DNA from: Artemia franciscana
Taxonomy: Eukaryota; Arthropoda; Branchiopoda; Anostraca; Artemiidae
Reading direction: 5' to 3'
Assembly: GCF_032884065.1 (NCBI RefSeq)
Contig: NW_027062665.1
Coordinates: 3,029,266 to 3,093,265 of the forward strand
DNA length: 64,000 nucleotides
The notes beneath the pieces are model-generated. The model did not search any database and was not told where the DNA came from. It saw nothing but the letters and a program-made list of their open reading frames with translations. A program made the translations under genes and the position numbers. Positions 1-64,000 of this stretch are shown piece by piece. The first letter of the stretch is position 1. Each line of letters starts with the position of its first letter.

Positions 1-2990
1 GTTTTTTTTTTTTATTTCAAAGATCATATAACCGAAACTCCGGGGTCGACAAAATCCCCCAGGGCTTGGAGGCAGGCGTTGTAGGTAATGCCCTTGGGAC
101 ATATATGGTTGATGTGGAAGGGATGTTCGTATAAACTTCAGAAAGGTTCACTTTATTGGAAATTGAAAGCTCTAGTTCAGTTTTTAAGAGTCAAGGGAGA
201 TCGGAGGGATCTCCATGGGAGATCCCTATGTCCCCTTTCCCCCAAATGCATTTGATAAAAAATCTGTTAAAGATTGTTGAAAGGTCAAATAAAAAAAAAC
301 TCCAGTGTCGACACAAGCCCCCAGGGCCCGGCGGAGGTGTTGTTAAGCGCTGGGGATATATATGGTTTTTATGGAAGCGTTGCCTCAACAAAATTCAGAG
401 ACGGCTCATTTGAATGGAAATTGAAAATTTTAGTTCACTTTTTAAGAGCCAAAAGAGATCAAAAGGCAACTGGTAGTCCCACGGCCTTGTCCCTCAAACC
501 CATCAGATACAAATTTTGAGATAGACATTTTTTTTTAAATAGTTCAAAGGTCATATAACAAAAATCCCTTTGTCAACACAATCCCCCAGTGCCAGGGGGA
601 AGGCATTGTAAGTTATGTCCATGGGGTATATATGGTTCTTATGAAAGGGATGCTCATATAAGCTTCAGAGAGGACTCATTTGATCGGAAACTGAAAGTTC
701 TAGCTCACTATAAGAGTCAAAAGAGATCGGAGGGCAAATAACCCCTCCACGCCCTTTTCCCCCAAAACTCATCCGATAAACATTTTGAGATAGCCATTTT
801 GTTAAAAATTGTTCAAATAAGAAAAACTCGGATATCTACGCAACCCCCCAGGGCCGGGGGCAGGCGTTGTAAGTAATGCTCTGGGGGTATATAGGGTTCT
901 TATGGTAGGGACGTTCGTAGTAACTTGGGAGAGGACTCATTTGATTGGAAATTGAAAGTCCTAGTTCAGTTTAAAGAGTCAAAAGAGATCCGAGGGTAAG
1001 TAGCCCCCTAGTCCTTCCCCCCCAAACCCATCCGATACAAATATTGAGATAGACATTTTTTTAAAATAGCTCAAACATCAAATAACGAAAACTCCTGGGT
1101 CGAACAAAAACCCCCAGAGGCCAGGGGCAAGTGTTTTAAGATATGCCCCGGAAGGTTATAGGGTTTTTATGTAAGAGGGTGGTCCTATAAAATTCGAAGG
1201 TGGCTAATCAGATTGGAAGTTGATAGTTCTAGTTCACTTCTTAAGAGTCAAAAGAGATCCGAGTGCAAATAGCCTCACAGCCTCCCCTTAGCCCATTTCC
1301 CCCAGATCCATCCGATTCAAATTTTGAGATAGTCATTTTGTTAAAATAGTTCAAAATATCAGATAACAAAAACTCGTGGGTCGACACAACCCCCTGGAGC
1401 CCAGGAGAAAGTGTTTTAAGTTATGCCCGAGAGGCATATAAGGTTTTTATGTAAGGGATAATTATATAAACTTTGAAGGTGGCTCGCTTGATTGGAAATG
1501 GAAAGTTCTAGTTACCTTTTATGAGTCACAAGTTAACAGAGAGCATCTACCTCTCTGACACAAGCACCTCTCTTCTCCAAATGTATCAAATGCAAATTTT
1601 GAGATAGCCATTTCGTTTGAAATAGCCGAACAATAAGATAATAAAAACTTCGTTGTCAACATACCCCCCCTCCAGAGCTGGGGAAGGGCTGTGACTTATG
1701 CCGCGGGGGCATATAAGGTTTCAATGGAAGAGGTGGTCAAATAAACTTTGGAGGCAACTCAAATGATTGAAAATTGAAACTTCTGGCGTACCTTTTGAGA
1801 TTCAAAAGTTATTCGGTGGCGACTAGCCCCCCTCACCTTCCTCCTAACCTTCTTTTCCCCAAATGCGTCCAATCGAATTTTTTATATTGTTGTTCTGTTC
1901 AAATAGACAAACAAGAATATAACAAAAACTCCAGGGATAAAACAGCCCCTCCCCCCCAGAATCCACGGGCAAGCTTTGTAAAATGTACCCTGGGAGCATA
2001 TTTTATGCTCTATTCCCTCTTTTTTTATCATTTTATCTCTATTTTTTATGCTCTATTCCTTTTTCTTATGGAATAGATGGTTGTATAAACCTCAGAGGGG
2101 GCTTATTTGATTGTAAACCAGAATTTCTAGTACTCTTCCCAAGAGTCAAAAGTGATTGGAGGGCAAGTAGCCCCTCTCCTAAGGCACTTTTTCCCCGAAT
2201 GTACCCTATTGAAACTTTTATAACGAAAACTTCGGGTCTGACACATCCCCTCAAAGCCCGGGGCAATTATTGTAAGCTATGACCAAAGGGAATATAAGTT
2301 TTATGTAAAGGGTGGTTGTATAAACTTCAGAGATGGCTTGTTTGATTGGAAATTGAAAGTTCTATTTACTTTTTTAAGAATCTTCAAAAGTGATTGAAGG
2401 GTATCTCCCCTCCCTCCCCCTTCCCCCTCACGCCTTTTCCCCTAATACATCCGATAAAAATTTTGGGATAGCTATTTTATTTAAAATAGTCCAAAATTCA
2501 AATTACTATAAATTAGGGGTTGAGAAATCCTCCTTAGCACCCGGACAAGAATGGTAACTTATGTAAGTTGTAAGTTCTTAAGAATTAAAAGTGATCAAAA
2601 TGTAACAAGCCCCCCCCCTCCTCTGTCTCTTATTTCTCTAAATGCATCGTATGAAAATTTAAAAATAAGTATTTTGATCAAAATAGTCTAAAATTCAATT
2701 TACTATAACTTAGGGGTTGATAAATCTTCCCTAGCCCCCAGGGCAAGGATTGTAACTTTTGCAATTTGCCCATTATTAGAATGTAAGGTTCTGTGGAAGG
2801 GATCCGTCATATTAACTTAGAAGGGGGCTCATTCGATTGGAGATTGAAACTTCTAGCTCTTTTTCAAGAATCTAAAGTGATCAATAACCAAATAGCCCAA
2901 GCCCTACTTTCCCAAAGGGCGTCCTGTCAAAATTTAGAGATAGCCATTTTGTTCAAATAGTTCAAATTCCAAATAATTATCCTTCCGGGG
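1..2990 (+). repeat. Tandem repeat array A, plus orientation, about 11 diverged units
   Basis: A degenerate unit of roughly 260-300 bp recurs about eleven times. A GTCGAC-like core followed by a run of C appears near 47, 307, 572, 834, 1099, 1379, 1656, 1937, 2236, 2519 and 2717. Each unit then has an ATATATGG-like stretch, 'TTGATTGGAAATTGAAAG', 'AGAGTCAAAAG', a C-rich block and 'GAGATAGCCATTTTGTT'. The same unit occurs on the opposite strand from 18.7 to 27.3 kb and near 46.2-47.3 kb. Short open frames inside it are translations of the repeat, not genes. The array may start before the window. I do not recognise a named family. Confidence 0.85.
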
Positions 2991-3840
2991 CTACTCTGTT
3001 TGTTTCAAGCTAGATTTACACATTCAATTTAAGTGTCACTCGTTTTAAGATTTATTTACTCATTTATTTTAGTAATTATTGTTTGTTTCTTTGCTATGAC
3101 TGTTTATTTAATTTCTGTTCGTTTTGAGTTTCATTTATGCCTCAATAGCAAAATATATTTGTTCGTTTTAAGCTTGATTTGCTTAAGCTTTATATTTAAC
3201 TTCAGCTTTACACGTTTTGAGATTTATTCATTCATTGATATTGGTACCTGCTGTATGTCTTTTTGCTATGATTTTCTATTTAATTTCTTTTCGTTTTGAG
3301 TTATCCTTCAATAATAATTTCTGGTTGTTTTGAGTTTGTGTTATTGTAGGTTTCTATTTCTTCTGATGTTAAGTTTAATATAACCTTTACTGTTCATTAG
3401 AAAACTTCTTTTTCGGATATTTTTTAATAATAGAAAATAAAGGACTTATTTGTCTGCTATAATGCTTGGTTTTTAGTTTAGGTTTGATTTTTAAAATGCT
3501 TTAGAAGGTACAGTAATTACTAAAATGTTCAAATACTGAATAAAAGGCCATTTCATGATTTGTCTTTTATTGAATTTTAGTTCTATTGTCACATATGCTT
3601 GACGCTTTATATATAGAAAAAATTTGATATTGACTCTTGGAAATTAGTAGTGGGCCTGCCAACTGTACGATTTTAGCAATGAAATTATGGATAAAGTTTT
3701 TTTTTCAGCAACTAAACCAAATTTTCCAATCCAACAGTTTTTAGCTTAGAAAATTTGCTTAATGAATACCCTACAATTTTAACAGCCAACAGAATAAGAT
3801 AACAGTTGTATTTTTCTTTTTTGCCATGAAAGTTCACTAT
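2991..3840. other. AT-rich intergenic stretch with an imperfect direct repeat
   Basis: No gene is recognised. Two similar segments, near 3042-3127 and 3214-3300, lie about 172 bp apart; both contain a 'TTTTRAGATTTATT' start and a 'TTTCTKTTCGTTTTGAG' end. The open frame covering 3033-3299 is low-complexity Phe/Ile/Leu-rich translation of this AT-rich DNA and has no support as a gene. Confidence 0.5.
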
Positions 3841-4197
3841 AGCCTGAAATCTAGAAATACGCTTTAAATAGAGTTAGACCAGAAAGATAATTTTGAAATC
3901 AGTTTAGTTCAATCGGGTTTATTAAAAAAAAAAATTACAACAGTCATAACATACATAATCTCTCGTCTCTATGCAAAAATGCATGCTGACATGTCACCAC
4001 AATCTCATTTCAGTTATACTAAGATAAGCTATCTGCTCTGGTTACCATGGACGAAAGTAATTAATACTGATCAATCATTATAGCTCTTTTATTTCCAGAG
4101 AATTTTGTCACTACTCTCTTTACTAAAATCTGAGTGCTGTATCCAAGTGTTGATCATAGTATTATTTCTTTCATCAATTGCATCAAATCTATTCTAG
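3841..4197 (+). other. Conserved block upstream of exon A1 (candidate 5' leader or promoter region)
   Basis: This block aligns well with 41281-41576 and 57720-58064, the segments upstream of exons A2 and A3. All three copies contain a pyrimidine tract ending in CAG (near 4098 here), then a stretch with stops in every useful frame, then a second pyrimidine tract ending in CTAG or ATAG directly before exon A. The segment between the two acceptors could be 5' untranslated exon sequence, or simply intron kept by duplication. No TATA box or initiator can be assigned with confidence. Confidence 0.4.
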
Positions 4198-4274
4198 ATG
4201 TTTCATGGACTTGCATCAAATTTCTAACATGGAGGCACTCATCACAACTTCTGAGGGTACTTTCATTAAAAAAG
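4198..4274 (+). CDS. Exon A1, candidate first coding exon of zinc-finger gene unit 1
   Basis: A short exon with a candidate ATG at 4229, in frame with an earlier ATG at 4205. From 4229 it encodes MEALITTSEGTFIKK plus one base of the next codon. It follows a pyrimidine tract and TAG acceptor (ends 4197) and ends at a perfect GTAAGT donor (4275). Copies A2 (41577) and A3 (58065) encode MAELITTSECFLIKK and MAELITISEGFLIKK and keep the same donor. The phase-1 end joins exon B1 to make a Glu codon. Joined to B1 and C1, the frame from 4229 is 1284 nt with no stop before the terminal one. Whether 4205 or 4229 is used, and whether a 5' exon lies upstream, cannot be told. Function outside the zinc fingers is unknown. 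Confidence 0.6.
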
Positions 4275-5295
4275 GTAAGTTATATAGCTAAATTCTCTGT
4301 TAAAGAATAAAAGGAAAGCTGCTTTAATCTAGAAAATAATTTTCACTTTTTATCTTTCCTAATCCTTATTAGGAAATTTATCTAACCATAAATAATTTCT
4401 TAGACCACACTGCTTTTCCATTTACGAAACAAATAATTGAAGCAAATATATCATAATCAAGCAAATCGAAAAGCATAATCGAAGCAAATGAAAAAATCCA
4501 TTCAATTTATAATTCATAATTGTGTTTCATTAACCTGTAAGATTTTGATTGGATTTGGGGGTTGGGTGACCTCTTTTTCGTATTGTTACAAGTATTTATA
4601 TTTTTCATTTTTGATAGATCCCCATTTATACAGCGATTGTGGCAGAGGAAAGTGCCAATAGAAACAATTATTGCAGTTTTTTTCTAAAGTTACAGTCAAG
4701 TGCGGGAGTGTTTGTTTTAAAATGTGAGTTCTTGTTTCTTTTATATTTGATTGTTTATATTTTTAGTTTGGTTTAGTTGTCGTGGTATTTTTATAATGTC
4801 TTAAAAATAGTCTTAAATTGTTGTAATTTTCTCCTTTTTTGTTTTTTTTTCCCCGTTGAGAAAGGCTCCCGGAGGTGGGGCCGAAATATTCGGAGTATTT
4901 TTATTTTTTGTTAGTTAAAGTGTAGTTTTTATTTTATTTTGTTGTCACTGCTTTAATATAAAAAAATTAAACCCGTTTTTTCTTCAATTATTGGTTTCGT
5001 TATCTAACCATTAAGAGCCGAGGGCTGATAAAAAGGGATATTTTGTGTAACATTAGCTCCATTTTTTTCCATATATAAACTCAATTTATTAGTTATAGTT
5101 ATTAAATTTTGAAAGACAATTAATCATAGGTATTTTTAATTGTCTCAAAAAATGTCTGTTTCTGTGACAAAAAAAAATGTTTCATTTTTTGGTGCATTTA
5201 GTTATTTAATATTCAAATTTTTTCTTGTTAAATGAATCGTTTTTAATTTACCTATTCCAGGAACTTCTATTTTAATGGAATTCCATGAATTTTGT
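4275..5295. other. Start of unit 1 intron 1
   Basis: The segment is AT-rich and has no coding signal. Positions 4275-4370 and 5005-5100 align with the start of unit 2 intron 1 (41643-41730 and 41785-41880). The roughly 640 bp between them is absent from units 2 and 3, so it is an insertion here or a deletion there. It contains a long T/C-rich stretch near 4830-4855. Positions 5240-5295 resemble sequence found again at about 16930-16995, so this host segment flanks the whole 11.6 kb block inserted between them. Confidence 0.5.
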
Positions 5296-5628
5296 TTGGC
5301 TGTTAGAGTGTTTTTTGAAAACGCTGTTGCGCTGGCTAATGCACTTCGACTTGGTATAAAGATTGGGTATGAGATATATCGAGTTTACGAATACCAACGC
5401 CCACCCAAATGCTGTTATAATTGCCAATCACCAAATCACTTAAAATCAAATTGTGATAAAGAAAAATGCTGCTCCCGTTGCGCAGGGCAACATGAATCCT
5501 CGCCTGATTCTCCGTGCCAGGCTACACCAAAATGTGCGAACTGTCAAGGCAATCATGTGTCATTTTCAATGAAATGCCGAATTCTTCGTGAACTTCTGTC
5601 GAAACGATCGTCCTATACTAGAAAATGA
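5275..5628 (+). pseudogene. LINE ORF1 remnant with zinc-knuckle motifs
   Basis: The 117-residue frame has a basic-hydrophobic segment (ENAVALANALRLGIKIGYEI), then a run of CCHC-type knuckles: CYNCQSPNHLKSNC, CCSRCAGQHESSPDSPC and CANCQGNHVSFSMKC. Such knuckles mark the nucleic-acid-binding ORF1 (gag-like) protein of many LINEs. The first eight or so codons come from host intron sequence that matches 16985 and 44160, so the ATG at 5275 is not the element's start and most of the N-terminal half of ORF1 is missing. The stop overlaps the ORF2 ATG by one base (ATGA at 5625), as in elements with coupled ORF2 translation. Confidence 0.75.
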
Positions 5629-6782
5629 GTGCTAAGACTAATTTCACTATATGTTCGTTCAATATTAACGGTACTAAGGATAAAGACGTTTCTTTAGATC
5701 AGAAATTAGAAAATTTTGATGTTTTATTCCTCCAGGAGCATCTCCTACCTTTAGTGGGCTTAAACTCCCTACAGAGAAGTAACGAACACTCAGTTTTTTC
5801 TAAAAGTGCACGCAAAACCTCTGGCAGACCATCAGGTAGCCTAGCATGTTTAATAAAAAAGACGCTGTTTTCACCACCCCCTTTATGCTATCACGAGAGT
5901 GATTGTTATATTGCTATTCGTCTTGCCAACCTTGTCCTCATTAATGTTTATCTCCCCTGCGACCAGAAATCCCTCCGAAGTTTAACTAAATTTACAAAGT
6001 TTTGCGCATTAATAAAAAGTCTTTTGAATGGCATTGAGAGTAGTGGACTGGATTGGTTATTAATCGGTGATCTGAACTGTAACATTAACTCTTCATCAGT
6101 GCGGACTGAGCTTCTGTTAGATTCCTTACCGAATAGTTACAAAATTTTGAAGAAAGATGCCTCCCATTCCTATATCCATAATAGTGGCTCACTTTCAGAC
6201 ATTGACCATTATATCGTTTCTTCTGGTCTCATCTGTGGCGAAGTCCATGTTGATCAGGATGAACGTGATTACGACCATCTCCCCCTATCCCTCACTGTTA
6301 CCCTTAATGCTACTGCGGAGAAGAACCTTCGTCCCAATTCTAAAAAATGGATTTCTAAAAGAGAATGGAACAAAGCTGACTGGCCTCTTTATTTTTCTAC
6401 GCTTGTTAGCCTTCTATCAACGATTAAAGTCCCTTGTAATCTGTTGTGTACAAGCGTTGGGTCCCCACAAGCCAGAATTCAGCTTAATATTTATTATAGC
6501 CACATTGTATCGTGCTTAAAGAGGTCTGAAGAAGTAGCCGTTCCCCTATGTCGCTTTAGAGCAAAAACAAGAAGTTCAATTTGGAAGAATGACCCAGAGC
6601 TCAAAACAATAAAAAATCGGGCTAAGTTGTGGCTAAAAATTTGGATAGCTTGCGGCCGCCCCTTAGGGGGTAATGTTTTCGATATTAAACAAAGAACAAA
6701 GCTTGATTTTAAACGCTATCTTCGAAAATTAGGTACAATGGTGCTGAATTTCCTAAGTCTCCTAGCCAGTGGAAAAAAGTGA
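5625..6782 (+). pseudogene. LINE ORF2, N-terminal endonuclease part
   Basis: The 385 codons encode an apurinic/apyrimidinic-type endonuclease, which nicks target DNA for retrotransposition. Visible motifs in order are SFNINGTKDK near the N-terminus, FLQEHLL (catalytic Glu), LIGDLNCNIN (Asp and Asn), then GSLSDIDHYIVS and DYDHLPL (the SDH-like C-terminal catalytic pair). The frame starts at the ATG that overlaps the ORF1 stop. It ends at a TGA (6780-6782), and the reverse transcriptase continues in the same frame two codons later, so the stop is a single point lesion within one ORF2. The rest of the frame appears open. Confidence 0.85.
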
Positions 6783-6785
6783 TCA

Positions 6786-8169
6786 ATGTCGCGAAGTTTG
6801 ATAGATCGCCTACGGCTGACCGAATCCCTAATGTATCATGGATCAATCATTATAGTAACATTTTTCGATACAGTGATATATGCGGTTCATTTTCGTTTTG
6901 CCAACCTCTGTTCTAATCTGTTGCCTAACAAAATCATTCAAGGTCATGTACCTCCCGTTAGTGTTGACCGTGTCAAAAGAAGTGTAGAGAGACTTAAATC
7001 GAAATCTTATGATATAGACGGGATCAGTGCTTTTCACCTCAACATCGATTCGGAGGAATTAGTTTATCACTTGCAGTTACTTTTTCAGATGTGTTTATGC
7101 TCTTCTTTAGTCCCTGATTCTTTTTTAGTTGGTAACATTACGTCAATTTTGAAACGCGGCAAGGACCCAACTAGTTGCGCTTCGTATAGTCCTATTACGG
7201 TGTCTTGTACTTTAAGTAAAGTATTTGAATATGTTTTGCTCCCTGATCTCCTGTCTAATGTAGATTATATGTCTAATCAGTTTGGCTTTAAGCCGTATAT
7301 AGGATGCCAACATGCTCATCGTGCTATAGTTTCGCTATTACTTGAAGCGCATAAAAATGGTTTTGAGGTTCATTTTTGTGCACTCGATGTTCCAAAAGCT
7401 TTTGATTCAATTTGTCATAGCCAACTTTGGTATTCTTTAATCCAACTTGGTGCAAATGTGTCTATTATATCAACTCTTCGTTTTTGGTATGCTAATTCAT
7501 ATGTTCGACTCAAGTCAGGTGACACCTACGTTGGTAATATCCCCATCCGTTCTGGTCTTAGGCAAGGAGGAGTCTTATCCCCTTATCTTTTTAATGCTTG
7601 TCTTTATTCTGTTTTGCCACGTATTAATCCATCATGTTTTTTAGGCCTAACTAATCTTTCGTACATTGCATATGCAGATGATTTACTTTTGATCAGCCGC
7701 ACTAAATCTAGCCTAATTAAGTCGACCCAGCTTGTTTCTAAGTCTTTTGAGGAAATCGGCCTCAAACTTAATACTGAAAAATGTGAATATTTAGTTTTTA
7801 ATGCTAAGCATCAAAGTAGTGATCTTGATTGTGGTTATTTTTCAGTTAAGCTCGTTTCTTTGATTCGGTGGCTTGGTATTAGTATTTGTTCATCTTTATC
7901 GGCTTTTCGATCCTGTGGGCTAAATGATATTAAAAGTAAACTTGAAAAAGGGTACGCGAAAATTGTCCCGAACCGAGGCAGATTTTCACGAAAGGCTTTA
8001 TCCAGACTTTATTCTACATATTGCGATCATTCTATATTGTTTCTTTCCGGTTTGCGCCCGTTGTTTAATAATCAAGATTTGCAGGGCATAAGAGTTATGT
8101 ATTTTCGTTATTGTAAATATTTATTGTATCTGCCGCGTTCTTATAGAAATCAGAAGATTATCAGAAAGT
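6786..8169 (+). pseudogene. LINE ORF2, reverse transcriptase part
   Basis: This continues ORF2 in the same frame after the TGA. Reverse transcriptase motifs are visible in order: DIDGISAFHL, YSPITVSCTLSKVFE, QFGFKPYIGCQHA, FCALDVPKAFDSI (catalytic Asp region), LRQGGVLSPYLFNA, and IAYADDLLL with the catalytic Asp pair, followed by KLNTEKCEYLVF and IRWLGISI of the thumb region. The reaction is target-primed reverse transcription of the element RNA. The C-terminal part reads into a TG microsatellite at 8172 and element homology ends there. The full open frame, running on to 8660 through the Cys-Val repeat, is an artefact of that microsatellite. Confidence 0.85.
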
Positions 8170-8171
8170 TT

Positions 8172-10740
<2,569 letters not shown>

Positions 10741-11110
10741 TGTTGCGAGAGGGTTCATTCTGACGGAAGTTAAAAGTTCTTGTGCCCTTTTCAAGTGATC
10801 AAAAATATTGTAGGGCACCTAGACCCCCTCCCACGCTCATTTTTTTCCCAAAGTCAACGGATCAAAATTCTGAGATAGCCATTTTGTTTAGAATAGTCAA
10901 AAAACCTAATAACTATGTCTTTGGGGCCACAAGCTACAAACTTTTACCAGTGTTTACATATAGTAATCGTTATTGGGAAGTGTACAGACGTTTTCAGGGA
11001 ATTTTTTCCTGCATAGGGAGGGGGTTGAGGGAAGGGGGTTACATCGAAGGATCTTTCCATGGAGGAATTTTTCATGGGAGGAGAGAATTTCCATGAAGGG
11101 GGCACAGGAT
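10741..11110 (+). repeat. Composite repeat C, plus copy (array A half-unit plus a specific tail)
   Basis: The first half (10750-10900) is an array A-like segment ending in GAGATAGCCATTTTGTTT. The second half (10905-11105) is a distinct sequence with TTTGGGGCCAC, GTTTACATA, TATTGGGAAGTGTACAGACG and a G-rich block. The same composite is found inverted at 12410-12770. The open frames at 10782-11096 (plus) and 12426-12812 (minus) are therefore copies of one repeat, not genes. Confidence 0.7.
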
Positions 11111-11160
11111 TTTGTAATATTATTTAAAACAAAAAACAATGAAAAGACAAATATGAAAAA

Positions 11161-11405
11161 GTTTTTTTAACTAAAAATAAGAAGCAGCATTAAGACAAAA
11201 CGAACAGAAATTATTACGCATATGAGGGGCTTATCTCCTCCTAAATACCCTGCTCTTTACGCTAAAGTATTTTTAATAATTTCAACTATTTCTTCTACGG
11301 TCTTTGTGATTCAGGGGTCATTCTTAAAGAATTGGGACAAAATTTAAGCTGAAGTGTAAAGAGCAATTTATTAAAGGGGGTCAAGCCCCCTCATATACGT
11401 AATAA
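11161..11405. repeat. Hairpin repeat, decayed copy 1
   Basis: The copy starts with the family's lead sequence (an AACTAAAAATAAG-like version of CTGAAAGTAAGGAG and CGAACAGAAATTA). It continues with a degenerate left arm (11210-11270, ending CTCTTTACGCTAAAG) and a degenerate right arm (about 11357-11405, GTGTAAAGAGC to CATATACGTAA). The best-preserved copy is at 62220-62455. Confidence 0.6.
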
Positions 11406-11430
11406 AAATATACGAATATAGAAGTTCATT

Positions 11431-11620
11431 ATGAAAGTTAATTCGGATGTTATGTATATTTTTATTGATAAAAACGTTCGTAATAAATTAAAAGTTCTAG
11501 TTGCCTTTTTAAATAACCAAGGGAATGAAGGGCAACTAAGCCTCCTCCCCCACTACTTTTTTCTCCAAATCGTCCGATCAAAACTAAGAAAAAGCCATTC
11601 AGCCAAAAAAAACATGCAAA
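11431..11620 (+). repeat. Isolated array A-like half-unit
   Basis: The segment around 11490-11600 contains AAAGTTCTAGTTGCC, GAAGGGCAACTA, a C-rich block, CTCCAAATCGTCCGATC and AAGCCATTCAG. These match the second half of the array A unit in plus orientation. The 66-residue frame across it has no other support. Confidence 0.55.
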
Positions 11621-11698
11621 TTTCGTTCTAAGTATTCATATGCGGAGAGCCAAAATCAAAACATGCATTAATTCAAAAACGTTCAGACATTAAATTTA

Positions 11699-11930
11699 AA
11701 AAAAAACAAGCTTTTTTAACTGAAAGTAAGGAGCGACATTAAAACTTAAAACGAACAGAAATTACTTTATATATGAAAGAGGCTGTTCCCTCCTCAACGC
11801 CCCGCTCTTTACGCTAAAGTTTTTCTCTGTTTTAAAAAGTAGACTTGAGCGAAAGAGTAAAACTTTAGCGCAAAGAGCGGGGCTTTCAGGAGAGAACAGT
11901 CCCCTTCACATACGGAGTAAGTATTATTTT
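11699..11930. repeat. Hairpin repeat, copy 2
   Basis: The lead sequence (CTGAAAGTAAGGAGCGACAT, AAAACGAACAGAAATTACT) is followed by a left arm at 11761-11819 and an imperfect complementary right arm at about 11862-11920. The loop contains TGTTTTAAAAAGTAGA, as in the other copies. The outer ends fall at TTACT... and ...GGAGTAA. This looks like a non-autonomous foldback (MITE-like) element. Confidence 0.75.
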
Positions 11931-11949
11931 CGTTTATAAAAAACTCTAT

Positions 11950-12121
11950 GATAGATTAGGTGCTGAGGCCTGTCAACGCTTGGGCCCTTACCACCCTTTG
12001 ATTAGACTGTATTAATTGTATTGTTTGTGTTATTTCGTTTTTCTTTCCTTAATGTTTTTACTCCGCTTAATTTGTCAAAACAAGCGGGTAACAAATAAAT
12101 TATTATTATTATTATTATTAA
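11950..12121 (+). mobile_element. 3' end of a LINE or SINE with an (ATT)n tail
   Basis: The segment is a T-rich 3' untranslated-like sequence ending GCGGGTAACAAATAAATTA, followed by (ATT)n to 12120. A related ending, GAGGGTAACAATAAATTATT, occurs at 30440-30468. A GGTAACAATAAATTATT-type end with an ATT microsatellite is typical of a 5'-truncated retroposon tail. No coding part is retained. Confidence 0.45.
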
Positions 12122-12265
12122 GGCTTAACTTCGGGAGGCTACAATATGCTTTCTTTAGGTTTTGAGAACTAAGCTTTCTTTAGGTTTGAGAACTAATCCA
12201 CTTGAAGCAAAAAATTCAGATTGATTGGCATTTTAGGTTTTTTTTTCATTTCCTATTATTATTTT

Positions 12266-12365
12266 TCATTTACTCCGTATATGAAACGGGTTGTCCCCTC
12301 CGCAATCCCTCGCTCTTTACGCTAAAGCTTTTAATTGTTTTAAAAAGCAGAATTGTGGCAAAGAG
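12266..12365. repeat. Hairpin repeat, truncated copy 3
   Basis: Only the left arm (from TACTCCGTATATGAAACGGG to CTCTTTACGCTAAAGC) and the loop remain. The right arm is lost at about 12365. It directly precedes the inverted copy of composite repeat C. Confidence 0.75.
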
Positions 12366-12409
12366 TCATGTTTATTTTTTCATTGTTTTTTTTTTATATT
12401 AATGCTAGA

Positions 12410-12770
12410 AAATCTCGCGCCCTTTTCATTGAATTTCTCTTCCCCCATGACATGCTAGAAAATCCCGCGCCATTTTCATTGAATTTTTCTTCCCCCGTGA
12501 CATATTCCTCCAAGGTAAGATCCTCCCACATAGCCCCCTCTCCTCAACCCCACCCCCAAACCAAAAAAAATCCCCCTGAAAACGTCTGTACACTTCCCAA
12601 TAACCAATACTGTATGTAAACACTGGACAAAGTTTGTAACTTGCAGCCCCTCCCCCAGGGACTTTGGGGGTATGAGTCATTCCAAAGACATAGTTATTAA
12701 GGTTTTCGACTATGTGGAACAAAATGGCTATCTCAAAATTTTGATCCTTTGACACAATAAATGAAAAAAA
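12410..12770 (-). repeat. Composite repeat C, minus copy, with a short tandem duplication
   Basis: This is the inverted counterpart of 10741-11110. Shared landmarks on the minus strand are the CCATTTTGTTCCACATAG region, the GTTTACATACAG stretch and the TGTACAGACG stretch. The G-rich side (12405-12500 on the plus strand) contains a tandem duplication of about 55 bp, with CTAGAAAATCYCGCGCC near 12405 and again near 12454. Confidence 0.65.
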
Positions 12771-12963
12771 AGCTGCATACATATTTGATTTAATATGTTG
12801 GCCATAATACATTACAGGTAATTATTTGGTAAAAAAAAAGTTTTCCTAATTTAGCCATTTAGATAAACGAGCACTTGAACAAGGTCTTGACCTTACTCAT
12901 CCATCCAATTACATAGGACAAAACAGTATAACCAATCCATTAGCCAAGTAATCATGTCCAAAA

Positions 12964-13640
12964 TCAAGCTAAGTTAACATTCATAAATGTTAGTTGTTGT
13001 ACAACTACAAGGAAAAGCACCTGGACTACAAGGACTGGCATTACCCCCCCCCCCCTATAAGAATTCCAATTATCTAGAATTCCAATAATCCAAGAATCTA
13101 GTTCTTGTAATGAATTATTGACACTCCAATATGGATTAGGATTAGAAAATGTTTTAATTCCCGAGCAATATGCCTTAAATTTATTTCTAATTTCCCCTAA
13201 AATACACGACAATTCAGACACCTTAATTCTGGCTACCTGGTACCTGGCTGCAGCAACAATAAAGCGTGGTTTAGGGGGATTCTTATGAAATTTTGCTGTC
13301 CAATATAAGAAAGGGACATTTTTATTATTATCATTAATTTTGATATTAAATTAAAAAAGTATGTCTTCTATTTTTCTCATTAAACTATTATTCTATTCTT
13401 GAACCATTTCATATGTATTTGTTTTGCGTAGATTCTTTTATGAAACATCATAATAGAGTCTCTGACAAATTATAGCAACATCATTATTAGCTTTATCAAC
13501 AAGAACAAATGCAAATTCATTATGTATATTAGCAATTGCCTGTTTTATCTTAGCATTATAAAGTATTGCCCCACTATTAAGATTATTGGCATTAGTATAT
13601 ATCTTATTCCTTATTCTAGTTACATTCAATTTTTTTCAAA
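12964..13640 (-). pseudogene. Reverse transcriptase fragment of the permuted Penelope-like element
   Basis: Minus-strand frames give, in order, EFAFVLVDKANNDVAIIC and LYYDVS (13629-13438), then LRKTNTYEMVQE (about 13440-13380), then NVPFLYWTAKFHKNPPKPRF (about 13320-13261), then RYQVARIKVSELSCILGEI and FKAYCSGIKTFSNPNPYWSV (13221 downward). These match the fingers-region pattern of Penelope-like reverse transcriptases (V.V..DKA.NN....C..YY, LYW..K.HKNP...RFI, YC.GI...G...YW...NS). The palm motifs, including the catalytic YxDD, are absent; the sequence ends near 12964. Confidence 0.75.
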
Positions 13641-14338
13641 TTCTGAAAACTATCTTTATTAATTTTCTTCCTTTTTTGAACCACTTACCTATAAATAAAT
13701 CTAAATCATTATTTAACCCACTAAGAAAATTTGAGGGTTTTAGATAATTAGAAAGACAGAATCTAGCCCCCCTTTTTTATTATTCTCTGAAGATTAAGTT
13801 TCTTTATTATTGCCAAATCAACTTTTATAATATTTTTCGTAAGTTGGATTTACAAATAATAAAAATTACTCGCAATTACAAGCAGGTTTCCTATTTCTAT
13901 CTGTAAAATTTCCGAAGTGTTAAATTATAATTAAAATTCATTTGCCCTAACGTTTTCGAAAACTTTTATGTTATAATGCGATTATTCTTATAATTCGAAT
14001 TACTAGGAAAGGCGTATTTCACATCCTGCTAGTTTAAAATTACTGGTAAATTTATATCCTCTAATTGTTTACTGCTAAATTTTATACATAAATATAGTCT
14101 CTTTTCCTAATTAACAGTCTTATCAGACTTTTTATAATTTGAAGCATGTTTTGTTTTTCCTAAAATACGCACCGTATCATAAATTAATTTAGTTTTTGAA
14201 TTACATGTTGTTTTATTATTCAAATCCAAAATAATTTTATTAAATTATTCCTTGATAACTTATTTGAACATTTTATTATACTAGCCATACCATCAGACTC
14301 AAATAGCTGGCAAAAATCCGTCAAATAAATTTTTAAAT

Positions 14339-15035
14339 CTATATGATTTTTTCTATAATTTTTCCTATGCCCATTGATTGATTTTTACGTTTAGTGGGAT
14401 GATTACAAGAGGGGTGATCCGTTAATCCGTTTATACAATTAACAACAACATTAGACATGTCTTCATATTTAGCAACTCGATCATTCAGCCTAAAAGGATA
14501 AGCTGTACCGAGAGCATGAATCCAATAATCTTCACGTTTAAGCAATTTATTATTTTTCCATTCTTTAGTTAAATTATTTAAATCCAGATATTCTAGAATT
14601 GTGATAGTTAGATTAGTTAAAGAGCAAGTACCATTATTACAGTATTACACTTGACAATTTTTTGTTTTTCCCCGTTAATTGCACTTTTATGTTCCGAAAA
14701 TTTCATATGCATGTTGTTAATACTTCCCCCGGATACTGTAAACCACAGATTTTACTTTCTAATAGATAAATAATATTAGTTGTTTTACAATTTACATTCC
14801 GCAGAAGTAAACATTGAAACTTTTTATTAGATAAAGTGTTCTTAACGAAAGTCCGAGGGGTGAAATAATCTCGGCAAAGAAAACAACGACAGGTACATTT
14901 ACCAATATCCGGTAGACAACTTTGAATATTACTATTATCCTTTTTATTCAGTAAAACATCAAACAATAGCACCATAACGACATACAATACCATATCCATT
15001 GCATATTCGAAAATCAAGCCCATATCCGCCAACAA
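14339..15035 (-). pseudogene. GIY-YIG endonuclease fragment of the permuted Penelope-like element
   Basis: On the minus strand, frame 15035-14703 has a Cys-rich segment (CTCRCFLCRDYF) followed by the GIY-YIG core NIIYLLESKICGLQYPGE; the usual QYVGE reads QYPGE here. The region between, read across a frameshift, includes MHMKFSEHKSAI. The frame 14545-14339 gives the characteristic C-terminal part LKREDYWIHALGTAYPFRLN, containing the conserved Glu and the WI..L.T.YP..LN pattern. The domain nicks DNA for insertion in active elements. Several stops and frameshifts show decay. Confidence 0.75.
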
Positions 15036-15275
15036 TAAGGCCTTTCTAACTACCGGAAGCGTAGATCAAGACCGTAATACAGTGTCTTAGCTACCAACAT
15101 TAATACTAACCACGTACAAAATAAAATCTGCGAATAATTATCAGTATCAGGTTAAAAGCTTGAACCAGGGTTACGGCCTGTAGGTAAAAAATTACTCAAC
15201 AATTCCTCCTCCTCTACCAGACCCAACCATGATTCGTAAAATATAATGCAGGTAATTATTTGGTTAAAATAAAAG

Positions 15276-16919
15276 GTTTACCGTAATTTTACGGACCCCT
15301 GTAAATTTGTTATTTTGTTTGTTTTACCTATTTGACAGTTATGCCGGTATTTTATGTATTTTACCAATATTTTACCCTTATTTTATATATTTTATAACGC
15401 CTAGTTGTTATCATGGTGCAAAACTACCCAAAGACTGGGAGAAACAGGTTTGGAAATGGTATTGTTATTGTGAGTTTTACTGGAGACACAGCAGGTCAAA
15501 TAAAAAGTTGCATAATTGTTAATTGCGTTCATTAATTTTGTTGTGAAGCGTTTATGATTGAGAGATAAATTGATATATGACTAGCCCTTCTCTTACTACA
15601 TATCACCTTATTTACATTTGCTTATTCTCTGTCACTGAACAGTCTAAGTAATATGTCCACTGTAAAATTTACAGAAAGCAATATAATTTCGCCTGTGGGT
15701 GTGTAGTAATATTACCCAGTTTAAAGCCGAAAACAGACGTAGCTTTTTTCGGCACTGATTTGGTAAATCCGTGTCGATTTGCAAAGAACACGGTGCCAAT
15801 TTGAGCTTGAAAATTTTTTAGTTTTGGTGCTGACTTGCAAAGAACAAAACCAGATTTCATTGTGATTATGAAAAAAGGTAATCCTTAACAGTTTTCTTCT
15901 CTTCAGCATGAAAATCAAATGATAAAAATAATAATAGTTAAGTATTAAATAATGAAAGAATTCAAAATTTAATCCAAATTTTTCAATGAAATATATATTT
16001 GAAAATAACGTTAATTTTTATAATAAAAAAAATTATCATTTGACAAATGGTGTCTGTGTCCACGATTTTTAGATTTGAAAACATGGTGCAAAGGATATTG
16101 TTTTGTACTGCTATCATTGGCCCAATGAGCTGCTGAAAGGATTGCCAGTAATAGCTTTGTGTGTTCTAGAGTTATGGCCCGAGACAAAATTGGCGTTTTT
16201 ATCGAGCTTTTTTTAAATGCTAAATATTTTGATTAGAAACTGTCCCAAAATTCAAAGAAGTTTGAGGAATTAGGGGATTGGACCCCTACTGGCCCCTGCC
16301 TCCGAGCCCAAGCAAATCAACGCCTATTTATTATAAATAAGAAAATGATTATTAATCAAATTCATGTTCCCCAAACTCAACAGTATATTAAAGTAAAGAT
16401 AGTCTGATGGTTTGAGAAAGAGGCAAATCTGGCATAAACCTTTTTTAGCATTGTATAAAATTGATGTCATTTCACTTGTTGATAGATAGTCTTGTCATGC
16501 GTACATCTTGCGCATTCTAGGGCAGAACTAAGGTAGATAGTCATGGAATAAGGGTATTCAAATAGCCTATGAATTTCTATTAGCCATTTGAAGGCAATTG
16601 GAAATCCCAAGTAAAATGAGGCTTTCAAAGATTAATGACTGACTATGTCCATAGGACTTTGAAGACAATTGGGTAACTAAGATTCTTCTCATTATATGAG
16701 CTATGCCTACTGGGAAGGTGTGCTGGAATTGTAATACGGACGATCGAGATTTTTGGGTTGACTTATGATGGACAATATCAACTGGACTTGTAAGCAAAAA
16801 TTTTTGTTGAACTCACAGGTAAACAAGTGACCTAAGCCTAAATGGTTTGCGCTCTTATAGTCTCAGGTAGACTATTGTGATTTAGGATTGACAGATGACC
16901 GACAAATCTTTTTCTTAGT
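15276..16919. other. Intronic sequence, no gene recognised
   Basis: Most of unit 1 intron 1 before exon B1. Near 15286-15400 a TTTTAC-rich sequence (ACGGACCCCTGTAAA) is related, inverted, to 30475-30590. The segment 15720-15860 holds two copies of a motif with TTTGCAAAGAAC (near 15777 and 15831). The frame at 16567-16797 (minus) and other short frames have no recognisable domain and no copy in the other units, so they are not called. Confidence 0.4.
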
Positions 16920-17207
16920 TAATTAATTACTGTTAATTTACTCTAATCCAGGAGCTTATATTTCAGCGTATTTCCATGAATTTTGCTGAACGTTTCATGT
17001 TTTTGTTTGCTTTATAAAAAGTAGATTTTAAAAACGATTGAAAAAAAATCTGCAAATGTATCCGATTTGATGTATATATGTATTTTCAATATAGGTGTAA
17101 CATTTGCGTATTTTTTTAAACATAACTAAAGAAAAAGCAGTTGGGTTTATTTAGTAATCTTTATTGTTTAATTTTTCTATGTCTGTTCAATCTAGATTTT
17201 GTTTCAG
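16920..17207 (+). other. Intron segment before exon B1 (single-copy form)
   Basis: This aligns with the intron directly before exons B2 and B3. Shared features are CCATGAATTTTGCTGAACG, a stretch with AAAACGATTGA, AACATAACTAAA, and a pyrimidine-rich TTTCAG acceptor ending at 17207. In units 2 and 3 this segment is present twice in tandem; here it is single. Confidence 0.6.
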
Positions 17208-17378
17208 AAATTGATGATACTTTACCAGGTGAAAATGAAAAGCCCTTCCACATTCCGAACCAATTTTTGTCTCCGAAATGTGAAGATATTCCTTGTCCCA
17301 CTATACCCAGCATTTCAGGACCATGTAAATTTGAATATGAAACCCTGGAATCCGAAACCACATGTCCTGACAATGAAG
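17208..17378 (+). CDS. Exon B1, internal coding exon of zinc-finger gene unit 1
   Basis: A 171-nt exon between a GTTTCAG acceptor and a GTATAT donor, phase 1 at both ends. It encodes EIDDTLPGENEK, then LSPKCEDIPCP, then ISGPCKFEYETLE and CPDNE. Exons B2 and B3 (168 nt each) encode the same framework with an in-frame one-codon length difference, which supports a protein-coding history. Acidic and Pro-rich, it forms the N-terminal, non-finger part of the protein; I recognise no named domain (no KRAB, ZAD or BTB signature). The last base G plus the GT at the start of exon C1 makes a Gly codon. The longer open frame starting at 17141 includes intron and is not the protein start. Confidence 0.7.
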
Positions 17379-18749
17379 GTATATCTCAAACATTTGGTTT
17401 TGTTAGAATTAAACGTATCGGATAATATTATAATGGACAAAAGTAGGACAAAAGGACTTGATCTTAAGATGGAAGTTGTTTTATTTTATTCCAATGTGCA
17501 GATATTTGCCAAACCATTTTTTTAGTCTTTTATGAAAGTTTCCAAATTTTCATTTGAAAGTAGCTTTATGAAAATTGTTTTTCAAAATGCTTCACAATAA
17601 CTTCTACTGCTGTAGACCTCCTTATATCCTAGTCCTTAATTTTATGGACTAGCCGAAAATACCTAGTCCATAATTTTCATTTCAAGTTAAAAGTTTCTTT
17701 GATTATCCATAGAATTATTTGTCTTAAATACACAGCTGGAAGAATATAACGGGTTCCGCAAATCATGAAGAAACTCAAGTTTTAGTCTGGTATAAGATTA
17801 AAGGGGGTATTCAGGAGGCTTATACCCCCATGTTGTCCCGGCTCATCAAAATAACTTCGATGGAACGTTCGTGTATGAGGGGTTCTAATTAACTTGAAGA
17901 GAAGCTACATATAAAAAATTCAGGAAAGAGTTAAAAGGTCCATTTTAGGGGGTTTATGAGTCGTAGTTGCCAAAGACGCTAAAACGGATCTAGTAAAAAA
18001 TATTGTGAAATTGTAGCCTCTTGAAACTTGTCCTTATTGATTGTATATATCTTGGGTTTGAGTCTCCAACATCATCTATGCCTAATAATGGTTTTGCAAG
18101 AATTCTGTTACTGTTACTACTTTTTCAAATAAATTGTGAGACTGTGTGATTTATGGCCCTCTAAATATACACTTTTTGTAACAAACACATTTTATTAAAT
18201 TTATTAAATGTGTTTCTGTAATTTTTAACACGATTCTGGTCATGGTTGATCTGATCAATTGCAAGAGCTGCATAAGAAACCTTTTATTATATGTAGATTA
18301 CAGCTACATTGCCCAACAGCAACTGAACTTCTTCAAACCCTTCCGACTCTAGAAGTACTGCGAGTATTTTTGGACAAATTCTTAAATTTCTCAAAAAACA
18401 ATTTATAATTTTATTGCATAAAGAGTCTAAGCGGTATATTACCCTTGGTATCTCTGAGGAGTTGTGGATAAAGAAAAAAGTCCTGTCTTTCCTGATAGCT
18501 ATAGTGATTTACTTAAATGTGGTTTGCTGTAACATCAAAAGTTACAACCTAATATACAAAACCGTTATTTAGACGTAGCTGATGTTTCCTTATCATAAAC
18601 AGCAAACACATAGTATGTTTTGATTGTTCTCGAGATCGTCCTCAGCATTTCCTTTAAGTTTCATCTTAATACTCTTAAGTTTGTTGAATACCCAGGATCA
18701 AACATGCCCTCTTTTCTTACTAAAAACTTATATGTTGATAAAAGCAACT
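17379..18749. other. Start of unit 1 intron 2
   Basis: No gene is recognised. The first part (17379-18100) is recognisably related to the sequence after exon B3 (61287-62060): 'GGACAAAAGGACTT...ATCTTAAGAT', 'TTTTATGAAAGTTTCCAAAT', an ACACAGCTGGAAGAATATAAC stretch near 17730 and a TTGAAACTTGTCCTT stretch near 18022. In unit 2 the later part is deleted. The remainder is AT-rich and has only short frames. Confidence 0.45.
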
Positions 18750-19300
18750 GCCATAAATTACAGTCCTTGCCCGGAAGCTATGGGAAACGGTGTCAACTCT
18801 TGAATTATAGTTATTCGACCTTTGGAAAACTCTGAACAAAGTTTGCCTTAAATTTTGAACGGAAGTATTATTAGGTGTTGGGGCAAGGGAGGAGGAAGAG
18901 CTGGTTGCCCTCTTAACGCTTTTTTTCATCTTAAAAGGGGCTCTTTAACTTCCAGTTTCCAGTTCAATGCGTCTCTTCCACAGTCTGAATGACGCCTCTT
19001 CCATATAAAAATTGTATATTAGCAGTAGTTAAATAGTATATGTTATAGCCCTTACCATGAGGTATGAAGGGGCGTTGTCAACCTAGGACGCAAATATTTA
19101 TTCCACCTTTAGTTAACTTTAAACGAAGTATTTATCTATAAATTTGAATCGGGATAACTTTTGGAAAACACTCATGGGGCGGGGTTGATTGCCCCCCACT
19201 TGCTGTTGTCCCTTAAACAGGAACTACTTGTACTTCCAATTTCTAATCGAAAGCGCCCCCTGGTCTCACTTTTTTGGCGGCGATCGTCCATAGCCTTTAT
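18750..19300 (-). repeat. Outlying diverged array A units
   Basis: Two degraded array A units in minus orientation. One is at about 18755-19010 (a CCTTGCCCGGAAGC-like CCTTGCCC start, GTGTCAACTC, ACCTTTGG, GGTTGCCCTC and a TTCCAGTTTCCAG end). A second is at about 19060-19265 (GCGTTGTCAACC, GATTGCCCCCC, CCAATTTCTAATCG). The first corresponds in position to 46211-46450 of unit 2. Confidence 0.55.
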
Positions 19301-19665
19301 GTCTTGGTGATATCCTTCACCTTCCACATCGCTGATGGCAACTTTTGTTTTTGAGAAACAGTGAAAATGGCGACGTAAATGTACAACTTCACCGCTATCG
19401 TTATAAAAAAGGTTTCTGAAACGTATGAGCATATTGTTTACCAGGTTGACGTATTGTTGTAAATATACGGCAAAACAAAAACCCGGCCAGTAAGACTGGT
19501 GAAAAAAGTTGAAATCGGGAAAAAAAAAATTGCCTGTCTTTTTTTCAGATGTTAATGAAAATGGTTAAAGATTTTGTTTTCCTTGGCTTAATAAGTTAAT
19601 ACCCCTCCTCTATCATAGGCAGCGCAATAATGCTGTCTAATTAAAAAATGATGTTTCCTAACAAG

Positions 19666-20150
19666 CAATCCTTAATCCAATTCTCACTTGTGTTGGAATT
19701 CTGTTCTCCCAATTATTTTAATCAGAAAAAGGTAAACTAATTTTACAGAACTTTGTGGCCACTTAAGTAAGAGAATGATATTTTTAAGTAAGAAAATTGG
19801 CTGTTTAAATAAGAGAATGATATTAACGTCTGGGAAACGGGTGGTAGCCATAATCTTTTTCGCAGTTAAGACATCGTTCATTAGAAGTACATAACCCCTA
19901 CTCCCTGAAGACGACCGCGATCTAGCAACCAATCCTTAATCCAATTCTCACTTGTCTTTGAATTCTGTTCTCCCAATTATTATACCTTGTAGCCACTTAA
20001 ATAAGAGAATGATAATTCTTAGTAAGAGAATTGGTTATTTAAGAAAGAGAATGATACTTTTATCGTTCGGGAAACGGGCGGTAGCCCTACTCCAGTTTGT
20101 AGTGAAGACACCTTTCATTACAAGTACATAACCCTAATTCTGAGGAAAGA
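19666..20150. repeat. 264-bp direct tandem duplication
   Basis: Two copies start at 19666 and 19930. Shared landmarks are AATCCTTAATCCAATTCTCA, AATTCTGTTCTCCCAATTAT, AAATAAGAGAATGATA, GGGAAACGGG and AGTACATAACCC. Each copy also carries an internal short repeat, AAGTAAGAGAATGATA followed by AAATAAGAGAATGATA. The frame at 19684-19932 on the minus strand lies across copy 1 and is not supported by the duplicate. Confidence 0.8.
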
Positions 20151-20275
20151 ATTGGGAAAAAAAACTTTCGGAAAGTTTTTTTAATTAATTTTTGTTCGTT
20201 TTTGATAGCAAAAATTCCATGCTTTTAAAAAACTCCTTATTTTAAAATAAGATTTTTTCAACATTAAACGTTCAT

Positions 20276-20372
20276 TAAAGTATCAAAACTAGTATCAAAG
20301 TAACAATATCAAAGTAAAGAAAGGATCAAAGTCAGCAAAGTATCAAAGTAAACAAAATATCAAAGCAACAAT
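20276..20372. repeat. Short tandem repeat, TATCAAAGTAA type
   Basis: Eight or so imperfect copies of an 11-12 bp motif (TATCAAAGTAA with CAAAGTCAGCA variants) lie directly before array A. Confidence 0.75.
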
Positions 20373-20389
20373 AGTTAAGTTTCATAACT

Positions 20390-23300
20390 CAGAGCCATTT
20401 CCCCGGAGCCAAGGGGGGGGGGAGTTAACTGCTGAAGCATATTTATTTGGCCTTTGAACTATTTTGAACAAAATTGTTATATTCAGACTTTGACAGTATG
20501 CCCTTTGGGAAAGTGGGACCTGGGCTAGTTGGCTATTATCACTTTTCACTCTAAAAAAGAGCGAGAAGTTTCGATTTTCGATCAAATGAGCCCCCTCCAA
20601 AGTTAATACGAACACCTCTTCCTCAGAACCTTATGTTCTATTAATGGGCAACTTCCACAAGTTACAATCCTTGCCCCAGCATCTAGGAAAGATTTTTCAA
20701 CCCCTAAGCTTTATTAATTTTATTTTTTGAGACTATTTAGAACAAAATGATTACATAAAAATTTTGATTGGATGTATTTGGAGAAAAAGCACAAGGGGGG
20801 AGGCTTGTTACTTTTTGATCACTTTCGATTCTTAAGAACGTGCAATCTACATAAGTTACAATTCTTGTCCGGGTGCTATAGAGGATTTTTTAACCCCTTC
20901 TTTAGAGAAATTTGAATTTTGGAGTATTTTAAACAAAATGGATATCTCAAAAGTTTTATTGGATGTATTTGGGAAAAAAGGTGTAGGGGGGATAGATACC
21001 CTCCGATTATTTTTGTAACTTAAAAACGTAACTAGAAATTTCAACTTCAATCAAACGAGCCATCTCTGAAGTTTATACGACCACCCCTTTCATATAACCT
21101 TGTATTTCCTTTGGCATAGCTTACAACACTTGCCCTCGGGCTTTGAGGGGAAGAGTCGACCCCTGAGTTTTTGTTATTTGATCTTTAAACTATTATGAAC
21201 AAAATAGCTGTCCCGAAATTTCGATTGGATGCATTTTGGGAAAAGGGCCTCAGGGGGGGCCTAGTTTCCCTCCGATCATTTTTGACTCTTGAGAAGGGTA
21301 CTAGAAATTCTCATTAACAATCGAATAAGCCACCTAAGAAGTTTATACGACCATCCATTCCATAAAAACAGTATGCGCCCCTAGGGCACATTTTTCAATA
21401 CTTGCCTCCTGGTTCTTTGGGGCTATTTTATCCCTGGAGCTTTTGTTATATTTGATTAGCTTGTGTTATATAGAATGGCTACATACAAAATCGATTGGAC
21501 GCATTTGGGAAAAGAAGTTCGGGAGGAGCGGAGGCTAGTCGCCATCAGATCACATTTGACTCTCAAAATGTGAATTAGAACTTTCAATTTCTAATCATTT
21601 GAGTCCCCTCCAAAGTTTATGCTATCATCCTTTCCACTAAAACCTTATATGCCCCGCGGGATAAGTTACAACCTTTCTCCTGGCTCTGGTGTGCGGGGGT
21701 CTTGGGGTTTATGTTGACAACGAAGTTTTTGTTATCTTATTGTTGGACTATTTCAAACAAACTGGTTATCTCAAAATTTTTATTTGATGCATTAGGGGAA
21801 AAGAAGGTGTATTTTTCAGGGGGAGGGGGATAGATGCCGTGTGTCAACTCTTGATTCATAGAAAGGTAACTAGAACTTACAATTCCCAATCAAATAAGCC
21901 ACCATCGAAGATTAGACAATCTTCCTTACATAAAAAGCTTATACACCTCTGGGGCATAATTTAATGCATTTGCCCCCGGGCTCCAGGGGGCTGTGTCGAC
22001 CAGGGAGTTGTTGTTGTCTCATGTTTGAGCTATTTCAGAAAAATTACTGTCTCAAAATTTGTATAAGATGGATTTGGGGGAAAATGACTAGGGGATGAGG
22101 GGGGTGGGTGTTTGCGCTCAGATCGCTTTTGACTCTTAAAAAGTGAACTAGAACTTTCTATTCCCAATCAAATGAGCCCTTTCCAAAGTATGTACGAGCT
22201 TCCGTTCCATAAGAACCACATACGCCCCAAAGAATAATTTACAACGCTTGCCCCCCGGGACTTGGGTGGCTGGGTCGACACTGGAGTTTTTGTTATATAA
22301 CCTTTAAACTATCTTCAACAAAATGACTACCTCAAAATTTTTATCGGATGCATTTAGGAAAAAGGACGTTGGAGGGGGGGGGGGTTTAGTTGCCCTCTCA
22401 TCACTTTTGACTCTAAAAAAGGGCACTAGAAGTTTCGATTTCCAATCGAATGAGCCCCGTTAGAATCACGAAAAAAGGGCAAAGTGGGACTAGTTGCCTT
22501 CCGTTCTCTTTTGACTCTTGAAAAGTTAATTAGAACTTTCAGTTTCCAATCAAGTGAGCCCTCTTTGAAGTTTATACGAACATCCCTTTCATAAGAACCA
22601 TATATGCCCCGTGGATATAACTTACAACGCCTGCTTGGGGCCCTAGGAGTTGTATAACGCCGGAGTTTTGTTATCCGACCTTTGAACTGTTTAACAAAAA
22701 AATGGCTATCTCAAAATTTGTATGGGATGGGTTTGGGGGGGACTGGTTGCCCTTCTATCTCTTTTGACGCTTAAAAAGTGAACTAGGACTTTCAACTTCC
22801 ATTGAAATGAGCCCTCTCCGAAGAATGTTCGAACATGCCTTCCATAAGAACCACATATAAAAACTGAACTAGAGCTTTCAATTTCCAGTCAATTGAGCCC
22901 TTTCTGGAGTTTATACGAGCACCCCTTCCATAACAACGATACATGCCCCAAGGGCTTAATTTACGCCTGTTCTCGGGCCCCGAGGGATTGTGTTGACCTC
23001 AGAGTTTTTGTTATATAATCTCTGGACTATTTTTAAAAAAGGGCTATCTCAAAGTTCTTACCAGATGGGTTTGAGGAAAATAGCGTGTGGAAGGGGGGTC
23101 TAGTTGCCCTCCGATCTCTTTTGACTCATAAAAAGTTGACTAGGACTTTTGATTCAAACAAATGAGCCCTTTCCAAAGTTTATATGAGTATCCCATCCAT
23201 AAGAACCATATATGCCCCCAGAGCATAACTTAAAACGCCCTCTCCTGGGCCCTTGGGGGTTGAATCGACTCAAGAGTTTTTCTTATCTTATTTTTGAACT

Positions 23301-26300
23301 GTTTTTAACAAAATGGCTATATAAATATTTTTATTGGATGGGTTTGGGGACAAAGTGCATGGGGGGGGACTAGTTGCCCTCGGATCTCTTAAGACTCTTA
23401 AAAAGTCCACTAGAACTTTCAGTTTCCAATCAAATTAGGCCTCTCTGAAGACTAGACGAGCATCCATTTCATAAGAACCATGTACGCCCCCAGGATATAA
23501 CCTACTGCTCCTGCCCCGGGCCCTGGGTGTTTGTGTCGACACTGGAGTTTTTGTTTATCTAATTTTTGAACTATTTTAAAAAAAATGGCTATTTCAAAGT
23601 TTGAATCGGATGGGTTTGGGAATAAAGGGTGTGGGGGTCTAGTTGCCGTCCAATCTCTTTTGACTCTTAAAAAGTAAGCCAGGACTTTCAACCAATCAAA
23701 TGAGCTCTCTATGAAGTTTATATGAGCATCCCTTCCATAATAACCATATATATCCTCAGGGAATAACTTACAACGCCTGCCTTCAGGCCTTGGGGGTTGT
23801 ATCGACACCGTAGGTTTTCTTATCTGATCTTTGAACTATTTTTAACAAAATTGCTCTTTCAAATTTTTATCGAATGGGTTTGGGGAAAAACGCTTGGGGG
23901 CTTGTTGCCCTCCAATATCTTTTGAATCTCAAAAACTGAACTAGAACTTTCAAATGACGCCTCTCTGAAGTTTATACGAGCATCCTCTCCATTAGAACCG
24001 TATGTGTCCCCAGGGCATGACTTACAGCGCCTGTCCCCAGGCCCTGGGGGGTTGTGTCGATTCTGGAGTTTTGGTTATATGATGTTTGAACTACTTTTAT
24101 AAATGGCTATCTCAAAGTTCATCGGATAGGTTTGAGAAAAAAGGGCGTGGAGGGGAAGGGACTAGTTACCCTCCCATCTCTTTTGACTCTTGAAAAGTGA
24201 ACTAGAATTTTCTGTTTTTGATGGAATGAGCGCTCTCTAAAGTTTTTACGAGCATCACTTCCATAAGAACCACATATGCCCCCATGGCACAACTTAAAAC
24301 GCCTTCCCCCGGACCAGGGGGGGGGGTTGGGTCTACATCGGAGTTTATGTTATTTGATCTTTGAACTATTTTTAACAAAATGGCTGTTTCAAAATGTTTA
24401 TTGGATGAATTTCGGAGAAAAGAGCGTTTGGGGGGGGGGGTTAAGTTGCCCTCTGATCACTTTTTACTCTTAAAAAGGGCACTAGAAGTTCTGATTACCA
24501 ATTGAATGAGCCTCCTTCAAAGTTTATGTGACGACACCTTCCATATGAAGTGCCTTCAGGAACAATAAATAATATTACATTGAAGTCGTATAGCGTTTGC
24601 TACAGGCAATGCTATAGCGTTGCTATCTGCCTTTTTACCATTTTTAGCCAAATGGCTATTTCAAAAAAAAAATTCTGATGCATTTGGAGAAAAACGGTGT
24701 GGTCGGGGAGGGGGGCTAGTTGTCCTCTGATCTCTTTTTACTCCTAAAAATTGAACTAGACCTTTCACTTTCCAAACGAATGAGCCCTCTGTGAAGTTTT
24801 TACGAGCATCCCTTCCATATGAACCATATATGCCCCCAGGTCATAACTTACAGCGCCTGCCCCCGGGCCCCGGATGTTTTGTTGACGCCAGAGTGGTTTG
24901 TTATCTAACCTTTTAACTATCTTTAAATAAAATGCCTGTCTTAAAAATTTTATCTGGTGCATTAGGGGGAAAAGGGCGTGGAGGGAGGCACTATTTGCCC
25001 TCCGATCTCTTTTGACTCTTAAAAAGTGAACTAGAAACTTTCACTTTACAAACAAATGAGCCCTCTTTAAAGTTTATTCCAGCATTCCTTCCTCAAGAAC
25101 CATATATACCCCAAAGGCATAACTTACCCCGCCTGCCACTGGGCCCTGGGGGGTTTTTTCATGACTGGAAATTTTGTTATCTGACCTTTGAACTATTTTT
25201 AACAAAATGACTATTTCAAAATTTTATATAATGTATTTGTGGGAAAAAGGATTTGGGGCGGAGGCTAGGTGCCTTCCGATCACATTTGACTCTTTAAAGT
25301 GAACTTCAACTTTCAGTTTCCAATTACATGAGCCGTTTCTGAAGTTCATACGAGTATCCCTTCAATAAGAACCATGTATGCCCCCAGGGCATATATAAAA
25401 CATCTGCCCCTGGGTTCTATAGGTGTCGTGACGACGCCGAAGTTTTTGTGTTATCTGACCTTTGAGCTATTTTTAACAAAATGGCTATCTCAAAATTTTA
25501 TTTGCTGCATTTGGGAAAAAAGGCATGGGAGGGGGGCTAGTTGCCCTCCGATGTTTTCTGAATCTGAAAAAAAACGAATTAGAACTTTTAATTTCCAATC
25601 AAATGAGCCCTATCTGAAGTTTATATGAGCATCCCTTCCGTAAAACCCATATTTGCCACCAGGGCTTAACTTACAACGCCCGCCCACCGGTCCCTGGTGG
25701 GTTATGTCGACACCGGAGTCTTGTTCTCTGACCTTTGAACTATTTAAGAAAAAATGACTGTCTCAAAATTTGTATCGCTTGGGTTTGGGGTAAAAAGGGT
25801 GTTGGGGGACTAGTTGCCCTCCCATCTCTTTTGAATCTTAAAAAGTGAAATAGAACTTACAATTTCCATTCAATTGAGCTCTCTGAATTTTATTTGAGGA
25901 TCCCTTCCATAAGAACTATATATGCTCCCTGGGCATAACTTACAACGCTTGCCCTCGGGCCGGGGCAATTGTGTCGACACCGGATTTTTTTTATCTGACC
26001 AAATGACTATCAATGACTATGTTAACAAAATCACTATCTTAAAATTTTTATCGGATGCATTTGGGGAAGAATGGGCATGGGTGGGTCTAGTTACCCTCCG
26101 ATCTCTTTTTACTCTTAAAAACTGGACGCCTGGCCCTGGGCTCTGAGGGATTGTGTTGATCCTGTATTTTTCGTTATATAATCTTTGAACTATAAAAAAT
26201 GGCTATCTCAAAGCTCTTATCGGATGGGTTTGAGGAAAATATGTTGTGGTGGAAGGGGGAGCTAGTTGCCCTCAGATCTTTTTTACTCTTTAAAAATTAA

Positions 26301-27305
26301 CTATAACTTTCACTTTACAAAAAAGGGAGCCTCTCTGAAGTTTATACCATCATCCCTCCCACAAGAACCATCTATACACTCCCAGGGCATAACTTATAAC
26401 ACCTGCCCCGGGATCTGGGCGGTTGTATGGTCACTGGAATTTTTTTATCTGACCCTTTGAACTAAGCTTAACAAAATGGCTATCTTAAATTATTTATCCG
26501 ATGCATTTTGTGGGGGGGGGGATGAAGGTGGAGATAAGTTGTCCTCCAATCACTTTTAACTCTTTAAAGTTAACTACAACTTTCAATTTCCAAAAACATG
26601 AGCCCTCTTTGAAGTTTATATGGGCTTCACTTCCATAAGCACCATATATGCCCAAGGGCATAACTTACAACGCCTGTCCCCGGTCTCAAAATTTCTATCT
26701 ATTGCATTTGAGAAAAAGGGCATGAAAGGGGGCTAGTCGCCCTTTGATCTCTTTTGACTCTAAAAAATGAACTAGAATCTTTAATTTCCAATCAAATGAG
26801 TGCTTTCTGAAGCTTATACGAGCATCCCTTCCATAAGAACCATATTTGCCCCAAGGGCATAACTTACAAAGCCTACCCCCGGACCCTGAGGACATGTTTA
26901 AACACCAGAGTTTTTATTATATGATGTTCGAACTATATTTAACAAAATAGCATCTCAAAATTTTTATCGGATTTATTTGGGGGAAAAGGGCATAGACGAG
27001 GGGGGCAGTTGCCGTTCGATCACTTTAGACTCTGAAAAGTGAACTAGAACTTTTAATATCCAATCAAATGAGTCCTCTTTGAAGTTCATACGAGTATCCC
27101 TTCTATAAAAACTCTATTTGCTCTTAGGGCTTAACTTACAACGCTTGCCCCCGGGCCATAGGGGGGTTTTGGCGACCCCAGAGTTTTTTTTTATATGATC
27201 TTGATCTATTTTTAACAAAATTGCTACCTCAAAAGTTTTATCGCATGTATTAGGGGTAAAGGGCTTGGGGGCTAGTTGCCCTCCTATCATTTTTAACTCT
27301 AGAAA
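20390..27305 (-). repeat. Tandem repeat array A, minus orientation, about 25 units
   Basis: The same unit as at 1-2990, reversed. Each unit of about 275 bp reads on the plus strand: GGCATAACTTACAACGCC, a CCCCGGGCCC-like block, GGTTGTGTCGACACCGGAG, TTTTTGTTATCTGACC, TTTGAACTATTTTTAACAAA, ATGGCTATCTCAAAATTTTT, GGATG-GTTTGGGG, a G-rich run, CTAGTTGCCCTCCGATC, TTTTGACTCTTAAAAAGTGA, ACTAGAACTTTCAATTTCCA, ATCAAATGAGCCCTCTCTGA, AGTTTATACGAGCATCCCTT and CCATAAGAACCATATATGCC. Units differ from each other by many substitutions and small indels, and some are partial. No gene is supported inside, although repeat translation yields frames up to 118 codons. Confidence 0.95.
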
Positions 27306-27310
27306 AGGGC

Positions 27311-28275
27311 ATTAGACAGACATGCAATGAGACACTTTTATTATACATATCGTCAATATACAAAAGAACCACGTCAGTCACTTTAAAAAGTCAAAGACTT
27401 GTTGGTAGTGGCTGATAAACATTCAATGAACAACATTAACAAAAAAATGAAATGGAATGAGACGAAAATGTGGGAAAAGAAAACTGAAGGAAAATTAAGA
27501 AACAGAGAGACAGAGAAGAAAAAATCCTACGTAAAAAAAATAAGACTATAAGCCATACCATTTATATTATTTACTTAATCTCTTCCCAGAAGGTGGTTCT
27601 TCAGTCTACTCTTAAACTGGCAAACATTTACTGATAACCTTATACTCGTTGGTACCGAATTCCATAGTACTGGTCCAGCAAAATTGGAACTAAAACTTGC
27701 TCTCTGAGAGCTGCGACACTCATCTACCAAATCATCCATATTTTTAGTCTCATAACTGTGGTATGAAGAATTCCTTGTAAACATTTGACAAAAAATTTCA
27801 GGGGACAAACCATAATTACTATGAAATACAAAAATAGAATGTTGATAATCATGAAGTTGGCTGACATTTACGAATCATGAGTTTCTTATAACAATTACCT
27901 GTATAATTTTCACTGTGGACATAATTTCCTAATAGTTTAATAACTTTATTTTGTAAAACCTGAACTTGTTTAAAATTTGTATAAAACCTACTAGTCCTTA
28001 TCACACAACCATAAGAAATATAAGGCATCACAATGGAATGATAAAGAGTTAAAAAGGCAGAACAGGGTAACTGATTTTTTTCAGACGCCGAATCAGACCA
28101 AGCCCTTTAGATACCTTAGCTGCCACCTGATCACTATGTACTTTCCACAGCTACTGCACCACAGCTATTTGTTTCAATGGCCTATTACCAAGAAATATTT
28201 TTCCACTTAAATCAACTGCACTTTCTGTCCGACTAAACAACATAAAATGAGTTTTTAAAACATTAAAACAAACAG
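27311..28275 (-). mobile_element. LINE ORF2 3' end and tail, minus strand (copy in unit 1)
   Basis: Minus-strand frames show the C-terminal part of a LINE ORF2: PYISYGCVIRTSRFYTNFKQ and VLQNKVIKLLGNYVH (28031-27849), then YFTRNSS-like MFTRNSSYHSYETKN, FAGPVLWNSVPTSI and FKSRLKNHLLGRD (27808-27575). These match the usual YG..W.....L..LQNK and GP..WN..P....FK..L patterns downstream of the reverse transcriptase. The plus-strand left part (27311-27570) is the 3' untranslated tail. A small deletion near 28150 removes sequence present in the unit 2 copy (47805-48795). Confidence 0.75.
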
Positions 28276-28282
28276 CCTGTCT

Positions 28283-29041
28283 ATTTTTTCAATTGAGATG
28301 ATTGCTATATATAATAGGTATTGGAATTTATTAAATCATATTGGTAAGCCCAGAGTTGGATGATATGCTCTGACTCAGCATCAGCCCTTAAGTACCTGAT
28401 AAATGAGCATGAACCTGTTCGTGAATTAGTTTGTAATATCCACCAAATAGTTAGGTCGTCAGAGCTTGTGGGAAATAATATATTTCTAGTCTGGGTCCCA
28501 GCACATGTGGGAATTGCAGGAAATGAATCTGCTGATATAATGGCAAAGTGGGGTATTTTAAATGGTCAGATTATAAGTGAAAATTCCACTCAAAATGAAT
28601 GTTTTGCATGTATTTATAAGGTGTTATGTGATAGAGAGACCAATAATTTTATTAGAAGCTGCATAAATCCAATTTTAGAACTTAATGATTATAAGGCACC
28701 ACCTGATGAACTTGTGCATGATGTTAGATCTGTTGCTGCTACTGTTTTTAAATTGAGGATACGTCATGCCAAAACCCGCTCAGTTTTACATAAGTGGGGG
28801 AGAGTTAGCTCGCCCTTCTGTGATATGTTTAATGGGTATGATGATGTTAGGCATATTCTCATGAAGTGTCAAAATATGAAGCACAAAGAAATTTGTTCAG
28901 AAACCAAATTATAAAGTATTTTGGTGCTTTTACAATGAGAGCAATCCAAGGTCAGGCTAAGTCCCCTGAGTGGGTCCATAGAAAGACTATGCTGTTGTTG
29001 ACTAAGTATATAAAGAGTTGTAATCTGCATAACATTCTCTG
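28283..29041 (+). pseudogene. LINE RNase H and C-terminal fragment, plus strand (unit 1 copy)
   Basis: The main frame (28360-28914, 184 codons) starts MICSDSASALKYLINEHEP, the second Asp motif of an RNase HI domain. It continues FLVWVPAHVGIAGNESADIM, the third motif with the histidine loop and catalytic Asp. Upstream in other frames are remnants of the first motif (intact in unit 2 as SIEMIAIYKALEFIKSYGY). A C-terminal zinc-binding segment follows: SPFCDMFNGYDDVRHILMKC (one Cys lost relative to SPFCDICNEYDDVRHIL in unit 2). RNase H of this type is found in I- and jockey-related LINEs. The fragment lacks the polymerase, is frameshifted after 28890, and lies opposite in orientation to the flanking LINE pieces. 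Confidence 0.8.
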
Positions 29042-29482
29042 ATTTTTTCTTTCTTTTTATGTTATAATGTATTGACTTTTATATTCATTGTGTTGATTTT
29101 TCTATTTCGTATTAATGTTTCCATTTATAAATTTTTTAATTGTAGTAACTGCATTAAATGCTATTTTTATTGTATTGACATTTTTATCTACTTATTTATT
29201 CCTGTATTTTAGCTTTATTTAAATCTGTGATACAGATATTTTAAGTAATATTAGCAGAATAGAGGTGTGATATACATACTAGTGCCGGTGATTTAAGCAA
29301 GAACACTCTGTACAACGTCCTAGTACTCTCCTAAGATATCATAAGTGTTGACGTGGCCCATGTCAAAATTTTATTAGTGTGTTTTCAAAAGTGTCGTGGC
29401 TTCATAAGCCCAAATTTCAAAAGAGGATCGCATGTATACGAGCGGTTAATTCGCTCAAACGTCAACTAAACAACAAAAACAA
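29042..29482 (+). other. T-rich tail of the RNase H LINE fragment and flank
   Basis: Non-coding T-rich sequence shared with 49582-50030 in unit 2. It includes ACAGATATTTTAAG, AATATTAGCAGAATAGAGGT and a stretch ending in CGCTCAAACGTCAACTAAAC followed by a short CAACAA repeat. No poly-A signal and tail can be picked out. Confidence 0.5.
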
Positions 29483-29832
29483 CTTTATTTTGTAAGACCT
29501 GAACTTGTTTAAAATTTGTATAAAACCCACTAGTCCATATCATACAACCATAAGAAATATAAGGCATCACAATGGAATGATAAAGAGTTAAAAAGGCAGA
29601 ACGGGGTAACTAATTTTTCTCAGACGCCGAATCAGACCAAGCCCTCTAGATACCTTAGCTGCCACCTGATCACTATCTGATTACTAACTCAGAGTTTGAT
29701 CAAGGTGAAAACCAAGGTATCTCACCACAGCTACTTGTTTCAATAGCCTATTACTAAGAAATATTTTTCCACTTAAATCATCTGCACTTTCTGTCCGACT
29801 AAACAACATGAAATGAGTTTTTAAAACATTCA
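29483..29832 (-). mobile_element. Second fragment of the minus-strand LINE (unit 1)
   Basis: This repeats the 27950-28265 part of the minus LINE (plus-strand landmarks TTTATTTTGTAAGACC, GGCATCACAATGGAATGATA, CAGACGCCGAATCAGACCAA, CTGTCCGACTAAACAACATG). It places the plus-strand RNase H fragment between two pieces of the same minus-strand LINE. The unit 2 equivalent is 50031-50335. Confidence 0.75.
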
Positions 29833-30736
29833 GGAATAAACATTGGAGCCGTCTGACCTAGACTATAGCGTTATTTCTAATTCCCCCTTTTTTCAAGATG
29901 TTTTCCCCTCAGGGCTGCCAGTCAAGCGGGATACTCCCGGATGTAAATGAGGATGAACGTATTGCGCACACGTGGATGTTACATCATAAAAATGTAAATT
30001 TAAACGCACGTGTTATTGTTTTTTTTTTAGCCTCGCTAGCTGTGAAAACTAATGACGTTTAATCCATATACTACACTAAAGCATGAAGAAGATAATGGAT
30101 AAAGGTTTGATTCAGTTATATTTATGTAATATATAGAAGTCAGTGGGAGTGAGTTTGAAGACCCGGTACCAACCGGCCTAGGCCTTAAACTGCTGGGGAC
30201 AGGCACCTCAAGTACCCGCACTTCCTATAATACTTTATTAGAATTACGTAATTTCTTAAAGAGAACCCTTTGGTAGCTGACTGGAGGATCTTTCATTTTT
30301 AATAAAAAAAAGTATCTTTAAGTGTCAAGAATTAAAGAAGTTGTCAAGCTTTATGCGTGTTCTTTTTTTTTCTGTTCCCTTTTTGTTTTTCTTTTATTTG
30401 TTTGATAATCCTCTTTATTGCATTTGTGTTGTATGCAGAGGGTAACAATAAATTATTATTATTATTAAAATCCCGTAAAATGCGTAAAATACCGCAAAAT
30501 ATATAAAACAATAAAATAGGTATAAATCAATGTTACGGGACCCCTAAGGCTACGGTAAAATCTGTAAAATACAGAATTTTACTTTTGCCATTTACAACAC
30601 TAGTCTGACGTAGTATTCAACTTTGCAGTTACCCCCAAATATGTTTGACTTCAACAAATGATGTGCATTCTTTTCTTTTTTTTTTTCCTCCTTCATAACT
30701 TGTTTTTAAAATCAGTAGATTTCTTTTTATTTTCAG
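29833..30736. other. Unit 1 intron 2, last part, with an (ATT)n retroposon tail
   Basis: Matches 50336-51234 in unit 2 almost throughout (for example CAGTCAAGCGGGATACTCCC, AACGCACGTGTTATTG, AAGACCCGGTACCAACCGGC). At 30440-30468 an end GAGGGTAACAATAAATTATT with ATT repeats marks a retroposon 3' end; the (ATT)n is missing in unit 2. Positions 30470-30590 are an ACGGGACCCC-containing, GTAAAAT-rich low-complexity stretch. The acceptor tract TTTTTATTTTCAG ends at 30736. No gene is seen. Confidence 0.5.
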
Positions 30737-31803
30737 GTCACTTATCATCAAGCGTGTCTGGACTACACTTACAGGGAAACACGTCACTAGTTGCTTCAAA
30801 GAATTTATCTGCCAATTGTTTCTCAAATTCATTTGCTTTGGAATCTGAAGAAAAAAACTTAAAAATTCAGAAAACATGTTTGAAAAGTCGCCTTCAAAGT
30901 AAAAAGCATAGAAAATTGGAAAGACATCAAAGAACACGTAAAGGTGAAAAGATGTATAATTGTGGTTTATGTGACAATTTTTTTTCTAAAGTGCACGATC
31001 TGAAACGGCACCTAAGAGTGCACACTGGTGAGAAACCTTTTAAGTGTGATGTATGTCACAAAACCTTTTCGCTGGTGCATAATTTAAACACGCACCTAAG
31101 AGTGCACACGGGTGAGAGACCTTTTAAGTGTGATGTATGCGACAAGACCTTTTCGCTGGTGCATGATCTGAAACGGCACCTAAGAGTGCACACTGGTGAC
31201 AAACCTTTTAAGTGTGATGTATGTGACAAGACCTTTTCTCAAGCAGCATCTTTGAACAGGCATCAAAGAGTGCATACGGGTGAGAAACCGTTTAGATGTG
31301 ACGTATGCGACAAGATCTTTTCTCAAGCATCATCTTTGATCACGCATCAAAGAGTGCATACTGGTGAGAAACCGTTTAGATGTGACGTATGCGACAAAAG
31401 CTTTTCGCTGGTACATAATTTAAACACACACAAACGAGTACATTCGGGTGAGAAACCGTTTAGATGTGACGTATGCGACAAAAGCTTTTCGCTGGTACAT
31501 AGTTTAAACACGCACAAACGAGTGCATTCGGGTGAGAAACCGTTTAGATGTGATGTATGTCACAAAAGATTTTCGCTGGTACATAATTTAAACACACACA
31601 AACGAGTACATTCGGGTGAGAAACCGTTTAATTGTGATGACTGTGACAAGAACTTTTCTCAAGCAGCACATTTGAACAAGCACCACAAAGTGCATACGAA
31701 AGAGAAACCTTTCAAATGCGATGTATTTGAGAAATCCTTTTCTCAGCGGGAGTCTTTGAACAGGAATAAAACACATCATACAGGTGATAAACCTTTTAAA
31801 TGA
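30737..31803 (+). CDS. Exon C1: C2H2 zinc-finger exon of unit 1, intact, nine fingers
   Basis: Starts after a TTTTCAG acceptor with GT, completing a Gly codon from exon B1 (G, then HLSSSVSG). About 65 residues of linker follow, ending in a decayed finger (ERHQRTRKGEK). Nine perfect-frame C2H2 fingers then run from 30961 with an exact 84-bp period and TGEKPF/SGEKPF linkers. A tenth finger at 31717 is broken (second Cys to Phe, first zinc-binding His to Asn). The TGA at 31801 occupies the first Cys codon of what was finger 11. Predicted role: a nuclear sequence-specific DNA-binding protein; target unknown. Helix contact residues (-1,2,3,6) of fingers 1-9 read KHDR, LHNT, LHDR, QASR, QSST, LHNT, LHST, LHNT, QAHK. 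The open frame upstream of 30737 is intron. Confidence 0.85.
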
Positions 31804-32010
31804 GATGTATGTGACAAAGCTTTTTCTGTAGCGAATATTTTGGAAATGGGGCAAAGAGTACATACATGTGAGAAATTGTCGAAATGTGATACTTGTGACA
31901 AAACTTTTTCTCTATAACATAATTTAAACACGCAACCAAGAATACATACGGGTGAGAAACCGTTTAAATGACATTGTTGCATGTGAGAAAACCTTTTCTC
32001 TTGTAAATAT
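31804..32010 (+). pseudogene. Decayed C-terminal fingers after exon C1
   Basis: The 84-bp finger period continues past the stop. Finger 11 (31801) reads DVCDKAFSVANIL after the TGA but has lost its first zinc-binding His. Finger 12 (31885) keeps both Cys but has a TAA in the helix. Finger 13 (31969) begins with TGA and is frameshifted. The ancestral gene therefore had at least 13 fingers. The same remnants follow exon C2. Confidence 0.8.
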
Positions 32011-34690
32011 AATCTAATATATAATCAAATATATGGAAGTCTAATAGAAGTCTACAGTATCCGAAACTTAAGCGTTTTATAAGTAGGATTTTGAAGTATC
32101 CAAAAATTGTCCCAAGTAAACTAAGTATCATCAGTTCAGATGTTTCTCATATAATTTCCCACTAAATGTTTTTCTTAGGGGTCATGTATTTATTGCAAGA
32201 ATGTAGCAACAGGATTAGAGTAAAAAAAAGAAGTATATAGGATAAACTTAGTCTTATTGGGACTTAGGAGTTCCACTTTGGCAACGGTATTTTTCAACCA
32301 CTTTGTGTCCTTGGGCCAAGAAAACCCAAACGTACGAAAACGAACTGAAAACACCATGGTTTGTCCGTAAATTATTTTCCAAATGACACAAAATCCTTAT
32401 CTATTTTGGGAAATTGCATTTGTCAAATCTCGAAAAAAAATTTCTTTTTCCTACTTGAAACAAAATAATAATTAGATACGATGCAGATTTTCAACCCATT
32501 TCTGTCTCAACTTGAGCTAAAATACTTGTTTTTCTGAATTTTCTTGAAATTTTCGAGACATTTGGTTTGTTTACTAGCCTGGTCGACTAACTGAGGGGTA
32601 AACGGGGCCTGAAAATGGGCTAACTATTTTTTTTTCTAAAATAAAGGTGGAAATACTTGTTCTTCGGGTCTGAAATAATTGCCCTTGAAGCCTTGAATAG
32701 GAATTTAAAGTAAGAAAAAAAGTCTTCCATTGGCTTTGGAACTCCAACTGCAACAGTCTTTTAAAATACGGTCTGGACTTTCACTGACAAGTTTGACGTG
32801 CTTCAGGACCGTCATGCACACAAAATTTCATGTCATGAGCAAAAAAAGTAGTGAGGGGATAAGTCTCGTCCCCCCCCAAATAAAAACAAAAATTATCTTA
32901 AAATGTCAGATTTAACCTTAATTTTTTTAAATGATTTGACGTTGATTTTTGAATTAAAAAAAAGGGAATAGTTGTGGGAAAAGTCAAAGTCATGGCCTCT
33001 TGTAGAAAACAGCCAAGACAGATTGTTCAATTAAGTGGGCAGCCCAGTCAAGGTTAATTTTATCCCTTTGATTGCCGTTGGTACTGTCTCCCATTTATGC
33101 TACACCTCTCCGTGCATGTGTGTCCCTTCACAAATGCCGAACTAGAGTCGTACCTGTTGGAGGTTCTCGCTGGGGAACACACGCAGGTTGACTACGGGTT
33201 GACTTATTTGAAAATTTATGCAAATGAACTTGCAATTATAAACCAAGGGATTTGGGCCAGAAACAAAAAATTCAACTGTCTATAATTGACTACAAAAAGA
33301 GCAGTGGACATGGGCTAGATGGGAACCCCATATGAGAATGAGTATATTGTTGGTATGTGTGAAGCGGATGGTTACTACCACTTGAGCAATCGTCTAACCA
33401 TTGACGGCTTTAAGGATTCGTGCTTTAAGTGGCAAACATGGGCTCAATGAAATACCAGATGAAAGAGGACTATGGTGTTGGTATGTTTCCGGTTTAAAAA
33501 TAAAAACAAATCAGAGACGCTTAAAACTTATAACTATACATTCCTTTGCTAAGCGGAACAAAATTTTGGGCCAAAATTTAGTATTGTATTTCCCTTGAAA
33601 AGAGCCTACATATTGTTTATTTTTGCCACTGAGGCCAAAAAGAGTCAAGTCTTTGGGTCTCAAATCGGCTGGAAATGTTTATTCATTGTTTTTGAACCTT
33701 GTGTCAAGAAAACCCCAATGCAAAAAAATGTATTCGAATGACCTTTTTTGTTTAAATTTTTTTTTGTTAATGATCTTTTTTGGTTTAAGTAAATTCCAGT
33801 TACCGGTTGTTCAGCTTTGCTTTAAGCTTAACTTGGGTTGAGAGCCAACTCCCTCTATTTTTTCAGGCATTATTTTGAACTCTTATTTTTTTTTTTTTTT
33901 TTTTTTTTGTCTAAATGACGTTCGCCATTGAGAACCAACTCTCAGTGAGTAATAATTTTTATAATTCTGTTAGATCATAATTTTGTTTGTATATAACCTT
34001 GGTCAACATATTTGTATATATTTGGGAAGTGGGGGGTGGGGGTGGAGATCCAGTTAAATTGGACGTAAAAAGTAAAAGCTAAAAGCTGTATGTTTTCTAA
34101 TTGAGTTGCGGAAGATTGTTGAGTCATAGAAAGGAATTTGAGCGAATTTTTGTTGAAAATGAGGCCTGATGAATTTACATATTTGTTTTCAATTGTTTGG
34201 TAATATAGAAGTAAAACAATCAACCATTTGCTACATGAAACTGCGTTAACTACTTCAAACTATAATTCTGAAGAATTTATTTTCTATATTTTTGTTTCTT
34301 TTTGCCTATTCGTGGAAAATTTACTGAGCTACCCCATAAAATTTTAATTCCAGGTTTATTTTCAATTAAAGTAAAGTTAACTAATAACAATTATTGAATT
34401 AGCTGTAAATGCAATATAGGGTTAAGACCCCTCGTTGAAATCAATCAATCCTATATCATAAAAGAAATGTCTTTTTATTCTATTTATTAAAAATTCCAAA
34501 GCTTCCATTTTGAAGACCAAGAGATTGTTATATTTGCTATATTTGATTGTTATATTTTATATTATATTTCTGTTTGTTTTAGAAACATTTATTGCAGGCT
34601 AAATTATAGTTTTGTCCTGTTTTTATTCTGATATCGATGAAATTCCGTTTCAGTGCTCCTGCTTATTTTTCTTTGACACTGTTATTTTTT
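32011..34690. other. Non-coding segment downstream of exon C1, duplicated in unit 2
   Basis: Aligns with 52480-52507 and 53542-55740 of unit 2, apart from a LINE inserted there and a block of about 450 bp (about 32945-33500) absent there. A T run of 23 (33886-33908) is expanded to about 55 in unit 2. The 72-codon frame at 33623-33841 is intact in both copies, but its few differences are almost all amino-acid-changing, so it is not called. No poly-A site is firmly identified for the zinc-finger gene. Confidence 0.5.
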
Positions 34691-34849
34691 TTTAATTTAG
34701 TATCGTTTGTTCCTAATATCTTATTAAGGAAATATCAAGACGTATGTCCTGAGAAAAAAGATTTATCTATTTCATCAATTTTACATCAGGATTTGCCTGA
34801 TTGCAACATGAAGGTTCTTCGGGTATTCTACGACAATCGTTTGATTTGA
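34637..34849 (+). CDS. Hypothetical small ORF with a hydrophobic N-terminus, doubtful
   Basis: A 70-codon frame begins MKFRFSAPAYFSLTLLFFFN, resembling a signal peptide, and ends in a polar segment with VCPEKKDLSISS and CNMKVLRVFYDN. The unit 2 copy keeps the first 60 bp or so (55678-55738), then breaks off where unit 1 and unit 2 diverge, so no conserved frame is available as a test. I recognise no family. It could be chance or a fragment of a mobile element. Confidence 0.12.
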   Translation: MKFRFSAPAYFSLTLLFFFNLVSFVPNILLRKYQDVCPEKKDLSISSILHQDLPDCNMKVLRVFYDNRLI

Positions 34850-36619
34850 GTAAATCTCTTGATCGCTGAGTTAAGGAAAATAGTGTAGAGAAATTCCATT
34901 AACTCGTTCCACTTATGCAGGAATATATCTGCACCCAGTGTCCTATTCAATTGTTTAAAAAAAAATAACTTTTGTCAAATATTTATTTTTAAGTCCTTGC
35001 ATTAAAACTAACGGAGTTGCTCAGGACTCCGCCGTTATAGATACAATTTTATTTTTCGGTTTGGCCTTTTTGGTCGTCACGTTAAAATTTTGAAATGACG
35101 CTTTTTTATTTCCACAACGGGATGTGGTGGGAGAAATAGTGTTAGAGGTGGTCAAGCTGAAGCCCTCATACTGCTCCCCAGAGCCTATATAGGGTCCTCT
35201 AGCTTAGACGATACACTTTCCATTTTGACGTTTTTAGTTGTCATTAACAATCAGTTGTATCCCAAAGACAACTAAACTTTCTAAGGACTTAAGGACAGAT
35301 AAACTTTCCAAACTTTAGAAACCTTTTGTCTTGCCTTCTAAGGCGAGCCAAAATAAGTTTTGTATCTGAATCAGGTTTCTTTTTGGTTTAAATTAAGCGA
35401 TGTTTGAATATACAATCTTGCCAAATCCCTATTCGTAGAATCAAATCTTTCTGAGTAGGTCTCTGTCCCAAAAGCAAAACATTTCTAAATCAAGCAAAAA
35501 AGAGGAAAAATAGAGAGAGCAAAAATAATTCCGAAAAAGATAGTTGTATTAATAGTAAAAGAAAACATGAGCGCTAATTACGGGGGAGGGGACATGCCCT
35601 CCCGCCCTCTAGACTTAGAAAAATGCCTTATTATTTATGTTTTATAGCTAATTTCTATTCTAGCTTTGTGCTAAATTAAAGCAGCGAGACTGGCTAGCAT
35701 GTCGTTTTTGTCTGTCATCCCTGTGATTTTTCCATAACACTGAAATTTAGTGCATTGATAATGATTAGGGTTATGCTAATATATATAGACCCTATTGACC
35801 TGATTTCTATATATTTTTTTTTCTAATGAGATTTCCTCAGATTTCCAATGTTTTGATATTCATAAATATATTCGTATTTTTGATAATTATTTTCATCTAA
35901 ATATTTTTTTTTCATAAGATGTTTTCCATAAATCTGAGAATTATTTTTACTATCTTTCAATATCCCACACAAACTTAGAAAATTAAACTTTAAACGAAAT
36001 CTATGAAATCTCGTGCTCTACGGCCGAAACGGTAAACTTCAGGAGAGGTTCAGGGAGCCTAATAAATTGGTTAACATTTGGTGAATCTTTTTACTACAGC
36101 TTTTTTTTAGAGACCCTGAAAAATAAAAAGCAGGACATGCATTGACACTTCAACGTAAAAGCAAAAAAATATTGCATTAGATTTATCGATTCGCCGGTCT
36201 AGAACTAAAGCATCATCCAGCCTTTTTTGAAAATAATCTAAACTTGACTAACAAGTCAAAGAATTCCTTACTTTTAAGCTATTCAAATGTTTCATTGTAT
36301 TTTTCGAATTCCAACACCGCACCGTTTAACCTGCTGCGTGCTGCCGATACCCGGAGGGGAGGAATTGTATTAGTATGACAGCGTACCGCCAATCTGAGTT
36401 CTGACCAGTGAATGGGAATAAGATCTAACAGATAGAATAGTTGATGTTTATTTAAGGAAAGAACGGTGAGCCGTAGGCGTCCCCTGTGCCGGGGTCACTC
36501 CATCCCTATACTCTAGTTTTTAGCGTCCTTTATTACAAATTTTTATTTAAATCTTAGAACTCAAAAAAGTCTTAAAAATGTCACGGATTAAAAAAAGATT
36601 TGAACTGCTTAAATCTATG
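34691..36619. other. About 2.2 kb present in unit 1 only (to about 36890)
   Basis: Similarity between units stops at about 34690 (55738 in unit 2) and resumes at about 36890 (55742 in unit 2). The block has no recognisable protein. It contains a GC-richer stretch at 35020-35210 (GACTCCGCCGTTATAG, CCTATATAGGGTCCTCTAGC) and another at 36340-36520 (CGATACCCGGAGGGGAGG, CCCTGTGCCGGGGTCACTCC) that look unlike the AT-rich surroundings. It is either an insertion in unit 1 or a deletion in unit 2. Confidence 0.4.
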
Positions 36620-38960
36620 ATAGCCCTGAAAGAGCAGTGATAGTTTTAATTTGTTTCGAATTTTTGATGCTAAACCGGGGGGGATCAATACCTTCATTTG
36701 TTATTTTATTTAAAGCCCAGGTGAAAACTTAAGTTCAGATCAACGAATCTAAGCCAAGAATACATTCTAGAAGTCATGAGTTGAAAGTATATTCTTAAAC
36801 TATTACAACCAAGGCCATATCTTGCTTCTTTCATCGTTCACTCTTCAACTTTAGCAAAAAGATGAAAATAAAATAGTTTAAATTGTGCATATTTTCCGAA
36901 ACTATGAAAATATAAAGTTATCGAATTTCGCATTTTACCACATCTCCCGAAAATTGACTTGGATTTTCGGAAAAAAAGAGAGGAATAAAATCAAAATTCA
37001 ACCAAATCCACAATTTTTTTTTCAAATTTACGGTACGATTTTTGATTTTGATTCATATTTAATTACAATTAATGGCTAGACCTATCACTAAGAGATTTCT
37101 TTCACAGAATTAGAAGATTGTACCTCTGAATTTTAGACCTCTATTACTGGAGTTTGAATTTGTATCGAAGTCGGATTACAAATTTTGACTCTAGATTTCG
37201 CTGTAGCGAGTTTGTTTTATCTCTTGAATTCAGTATAATTTTGGACTTCTGGTCCAGATGCCACCAAATATCAAAAGTGTGAGTTGCCGCCCCTCCCCGT
37301 TGTGATACCCCTGCCCATTAACAGGAAAATATAAAGCAAAATAAACTTGCATTTACATTAATTGTGGCTTCTATTGTATAAATTTTTTCCTTGTTAAGCC
37401 CTCCAATCTGGGTCTAATTTAAATGCTTTAAGGTACTTGTAAGAAGCACTCACCCCCCCCCCAAATGAACAGAGTCGGTACTTCTTGTTTGTTCTACTGA
37501 GCACAAAGCACAAAAGTTTTCTTTGTTATTGTGATATCCATTGGGTTTAAAGTTATTGTTCTGAAATTGCTGGGTTTTATTGAGTACAGTAATAGGTTTT
37601 ACGAAAAGACAAATACGGAGGGAGGTGAATGCTATCGTTTATCTAAAGGAGCACGTTCCTTATTGAGTTCTAAAGGTCTTTAAAAGACTTGTCTGTTTAT
37701 TTAAATGTGAGAAACATCTTCTTCGGAATGTTTTGGACAGATTTGAAACTCCTTCCTAATAAAAAAGGTTGGAATCAACCAGCATCATGCCGTAGGAAAA
37801 TTGGTAGCCTGCCCTCCGAAGTCACGAATTCACATTCTGGTAATTTGTGTTAATCAATGTTGGCAGACGTAGTATAATTATGCGAAATGTAACAATTGGG
37901 AAACCACAGCATCCGGGTATGTTCCTCTGAGCCATGATAGCTTTAATTTGTTTCGAATTTTCGGGTTTACGAGTTTTTTTTTTAAATATAGAGGCTACCC
38001 AAAATTTGCTGGGATTTCGGAAAAAAATTGAAGGAATAAAATAAAAATTTAGTATTAAATTCTAATAAATCCATAACCTTTTCTTAATTTTCGGTGCGAT
38101 TTTGATTCAGCCTTAGGTTCATTTAATAGCCAGGCGTTGCACTAAGGGCTCCTTCACAGAATTTACAAGTTGTACCTTTTAATTTGGGACCTGTAGTATG
38201 GGGCCTTGGAATTTATTTTGAAATTGGATTGAAATTTTGACCTTGGAATCCCAATGTTGAAACTTGTTTTTTTTTTATTCTGTTCAATTTTTGAATTATA
38301 GTCCAATTTGTCACCGAATCTCAAATTTTGGGTTGCTACCCCTCCCCGTTGTGACACTCCTGCCTATTACCAGGAAGATAATAAGCAGATTCAACTTTCA
38401 TTTTTAGTCATTGCGGCTTCCATTGTTCAAATTGTGTCATAGTTAAAGCATCCAAACTGGGTGTACTTTAAATGCAATAAGTGAAATGTAAATAGTAGAT
38501 CTCTGTTGTTTTTCTTTCTCTTTCCCCAAATGAACCTAGTTTGAAGTTTTTCTGTATTCTACAGCACACAAAGAACAGATGATTGCTTAACTATTGTAAT
38601 ACACATTGGGTTTAAGGGTATTATACTATGATTGCCTTGTTTAATTGAGTACAACGAACAGTGACACGATAACACAAACACGGAGCAAAGTCAAGACTAC
38701 CATTTATCCGAAAGTAGCACATGCCCTTGGATTTATAAAATGCTTTAAAAGACATGTCTGTTTCTTTGAGTTTGAATGACATGTCTCTCGGAGTATTTTA
38801 AATAGATTTGAAACTCTTCACTAATAAGAAAATTTAACTGACATGAAGCCGCCCGAGAAAAATTGGTGACGTGTCTTAACTTCTTAAACATTCACGACTT
38901 CACATTGATGGTAGTTTGCGTTTATCAATGTTTATCAAAATTTAAAATTAGAGTGGAACA
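36620..38960. repeat. Diverged tandem duplication of about 1.3 kb
   Basis: Segment 36620-37850 and segment 37925-38960 are related in order. Paired landmarks are TTTAATTTGTTTCGAATTTT (36647, 37949), a GGATTTCGG-type motif before GAGGAATAAAAT (36965, 38010), CCCCTCCCCGTTGTGA (37292, 38339), CCAAATGAAC (37463, 38525), TTTAAAAGACTTGTCTGTTT and its variant (37679, 38752), and GATTTGAAACTC (37741, 38808). Unit 2 keeps only the first copy (55742-56584). No coding signal is seen. Confidence 0.65.
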
Positions 38961-39029
38961 TGGATAAGCCTAATCAATTGAACTACACTCATGGTAAAGT
39001 AGAAAGCGAATCTCAAAAGTCTGTAAATT

Positions 39030-39622
39030 GTGATTAGCCTGATTTCTGTTTATCTCATCAAATCCTCTGCAGCAGCCCTTAATTACCTGATGAATGAACA
39101 TGACCCTAGTCGTGAGATAGTTTATAGCAGGCTTATTCATCAAATTATTAGGTCATTAGAGTGTGTGGGGAATGATATAGGCTACTGCTGGTATGGGTTC
39201 CAGTACATGTTCAAATTGCTGAACATGAATCTTCTGATAATATTGCTAACTGGGGTATTCTAAATGGCCTGAGTATTATTCTGAAACCCACACAAACTAA
39301 ATATATAACGTGTATTTATAATTTATTAGCCTATGTGATAGGGATGGTATTGAATATGCAATATTAGAAATTGTGCAAACCCAATGATACTCCTTTATGA
39401 TTATAGGCTACCATCTGATGGGCTGGTACATGATATTGGATCTGTTGCTGCTACTATTTTTAGATTAAGGACAGGTCATGCAAAAACTCATTCAGTTTTG
39501 CATAAAAAGGGCAGAGTTAGTTCTCCTTTCTGTGATATTTGGAATGACTTTGATGTGTTAGACATAGGCTGATGAAGTGTAGAAAATATGATGTTCAATG
39601 TACTTCAAAGTTTAATTCTAAA
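39030..39622 (+). pseudogene. Highly decayed LINE RNase H relic (between units 1 and 2)
   Basis: Plus-strand fragments correspond to the RNase H LINE at 28.3 kb: SSAAALNYLMNEHDPSREIV, then HQIIRSLECVGNDIG, then a degraded WVPAH region, then LPSDGLVHDIGSVAATIFRL and HAKTHSVLHKKGRVSSPFCD. Several frameshifts are present. Its counterpart before unit 3 is 56830-57180, which carries a further internal deletion. The Penelope-like element at 39634 is inserted into its 3' part. Confidence 0.75.
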
Positions 39623-39721
39623 GCATTTTGCAAAAGTAAAACAGTTCAAAATAGGGATGATACCTTTTTGTTGACAGTGAATAGATATAAAATTATTTAA
39701 CTGGATATTTTGTACACATAT

Positions 39722-39871
39722 ACAGTGTTCATCATCAGCAGTAAAACTAAAAGACATGAATAAAAATAAACAAAATTTATACCTAATAAACTAATTACAG
39801 TGTTCATCATCAGCAGTAAAACTAACAAACATGAATAAAAATAAACAAAATTTATACCTAATAAACTAATT
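39722..39871. repeat. 75-bp tandem duplication inside the left Penelope arm
   Basis: Two copies, 39722-39796 and 39797-39871, differ at only a few positions. 75 bp is 25 codons, so the minus-strand frame repeats SLLGINFVYFYSCLLVLLLM. The right arm has a single copy. Confidence 0.9.
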
Positions 39872-40082
39872 ACATATAGTTTATTGCTCTTATTTTTATA
39901 TTTTATAGCTGGGGCAAATCTCTTTGACCTTTTTAGTTCCAGTTCATTAGAATTATCTGACATATTATGTAGACAGAGGTCATAGCTCTTAGGTGAGGTG
40001 ATATTTACTTTATTTGACCTCAGTTAATTATCATAAATTGAGTTCAATCCATTGAACTCAATTTATTTTTAAATTCTGGAAA

Positions 40083-40700
40083 GGATTAGACTTCTGTAGA
40101 ACAACAAAGTGGGGTTTATAAAATCCCATGTACTTGTGGAAGCTCTTATGTAGGATGTACTAACCAGAATTTAAAAAGGAGATTGCTACAACATCATAAT
40201 TCTATTTCATCATCTTTAAAGCAAAATACCAAACCTAAAGATTTCACATTGGGCCTCTTGGAACAAAATAAATATAATTTTCCAAATCATTTTATTTTGT
40301 TTGAAAATGTTTCTTTGATGTCTAGGGACCAAGGTTTAAAGGAAATTTTCAGGGAAACAATCAAAATTAAAAAAACTCTATTCAAGAATAATTCCATAAA
40401 CAGAGATACAGGTGAATTTGGATTGAACTCAATTTATGATAATTTACTGAGGTCAAATCAAGTAAATATTACCTCACCTAAGAGCTATGACCTCTGTCCA
40501 TGTAATATGTCAGATAATTTTAATGAACCAGAACTGAAAAAGTTCAAAGAGATTTGTCTCCGCTGTTGCATTGAAAAAAATAAGAGTAATAAACTATATG
40601 TAATTAGTTTATTAGGTATAAATTTTGTTTATTTTTATTCATGTCTTTTAATTTTACTGCTGATGATGAACACTGTATATGTGTTTGAAATATCCAGTTA
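40083..40700 (+). pseudogene. C-terminal GIY-YIG endonuclease of a canonical Penelope-like element
   Basis: A plus-strand frame running in from upstream of the ATG at 40183 reads GVYKIPCTCGSSYVG and then NLKRRLLQHH, the GIY-YIG core with conserved Tyr and Arg. It continues to LKEIFRETIKIKKTLF and NRDTGEFGLN, matching the R-E-A-I-E-I-K and NRD-G signatures at the C-terminus of Penelope-like proteins. The frame continues with CNMSDNFNEPELKKF and a hydrophobic tail. No reverse transcriptase is attached, so this is a 5'-truncated copy. The domain order here is the usual one, unlike the relic at 12.8-15.3 kb. Confidence 0.75.
40660..40690 (+). other. Hammerhead-ribozyme-like core in the Penelope 3' region
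   Basis: CTGATGA at 40660-40666 is followed by a potential stem (GAACAC at 40668-40673 with GTGTTT at 40681-40686, loop TGTATAT) and then GAAA at 40687-40690. This is the core arrangement of a hammerhead ribozyme, and such motifs are known in Penelope-like elements. I could not find convincing stems I and III or a clear cleavage triplet, and one extra U follows CTGATGA. The left-arm copy has lost GAAA. Tentative. Confidence 0.2.
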
Positions 40701-40814
40701 AATAATTTTATATCTATTCACTGTCAATAAAAAGGTATCATCCCTATTTTGAACTGTTTTACTTTCATCATGGAAAGGCAGTGTGGTCTTTGAAGTTATC
40801 TATGCATTTTGTAA

Positions 40815-41576
40815 TCAGTAAAATTCTAAGTTGTGCAAGTCCCCTAAGTGGTCCCATAGAAAGGCTGTATCCCTATTGACTTAAGTATTTAAAAAATACA
40901 ATTTACATAATGTTCTATAAGTTTTGTGTCTTTATTGTATTTTATGTATGATTTATTTGATTTATCTAAATTTTTTAATTTTTTTTTAATTTTATTTTAT
41001 ATATAACTAGATATGTTGGGTAAATGTATCACAGTTCATATAATTGACTTACCAATAAAGTGAATATACCACTTGATGCCTTTTTTTGTGCTCTTTACAA
41101 ATATAATTGTTGCTTCTAGCCTATCACAAATTCAAATTTAAGCACTTTTTGACCTAACCTAACTATAAATAATTTTGGCAATGACAAAATGTAGTATTAT
41201 TTTGTCTAAAACAACCAATAACTCATACTTTTATGGAAAATTTGTCATTTTAACAGCTCAAAAAGTGCTTCAAAAGTACACTTTAAATAGAGTTATATCA
41301 GAAAGACAATTTTAGAATTTTAGCTCTCTCTCTCCTTTCCAATGCTCTTGACTGTTTAAGGATTTGAACCCATTCTTTTAACTGTGTTATGATAAGCTGA
41401 CAGTTGTGGTTACAGTGGTTGAAAGTCATTATTATTCATCAATCATTACAGCTTTTGTTTTTTCAGAGACTTCTGCAACTAGTTTCTTTAATAAAATCTG
41501 ATCACTGTATTCAAGTGTTGATCATAGTATTATTCCTTTCAAAATTACATTAACTTGATTCCACAATCTTTTATAG
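40815..41576 (+). other. LINE relic tail and conserved block upstream of exon A2
   Basis: Positions 40815-41060 continue the tail of the decayed RNase H LINE (GTTGTGCAAGTCCCCTAAGT). From about 41280 the sequence aligns with the blocks before exons A1 and A3. These include ACTGTTTAAGGATTTGAACC, a TTTTTTCAG acceptor-like tract at 41458-41466, and CAATCTTTTATAG directly before exon A2. No promoter element can be named with confidence. Confidence 0.45.
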
Positions 41577-41642
41577 ATTTGCCTCAAATTCTGAATATGG
41601 CTGAACTCATCACAACTTCTGAGTGTTTTTTAATCAAAAAAG
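41577..41642 (+). CDS. Exon A2 of zinc-finger unit 2
   Basis: Acceptor TTTTATAG ends at 41576, ATG is at 41597, and the donor GTAAGT begins at 41643. It encodes MAELITTSECFLIKK and ends in phase 1, so splicing to exon B2 makes a Glu codon. Upstream in frame is DLPQILN without a stop until the acceptor, so the exon may also be internal. It is part of a unit whose exon C is frameshifted, so the mature gene is probably not functional even if transcribed. Confidence 0.55.
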
Positions 41643-42298
41643 GTAAGTTATATAGTTATATTCTCTGTAACAGAGTGAAATGAAATCTGCTTTGCTCTAG
41701 AAAATAATTTTGACTTTTTATCCTTCTTACTCATTAAGTGGTACTAAGTATAAAAAAGTGTATCTGCATATGCACTTGGATCTTACCATTAAGAGCTGAA
41801 ACATTACAAACAGTGGCAATTTTGTGAAACATTAACTGCTTTTTTTCTCCACATATAAACTCAATTTGTCATCTGGCAAGAATAATTTTCTCCCACTCTC
41901 TCTTGTGTTTAGGTATGATGAGCAAAATGCTAGCACAAAAGTGTGGTATTAATGAGGCAGCAAGATCTTTTATAAGTATAATATAGGTAATATTGAATTC
42001 AGATGGGAATATTAAGCTAAAAATATGTAAGAGAGGGATAAAGTTAGTTGAATTCAGCTGCTTAACTTTGGGAGGCTGCATTTGTTTTTTACATTTTGGG
42101 AACTATTCCACTTGATGCAGAAAACCCCAATTGATTGGTATTTTGGGTGCATCTAACTCTGTCAAAAAAGTTCTTTGTTTGTTTGATTAAAATTATTTAT
42201 TTTCTTTATCTTTGTTTAATTATTGAGTTGTCATTTTTTTTACTCAATTAATTATGGCACTTGGTATTAACCAAGTGACATATAGCAATTGCAAGTTC
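41643..42298. other. Start of unit 2 intron 1
   Basis: Closely matches 58131-58789 of unit 3. It contains GGTATTAACCAAGTGACAT and several T runs. The minus-strand frame at 41869-42081 has a near copy at 58380-58568, but similarity is uniform along the intron, so no gene is called. Confidence 0.5.
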
Positions 42299-44060
42299 TG
42301 TTGGTCGGTCTGTCTGTCTGTCTGTCTTGGTTTTGCGAGTTTAGGCACTTCCAGATAAGCTAGGACAATGCAATTTGGCAGGCGTATCAGGAACCAGACC
42401 AAATTAAATTAGAAATAGTCATTCTTCCCAATTCTACCATATGGGGGGGTTGGGGGGACAGTTAATTTGGAAAAATTTGAAAAGTTGAAGATTTTCAACT
42501 GACAAGTGGGTGATTGGATCTTAATGAAATTTGACATTTAGAAGAATATCGTGTCTCAGAGCTCTTATTTTAAATCCTGACTGGAACTGGTGACATTGGG
42601 GGAGTTTGGGGGGGTCCTAAAATCTTGGAAAACGCTTAGAGTTGGAGGGATTGGGGTGAAACTTGGTGGGAGAAATAAGCACAGGTCCTAGATATGTGAT
42701 TGATATAACCGGAATGGATATGCTCTCTTTGGGGGAGTTGGGGGGGGGGGTGTGTTAATTCTGAAAAAATAGATATTTTTAACTTACAAAGGAGTAATAG
42801 GATCTTAATGAAATTTCATATTTATAAGGATCTATTATTCTAAATCCTGATCCAGTGTCATCAGGGGGAGTGAGGGGGGACCAGAAATCTTGAATATAGC
42901 TTTAAGTGGGGGGATCGGGATGAAACTTGGTGGAAAAACTAAGCAAAAGTCCTAGATACGTGATTGACATAACCGGAAAGGATCTGCTCTATTTGGGGGA
43001 GTTGGGGGGGGGGGGTAATTGAGAAAAATTAGAAAATATGAGGCATTTGTAACTTACAAATAGGTGATCAGATCTTTATGAAATTTGATATTTAGAAGGA
43101 TCTTGTGCTTCAAAGCTCTGGTTTTAAATCACGTCCAGATTTGGTGACATTGGGGGGAGTTGGAGGGGGAAACTGGAAATCTTGGAAAACATGAAAATTG
43201 AGTTTTCTATATATACGAAACTTGATATATAGAAAGATCTTATGTCTCAGATGCTCCATTTTCATTTTGAATTGGATGTGGGGGCATAGGAGGCTGGGAG
43301 GGGGAAACAGAAATCTTGGAAAACACACAAAGTGGAAAGATTGGGATGAAACTTGATGGGAAGAATAAGCAAAAGTTTTAGATACATGATTGACATAATT
43401 GGAAGGGATCCGCTCTCTTTGGGGGAGTTGGGGGGGGGGGGGTTGTTAATTCAGAAAAATTGAAATATTTTTAACTTAAGAACCTGTGACCAATTCTTAA
43501 TGAAATTTGATATTTAGAAGGAACTCATGTCTCAGAGCTCTTATTGTAAATCCTGACCAGATCTGGTTACACCGGAGGGAGCTGGGTGGGGAAAGAAGAA
43601 ATCTTGGAAAACGCTTAGAGTGGAGAGATCAGGACGAAACTTGGTGGGTAGAATAAGCAAATAATGTAGATACATGATTTACGTAATCGGACTGGATCCG
43701 CTCTCTTTGAGAGAGTTTTTTTGGGGGGAGGGGTCTAGTGCTTTGGTGAGTTTGGTGCTTCTGGATGTGCTAGGATTATGAAAATTGGTAAGGATGTCAG
43801 GGACCTAAACAAATTGACTTGAGAAAGTGTTTTCTCCGATTTGACCATCTGGGGGGGGGTTGAAAGGAGAGGAATCATTAGAAAAAATCAGGTATTTTTA
43901 ACTCACGAGTGGGTCATTGGATCTTAATGAATTTTGATATTTAGAACAAACTTGTGTCTCAGAGCTCTTATCTTAAATCCCAACTGACATTAAGCCTCTG
44001 ATTTTCCTTTAAGTGGAGTCTATTGATTCTTAGAATTTTGCTTGAGCTCAAGCCATATGA
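42299..44060 (+). repeat. Tandem repeat array B, unit 2 intron 1
   Basis: Starts with (GTCT)n at about 42305-42328, then a head segment (TTTTGCGAGTTTAGGCACTT, CCAGATAAGCTAGGACAATG). Several units of about 260-290 bp follow. Each has GATCTTAATGAAATTTGATA, TTTAGAAGGATCTTGTGTCT, CAGAGCTCTTATTTTAAATC, a GGTGACATTGGGGGAGTTGG block with a G run, AAATCTTGGAAAACGCTTAG, GGGATGAAACTTGGTGGGA and GATACGTGATTGACATAACC. A tail with ATGAGCTCTTGGCTC motifs ends near 44135. The same array is in unit 3 (58790-60620), and a single piece is at 47289-47785. No coding content. Confidence 0.9.
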
Positions 44061-44641
44061 GCTCTTGGCTCTTCCGACCTCGTTACAAGTGCGATATGAG
44101 CTGTTAGCTCTTGTTACTGTTGATTTATGCCAATCCAAAACCTGCTATTTTAATGGATTTCCATGAATTTCGTTGAACGTTTCAGTCTTTTTTTTAATAA
44201 AAGCATATTGTCAAAACGATTTGAGAAAAAACCTGCAAATACATCTGATTAAATGTATATACATATATTGAATATACATGTAACATCTGTATATTTTATT
44301 TTAACATAACTAAAAGAAAAAGCATTTGGATTTGTTTAGTAAGATTTAATTCTGAATAATTCTGAATTTTGTTGAATGTTTCAGATTTTCTTATGCTTTG
44401 TAAGATGCAGATTTTAAAAACGTTTTTGAAAAAAAAACCTGCATATACGTCTGATTTAATGTATATATGTTATATGTATTTGTTATACATGTTTAATGTA
44501 TATATGTATGTTGAATATACATGTAACGTCTGTATATTTTTTTATTTTTTAACTTAACTAAAAGAAAAAGTAGTTGAATTTGTTTGGTAAGCTTTAATTC
44601 TGAATATTTTCTATGTCTGTTTGATTTAAATTTTGTTTTAG
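44061..44641 (+). repeat. Tandemly duplicated pre-exon-B intron segment, unit 2
   Basis: The segment before exon B is present twice (about 44155-44372 and 44373-44641). Both copies contain a TTGAAYGTTTCAG stretch, AAACCTGCAWATAC, ATATACATGTAAC, AACTAAAAGAAAAAG and TAATTCTGAATA. Unit 1 has a single copy (16965-17207); unit 3 has the same doubling. The first copy does not contain an exon B duplicate. Confidence 0.75.
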
Positions 44642-44809
44642 AAGTTGATGATGCTATACCAGATGACAGTGTGAAGACCTCTTGCATTCCAAACCTCTTG
44701 TCTCTGAAACATGAAGATGTTCCTTTCCTTTCCTTACCCAGCGATTCAGGACCACATAAGTTTGAATATGACACCCAGGGATTGGAAGCCACATGTCCTG
44801 ACAATAAAG
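44642..44809 (+). CDS. Exon B2 of zinc-finger unit 2
   Basis: A 168-nt exon between a TGTTTTAG acceptor and a GTACAT donor, phase 1 at both ends. It encodes EVDDAIPDDSVKTSCIPN, then LKHEDVPFLSLP, SGPHKFEYDTQG and CPDNK. It differs from B3 at seven positions by my reading, five changing an amino acid, so there is no clear sign of purifying selection between these two. The open frame starting 44584 includes intron. Confidence 0.65.
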
Positions 44810-45699
44810 GTACATCTCATATTTTTTGTCATTTTAGATTCCAAGTTATCAGTTAATATTTTATGCAACAAAAATTAGACAAAGGGACTTAATCTTAAGA
44901 TACAACTTGTTTGTGCAGGTGTTTACCGAACTGTTTTTGTGGTCTTACATGAACGTTTCCAAATATTGTCTTGAAAGTAGTTGGGCAAATGTTGAGAAAG
45001 CCTGATAATAAGCCATAAATCTATAGATTTCTGTATAGTTTTCACAATTCACTTTTATAGTGTTTACCTCTCTATGTAAATTAATATATATATATACCAG
45101 GTGTATGTAATAGATATAAATAGTATGTAAATATATTTAATAATATGCGAGTGTTACAAATGATGTAATTAATATTTAAATCAGATATATTAATATGTAA
45201 ATAAAGAGTTGCATATGGAAAATTCAGAAATGAGTTGAGGGATCTATTTTAGTGGTTTTCTCTTAGAAAGGGCACTAGAACGTTTAATTTTCAATCAAAA
45301 TAGCTCCTTTAAAAGTTTTATTGATATTAATAGCTATGATATAGCAGCACTGCCTGTGATATCGATTATACTCCCTTATTTACACCTGCCTGCATATAGT
45401 CTTTTTTCTTTTTTTTTATTGAAAATCCTCCTTAACGTTTTCTGAAAGTTTCATGTTAAAAACTTTAATGTGATTAGTTACAGTTGGCGTAAAAGTAGTG
45501 TTAAATTTATACGTAGTGGCTTCTAATCAATTCAAAATCTGCCAAAACTTGACCGGAAAGGTATAAATAAATAATGTAAACCGTTCTTCAGATATTACTT
45601 TGTTATCCCCTTGACAATCTACATTCTCATAGTTTGTTATGATTTATTTCCATATCTGCCTAATTAATTCTTTAGAGCTTATCCTTAATACCCTTAGCT
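44810..45699. other. Start of unit 2 intron 2
   Basis: Near-identical to the corresponding part of unit 3, except that about 1.2 kb present there (61740-62935) is missing at about 45262. It contains a (TA)n stretch at about 45085-45098. No gene is seen. Confidence 0.5.
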
Positions 45700-45800
45700 T
45701 GTGTAGTAGCAAAAGTTGTAGTAGCAGTAAAATTAATAGTAGTAGCCCTAGCTTTAGTAGTAGTATGAGTAGAAGTAGTAGCATTAGGATGCAAATATTG
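45700..45800. repeat. Degenerate (AGT)n microsatellite, unit 2
   Basis: Imperfect AGT/AGC trinucleotides (GTAGTAGCAAAAGTTGTAGT, GTAGTATGAGTAGAAGTAGT). The unit 3 counterpart at 63385-63480 is longer. Confidence 0.8.
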
Positions 45801-46210
45801 TGTTTTCGTTAGTTCAAAATCACCCACAACAAGCCTTTTAACTTTCAACTAAACACACAAAATTATTTTTAAGATGTTGTCGACATGCCCTTATTACAAC
45901 CTGCATACAGACGGGGTATTTTGACTGTTTCAGTGGGATTAATAATAGTTGTGGTAGCAGAAATATTGCCTGTTTTGTTAATTGATCATGACATTTATCA
46001 TTTCCTGAAAATACCAAATAAGTATACTTAGTCATTTTCTACTTACACCTATTTGACAACCCGCATGCACATAAAGTGCATTGATTTATTTGGACACTCC
46101 CCTCAACATTCTGGGATAGGCTCACCTGAATGCTTTTCATCTTTTGGAAAGTAAGATACCAATCTTGCGCAATAATATATAAGCCACCATATGTAAACGA
46201 TGAACGAATT
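45801..46210. other. Intron 2 sequence between the AGT repeat and array A remnant
   Basis: Aligns with 63485-63915 in unit 3. No gene is seen; the minus frame 45838-46035 has no recognisable features. Confidence 0.5.
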
Positions 46211-47288
46211 ACCTAGCTTAAAGCCCTTGCCCTGATGGCTGTAGGGGTTTTGGCATCCTCAAAGGCATAATTACTGGACTTTTCAACAATTTTGAACAAC
46301 ATAGCTGTCTCAGAATTTTGATTTTGGATGCGTTTTGGGAAATGAGGAGTGTGGGATGAAGGGCTGGTTGCCTCTCAATAAGTTTTGACACTAAAAATTC
46401 TCATTAAATGAGCCCCATCCAAAGTTCATACGACTAGTCATTCCATAAAACCTTATATACCCCTAAAGGATAACTTACAACCATTGCCCCTTGGCTCTGT
46501 TTTTTTTTTTTTTTTTGTCAAGCCTGAAGGCATTGTTAATTGTTCTTTGAACTATTTTGAACAGAATGTTTGTTTCCAAATTTCAATGAAACTTGTTTGG
46601 AGAAAAAAGTGCCTCGGGGGGGGGGTAGCTGCACTACTAATAACACCAGATTTTTCAAAAAGTATTGTATGACTGGTGTTATTAAATATATGACAAGCTA
46701 AAGTAGTATCAAAGGAATTATTAGAACTATTAGAAACTAAGACTTTGTGTATGTTTTCTTTATTCAGGTGCATGTATTAATACTGATGAGTATTAATATT
46801 AACTACTCATTGCAGCATCCATCTATCTGAGGCCAACACGGGGATAAACATTCTTCCTCCACCTTAGTATCGATTTCCCATCTGGTTTCGATATCCAATC
46901 GAATGAGTCCCGTGGAAATCATTCGATTTGGAAAAAAAGGGCATGGGGGGACAAGTTGCCTTCCGTTTTCTTTTGACTCTTAAGAAGTCCACTAGAACTT
47001 TTAGTTTCCAATCAAATGAGCCCTCTTTGAAGTTTATATGAGCATCCCTTTCATAAGAACCATATATGCCCCATGGGTATAACTTACAACGCCTGTTTGG
47101 GGCCCTGGGGGTTGTGTAACACCGGAGTTTTGTTATCTGACCTTTGAACTGTTTAACAGAAAATGGCTATCTCAAAATTTGTATCGGATGGGTTTGGGGC
47201 GGGGACTGAGGCCTCTCTGAAGACTAGACGAGCATTCCTTTCATAAGAACCATAGACGCCCCCAGGATATAACTTACAACACCTGCCC
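46211..47288 (-). repeat. Array A remnant, unit 2, interrupted by a short insertion
   Basis: Partial array A units lie at 46211-46625 and 46870-47288 (for example CATAAGAACCATATATGCCC, GTTATCTGACCTTTGAACTG, ATGGCTATCTCAAAATTTGT). In unit 1 the corresponding array is about 7 kb. The interruption 46640-46865 is not array A; it has a short inverted motif (ACACCAG at 46640, CTGGTGT at 46673) and a minus-strand frame reading HKVLVSNSSNNSFDTTLACH, which I cannot assign. Confidence 0.8.
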
Positions 47289-47785
47289 CGGGAGCTGGAG
47301 GAGGAAACCAGAGATTTTAGAAAATGCTTATAAATGTCGTAGATACGTGACCGGACTGGATCCGCGGTCTTTGGGGGAGTTAGATGGTGGGGTTCAGTGC
47401 TTTGGCGAGTTTGGTGCTTCTGGACGTGCTAGGACGATGAAAATTGGTAGGCGTGTCAGGGAGCTGTACAAATTGACTTGATAAAGTCGTTTTCCCCGAT
47501 TCGAATATCTGGGGGGCTGAAGGGAGAGGAAAAATTAGAAAAATTTGAGGTATTTTTAACTTGCGAGTGGGTGATCGGATCTTAATGAATTTTGATATTT
47601 AGAAGGACCTCATGACTCAGAGCTCTTATTTTAAATCCTGAGAGGCATTAAGCCTCTGATTTTCTTTTTAAAGCAATCTATTGACTCTTAGAATTTTGCT
47701 AGGGCTCATACCATATAAGCTCTTGGCTCTTGGCTCTTCCGACCTTGTCACAAGTGCCGTATGAGCTCTTAGCTTTTGTTGACTC
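47289..47785 (+). repeat. Array B end piece fused into array A, unit 2
   Basis: The junction lies near 47289, where an array A CCTGCCCCGGGA block runs into array B sequence (GGAAACCAGAGATTTTAGAA). The piece contains the array B tail with ATGACTCAGAGCTCTTATTT and repeated GCTCTTGGCTCTT, ending near 47775. It then returns to an array A scrap (GACTCTTAAAAAGGGCATTA) before the LINE. Insertion or recombination between the two arrays are both possible. Confidence 0.75.
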
Positions 47786-47804
47786 TTAAAAAGGGCATTA
47801 GACA

Positions 47805-48795
47805 GACATGCAATGAGACACTTTTATTATACATTTTGTCAATATACAAAAAACCACATCAGCGTCTTTAGAAAGTCAAAGACTTGTTAGTAGTGGCTGA
47901 TAAACATTCAATGAGCAACATTAACAAAAAAAGGAAATGAAATGAGACAAAAAAGTGGGAAAAGAAAACAAAAGGAAAATAATGAAAAAGAGAGAGAGAA
48001 GAAAAAAATCCTACTTGAAAAACAAGACAATAAGCCATACCATTTAAATTATTTACTTAAAAAAACAAGACAATAAGCCATACCATTTAAATTATTTACT
48101 TAATCTCTTCCCAGAAGGTGGTTCTTCAGTCTACTCTTAAACTGGCAAACTTTTACTGATAACCTTATACTCGTTGGTAACGAATTCCATACTACTGGTC
48201 AAGCAAACCTGGAATTAAAACTTGACCTTTGAGAGCTGCGACACTCATCTACCTAATCATCCATATTTTTAGTCTCATAACTGTGGTATGAAGAATTCCT
48301 TGTATACATTTGACAAAAATTTCAGGGGACAAATCATAAATACTATGAAATACAAAAATAGCAAGTTGATAATCATGAAGTTGGCTAACATTTAAGAATC
48401 ATGAGTTTCTTATAACAATTACCTGTATCATTGTCATTGTGGACATAATTTCCTAATATTCTAATAAATTTATTTTGTAAAACACGTTTAAAATTTGTAT
48501 AAAACCCACTAGTCCATATCACACATCCATAAGAAATATAAGGCATCACAATGGAATGATAAAGAGTTAAAAAGGCAGAACGGGGTAACTAATTTTTCTC
48601 AGACGCCGAATCAGACCAAGCCCTTTAGATACCTTAGCTGTCACCTGATCACTATGTGCTTTCCAACTCAGAGTTTGATCAAGGTGGAAACCAAGGTATC
48701 TCACCACAGCTACTTGTTTCAATGGCCTATTACCAAGAAATCTTTTTCCACTTAAATCAACCGCACTTCCTGTCCGACTAAACAACATAAAATGA
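47805..48795 (-). mobile_element. LINE ORF2 3' end, minus strand (unit 2 copy)
   Basis: Duplicate of 27311-28275 with a better preserved upstream part. Minus frame 48788-48567 reads MLFSRTGSAVDLSGKRF, VAVVRYLGFHLDQTLSWKAH and SKGLGLIRRLRKI, the thumb region after the polymerase (Y-LG--LD--L-W--H). The rest (48540-48100) carries the same YISYGC and GP-WN-type remnants with frameshifts. A 50-bp stretch is duplicated near 48010-48060 and 48059-48108 (AAGCCATACCATTTAAATTA). Confidence 0.8.
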
Positions 48796-48799
48796 GTTT

Positions 48800-49581
48800 T
48801 TAAAACATTTAACAGCTTGTCTATTTTTTCAATTGAGATGATTGCTATATATAAGGCATTGGAATTTATTAAATCATATGGGTATGTCCAGAGTTAGATG
48901 ATATGCTCTGACTCAGCATCAGCCCTTAAGTACCTGATGAATGAGCATGAACCAATTCTTGAATTAGTTTGTATTATCCACCAAATAGTTAGGTCGTTAG
49001 AGCTTGTGGGAAATAATATATTTCTAGTCTGGGTCCCAGCACATGTGGGAATTGCAGGAAATGAATCTGCTGATATAATGGCAAAGTGGGGTATTTTAAA
49101 TGGTCAGATTATAAGTGTAAAACCCGCTCAAAATGAATATTTTGCACGTATTTATAAGGTGTTATGTGATAGAGAGACCAATAGTTTTATTAGAAGCTGC
49201 AAAAATCCAATTTCAGAACTTTATGATTATAAGGCACCACCTGATGAACTTGTGTATGATGTTAGATCTGTTGCTGTTACTGTTTTTAGATTGAGGACAA
49301 GTCATGCCAAAACCCGTATAGTTTTACATAAGTGAGGGAGAGTTAGCTCGCCCTTCTGTGATATTTGTAATGAGTATGATGATGTTAGGCATATTCTTAT
49401 GAAGTGCACAAAATATGCAGCACAAAGAAATTTGTTCAGAAACCAAATTATGAAGTATTTTGGTGCTTTTACAATGAGAGCAATCCTAGGTAAGGCTAAA
49501 TCCCCTAAGTGGGTCCAAAGAAAGACTATGCTGTTGTTGACTAAGTATATAAAGGGTTTTAATCTGCATAACATTCTCTGA
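48800..49581 (+). pseudogene. LINE RNase H and C-terminal fragment, plus strand (unit 2 copy)
   Basis: Read through two in-frame stops it gives SIEMIAIYKALEFIKSYGY (first Glu motif; TAG before 48898), MICSDSASALKYLMNEHEP (Asp motif), FLVWVPAHVGIAGNESADIM (third motif), then after a TGA near 49333 GRVSSPFCDICNEYDDVRHI with Cys/His zinc ligands, and a C-terminal end WVQRKTMLLLTKYIKG. This copy keeps both Cys of the zinc motif that unit 1 lost, but has the stop that unit 1 lacks. It is decayed and lies between minus-strand LINE pieces, exactly as in unit 1, so the sandwich predates the duplication. Confidence 0.8.
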
Positions 49582-50030
49582 TTTTTCTTTCTTTCTTTTT
49601 AAGTCATAATTTATTGACTTTTATATTCATTGTATTGACCTTTCTATTTCGTATTTATGTTTCCATTTATAGATGTTTTAATTGTAGTAACTGCATTAAC
49701 TTCTATTTTTATTGTACTGACTTTTTTATCTACTTGTTTAATCCTGTATTTTAGCTTTATTTAAATCTGTGTATGTTTCTTTTCACAGATATTTTAAGCA
49801 ATATTAGCAGAATAGAGGTGTTATATACATACTAGTGCCAGTGATTTAAGCAAGAACACTCTGTACAACGTCCTCTCCCAAGACATCTTAAGTGTTGACG
49901 TGGCCTGTGCCAAAATTTTATTTGTGTGTTTTTAAAAGTGACGTGGCTTCATAAGCCCAAATTTCAAAAGAGGATCGCACGGGTACGAGCGGTTGATTCG
50001 CTCAAACGTCAACTAAACAACAACAAACAA
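49582..50030 (+). other. Tail of the RNase H LINE fragment, unit 2
   Basis: T-rich non-coding sequence matching 29042-29482, ending in a CAACAA repeat near 50020. No gene is seen. Confidence 0.5.
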
Positions 50031-50335
50031 CAAGAACTTTATTTTGTAAAACCTGAACTTGTTTAAAATTTGAATGATAGAATGATAAAGAGTTAAAAAG
50101 GCAGAACGGGGTAACTGCTTTTTCTCAGACGCCGAATCAGACCAAGCCCTTTAGATACCTTAGCTGTCACCTAATCACTATGTGCTTTCCAACTTAGAGT
50201 TTGATCAAGGTGGAAACCAAGGTATCTCATCACAGCTACTTATTTCAATGGCCTATTACTAAGAAATGTTTTTCCACTTAAATCAACTGCACTTCCTGTC
50301 CGACTAAACAACATAAAATGAGTTTTTAAAACATT
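50031..50335 (-). mobile_element. Second fragment of the minus-strand LINE (unit 2)
   Basis: Matches 29483-29832 (CAGACGCCGAATCAGACCAA, CTGTCCGACTAAACAACATA) with a deletion near 50075. Confidence 0.75.
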
Positions 50336-51234
50336 CAGTGATAAACATTGGAGCCATCTGACCTAGGCAACACTATAGCGTTATTTCTGATTCTTCTTTT
50401 TTCAAGATCTATTCCCCTCAGGGCCGCCAGTCAAGCGGGATACTCCCGGATGTAAATGAGGATGAACGTATTGCGCACACGTGGATGTTACATCATAAAA
50501 ATATAAATTTAAACGCACGTGTTATTGTTTTTTTAGCCTCGCTAGCTGTGAAAACTAATGACGTTTAATCCATATACTACACTAAAGCATGAAGAAGACA
50601 ATAGATAAAGGGTTGATTCAGTTATATTTATGTAATACATAGAAGGCAGTGAGAGTGAGTTTGAAGACCCGGTACCAACCGGCCTATAGGCCTTAAACTG
50701 CTGGGGACAGACACCTCAAGTACCCGCACTTCCCACTACGTAATTTCATAAGGAGAACCCTTTGATTGCTGACTGGAGGATATTTCATTTTTAATAAAAA
50801 AAAAAGTATCTTAAAGTGTCTGAAGTTGTCAAGAATTGTGCGTGTTCTTTTTTTTTCTGTGCCCTTTTTGTTTTTCTTTTAATTTTTTTATACCCCTCTT
50901 TAGTGCATTTCTGTTGTATGCAGAGGGTAACAATCCCGTAAAATATATAAATATCAGTATAATACATAAAATACCAGTAAAATACGTAAAATACCGCAAA
51001 ATATATAAAACAATAAAATAGGTATAATATCAATGTTACGGGACCCCTAAGGCTACGGTAAAATCTGTAAAATGCCGAATTTTACTTTTACCATTTACAA
51101 CACTAGGCTGACGTAGTATTCAACTTTGCAGTTACCCCCAAATATGTTTGACTTCAACAAATGATGTGCATTCTTTTCTTTTTTCCTCCTTCATAACTTG
51201 TTTTTAAACTTGGTAGACTTCTTTTTATTTTCAG
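50336..51234. other. Unit 2 intron 2, last part
   Basis: Duplicate of 29833-30736, lacking the (ATT)n tail. It contains repeated ATAAAATACCRGTAAAATAC motifs at 50940-51020 and ends in a TTTATTTTCAG acceptor at 51234. No gene is seen. Confidence 0.5.
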
Positions 51235-52131
51235 GTCACTTGTCATCAAGCGTGTCTGGACTACACTTACAGGGAAACACGTCACTAGTTGCTTCAAAGA
51301 ATTTATCTGCCAATTGTTTCTCAAATTCATTTGCTTTGGAATCTAAAAGAAAAAAACTTAAAAATTCAGACAACATGTTTGAAAAGTCACCTTCAAAGTA
51401 AAAAGCATAGAAAATCGGAGAGACATCAAAGAACACGTAAAGGTGAAAAGATGTATTGTGGTTTATGTGAGAAATTTTTTTCTACAGTGCAAAATCTGAA
51501 TCGGCACCTAAGAGTGCATACGGGTGAGAAACCTTTTAAATGTGATGTATGTGACAAGAAATTTTCTCAAGCGGCATCTTTGAACATGCATCAAAGAGTG
51601 CATACGGGTGAGAAACCGTTAAAATGTGATGAATGTGACAAGAAATTTTCTCTAAAGCGTAATTTAAACACGCATCAAAGAGTGCATACGGGTGTGAAAC
51701 CTTTTAAGTGTGATGTATGTGACAAGACCTTTTCTCTAGCAGCAACTTTAAAGACGCATCAGAGAGTGCATACGGGTGAGAAACCGTTTAAATGTGATGT
51801 ATGTCACAAAAGCTTTTCGCGGGTACATAATTTAAACACACACAAACGAGTACATTCGGGTGAGAAACCGTTTAAATGTGATGTATGTCACAAAAGCTTT
51901 TCGCGGGTACATAATTTAAACACACACAAACGAGTACATTCGGGTGAGAAACCGTTTAAATGTGATGAATGTGACAAGACCTTTTCTCAAGCGGCACATT
52001 TGAAGAAGCACCAGAGAGTGCATATGAAAGAGAAATCATTCAAATGCGATGTATTTGAGAAATCCTTTTCTCATCGGGAGTCTTTGAACAGGAATAAAAC
52101 ACATCATGCAGATGATAAACCTTTTAAATGA
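51235..52131 (+). pseudogene. Exon C2: zinc-finger exon of unit 2, frameshifted, seven fingers
   Basis: The acceptor and the start HLSSSVSGLHLQGNTSLV match exon C1 exactly. In the run of A after GAATCT (51345-51349) this copy has one extra base relative to C1. The frame entered from exon B2 therefore ends at 51399-51401, before the fingers. The finger frame itself is open from upstream of 51289 to 52131. It contains seven intact C2H2 fingers from 51457 (84-bp period), one broken finger at 52045 and a TGA at 52129 in the first Cys codon of the next, as in C1. Contact residues (-1,2,3,6) are TQNR, QASM, LRNT, LATT, RHNT, RHNT, QAHK. An alternative start or splice could still yield the fingers, so silence is not proven. 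Confidence 0.75.
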
Positions 52132-52470
52132 GATGTATGTGACAAAGCTTTTTCTGTAGCGAATATTTTGGAAATGAGGCAAAGAATACATACATGTGAG
52201 AAATTGTCGAAATGTTTTACTTGTGACAAAACTTTTTCTCTACAGCATAATTTAAACACACAACCAAGAATACATACGGGTGAGAAACCGTTGTTGCATT
52301 TGATAAAACCTCTGTGACAAGACTGCACACTGATGAGTAACCTTTTAGATGTAATGTATGTAAGAAATGCTTTTCTTTACTGGACTATTTGAACGTGCAT
52401 AAATTAATGCATACAAATGAGAAAACTTTTAAATGTGATGTTTATAAGAAAAGTGTTTCCTACATTGAAA
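52132..52470 (+). pseudogene. Decayed fingers after exon C2
   Basis: Finger remnants continue (DVCDKAFSVANIL, then CDKTFSLQHNLNT). Near 52350 there is an almost complete finger, CNVCKKCFSLLDYLNVHKLM followed by H, then a further partial one with KCDVYKKS. Exon C1 has lost this last part. They lie outside any usable frame. Confidence 0.75.
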
Positions 52471-52507
52471 GTCTAATAGAAGTCTACAGTATCCAAAACT
52501 TAAGCGT

Positions 52508-53541
52508 AAGATAAGAGATAAGATAAGATAATATTTATTTTCAAAAGACTATCACAAGCTCTATAGAGCCGAATTCACTTTATATGTCAGTAAAAGTTAA
52601 GGAAAAAAATTTCAAATCAGTATATTAAGTCAAACAATTGAAAATAAAAAGAAATTAAAAAGGCAAAATCATCAAAGATAAAGGGCAAATCAGTAAACTT
52701 GACAATTGAATTACAAAAACATTACAGTAAATAAAAAATAAAAACGGCAATAGAGGAAAAAGGGGAATTTGGCAAGTACAAAATCACGAATTATTATTAT
52801 TAAGGTGTTCCAGAATAAAGAAGATAAAACTTTTACGAAACCTCTCTGTAACAGCATCGATCGGAGAGTAATAGATCGGCAATAGAGGAAAAGGGGAATT
52901 TGGCAATTAATCACGAATCATTGTTAAGGTGCTCCAGAATAAAGGGTATAAAACTTTTGCGAAACCTTTCTGTAACAGCATGGATCGGAGAGTAAGTTGG
53001 GATTGCTAAGGAGGCTGACCGGGGGAGTCAGAGTCTAATGGGATTGTGAAAATCAGGGAGTAAGTCCTCAGTACGGGGATTGGAAATGACTGATTTAGCG
53101 AAAATCCTTTCTTTTAAGGTGGTAATGCTCGCAGCATTAAGGAGGAAGGAGTATGGAATTTTGCCTTCTTTGTAAATGATCCTGAGCGAACGCTTTTGGA
53201 CCGACTCGATTTTGTCACTAAGTTCATTTGAAAGTTGCGAATGCCACACCGGACATGCATATTCCAATAACGGCCTAATAAAGGATAAGTAAACACGGAG
53301 ATAATGTATCTTAGGACAATTAAATTCGTTTAGCAGCTAAAACATGGATAGTGAAACATTTGCTTGTTTAACAATGTTGGAAACATGTGTGTCCCACTTA
53401 AGATCATTTGAAATTGTGACACCAAAGAGTTTAACATGTTTCACTAGCATTTCGCGTGGCATCGGGTCGCAAAAAACAGGATTGAAGCGTATTAAGCGTA
53501 TTAGCGTATTGAAGCGTATAGGAATTGAAGCGTTTTAGTAG
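52508..53541 (-). mobile_element. 5'-truncated LINE insertion with 12-bp target duplication
   Basis: The insert is absent from unit 1 (empty site at about 32065-32080) and flanked by AAACTTAAGCGT at 52496-52507 and 53542-53553. On the minus strand the right end reads the ORF2 thumb (HVKLFGVTISNDLKWDTHVS, then IVKQANVS) and continues LLEYACPVWHSQLSNELSDK, IESVQKRSLRIIYKEGKIP and LKERIFAKSVI, typical of LINE ORF2 C-termini. The 3' tail at the left end is a TTATC-type simple repeat (52508-52540 on the plus strand, AAGATAAGATAAG). An internal duplication of about 130 bp covers 52746-52876 and 52877-52995. It is a different LINE from the other three in the window. Confidence 0.8.
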
Positions 53542-53553
53542 AAACTTAAGCGT

Positions 53554-54840
53554 TTTATAAGTAGGATTTTGAAGCATCCAAAAATTGTCCCAAGTAAACT
53601 AAGTATCATCAGTTCAAATATTTCTCATAAATTTTCACTCAAAATGTTTTTTGTTTTTTTTTGGGGGGGGGGGGTATGCGTTTTTCGCAAGAATGTAGTA
53701 ATAAGATTGCAGTAAAAAAGAGTACTTAGGATAAACTTAGTCTTATTGGGACTCAGGAGTTCCACTTTGGCAACGGTGTTATTCAACCACTTTGTGTCCT
53801 TGGCCCAAGAAAACCCGAACGCGCGAAAAAGAACTGAAAACACCATGGATTGTCCGTAAGCTATTTTCCAAAAGACACAAAATCCTTATTTATTTTGGGA
53901 AATTGCATTTGTCAAATCTCGGAAAAAGTTTTCTTTTTCCTACTTGAAACAAAATAACAATTAGCTATGATGCAGATTTTCAACCCATTTCTGTTTCAAC
54001 TTGGGCTAAAATACTTGTTTTTCTGAATTTTCTTAATTTTTTAGACATTTGGTTTGTTTACCAGCCTGGTGGACTAATTGAGGGTTAAATGGGGCCTGAA
54101 ACTGGGCTACCTAAATTTAGTTTTTTCCAAAAAAAAAGATGGAAATACTTGTTCTTTGGGTCTGAAATAATTGCCCTTGCAGCCTTGAATCGGGATTTAA
54201 AGTAAGAAAAGTAGTCTTCCATTAGCTTTGGAACTCCAACTGCAATAGTCTTTTAAAATACGGTCTGGACTTTCACTGACAAGTTTGACGTGATGCAGGA
54301 CCGTCATGCGCACAAAATTTCATGTCATGCACAAAAAAAGTAGTGAGGGAATAAGTCTCGCCCTCCCCCCCCCCCAAATAAAACCAAAAATTATCTTAAA
54401 ATGTCTGATTTAACCTTAATTTTTTTAAATGATTTAAATTAATTTTCAGTTTAAAAATAATAAAAAAATCAGAGACGCTTAAAACTTATAACAATTCATT
54501 CCTTTGCTAAGCGGAACAAAATTTTGGGCCAAAATTTAGTATTATATTTCGCTTGAAAAGAGCCTACATACTGTATATTTTTGCCACTGAGACCAAAAAG
54601 AATCAAGTCTTTGGGTCTCAAATCGGCTGAAAATGTTTATTCATTGTTATTGAACCTTGTGTCAAGAAAACCCCAATGCAAAAAAATGTATTCGAATGAC
54701 CTTTTGTGTTTAAATTTTTTTTTGTTAACGACCTTTTTTGGTTTAAGTAAATTCCAGTTACCGGTTGTTCAGCTTTGCTTTAAGCTTAACTTGGGTTGAG
54801 AGCCAACTCCCTCTATTTTTTCAGGCATTGTTTTGAACTC

Positions 54841-54898
<58 letters not shown>

Positions 54899-56584
54899 CT
54901 CTAAATGACGTTCGCTATTGAGAACCAACTCTCAGTGAGTAATAATTTTTTTAATTCTGTTAGATCATAATTTTTGTTTCTATATAACCTTGGTCAACAT
55001 GTATATATTTGGGAAGTGTAGGGGGGGGGGGGGTGGAGATCCAGTTAAATTGGACGTAAAAAGTAAAAGCTAAAAGCTGTATGTTTTCTAATTTAGTTGC
55101 GGAAGATTGTTGAGTCATAGAAAGGAATTTGTGCGAATTTTTGTTGAAAATGAGGCCTGATGAATTTACATATTTGTTTTCAATTGTTTGGTAATATAGA
55201 AGTAAAACAATCAACCATTTGCTACATGAAACTGCGTTAACTACTTCAAACTATAATTCTGAAGAATTTATTTTCTATATTTTTGTTTCTTTTTACCTAT
55301 TCGTGGAAAATTTACTGAGCTACCCCATAAAATTTTTAATTCCAGGTTTATTTTCAATTAAATTAAAGTTAACTAATAACAATTATTGAATTAGCTGTAA
55401 ATGCAATATAGGGTTAAGACCTTTCCTTGAAATCAATCAATCCTATATCATAAAAGAAATGTCTTTTTATTCTATTTATTAAAAATTCCAAAGCTTCTAT
55501 TTTGAAGACCAAGAGATTGTTATATTTGCAATATCGTTAGTATTTCATATGAAAAATATGCCAAAAGTCTGTCAAATCTGTTGCAATCAAATGTTGTGCA
55601 TTTTCTATCTTCTGTTTGTTTTAGAAGCACTTATTGCAGACTAAATTATGGTTTTGTCCAGTTTTTATTCTGATATCGATGAAATTCCGTTTCAGTGCTC
55701 CTCTTAATTTTTCTTTGACACTGTTATTTTTTAATTTAGCCAAAACTATAAAAAAATAAAGTTATTGAATTTCGCATTTTACCATATCTCCCGAAAATTG
55801 ACTTGGATTTTCGGAAAAAAAAGAGAGGAATAAAACCTAAATTCAACTAATTTTTTTTTTCAAATTTACGGTACGATTTTTGATTTTGATTCATATTTAA
55901 TTACAATTAATAACTAGACCTATCACGAAAAGACTTCTTTCGCAGAATTAGAAGATTGTACCTCTGAATTTTAGACCTCTATTACTGGAGTTTTGAATTC
56001 ATATCGAATTCGGATCACAAATTATGACTCTAGATTTCTCTGTAGCGAGTTTGCTTTATCTCTTGAATTCAGTATAATTTCGGACTTTTGGTCCAGATGT
56101 CACCGAATAGCAAAAAGTGTGAGTTCCCGCCCCTCCCCGTTGTGATACCCCTGCCCATAAACAGGAAAACATAAAGGAAAATAAACTGGCATTTACATTA
56201 ATTGTGGCTTCTATTGTTTAAATTTTGTCCTTCTGGGTCTAATTTAAATGCTTTGAGGTACTTGTAAGAAGTACTCACCCCCCCAAATGAACTGAGTCGC
56301 AACTTCTTGTTTGTTCTACTGAGCACAAAGCACAAAAGTTTTCTTTGTTATTGTGATACCCATTGGTCTTACAGCTATTGTTCTGACATTGCTGGGTTTT
56401 ATTGAGTACACTAATAGGTGTTACGAAAAGACAAATATGGAGGGAGGTGATTGCTACCGTTTATCTAAAGGAGCACGTTCCTTATTGAGTTCTAAAGGTC
56501 TTTAAAAGACTTGTCTGTTTATTTAAATTTGAGAAACATCTCCTTTGGAATGTTTTGACAGATTTGAAACTCCTTCCTAATAAT
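53554..56584. other. Non-coding segment downstream of exon C2, duplicate of unit 1
   Basis: Aligns with 32070-34690 and then 36890-37755 of unit 1. The junction at about 55738-55742 marks the 2.2 kb difference. Poly-C and poly-G runs occur near 53665 and 54365. The 72-codon frame at 54581-54799 is discussed under rejected items. No gene is called. Confidence 0.5.
54844..54898. repeat. Poly-T tract of about 55 bases
   Basis: A pure T run. The equivalent tract in unit 1 (33886-33908) is 23 bases, so the tract has expanded here or contracted there; an assembly slip is also possible. Confidence 0.9.
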
Positions 56585-56757
56585 TAAATAAAAAAACTAA
56601 TTTTTTTAGCTGAAAGTAAGGAGCGACATTAAAACTTAAAACGAACAGAAATTACTCCGTATCTGAAATGGGTTGTCCCCTCCGCAATCCCTCGCTCTTT
56701 ACGTTAAAGTTTTTAATTGTTTTAAAAAGTAGAATTGTGGCAAAGAGGGATTGCGGA
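56585..56757. repeat. Hairpin repeat, truncated copy 4
   Basis: Starts TAATTAAATAAAAAAACTAA, as in the copy at 62223. It has the left arm (ACTCCGTATCTGAAATGGG to CTCTTTACGTTAAAG) and loop, then only a short piece of the right arm (GAGGGATTGCGG). It sits exactly where unit 1 has the second copy of the 1.3 kb tandem duplication, so the two events are coupled or the break is shared. Confidence 0.8.
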
Positions 56758-56829
56758 TTAGGCAAACAATTGCCTAATCAATTGAACTACACTCACAGTA
56801 AAGAAAAAAGCAAATCTCAAAAGTCTGTA

Positions 56830-57180
56830 AATTGGGATTAGCCTGATTTGTGTGTATCTCATCAAGCCCTCTGCATCGACCCTTAAATACCTGATGAATG
56901 AACATGACCCTAGTTGTGATATAGTTTATAGCAGGCCTATTCATCAAATTATTAGGTCATTAGAGTGTATGGGGAATGATATAGGCTACCATCTGATGGA
57001 CTGGTACATGATATTGGATATGTTGCTCCTACTATTTTTAGATTAAGGACAGGTCATGCAAAAACTCATTCAGTTTTGCATAAAAAGGGCAGACTTAGTT
57101 CTCCTTTCTATGATATTTTGAATAAGTTTTATGTGTTAGACATAGGCTGATGAAGTGTAGGAAATATGATGTACAAAGAA
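56830..57180 (+). pseudogene. Highly decayed LINE RNase H relic (between units 2 and 3)
   Basis: Counterpart of 39030-39600, with STLKYLMNEHDPSCDIV-like, HQIIRSLECMGNDIGY and HAKTHSVLHKKG segments. The WVPAH region is deleted. The site where unit 2's upstream copy carries the Penelope-like insertion is empty here (57204-57214). Confidence 0.7.
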
Positions 57181-58064
57181 ATGTACTTCAAAGTTTAATT
57201 TTAAAGCATTTTGCAATGAGTACAATTCTGAGTTGTGCAAGTCCCCTAAGTGGTCCCATAGAAGGGCTGTATCCCTATTGACTTAAGTATTTAAAAAATA
57301 CAATTTGCATAATGTTCTATAAGTTTTGTGTCTTTATTGTATTTTGTGTATGATTTATTTGATTTATCTAAATTTTTTAGTTTTTTTAATTTAATTTTAT
57401 ATATATCTAAACATATTGGGTAATTGTATCACAGTTCATATAATTGACTTACCAATAAAAAATATATAAAATATAAAATAAATGGTGAATATACCATTTG
57501 ATGCCTTTTTTTATGCTCTTTACAAATATAATTGTTGCTTCTAGCCTATTCAAATTTAAGCACACAATTCAAATTTAAGCACTTCAAATTCAAACAAATT
57601 ACAAATTCAAATTTAAGCACTTTTTGACCTAATCTAACTATAAATAATTTTGGCAATGAGAAAATGTAGTATTATTTTGTCTAAAACAACCAATAACTCA
57701 TACTTTTATTGAAAATTTGTCATTTTAAGAGCTCAAAAAGTGCTTTGAAAAGTTATATCAGAACGATGATTTTAGAATTTTAGCTCTCTCTCCTTTAAAA
57801 AACAAAACAAAACTCATCACATTTCCAATGCTCTTGACTGTTTAAGGATTTGAACCCATTTTTTTTAACTGTGTTATGATAAGCTGACAGTTGTGGTTAC
57901 AGTGGTTGAAAGTCATTATTATTCATCAATCATTACAGCTTTTGTTTTTTTCAGAGACTTCTCCAACTAGTTTCTTTAATAAAATCAGATCAGTGTATTC
58001 AAGTATTGATCATAATAGTATTCTTTTCAAAATTGCATTAACTTGATTCCACAATCTTCTATAG
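57181..58064 (+). other. LINE relic tail and conserved block upstream of exon A3
   Basis: The first part matches 40815-41090. At 57545-57620 a segment with CAAATTCAAATTTAAGCAC is locally repeated. From about 57800 the block matches that before exon A2, with a TTTTTTTCAG tract at 57945-57954 and CTTCTATAG ending at 58064. Confidence 0.45.
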
Positions 58065-58130
58065 ATTTGCCTCAAGTTCTGAATATGGCGGAACTCATCA
58101 CAATTTCTGAGGGTTTTTTAATCAAAAAAG
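58065..58130 (+). CDS. Exon A3 of zinc-finger unit 3
   Basis: ATG at 58085; encodes MAELITISEGFLIKK and ends in phase 1 at a GTAAGT donor (58131). It joins exon B3 in frame. Its finger exon lies outside the window, so whether unit 3 is a working gene cannot be judged. Confidence 0.55.
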
Positions 58131-58789
58131 GTAAGTTATATAGTTATATTCTATGTAACAGAGTAAAATGGAATCTGCTTTGCTCTAGAAAATAATTTTC
58201 ACTTTTTATCCTTCTTACTCATTAAGTGGTACTAAGTATAAAAAAGTGTATCAGCATATGCACTTGGATCTTACCATTAAGAGCTGAATTATTACAAACA
58301 GTGGCAATTTTGTGAAACTTTAATGTGTGTTTTCTACATATATAAACTCAATTAATCATCTGGCAAGAATAATTTTCTCTCACTCTCTCTTGTGCTTAGG
58401 TATGATGAGCAAAATGCTATGACAAAAGTGTGGTATTAGTGAGGCAGCAAGATCTTTTATAAATATAATACAGGTAATATTGAACTCAGATGGGAATGTT
58501 AAGCTAAAAATATGTAAGAGAGAGATAAAGTTAGTTGAATTCAGCTGCTCAACTTTGGGAGGCTGCATTTGTTTTTTTTACATTTTGGGAACTATTCTGC
58601 TTGACGCAGAAAACCCCAATTGATTGGTATTTTGGGTACATCTAACTATGTCAAAAAGGTTCTTTGTTTGTTTGATTAAAAAGATTTATTTTCTTTATCT
58701 TTGTTTAATTATTGAGTTGTCATTTTTTTTACTCAATTAATTATGGCACTTAGTATTAACCAAGTGACATTTAGCAATTGCAAATTCTG
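58131..58789. other. Start of unit 3 intron 1
   Basis: Near-duplicate of 41643-42298. No gene is seen. Confidence 0.5.
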
Positions 58790-60640
58790 TTGGTTGGTCT
58801 GTCTGTCTGTCTGTCCTGGTTTTGCTAGTTTCAGTACTTCCAGATAAGCTAGGACAATGAAATTTGGCAGGCGTATCAGGAACCAGACCAAATTAAATTA
58901 GAAATAGTTGCTCTTCCCGATTCGACCATCTGGGGGGGGGGACAGTTAATTTGGAAAAATTTGAAGATTTTCAACTGACAAGTGGGTGATTGGATTTTAA
59001 TGAAATTTTACATTTAGAAGAATATTGTGTCTCAGAGCTCTTATTTTAAATCCCGACTGGATCACGTGATATTGGGGGAGTTAGGGGGGACCTAAAATCT
59101 TGAAAAAGGCTTAGAGTTGGAGTGATTGGGATGAAACTAGGTGGGAGAAACAAACACAGGTCCTAGATATGTGATTGAAATAACCCGAATGGATCTGCTC
59201 TCTTTGAGGGAGTTGGGGGGTGTGTGTTAATTCTGAAAAAATAGATATTTGTAGCTTACAAAGGAGTGATAGGATCTTAATGAAATTTCATATTTATAAG
59301 GACCTTGTAACTCAGATCTATTATTCTAAATCCTGACTGGATCCTTTATCATCAGGGGGAGTTGGGGGGGGCAGAAATCGTGAAAATGGCTTAGAGTGGG
59401 GGGATCGGGATGAAACTTGGTAGAAAAACTAAGCAATAGTCCTAGATACGTGATTGAAATAACTGGAAAGGATCCGATCTCTTTGGGGGAGTTGGGGGGG
59501 GGTAATTGAGAAAAATTAGAAAATATGAGGCATTTGTAACTTACAAATAGTTGATCAGATCTTTATGAAATTTGATATTTAGAAGGATCTTGTGCTTCAA
59601 AGCTCTGGTTTTAAATCAAGTCCAGATTTGGTGACATTGGGGGGAGTTTGAGGGGAAAACTGGAAATCTTGGAAAATATGAAAATTGAGGTTTCTATATA
59701 TTACGAATGGGTGATCAGATCTTAATGAAACTTGATATATAGAAAGATCTTATGTCTCAGATGCTCCATTTTCATTTTGAATTGGATCCGGGGGCATAGG
59801 AGGCTGGAAGGGGGAAACAGAAATCTTGGAAAACACATAAAGTGGAAAGATTGGGATGAAACTTGATGGGAAGAATAAGCAAAAGTTTTAGATACGTGAT
59901 TGACATAATTGGAAGGGATCCACTCTCTTTGGGGGAGTTGGGGGGATTGTTAATTCAGAAAAATTGAAATATTTTTAACTTAAGAACGTGTGACCAGATC
60001 TTAATGAAATTTGATATTTAGAAGGAACTCATGTCTCAAAGTTCTTATTGTAAATCCTGACCAGATCTGGTTACACTTTGGGGAGTTGGGTGGGGAAACC
60101 AGAAATCTTGGAAAATGCTTAGAGTGGAGAGATTGGGATGAAACTAGGTGGGTAGAATAAGTAAATAATGTAGATACGTGATTTACGTAACCGGACTGGA
60201 TCCACTCTCTTTGAGAGAGTTTTTTTTTGGGGGGGGGTCCAGTACTTTTGTGAGTTTGGTTCTTCTGGATGTGCTAGGATGATGAAAATTGGTAGGTATG
60301 TCAGGGACCTGCACAAATTGACTCGAGAAAGATTTTTTTCCCTGATTTGACCATCCGGGGGGGGGGGTTTGAAAGGAGAGGAAAAATTAGAAAGAATCAG
60401 GTATTTTTAACTCAAAGGTGGGTCATCAGATCTTAACAAATTTTGATATTTAGAACAAACTTGTGTCTCAGAGCTCTTTTTTTAACTCCTGAATGTCATT
60501 AAGCGTCTGATTTTCCTTTTAATGGAATCTATTGATTCTTAGAATTTTACTAGAGCTCAAGCCATATGAGCTCTTGGCTCTTGGCTCTTCCAACCTCGTC
60601 ACAGGTGCCATATGAGCTGTTAGCTCTTGTTACTGTTGAT
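58790..60640 (+). repeat. Tandem repeat array B, unit 3 intron 1
   Basis: Same order of units as 42299-44135, starting with a (GTCT)n at about 58798-58814. Lengths of the G runs and some units differ, and at 59703-59730 it has a segment (GGGTGATCAGATCTTAATGA) missing from unit 2. The tail has repeated GAGCTCTTGGCTC motifs near 60570. Confidence 0.9.
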
Positions 60641-61118
60641 TTATGCTAATCCAAGACCTGCTATTTTAATGGATTTCCATGAATTCGGTTGAACGTTTCA
60701 GTCTTTTGCTTTATAAAAGCATATTGTCAAAACAATTTGAGAAAAAACCTGCAAATACATCTGATTAAATATATATACATATATTGAATATACAAGTAAC
60801 ATCTGTATATTTTTTTTGAACATAACTAAAAGAAAAAGCATTTGGATTTGCTTAGTAAGCTTTAATTCTGAATAATTCTGAATTTTTTTGAATGTTTCAG
60901 GTTTTCTTAGTCTTTGTAAGAGGCAGATTTTAAAAACGTTTTGTGAAAAAAACCTGCATATACATCTGATTTAATGTATATATGTATGTTGAATATTCAT
61001 GTAGTGGCTGTATATTTTTTATTATTTAACATAACTAAAAGAAAAAATAGTTGGATTTGTTTGGTAAGCTTTAATTCTGAATATTTTCTATGTCTGTTTG
61101 ATTTAAATTTTGTTTTAG
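60641..61118 (+). repeat. Tandemly duplicated pre-exon-B intron segment, unit 3
   Basis: Two copies (about 60670-60885 and 60886-61118) as in unit 2, ending in a TGTTTTAG acceptor at 61118. Confidence 0.75.
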
Positions 61119-61286
61119 AAGTTGATGATGCTTTACCAGATGACAGTGAGAAGACCTCTTGCATTCCAAACCTCTTGTCTCTAAAACATGAAGATGTTCC
61201 TTTCCTTTCTTTACCCGGCGATTCAGGACCACATAAGTTTGAATATGACACCCTGGGATTGGAAGCCGCATGTCCTGACAATAAAG
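61119..61286 (+). CDS. Exon B3 of zinc-finger unit 3
   Basis: A 168-nt exon, phase 1 at both ends, donor GTACAT. It encodes EVDDALPDDSEKTSCIPN, LKHEDVPFLSLP, SGPHKFEYDTLG and CPDNK. It is the closest relative of B2. The longer open frame starting 60974 is mostly intron. Confidence 0.65.
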
Positions 61287-62219
61287 GTACATCTCATATT
61301 TTTGTCATTTTAGATTCCAAGGTATCAGTTATTATTTTATGCAACAAAAGTTAGACAAAGGGACTTAATCTTAAGATACAACTTGTTTGTGTATGTTTAC
61401 CGAACTGTTTTTGTGGTCTTACATGAACGTTTTCAAATATTGTCTTGAAAGTAGTTGGGCAAATATTGTTTTTGAGAAAACCTGATAATAAGCCATAAAT
61501 CTCTAGATCTCTGTATAGTTTTGACAATTCACTTTTATATTGTATATCTCTCTATATAAATTAATATATATATATATACCAGGTGTATGTAATAGATATA
61601 AATAGTATGTAAATATATTTAATAATATGCGAGTGTTACAAATGATGTAATTAATATTTAAATCAGATATATTAATATGTAAATAAAGAGTTGCATATGG
61701 AAAATTCAGAAATGAGTTGAGGGATCTATTTTAGTGGTTTTCTGCTTCAGAACGATTTATTTTAAATACACATCTAGAAGAATATAACCAGTCACATTGG
61801 ATTTTAATAATAAAGATGAAATTCATGTTCTATCCAGGTATGAAACTCTAGGTGTATCCAGGAGGTATTTATTGTCACATCCCCCCCCCCGCCAACTCTC
61901 CCCTCAAATTTGTAAGAATGACTCCGTCAGAATTTTGAGCTATGGCAGGTACCAAGTCTCTCATTGCTGAAGGTGTTGCAGGTAGAACAGACTTTGGAAA
62001 ACATTTGCTTTTGTAGACTCTTTAAACTTGTCCTTCTTAATTATCTGGATCATTACGGATTAAAAACTGCAGCGTAATCCGATTAATGCTTAAAATTACA
62101 TCATTTTGTGGAACTGTTTAACTCCACATCCCTGAAGATAACCATGATCTCAGAAACAATTCTTATGTAAAACTTCCTTGTTTGTCTTAGAAAACTGTTT
62201 TCCCAGTTCTTTTCTTCAA
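61287..62219. other. Start of unit 3 intron 2
   Basis: 61287-61740 matches unit 2. From 61741 it continues into sequence lost from unit 2 but weakly matching unit 1 (17700-18100), including CACATCTAGAAGAATATAAC and AAACTTGTCCTTCTTAATTA. There is a (TA)n at about 61564-61577 and a C run near 61885. No gene is seen. Confidence 0.5.
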
Positions 62220-62455
62220 ATAATTAAATAAAAAAAACTAATTTTTTTTAGCTGAAAGTAAGGAGCGAAATTAAAACTTAAAACGAACAGAAATTACTCC
62301 GTATATGAAATGGGTTGTCCCCTCCGCAATTCCTCGCTCTTTACGCTAAAGCTTTTAATTGTTTTAAAAAGTAGAATTGTGGCAAAGAGTCAAACTTTAG
62401 CGTAAAGAGCGAGGAATTGCGGAGGGGACAACCCATTTCATATACGGAGTAGTTG
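62220..62455. repeat. Hairpin repeat, best-preserved copy, 57-bp perfect arms
   Basis: A lead sequence from TAATTAAATAAAAAAAACTA is followed by the left arm 62295-62351 and right arm 62395-62451. By my reading these are perfect reverse complements over 57 bp, with a 43-bp loop between. The arms run from TACTCCGTATATGAAATGGG to CTCTTTACGCTAAAG. The transcript would form a very stable hairpin. No open frame is carried, so this is a non-autonomous foldback element. Confidence 0.9.
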
Positions 62456-62999
62456 AATCAATTACTAAACAATAAAAAAACACACGACATGAATTTTCTT
62501 TTAATCTGGATTGCTGCAACTATGGAATATGGAGGAAGAATGTGAACACTCTTTTGTTTATTTGTTTTATGTTTTCTTGATTCATCGGTAACTGATTCAA
62601 ACTAAAAATAATCAGAAATTAGCATGAGTAGGGCTGACAACCCTTATGCCTTCTCAAACCACAACATAATTTGTACTTTACTATTTAAAACACAAATAAA
62701 TATGTTTCGTCAGTTTAATGCACATAATTATGCCGGTGCTTATTCTTAAAGTCTTTATAATTTTTAAAGTTAAAAAAGTGAAAACATTTGAAATGTTTTT
62801 TTTTCAGTGAAGCATAAATTATGTTCGGGTCTTGAGAAGGTATGGACTTTATCAGCTCTATTCATGTTAATTTCTGCTTATTTTGAGTTTGACTCGGTTG
62901 TTTCTTGTAAATTTTGTTTCTCTTAAAAATGGCTCTAGAACGTTTGATTTTCATGTCAAAATAGCTCCTTTAAAAGTTTTAATGATATTAATAGCTATG
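62456..62999. other. Unit 3 intron 2, no gene recognised
   Basis: AT-rich. From about 62920 it resumes similarity to unit 2 at 45262 (CTAGAACGTTTGATTTTCAT). Confidence 0.5.
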
Positions 63000-63170
63000 A
63001 TAGTTATAGTAATAGTAGTATAGTATATAATAATACTAGTATATAAGTATATACTATATATATAGTATATATAGTATATATATAGTAGTAAGTAGTATAC
63101 TATAGTATATATAGTAGTAAGTATATAATAGTAGTATAGTAATAGTATAGTAATAAGTAGTTATAGTAAG
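63000..63170. repeat. AT/AGT simple repeat stretch
   Basis: Mixed (TA)n, ATAGTA and GTAGTA repeats, such as TATATAGTATATATAGTAT. Unit 2 has unrelated, non-repetitive sequence at the matching place (45335-45480). Confidence 0.9.
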
Positions 63171-63384
63171 CGTAGAAGTAGTATTGAATTATGTACATAG
63201 TGGCTTCTAATTACTTCAAAATTCGCCAAAACTTGACTGGAAAGGTATTAATAAATAATGTAAGCCGTTCTTCAGATATTGCTTTGTTACCACCTTGACA
63301 ATCTACATACTTATAGTTTGTTATGATTTATCTCCATATCTGCCTAATTAATTCTTTAGAGCTTATCCTTAATACCCTTAGCTT
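63171..63384. other. Unit 3 intron 2, duplicate of 45495-45700
   Basis: Non-coding, uniform similarity to unit 2. Confidence 0.5.
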
Positions 63385-63685
63385 GTGTAGTAGCAAAAGT
63401 TGTAGTAGCAGTAGAATTAATAGTAGTAGCCGTAGCTTTAATAGTAGTAGTAGTAGTATGAGTAGAAGCAGTAGCATTAGGATGCAAATATTGTCTTTTC
63501 GTTTGTTCAACATCACCCACAACAAGCTTTGCAACTTTCAACTAAACACACAAAATTATTTTTAAGATACTGCCGACATGCCCTTATTACAACCTGCATA
63601 CAGACGGGGTATTTTGACTGTTTGAGCAGGATTAATAATAGTTGTGGTAGCAGAAGTGGTAGTGGTAGTTACAGTAGTAGCGTGC
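63385..63685. repeat. Degenerate (AGT)n microsatellites, unit 3
   Basis: Main tract at 63385-63480; a second at about 63640-63685 (GTTGTGGTAGCAGAAGTGGT). Low-complexity Ser, Leu and Thr frames on both strands are repeat translation. Confidence 0.85.
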
Positions 63686-63919
63686 AAATATTGGCTGTTT
63701 TGTTAATTTATCATGACATTTATCATTTCCTGAAAATACCAAATAAGTATACTTAGTCATTTTTGAGTTACACCTATTTGACAACCCGCATGCACATAAA
63801 GTCTATTGATTTACATGGACACTCCCCTCAACATTCTGGGAAAGGCTCACCTGAATGCTTTTCATCTTTTGGAAAGTAATATACCAATCTTGCTCAATAA
63901 TATATACCATATGTAAACA
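63686..63919. other. Unit 3 intron 2, duplicate of 45965-46205
   Basis: Non-coding. Unit 2 has a further CATATGTAAACGATGAACGA stretch in parallel. Confidence 0.5.
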
Positions 63920-64000
63920 ATGAAAGAATTACCTAGCTTAAAGCCCTTGCCCTGATGGCTGTGGGGGTTTTGGCATCCTCCAAGGCATAATTACTGGACC
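63920..64000 (-). repeat. Start of array A in unit 3
   Basis: Matches 46211-46290 (CTTAAAGCCCTTGCCCTGAT). The array continues beyond the window. Confidence 0.7.

Follow-up and report, generated by a model that had tools for sequence, protein, structure and literature searches.

Organization of the zinc finger gene cluster

The window, by which we mean the whole 64,000-nucleotide stretch of Artemia franciscana DNA analysed here, contains C2H2 zinc finger genes in which three kinds of exon, designated A, B and C, recur in that order and on the forward strand, at the positions first noted. Within the window, the features are:

4099..4197, + strand, candidate 5'UTR part of exon A, unit 1, preceded by an acceptor-like TTTCCAG ending at 4098 that may be used in splicing
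4198..4274, + strand, exon A of unit 1, alpha type, with ATG at 4229 (MEALITTSEGTFIKK) and donor AAAAAAG/GTAAGT, phase 1
17208..17378, + strand, exon B of unit 1, alpha type, 171 nt, phase 1-1
20434..27316, satellite of ~272-bp repeat units within the unit 1 B-C intron
27281..47207, duplicated block (C1, intergenic DNA, A2 and B2), with a copy (C2-A3-B3) from about 47766 to about 64950, past the window end
30737..31803, + strand, exon C of unit 1, alpha type, encoding a ~70-aa linker and nine complete C2H2 fingers, with TGA at 31801-31803
41577..41642, + strand, exon A of unit 2, beta type
44642..44809, + strand, exon B of unit 2, beta type, 168 nt
51235..52131, + strand, exon C of unit 2, alpha type, with the linker frameshifted relative to the A-B frame
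58065..58130, + strand, exon A of unit 3, beta type
61119..61286, + strand, exon B of unit 3, beta type, 168 nt

Exons outside the window (the first two lines in window coordinates) are:

Before the window: A0 at -33992, B0 at -19111, C(-1) at -96601
Past the window end: C3, the exon C of unit 3, at 71074; A4 at 80351; truncated B4 at 81957; C4 at 92065
C79:2905431, a further B exon
C79, - strand, a B exon at 3194505 and a C exon at 3214196

All of the A/B and B/C junctions examined in the window units are in phase 1, as had been proposed, with exon A ending AAAAAAG/GTAAG, exon B beginning AG/AA and ending G/GTA, and exon C beginning CAG/GT. When the three exons of unit 1 are joined they give the open frame of 427 codons noted earlier, from the ATG at 4229 to the TGA at 31801-31803. 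Splicing would run from A to B to C; joining A directly to C without B would also keep the frame. An in-frame stop lies just upstream in all three window copies of exon A, and in each unit a more convincing acceptor-like CAG precedes the exon A start listed above by about 100 bases, the unit 1 site being matched by TTTTCAG in units 2 (ending 41466) and 3 (ending 57954). Exon A thus probably carries both a 5'UTR and the start codon, in the context M(E/A)(A/E)LI. The protein would begin with the approximately 15 codons of exon A, exon B, symmetric in phase (1-1) and 56-57 codons long in the window copies, would contribute an acidic stretch, and exon C would add a conserved linker of ~70 aa and then the fingers.

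The fingers in exon C are consecutive and are joined by TGEKP-like linkers, as expected of a tandem C2H2 array. C1 encodes a finger lacking one Cys in addition to its nine complete fingers, C2 has seven complete fingers and C4 has five; the unit 1 protein as a whole has 9-10 zinc finger stretches matching zf-C2H2 and zf-H2C2_2 in Pfam. A stop is common to the C copies, with a TGA in C1, C2, C4 and C(-1) and a pair of stops at the equivalent position in C3, and decayed finger relics follow it.

The expectation that further copies flank the window is borne out by A, B and C exons on both sides. In a 264-kb region there are five A and five C exons, one strand throughout, forming a tandem cluster. 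The recurrence is beyond chance (tblastn within this region: B1 against B3, E=1e-15; A1 against A3, E=1.7e-4), and the exon-bearing DNA blocks align at 73-89% identity. No Rfam family was found at gathering score within the window.

Mosaic units and the probable growth of the cluster

Units 2 and 3 are mosaics in which beta-type A and B exons are combined with an alpha-type exon C, an arrangement first recognized in this analysis. The A-B segments of units 0 and 1 are 90-93% identical and those of units 2 and 3 are 87-91% identical; B4 groups with units 2 and 3 (86-87%). A4 joins A2 and A3 weakly, with 78.5% identity over 428 bp vs 79% over 197 bp with A1. The C exons group differently, with C1, C2 and C3 sharing 84-87% identity in their 5' flanks and C4 being 90% identical to C(-1). 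The duplicated block that carries C1, A2 and B2 is 86-93% identical to its copy in the main pieces, and unit 2 has a short stretch of related satellite in its own B-C intron (46885-47304), close to the probable breakpoint.

The mosaics are best explained, with good support, by duplications that broke within the B-C intron. Tandem duplications of this kind would have enlarged the cluster and left hybrids in which beta-type front-end exons precede an alpha-type finger array, and since the junctions are all phase 1, the hybrid joins between A-B and C stay in frame. We think it quite likely that this is a tandem C2H2 cluster of a three-exon subfamily that has grown through breakpoints in the B-C intron, with products that would bind DNA and probably repress.

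Frameshifts and damaged copies

The claim that the window holds three tandem copies of the gene needs qualification: the A-B-C recurrence is present, but only unit 1 is intact, and C2 and C3 carry different frameshifts. The unit 2 exons when joined have no open frame and reach a stop after 132 codons, because the C2 linker is one base longer than that of C1. C3 has one base fewer than C1, and both shifts lie within the same A-rich GAAGAAAAAAACTTAAAAA tract of the linker. Two ways around these frameshifts were considered and set aside. An alternative acceptor could restore the unit 2 frame at two AGs following 51288 (51349 and 51442; stretch covered, 51201-51480), but neither is preceded by a pyrimidine tract. 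The C3 shift spans A_AAA_AAC, a heptamer that is a slippery site; however, C1 has the same heptamer in an intact frame, and C2 would require a shift in the opposite direction, which argues against programmed frameshifting.

With C2, C3 and C(-1) disrupted, the last by a stop, and B4 truncated, decay may affect most of the cluster. An alternative reading is that the cluster is mostly dead, with unit 1 as the sole near-functional gene and the others as duplication pseudogenes, which we regard as a serious possibility falling just short of an even call. Besides these lesions, the A0-B0 pair has no C before A1, the A and B exons have dN/dS values of 0.63-1.02 between cluster copies, and the stop common to the C copies has decayed fingers beyond it, all of which fit such a history. 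However, finger-frame dN/dS is 0.34-0.38 even with C2 and C3 included (a rough figure, as the fingers are repeated and the C2 linker is partly out of frame), the A and B splice sites are intact across units 0-3, and C4 is open. The C2 finger frame (51289-52131) is open. Constraint is indicated by the finger ratios and by a C-alpha linker exon that is 92-94% identical vs 84-87% in the 5' intron. A joined to C without B would remain in frame, and 132 of 150 linker rows genome-wide (the best 150 of 247, some of them partial) contain no stop.

It is doubtful that the C2 and C3 frameshifts are simply assembly errors, which would make intact genes of units 2 and 3. Both shifts fall in the GAAGAAAAAAACTTAAAAA tract with open fingers downstream, and a 10-kb repeat of 99.2% identity flanks a nearby N gap, showing that the assembly is locally faulty; the two shifts are nevertheless unlike, one base more in C2 and one fewer in C3, and are accompanied by substitutions.

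Relatives elsewhere in the genome

The view that this is an expanding family gains from a search of the 1.27 Gb assembly, a large genome, with the B and linker peptides, which places related B exons on 38 contigs and C exons on 36. The C-type exons on these 36 contigs number at least 146 (the best 150 of 247 linker candidates were scored, all with E<=1.6e-4), and the B-type exons at E<=1e-3 at least 101 (the best 150 of 181 B candidates were scored, 149 of them at E<=1). B followed by C recurs genome-wide in that order: for 96 of the 149 B exons the nearest C within 30 kb downstream shares their strand, for four it is on the opposite strand, and 49 have none; the corresponding numbers for the 101 B exons with E<=1e-3 are 72, 1 and 28. 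When the nearest upstream C is taken instead, 32 of the 149 have one on the same strand, none on the opposite strand, and 117 have none. Conversely, 76 of 146 C exons have an upstream B and 70 do not. The linker is present in 11 of 23 finger loci sampled (E<=2e-12), and eight of these 11 have an AG at the point matching the splice site. Outside the cluster exon A was seen once, an observation rather than a genome-wide count, and contig C6 has an A-B-C set.

On contigs C14 and C16, homology to exon C begins exactly at the splice point. The C14 relative has a contiguous upstream coding part that is zinc-ribbon-like ('..AIDELTAGIWRCATCGK..'). A hidden exon of this type between B and C was sought by searching the 264-kb region with the C14 upstream part, which gave only finger-to-finger and weak chance matches and revealed no such exon.

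Multiple B exons may precede a single C: among the 76 C exons with an upstream B, 18 have two or three. Two such C exons are on C224, and one of them was read at the sequence level; two B exons on C224 retain phase-1 sites, and no exon A was found in 8 kb upstream of the C224 gene. One could propose that a single C is served by more than one A-B pair, with A0-B0 and A1-B1 both splicing to C1 in an array of alternative promoters; A0-B0 has no C of its own, and with phase 1 everywhere either pair would join C in frame. Duplication with a breakpoint in the B-C intron would also account for a front end without a C, and we consider the alternative-promoter array improbable.

The A+B values of 0.63-1.02, together with B dN/dS of 0.38-0.97 in pairs with other loci, leave any selection on the front-end peptide weak or undemonstrated. 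That A and B are an unrelated repeat travelling with finger genes would accommodate the within-cluster ratios and the 49 of 149 B exons lacking a C within 30 kb downstream, but is very improbable given the phase-1 sites kept on C224, the excess of same-strand C exons downstream of B over those upstream (96 vs 32 of 149), and full-length B copies whose lengths vary by multiples of three only.

The N-terminus and proposed function

The N-terminus had been described as unfamiliar, and the A+B+linker peptide indeed has no Pfam match at E<=5. Pfam includes KRAB, ZAD, SCAN and BTB models, and none of these four matched the A+B+linker peptide at this threshold; KRAB is also absent among the 25 of 32 matches listed for the full protein. 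As far as searched, by Pfam and word searches of the literature rather than by sequence search of a protein database, the N-terminus is undescribed. In an AF2 model of the linker, residues 1-32 have pLDDT <50 and the helix has pLDDT 59-71.

A plausible scenario, by analogy with other expanding C2H2 families, is that these proteins are sequence-specific DNA binders, and they are likely to be fast-evolving DNA-binding repressors, perhaps acting against mobile elements, which would be the likeliest targets. The N-terminus, whose initial linker portion is predicted to be largely disordered, probably recruits co-repressors, possibly through SUMO attached at a psi-K-x-E motif spanning the A/B junction. 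A bolder extension, to which we give limited credence, is a mix-and-match system in which A/B and C exons make up two pools that evolve separately and are rejoined by duplication breakpoints within the satellite-rich B-C intron, the phase-1 junctions keeping the frame safe. Multiple front ends would then provide alternative N-termini, and the psi-K-x-E at the A/B junction would be a SUMO site assembled by splicing that marks repressors.

Relationship to other zinc finger families

The family is of a known kind and reflects a well-known type of gene-family expansion. The parts consulted of the report on the FiNZ-ZNF genes of cyprinid fish (Wells et al. 2023, PMC10547256) describe a large C2H2 subfamily that similarly has a short domain-less N-terminal sequence encoded upstream of the finger exon. 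The FiNZ sequence is 28 aa long and occupies one exon, whereas here there are two upstream exons and a linker inside the finger exon, as compared by description rather than by peptide. The APEZ/ZF271-like genes of pea aphid and milkweed bug, in the sections consulted of Panfilio et al. (2019, PMC6444547), also form tandem clusters with variable structure, pseudogenes and high turnover. Clustering, variable gene structure, many tandem fingers and pseudogenes are all present here, although these features do not define common descent, and those sections, compared by description and not by sequence, describe no N-terminal exons in common.

Tandem clusters with N-terminal exons upstream of the finger exon are likewise described for mammalian KRAB- and SCAN-ZNF genes in the portions consulted of two reports (PMC5363842, PMC2443715), according to which effector exons have been gained or lost during duplication and exon shuffling has been proposed. 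The front-end exons here differ, with no KRAB or SCAN match in Pfam. The insect ZAD-ZNF genes, as far as the literature consulted describes them, are C2H2 genes that have also expanded and carry an N-terminal module of their own, but Pfam gives no ZAD domain here.

C2H2 families that are confined to one lineage and have N-terminal tags of their own, such as KRAB, ZAD and FiNZ, are thought to follow arms races with mobile elements. Each additional tag allows this idea to be examined independently. The tag described here extends over three exons and matches no Pfam model, and its B and C parts have over 100 occurrences in the genome. In neighbouring blocks of differing identity, the cluster appears to show front ends and finger arrays recombined through an intron, so that cDNA and population data could test directly how hybrid zinc finger genes arise.

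Organization of the zinc finger gene cluster

The original prediction placed three copies of exon A (4198, 41577 and 58065), three of exon B (17208, 44642 and 61119), which encodes an acidic stretch, and two of exon C (30737 and 51235), which encodes a linker of about 70 residues and a C2H2 finger array, within C79:3029266-3093265 of this 1.27 Gb assembly of 6468 contigs. All are present at these positions and in this order, every junction is phase 1, and unit 1 forms the expected 427-codon open frame from an ATG at 4229 to a TGA at 31801. An in-frame stop lies close upstream in all three exon A copies, and the start codon is therefore located in exon A. The description as three tandem gene copies holds for the exons but not for the open frames. 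The A-B frame of unit 2 stays open for 132 codons and ends within exon C2, whose linker has one base more than that of C1, and exon C3, 7 kb past the window end, has one base fewer than C1 in the same linker tract. The C3 frameshift (at about 71180) spans an A_AAA_AAC heptamer, which C1 also has in frame (at about 30842). The copies share a C-terminal end, with a TGA after '..DKPFK' (C1, C2 and C4) or '..DKSFK' (C(-1)) and decayed finger relics beyond; in C3 the corresponding position is occupied by two stops, after '..DKPS'. This common end looks to predate the cluster duplications.

Further copies had been expected outside the window, and A, B and C exons were indeed found on both sides by tblastn of the window plus 100 kb each side; a genome-wide search added three exons on the same contig (C79).

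Flanking exons (window coordinates, tblastn, unless contig coordinates are given)
-96601, exon C(-1), fingers interrupted by a stop
-33992, exon A0
-19111, exon B0
80351, exon A4
81957, exon B4, first 12 codons absent
92065, exon C4, open frame with five complete fingers
C79:2905431, B exon 27 kb upstream of C(-1), genome-wide search
C79:3194505, opposite strand, B exon, genome-wide search
C79:3214196, opposite strand, C exon, genome-wide search

No C exon was matched between B0 and A1 in this extended region, and none is concealed after B0 by missing sequence, because the sole N run lies at -46235 to -46136. This 100 bp run is flanked by a 10 kb repeat (-56159 to -46236 and -46135 to -36197; 99.2% identical), probably an unmerged assembly overlap. 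The window also carries non-LTR retrotransposon pieces (5236-8660, 28348-28914 and 48898-49335) with zinc knuckle, endonuclease and reverse transcriptase ORFs and two RNase H fragments, the zinc knuckle and RNase H matches falling below Pfam's cut-offs. An ORF with a GIY-YIG domain (40090-40701) presumably derives from a Penelope-like element.

Mosaic structure of units 2 and 3

Self-comparison shows that the C1-A2-B2 block (27.3-47.2 kb) is duplicated as C2-A3-B3 (47.8-64.9 kb), a pattern that carries on in the surroundings of C2 and C3. Pairwise comparison of the exons with 600 bp flanks groups the front ends as units 0 and 1 and units 2 and 3, with B4 nearest to 2/3 and A4 weakly near them, and the finger exons as C1, C2 and C3 and as C(-1) and C4. 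The two groupings are discordant, so that units 2 and 3 combine a front end from one group with a finger exon from the other. The mosaic would have originated by tandem duplication with ends within the B-C introns. Satellite repeats of about 272 bp in the unit 1 B-C intron extend to about 27.3 kb, and a short related stretch (46.9-47.3 kb) in the unit 2 B-C intron adjoins the inferred join; this stretch may have caused the duplication. With its joins in introns, this mosaic offers a clear and testable case of exon shuffling, a process already proposed for genes of this kind (PMC2443715).

Contig C4 has a B exon at 33172294 that is 89% identical to B3. A C linker 99% identical to C1, with a 450-residue open frame, follows it by 7.6 kb, at 33180034. 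The two exons represent either a second case of the beta-alpha pairing, outside contig C79, or the result of a recent exchange.

A genome-wide family

Copies are also abundant elsewhere in the genome. With a 79-residue linker query (best 150 of 247 candidates scored, all E<=1.6e-4), matches lie on 36 contigs, 18 of the 150 contain stops, and merging split matches leaves at least 146 C-type exons. With the exon B query (best 150 of 181 scored) there are at least 149 matches at E<=1 on 38 contigs, at least 101 of them at E<=1e-3, the other 48 possibly including chance matches; both counts are lower bounds. Among the matches listed, the 30 kb downstream of the 149 B exons contain a closest C on the same strand in 96 cases (median 7254 bp), a closest C on the opposite strand in 4 and no C in 49; the 101 strong B exons give 72, 1 and 28, and the upstream side of all 149 gives 32, 0 and 117. 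At least one B lies upstream of 76 of the 146 listed C exons (one B for 58, two for 16, three for 2), and 70 have none among the matches listed.

A finger search scored the best 150 of 6344 candidates, from which we examined 23 loci: 20 places spread over clusters, plus L001, L002 and L007 (L003-L006 and L008 were left out since they overlap L007). The exon C linker is present in 11 (E<=2e-12) and absent from 12. Eight of the 11 share an AG at one common position. In the remaining three (contigs C14, C16 and C20) this AG is replaced by coding sequence that continues upstream without a break and bears a different signature.

Contig C6 carries one A-B-C set with B shortened by a stop, as read from fetched pieces, and contig C224 two B exons upstream of one C with the phase 1 sites preserved; no exon A was found in the 8 kb upstream of the latter gene. 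Neither A nor B was found in 5 kb upstream pieces from contigs C82, C5 and C18, and the genome-wide B search places B exons farther out on C82 (703772) and C5 (48123350).

Other zinc finger genes have a second N-terminal signature, 'SSDG..QPKLFGPKPIL.VKKLTEKAI.ELTAGIWRC..CGK', contiguous with the exon C linker in L002, L007 and L033 and partial in L001, L036 and L042. By eye, a third signature precedes the finger arrays of L030, L032, L040 and L041, and a fourth, 'YVPLPL..DSTF.SN.ID', those of L038 and L048.

Selection and likely function

The finger exon is under constraint. Nei-Gojobori dN/dS for the finger frame is 0.34-0.38 (five pairs), a rough value given the repeated fingers and the out-of-frame C2 linker stretch in the alignments, and identity among copies reaches 92-94% in the C-alpha linker exon, versus 84-87% over the preceding 700 bp. 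For A+B, dN/dS is 0.63-1.02 (units 0-3, six pairs), and for B 0.38-0.97 (15 pairs involving the C224 or C6 copies); exon B identity between the two groups is 77-78%, against 61-68% in its 400 bp flanks. The front end is less constrained than the finger exon, and selection to conserve it is not firmly established.

The N-terminus had not been recognized, and the A+B+linker peptide has no match in Pfam. In an AF2 model of the linker, residues 1-32 are disordered and a low-confidence helix (31-69) precedes the first finger. The A/B junction peptide is I-K-K-E in units 0-3 and I-K-S-E in the C6 copy; both fit the SUMO consensus psi-K-x-E, at five junctions only. The fingers appear to be ordinary DNA-binding C2H2 fingers, and their contact residues differ among copies. 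Clustered, expanding C2H2 families with private N-termini are already well known; we found no description of this three-exon N-terminus in Pfam or the literature searched. By likeness to the KRAB and FiNZ families (PMC10547256, PMC2443715, PMC5363842), the most likely role of the family would be repression at mobile elements.
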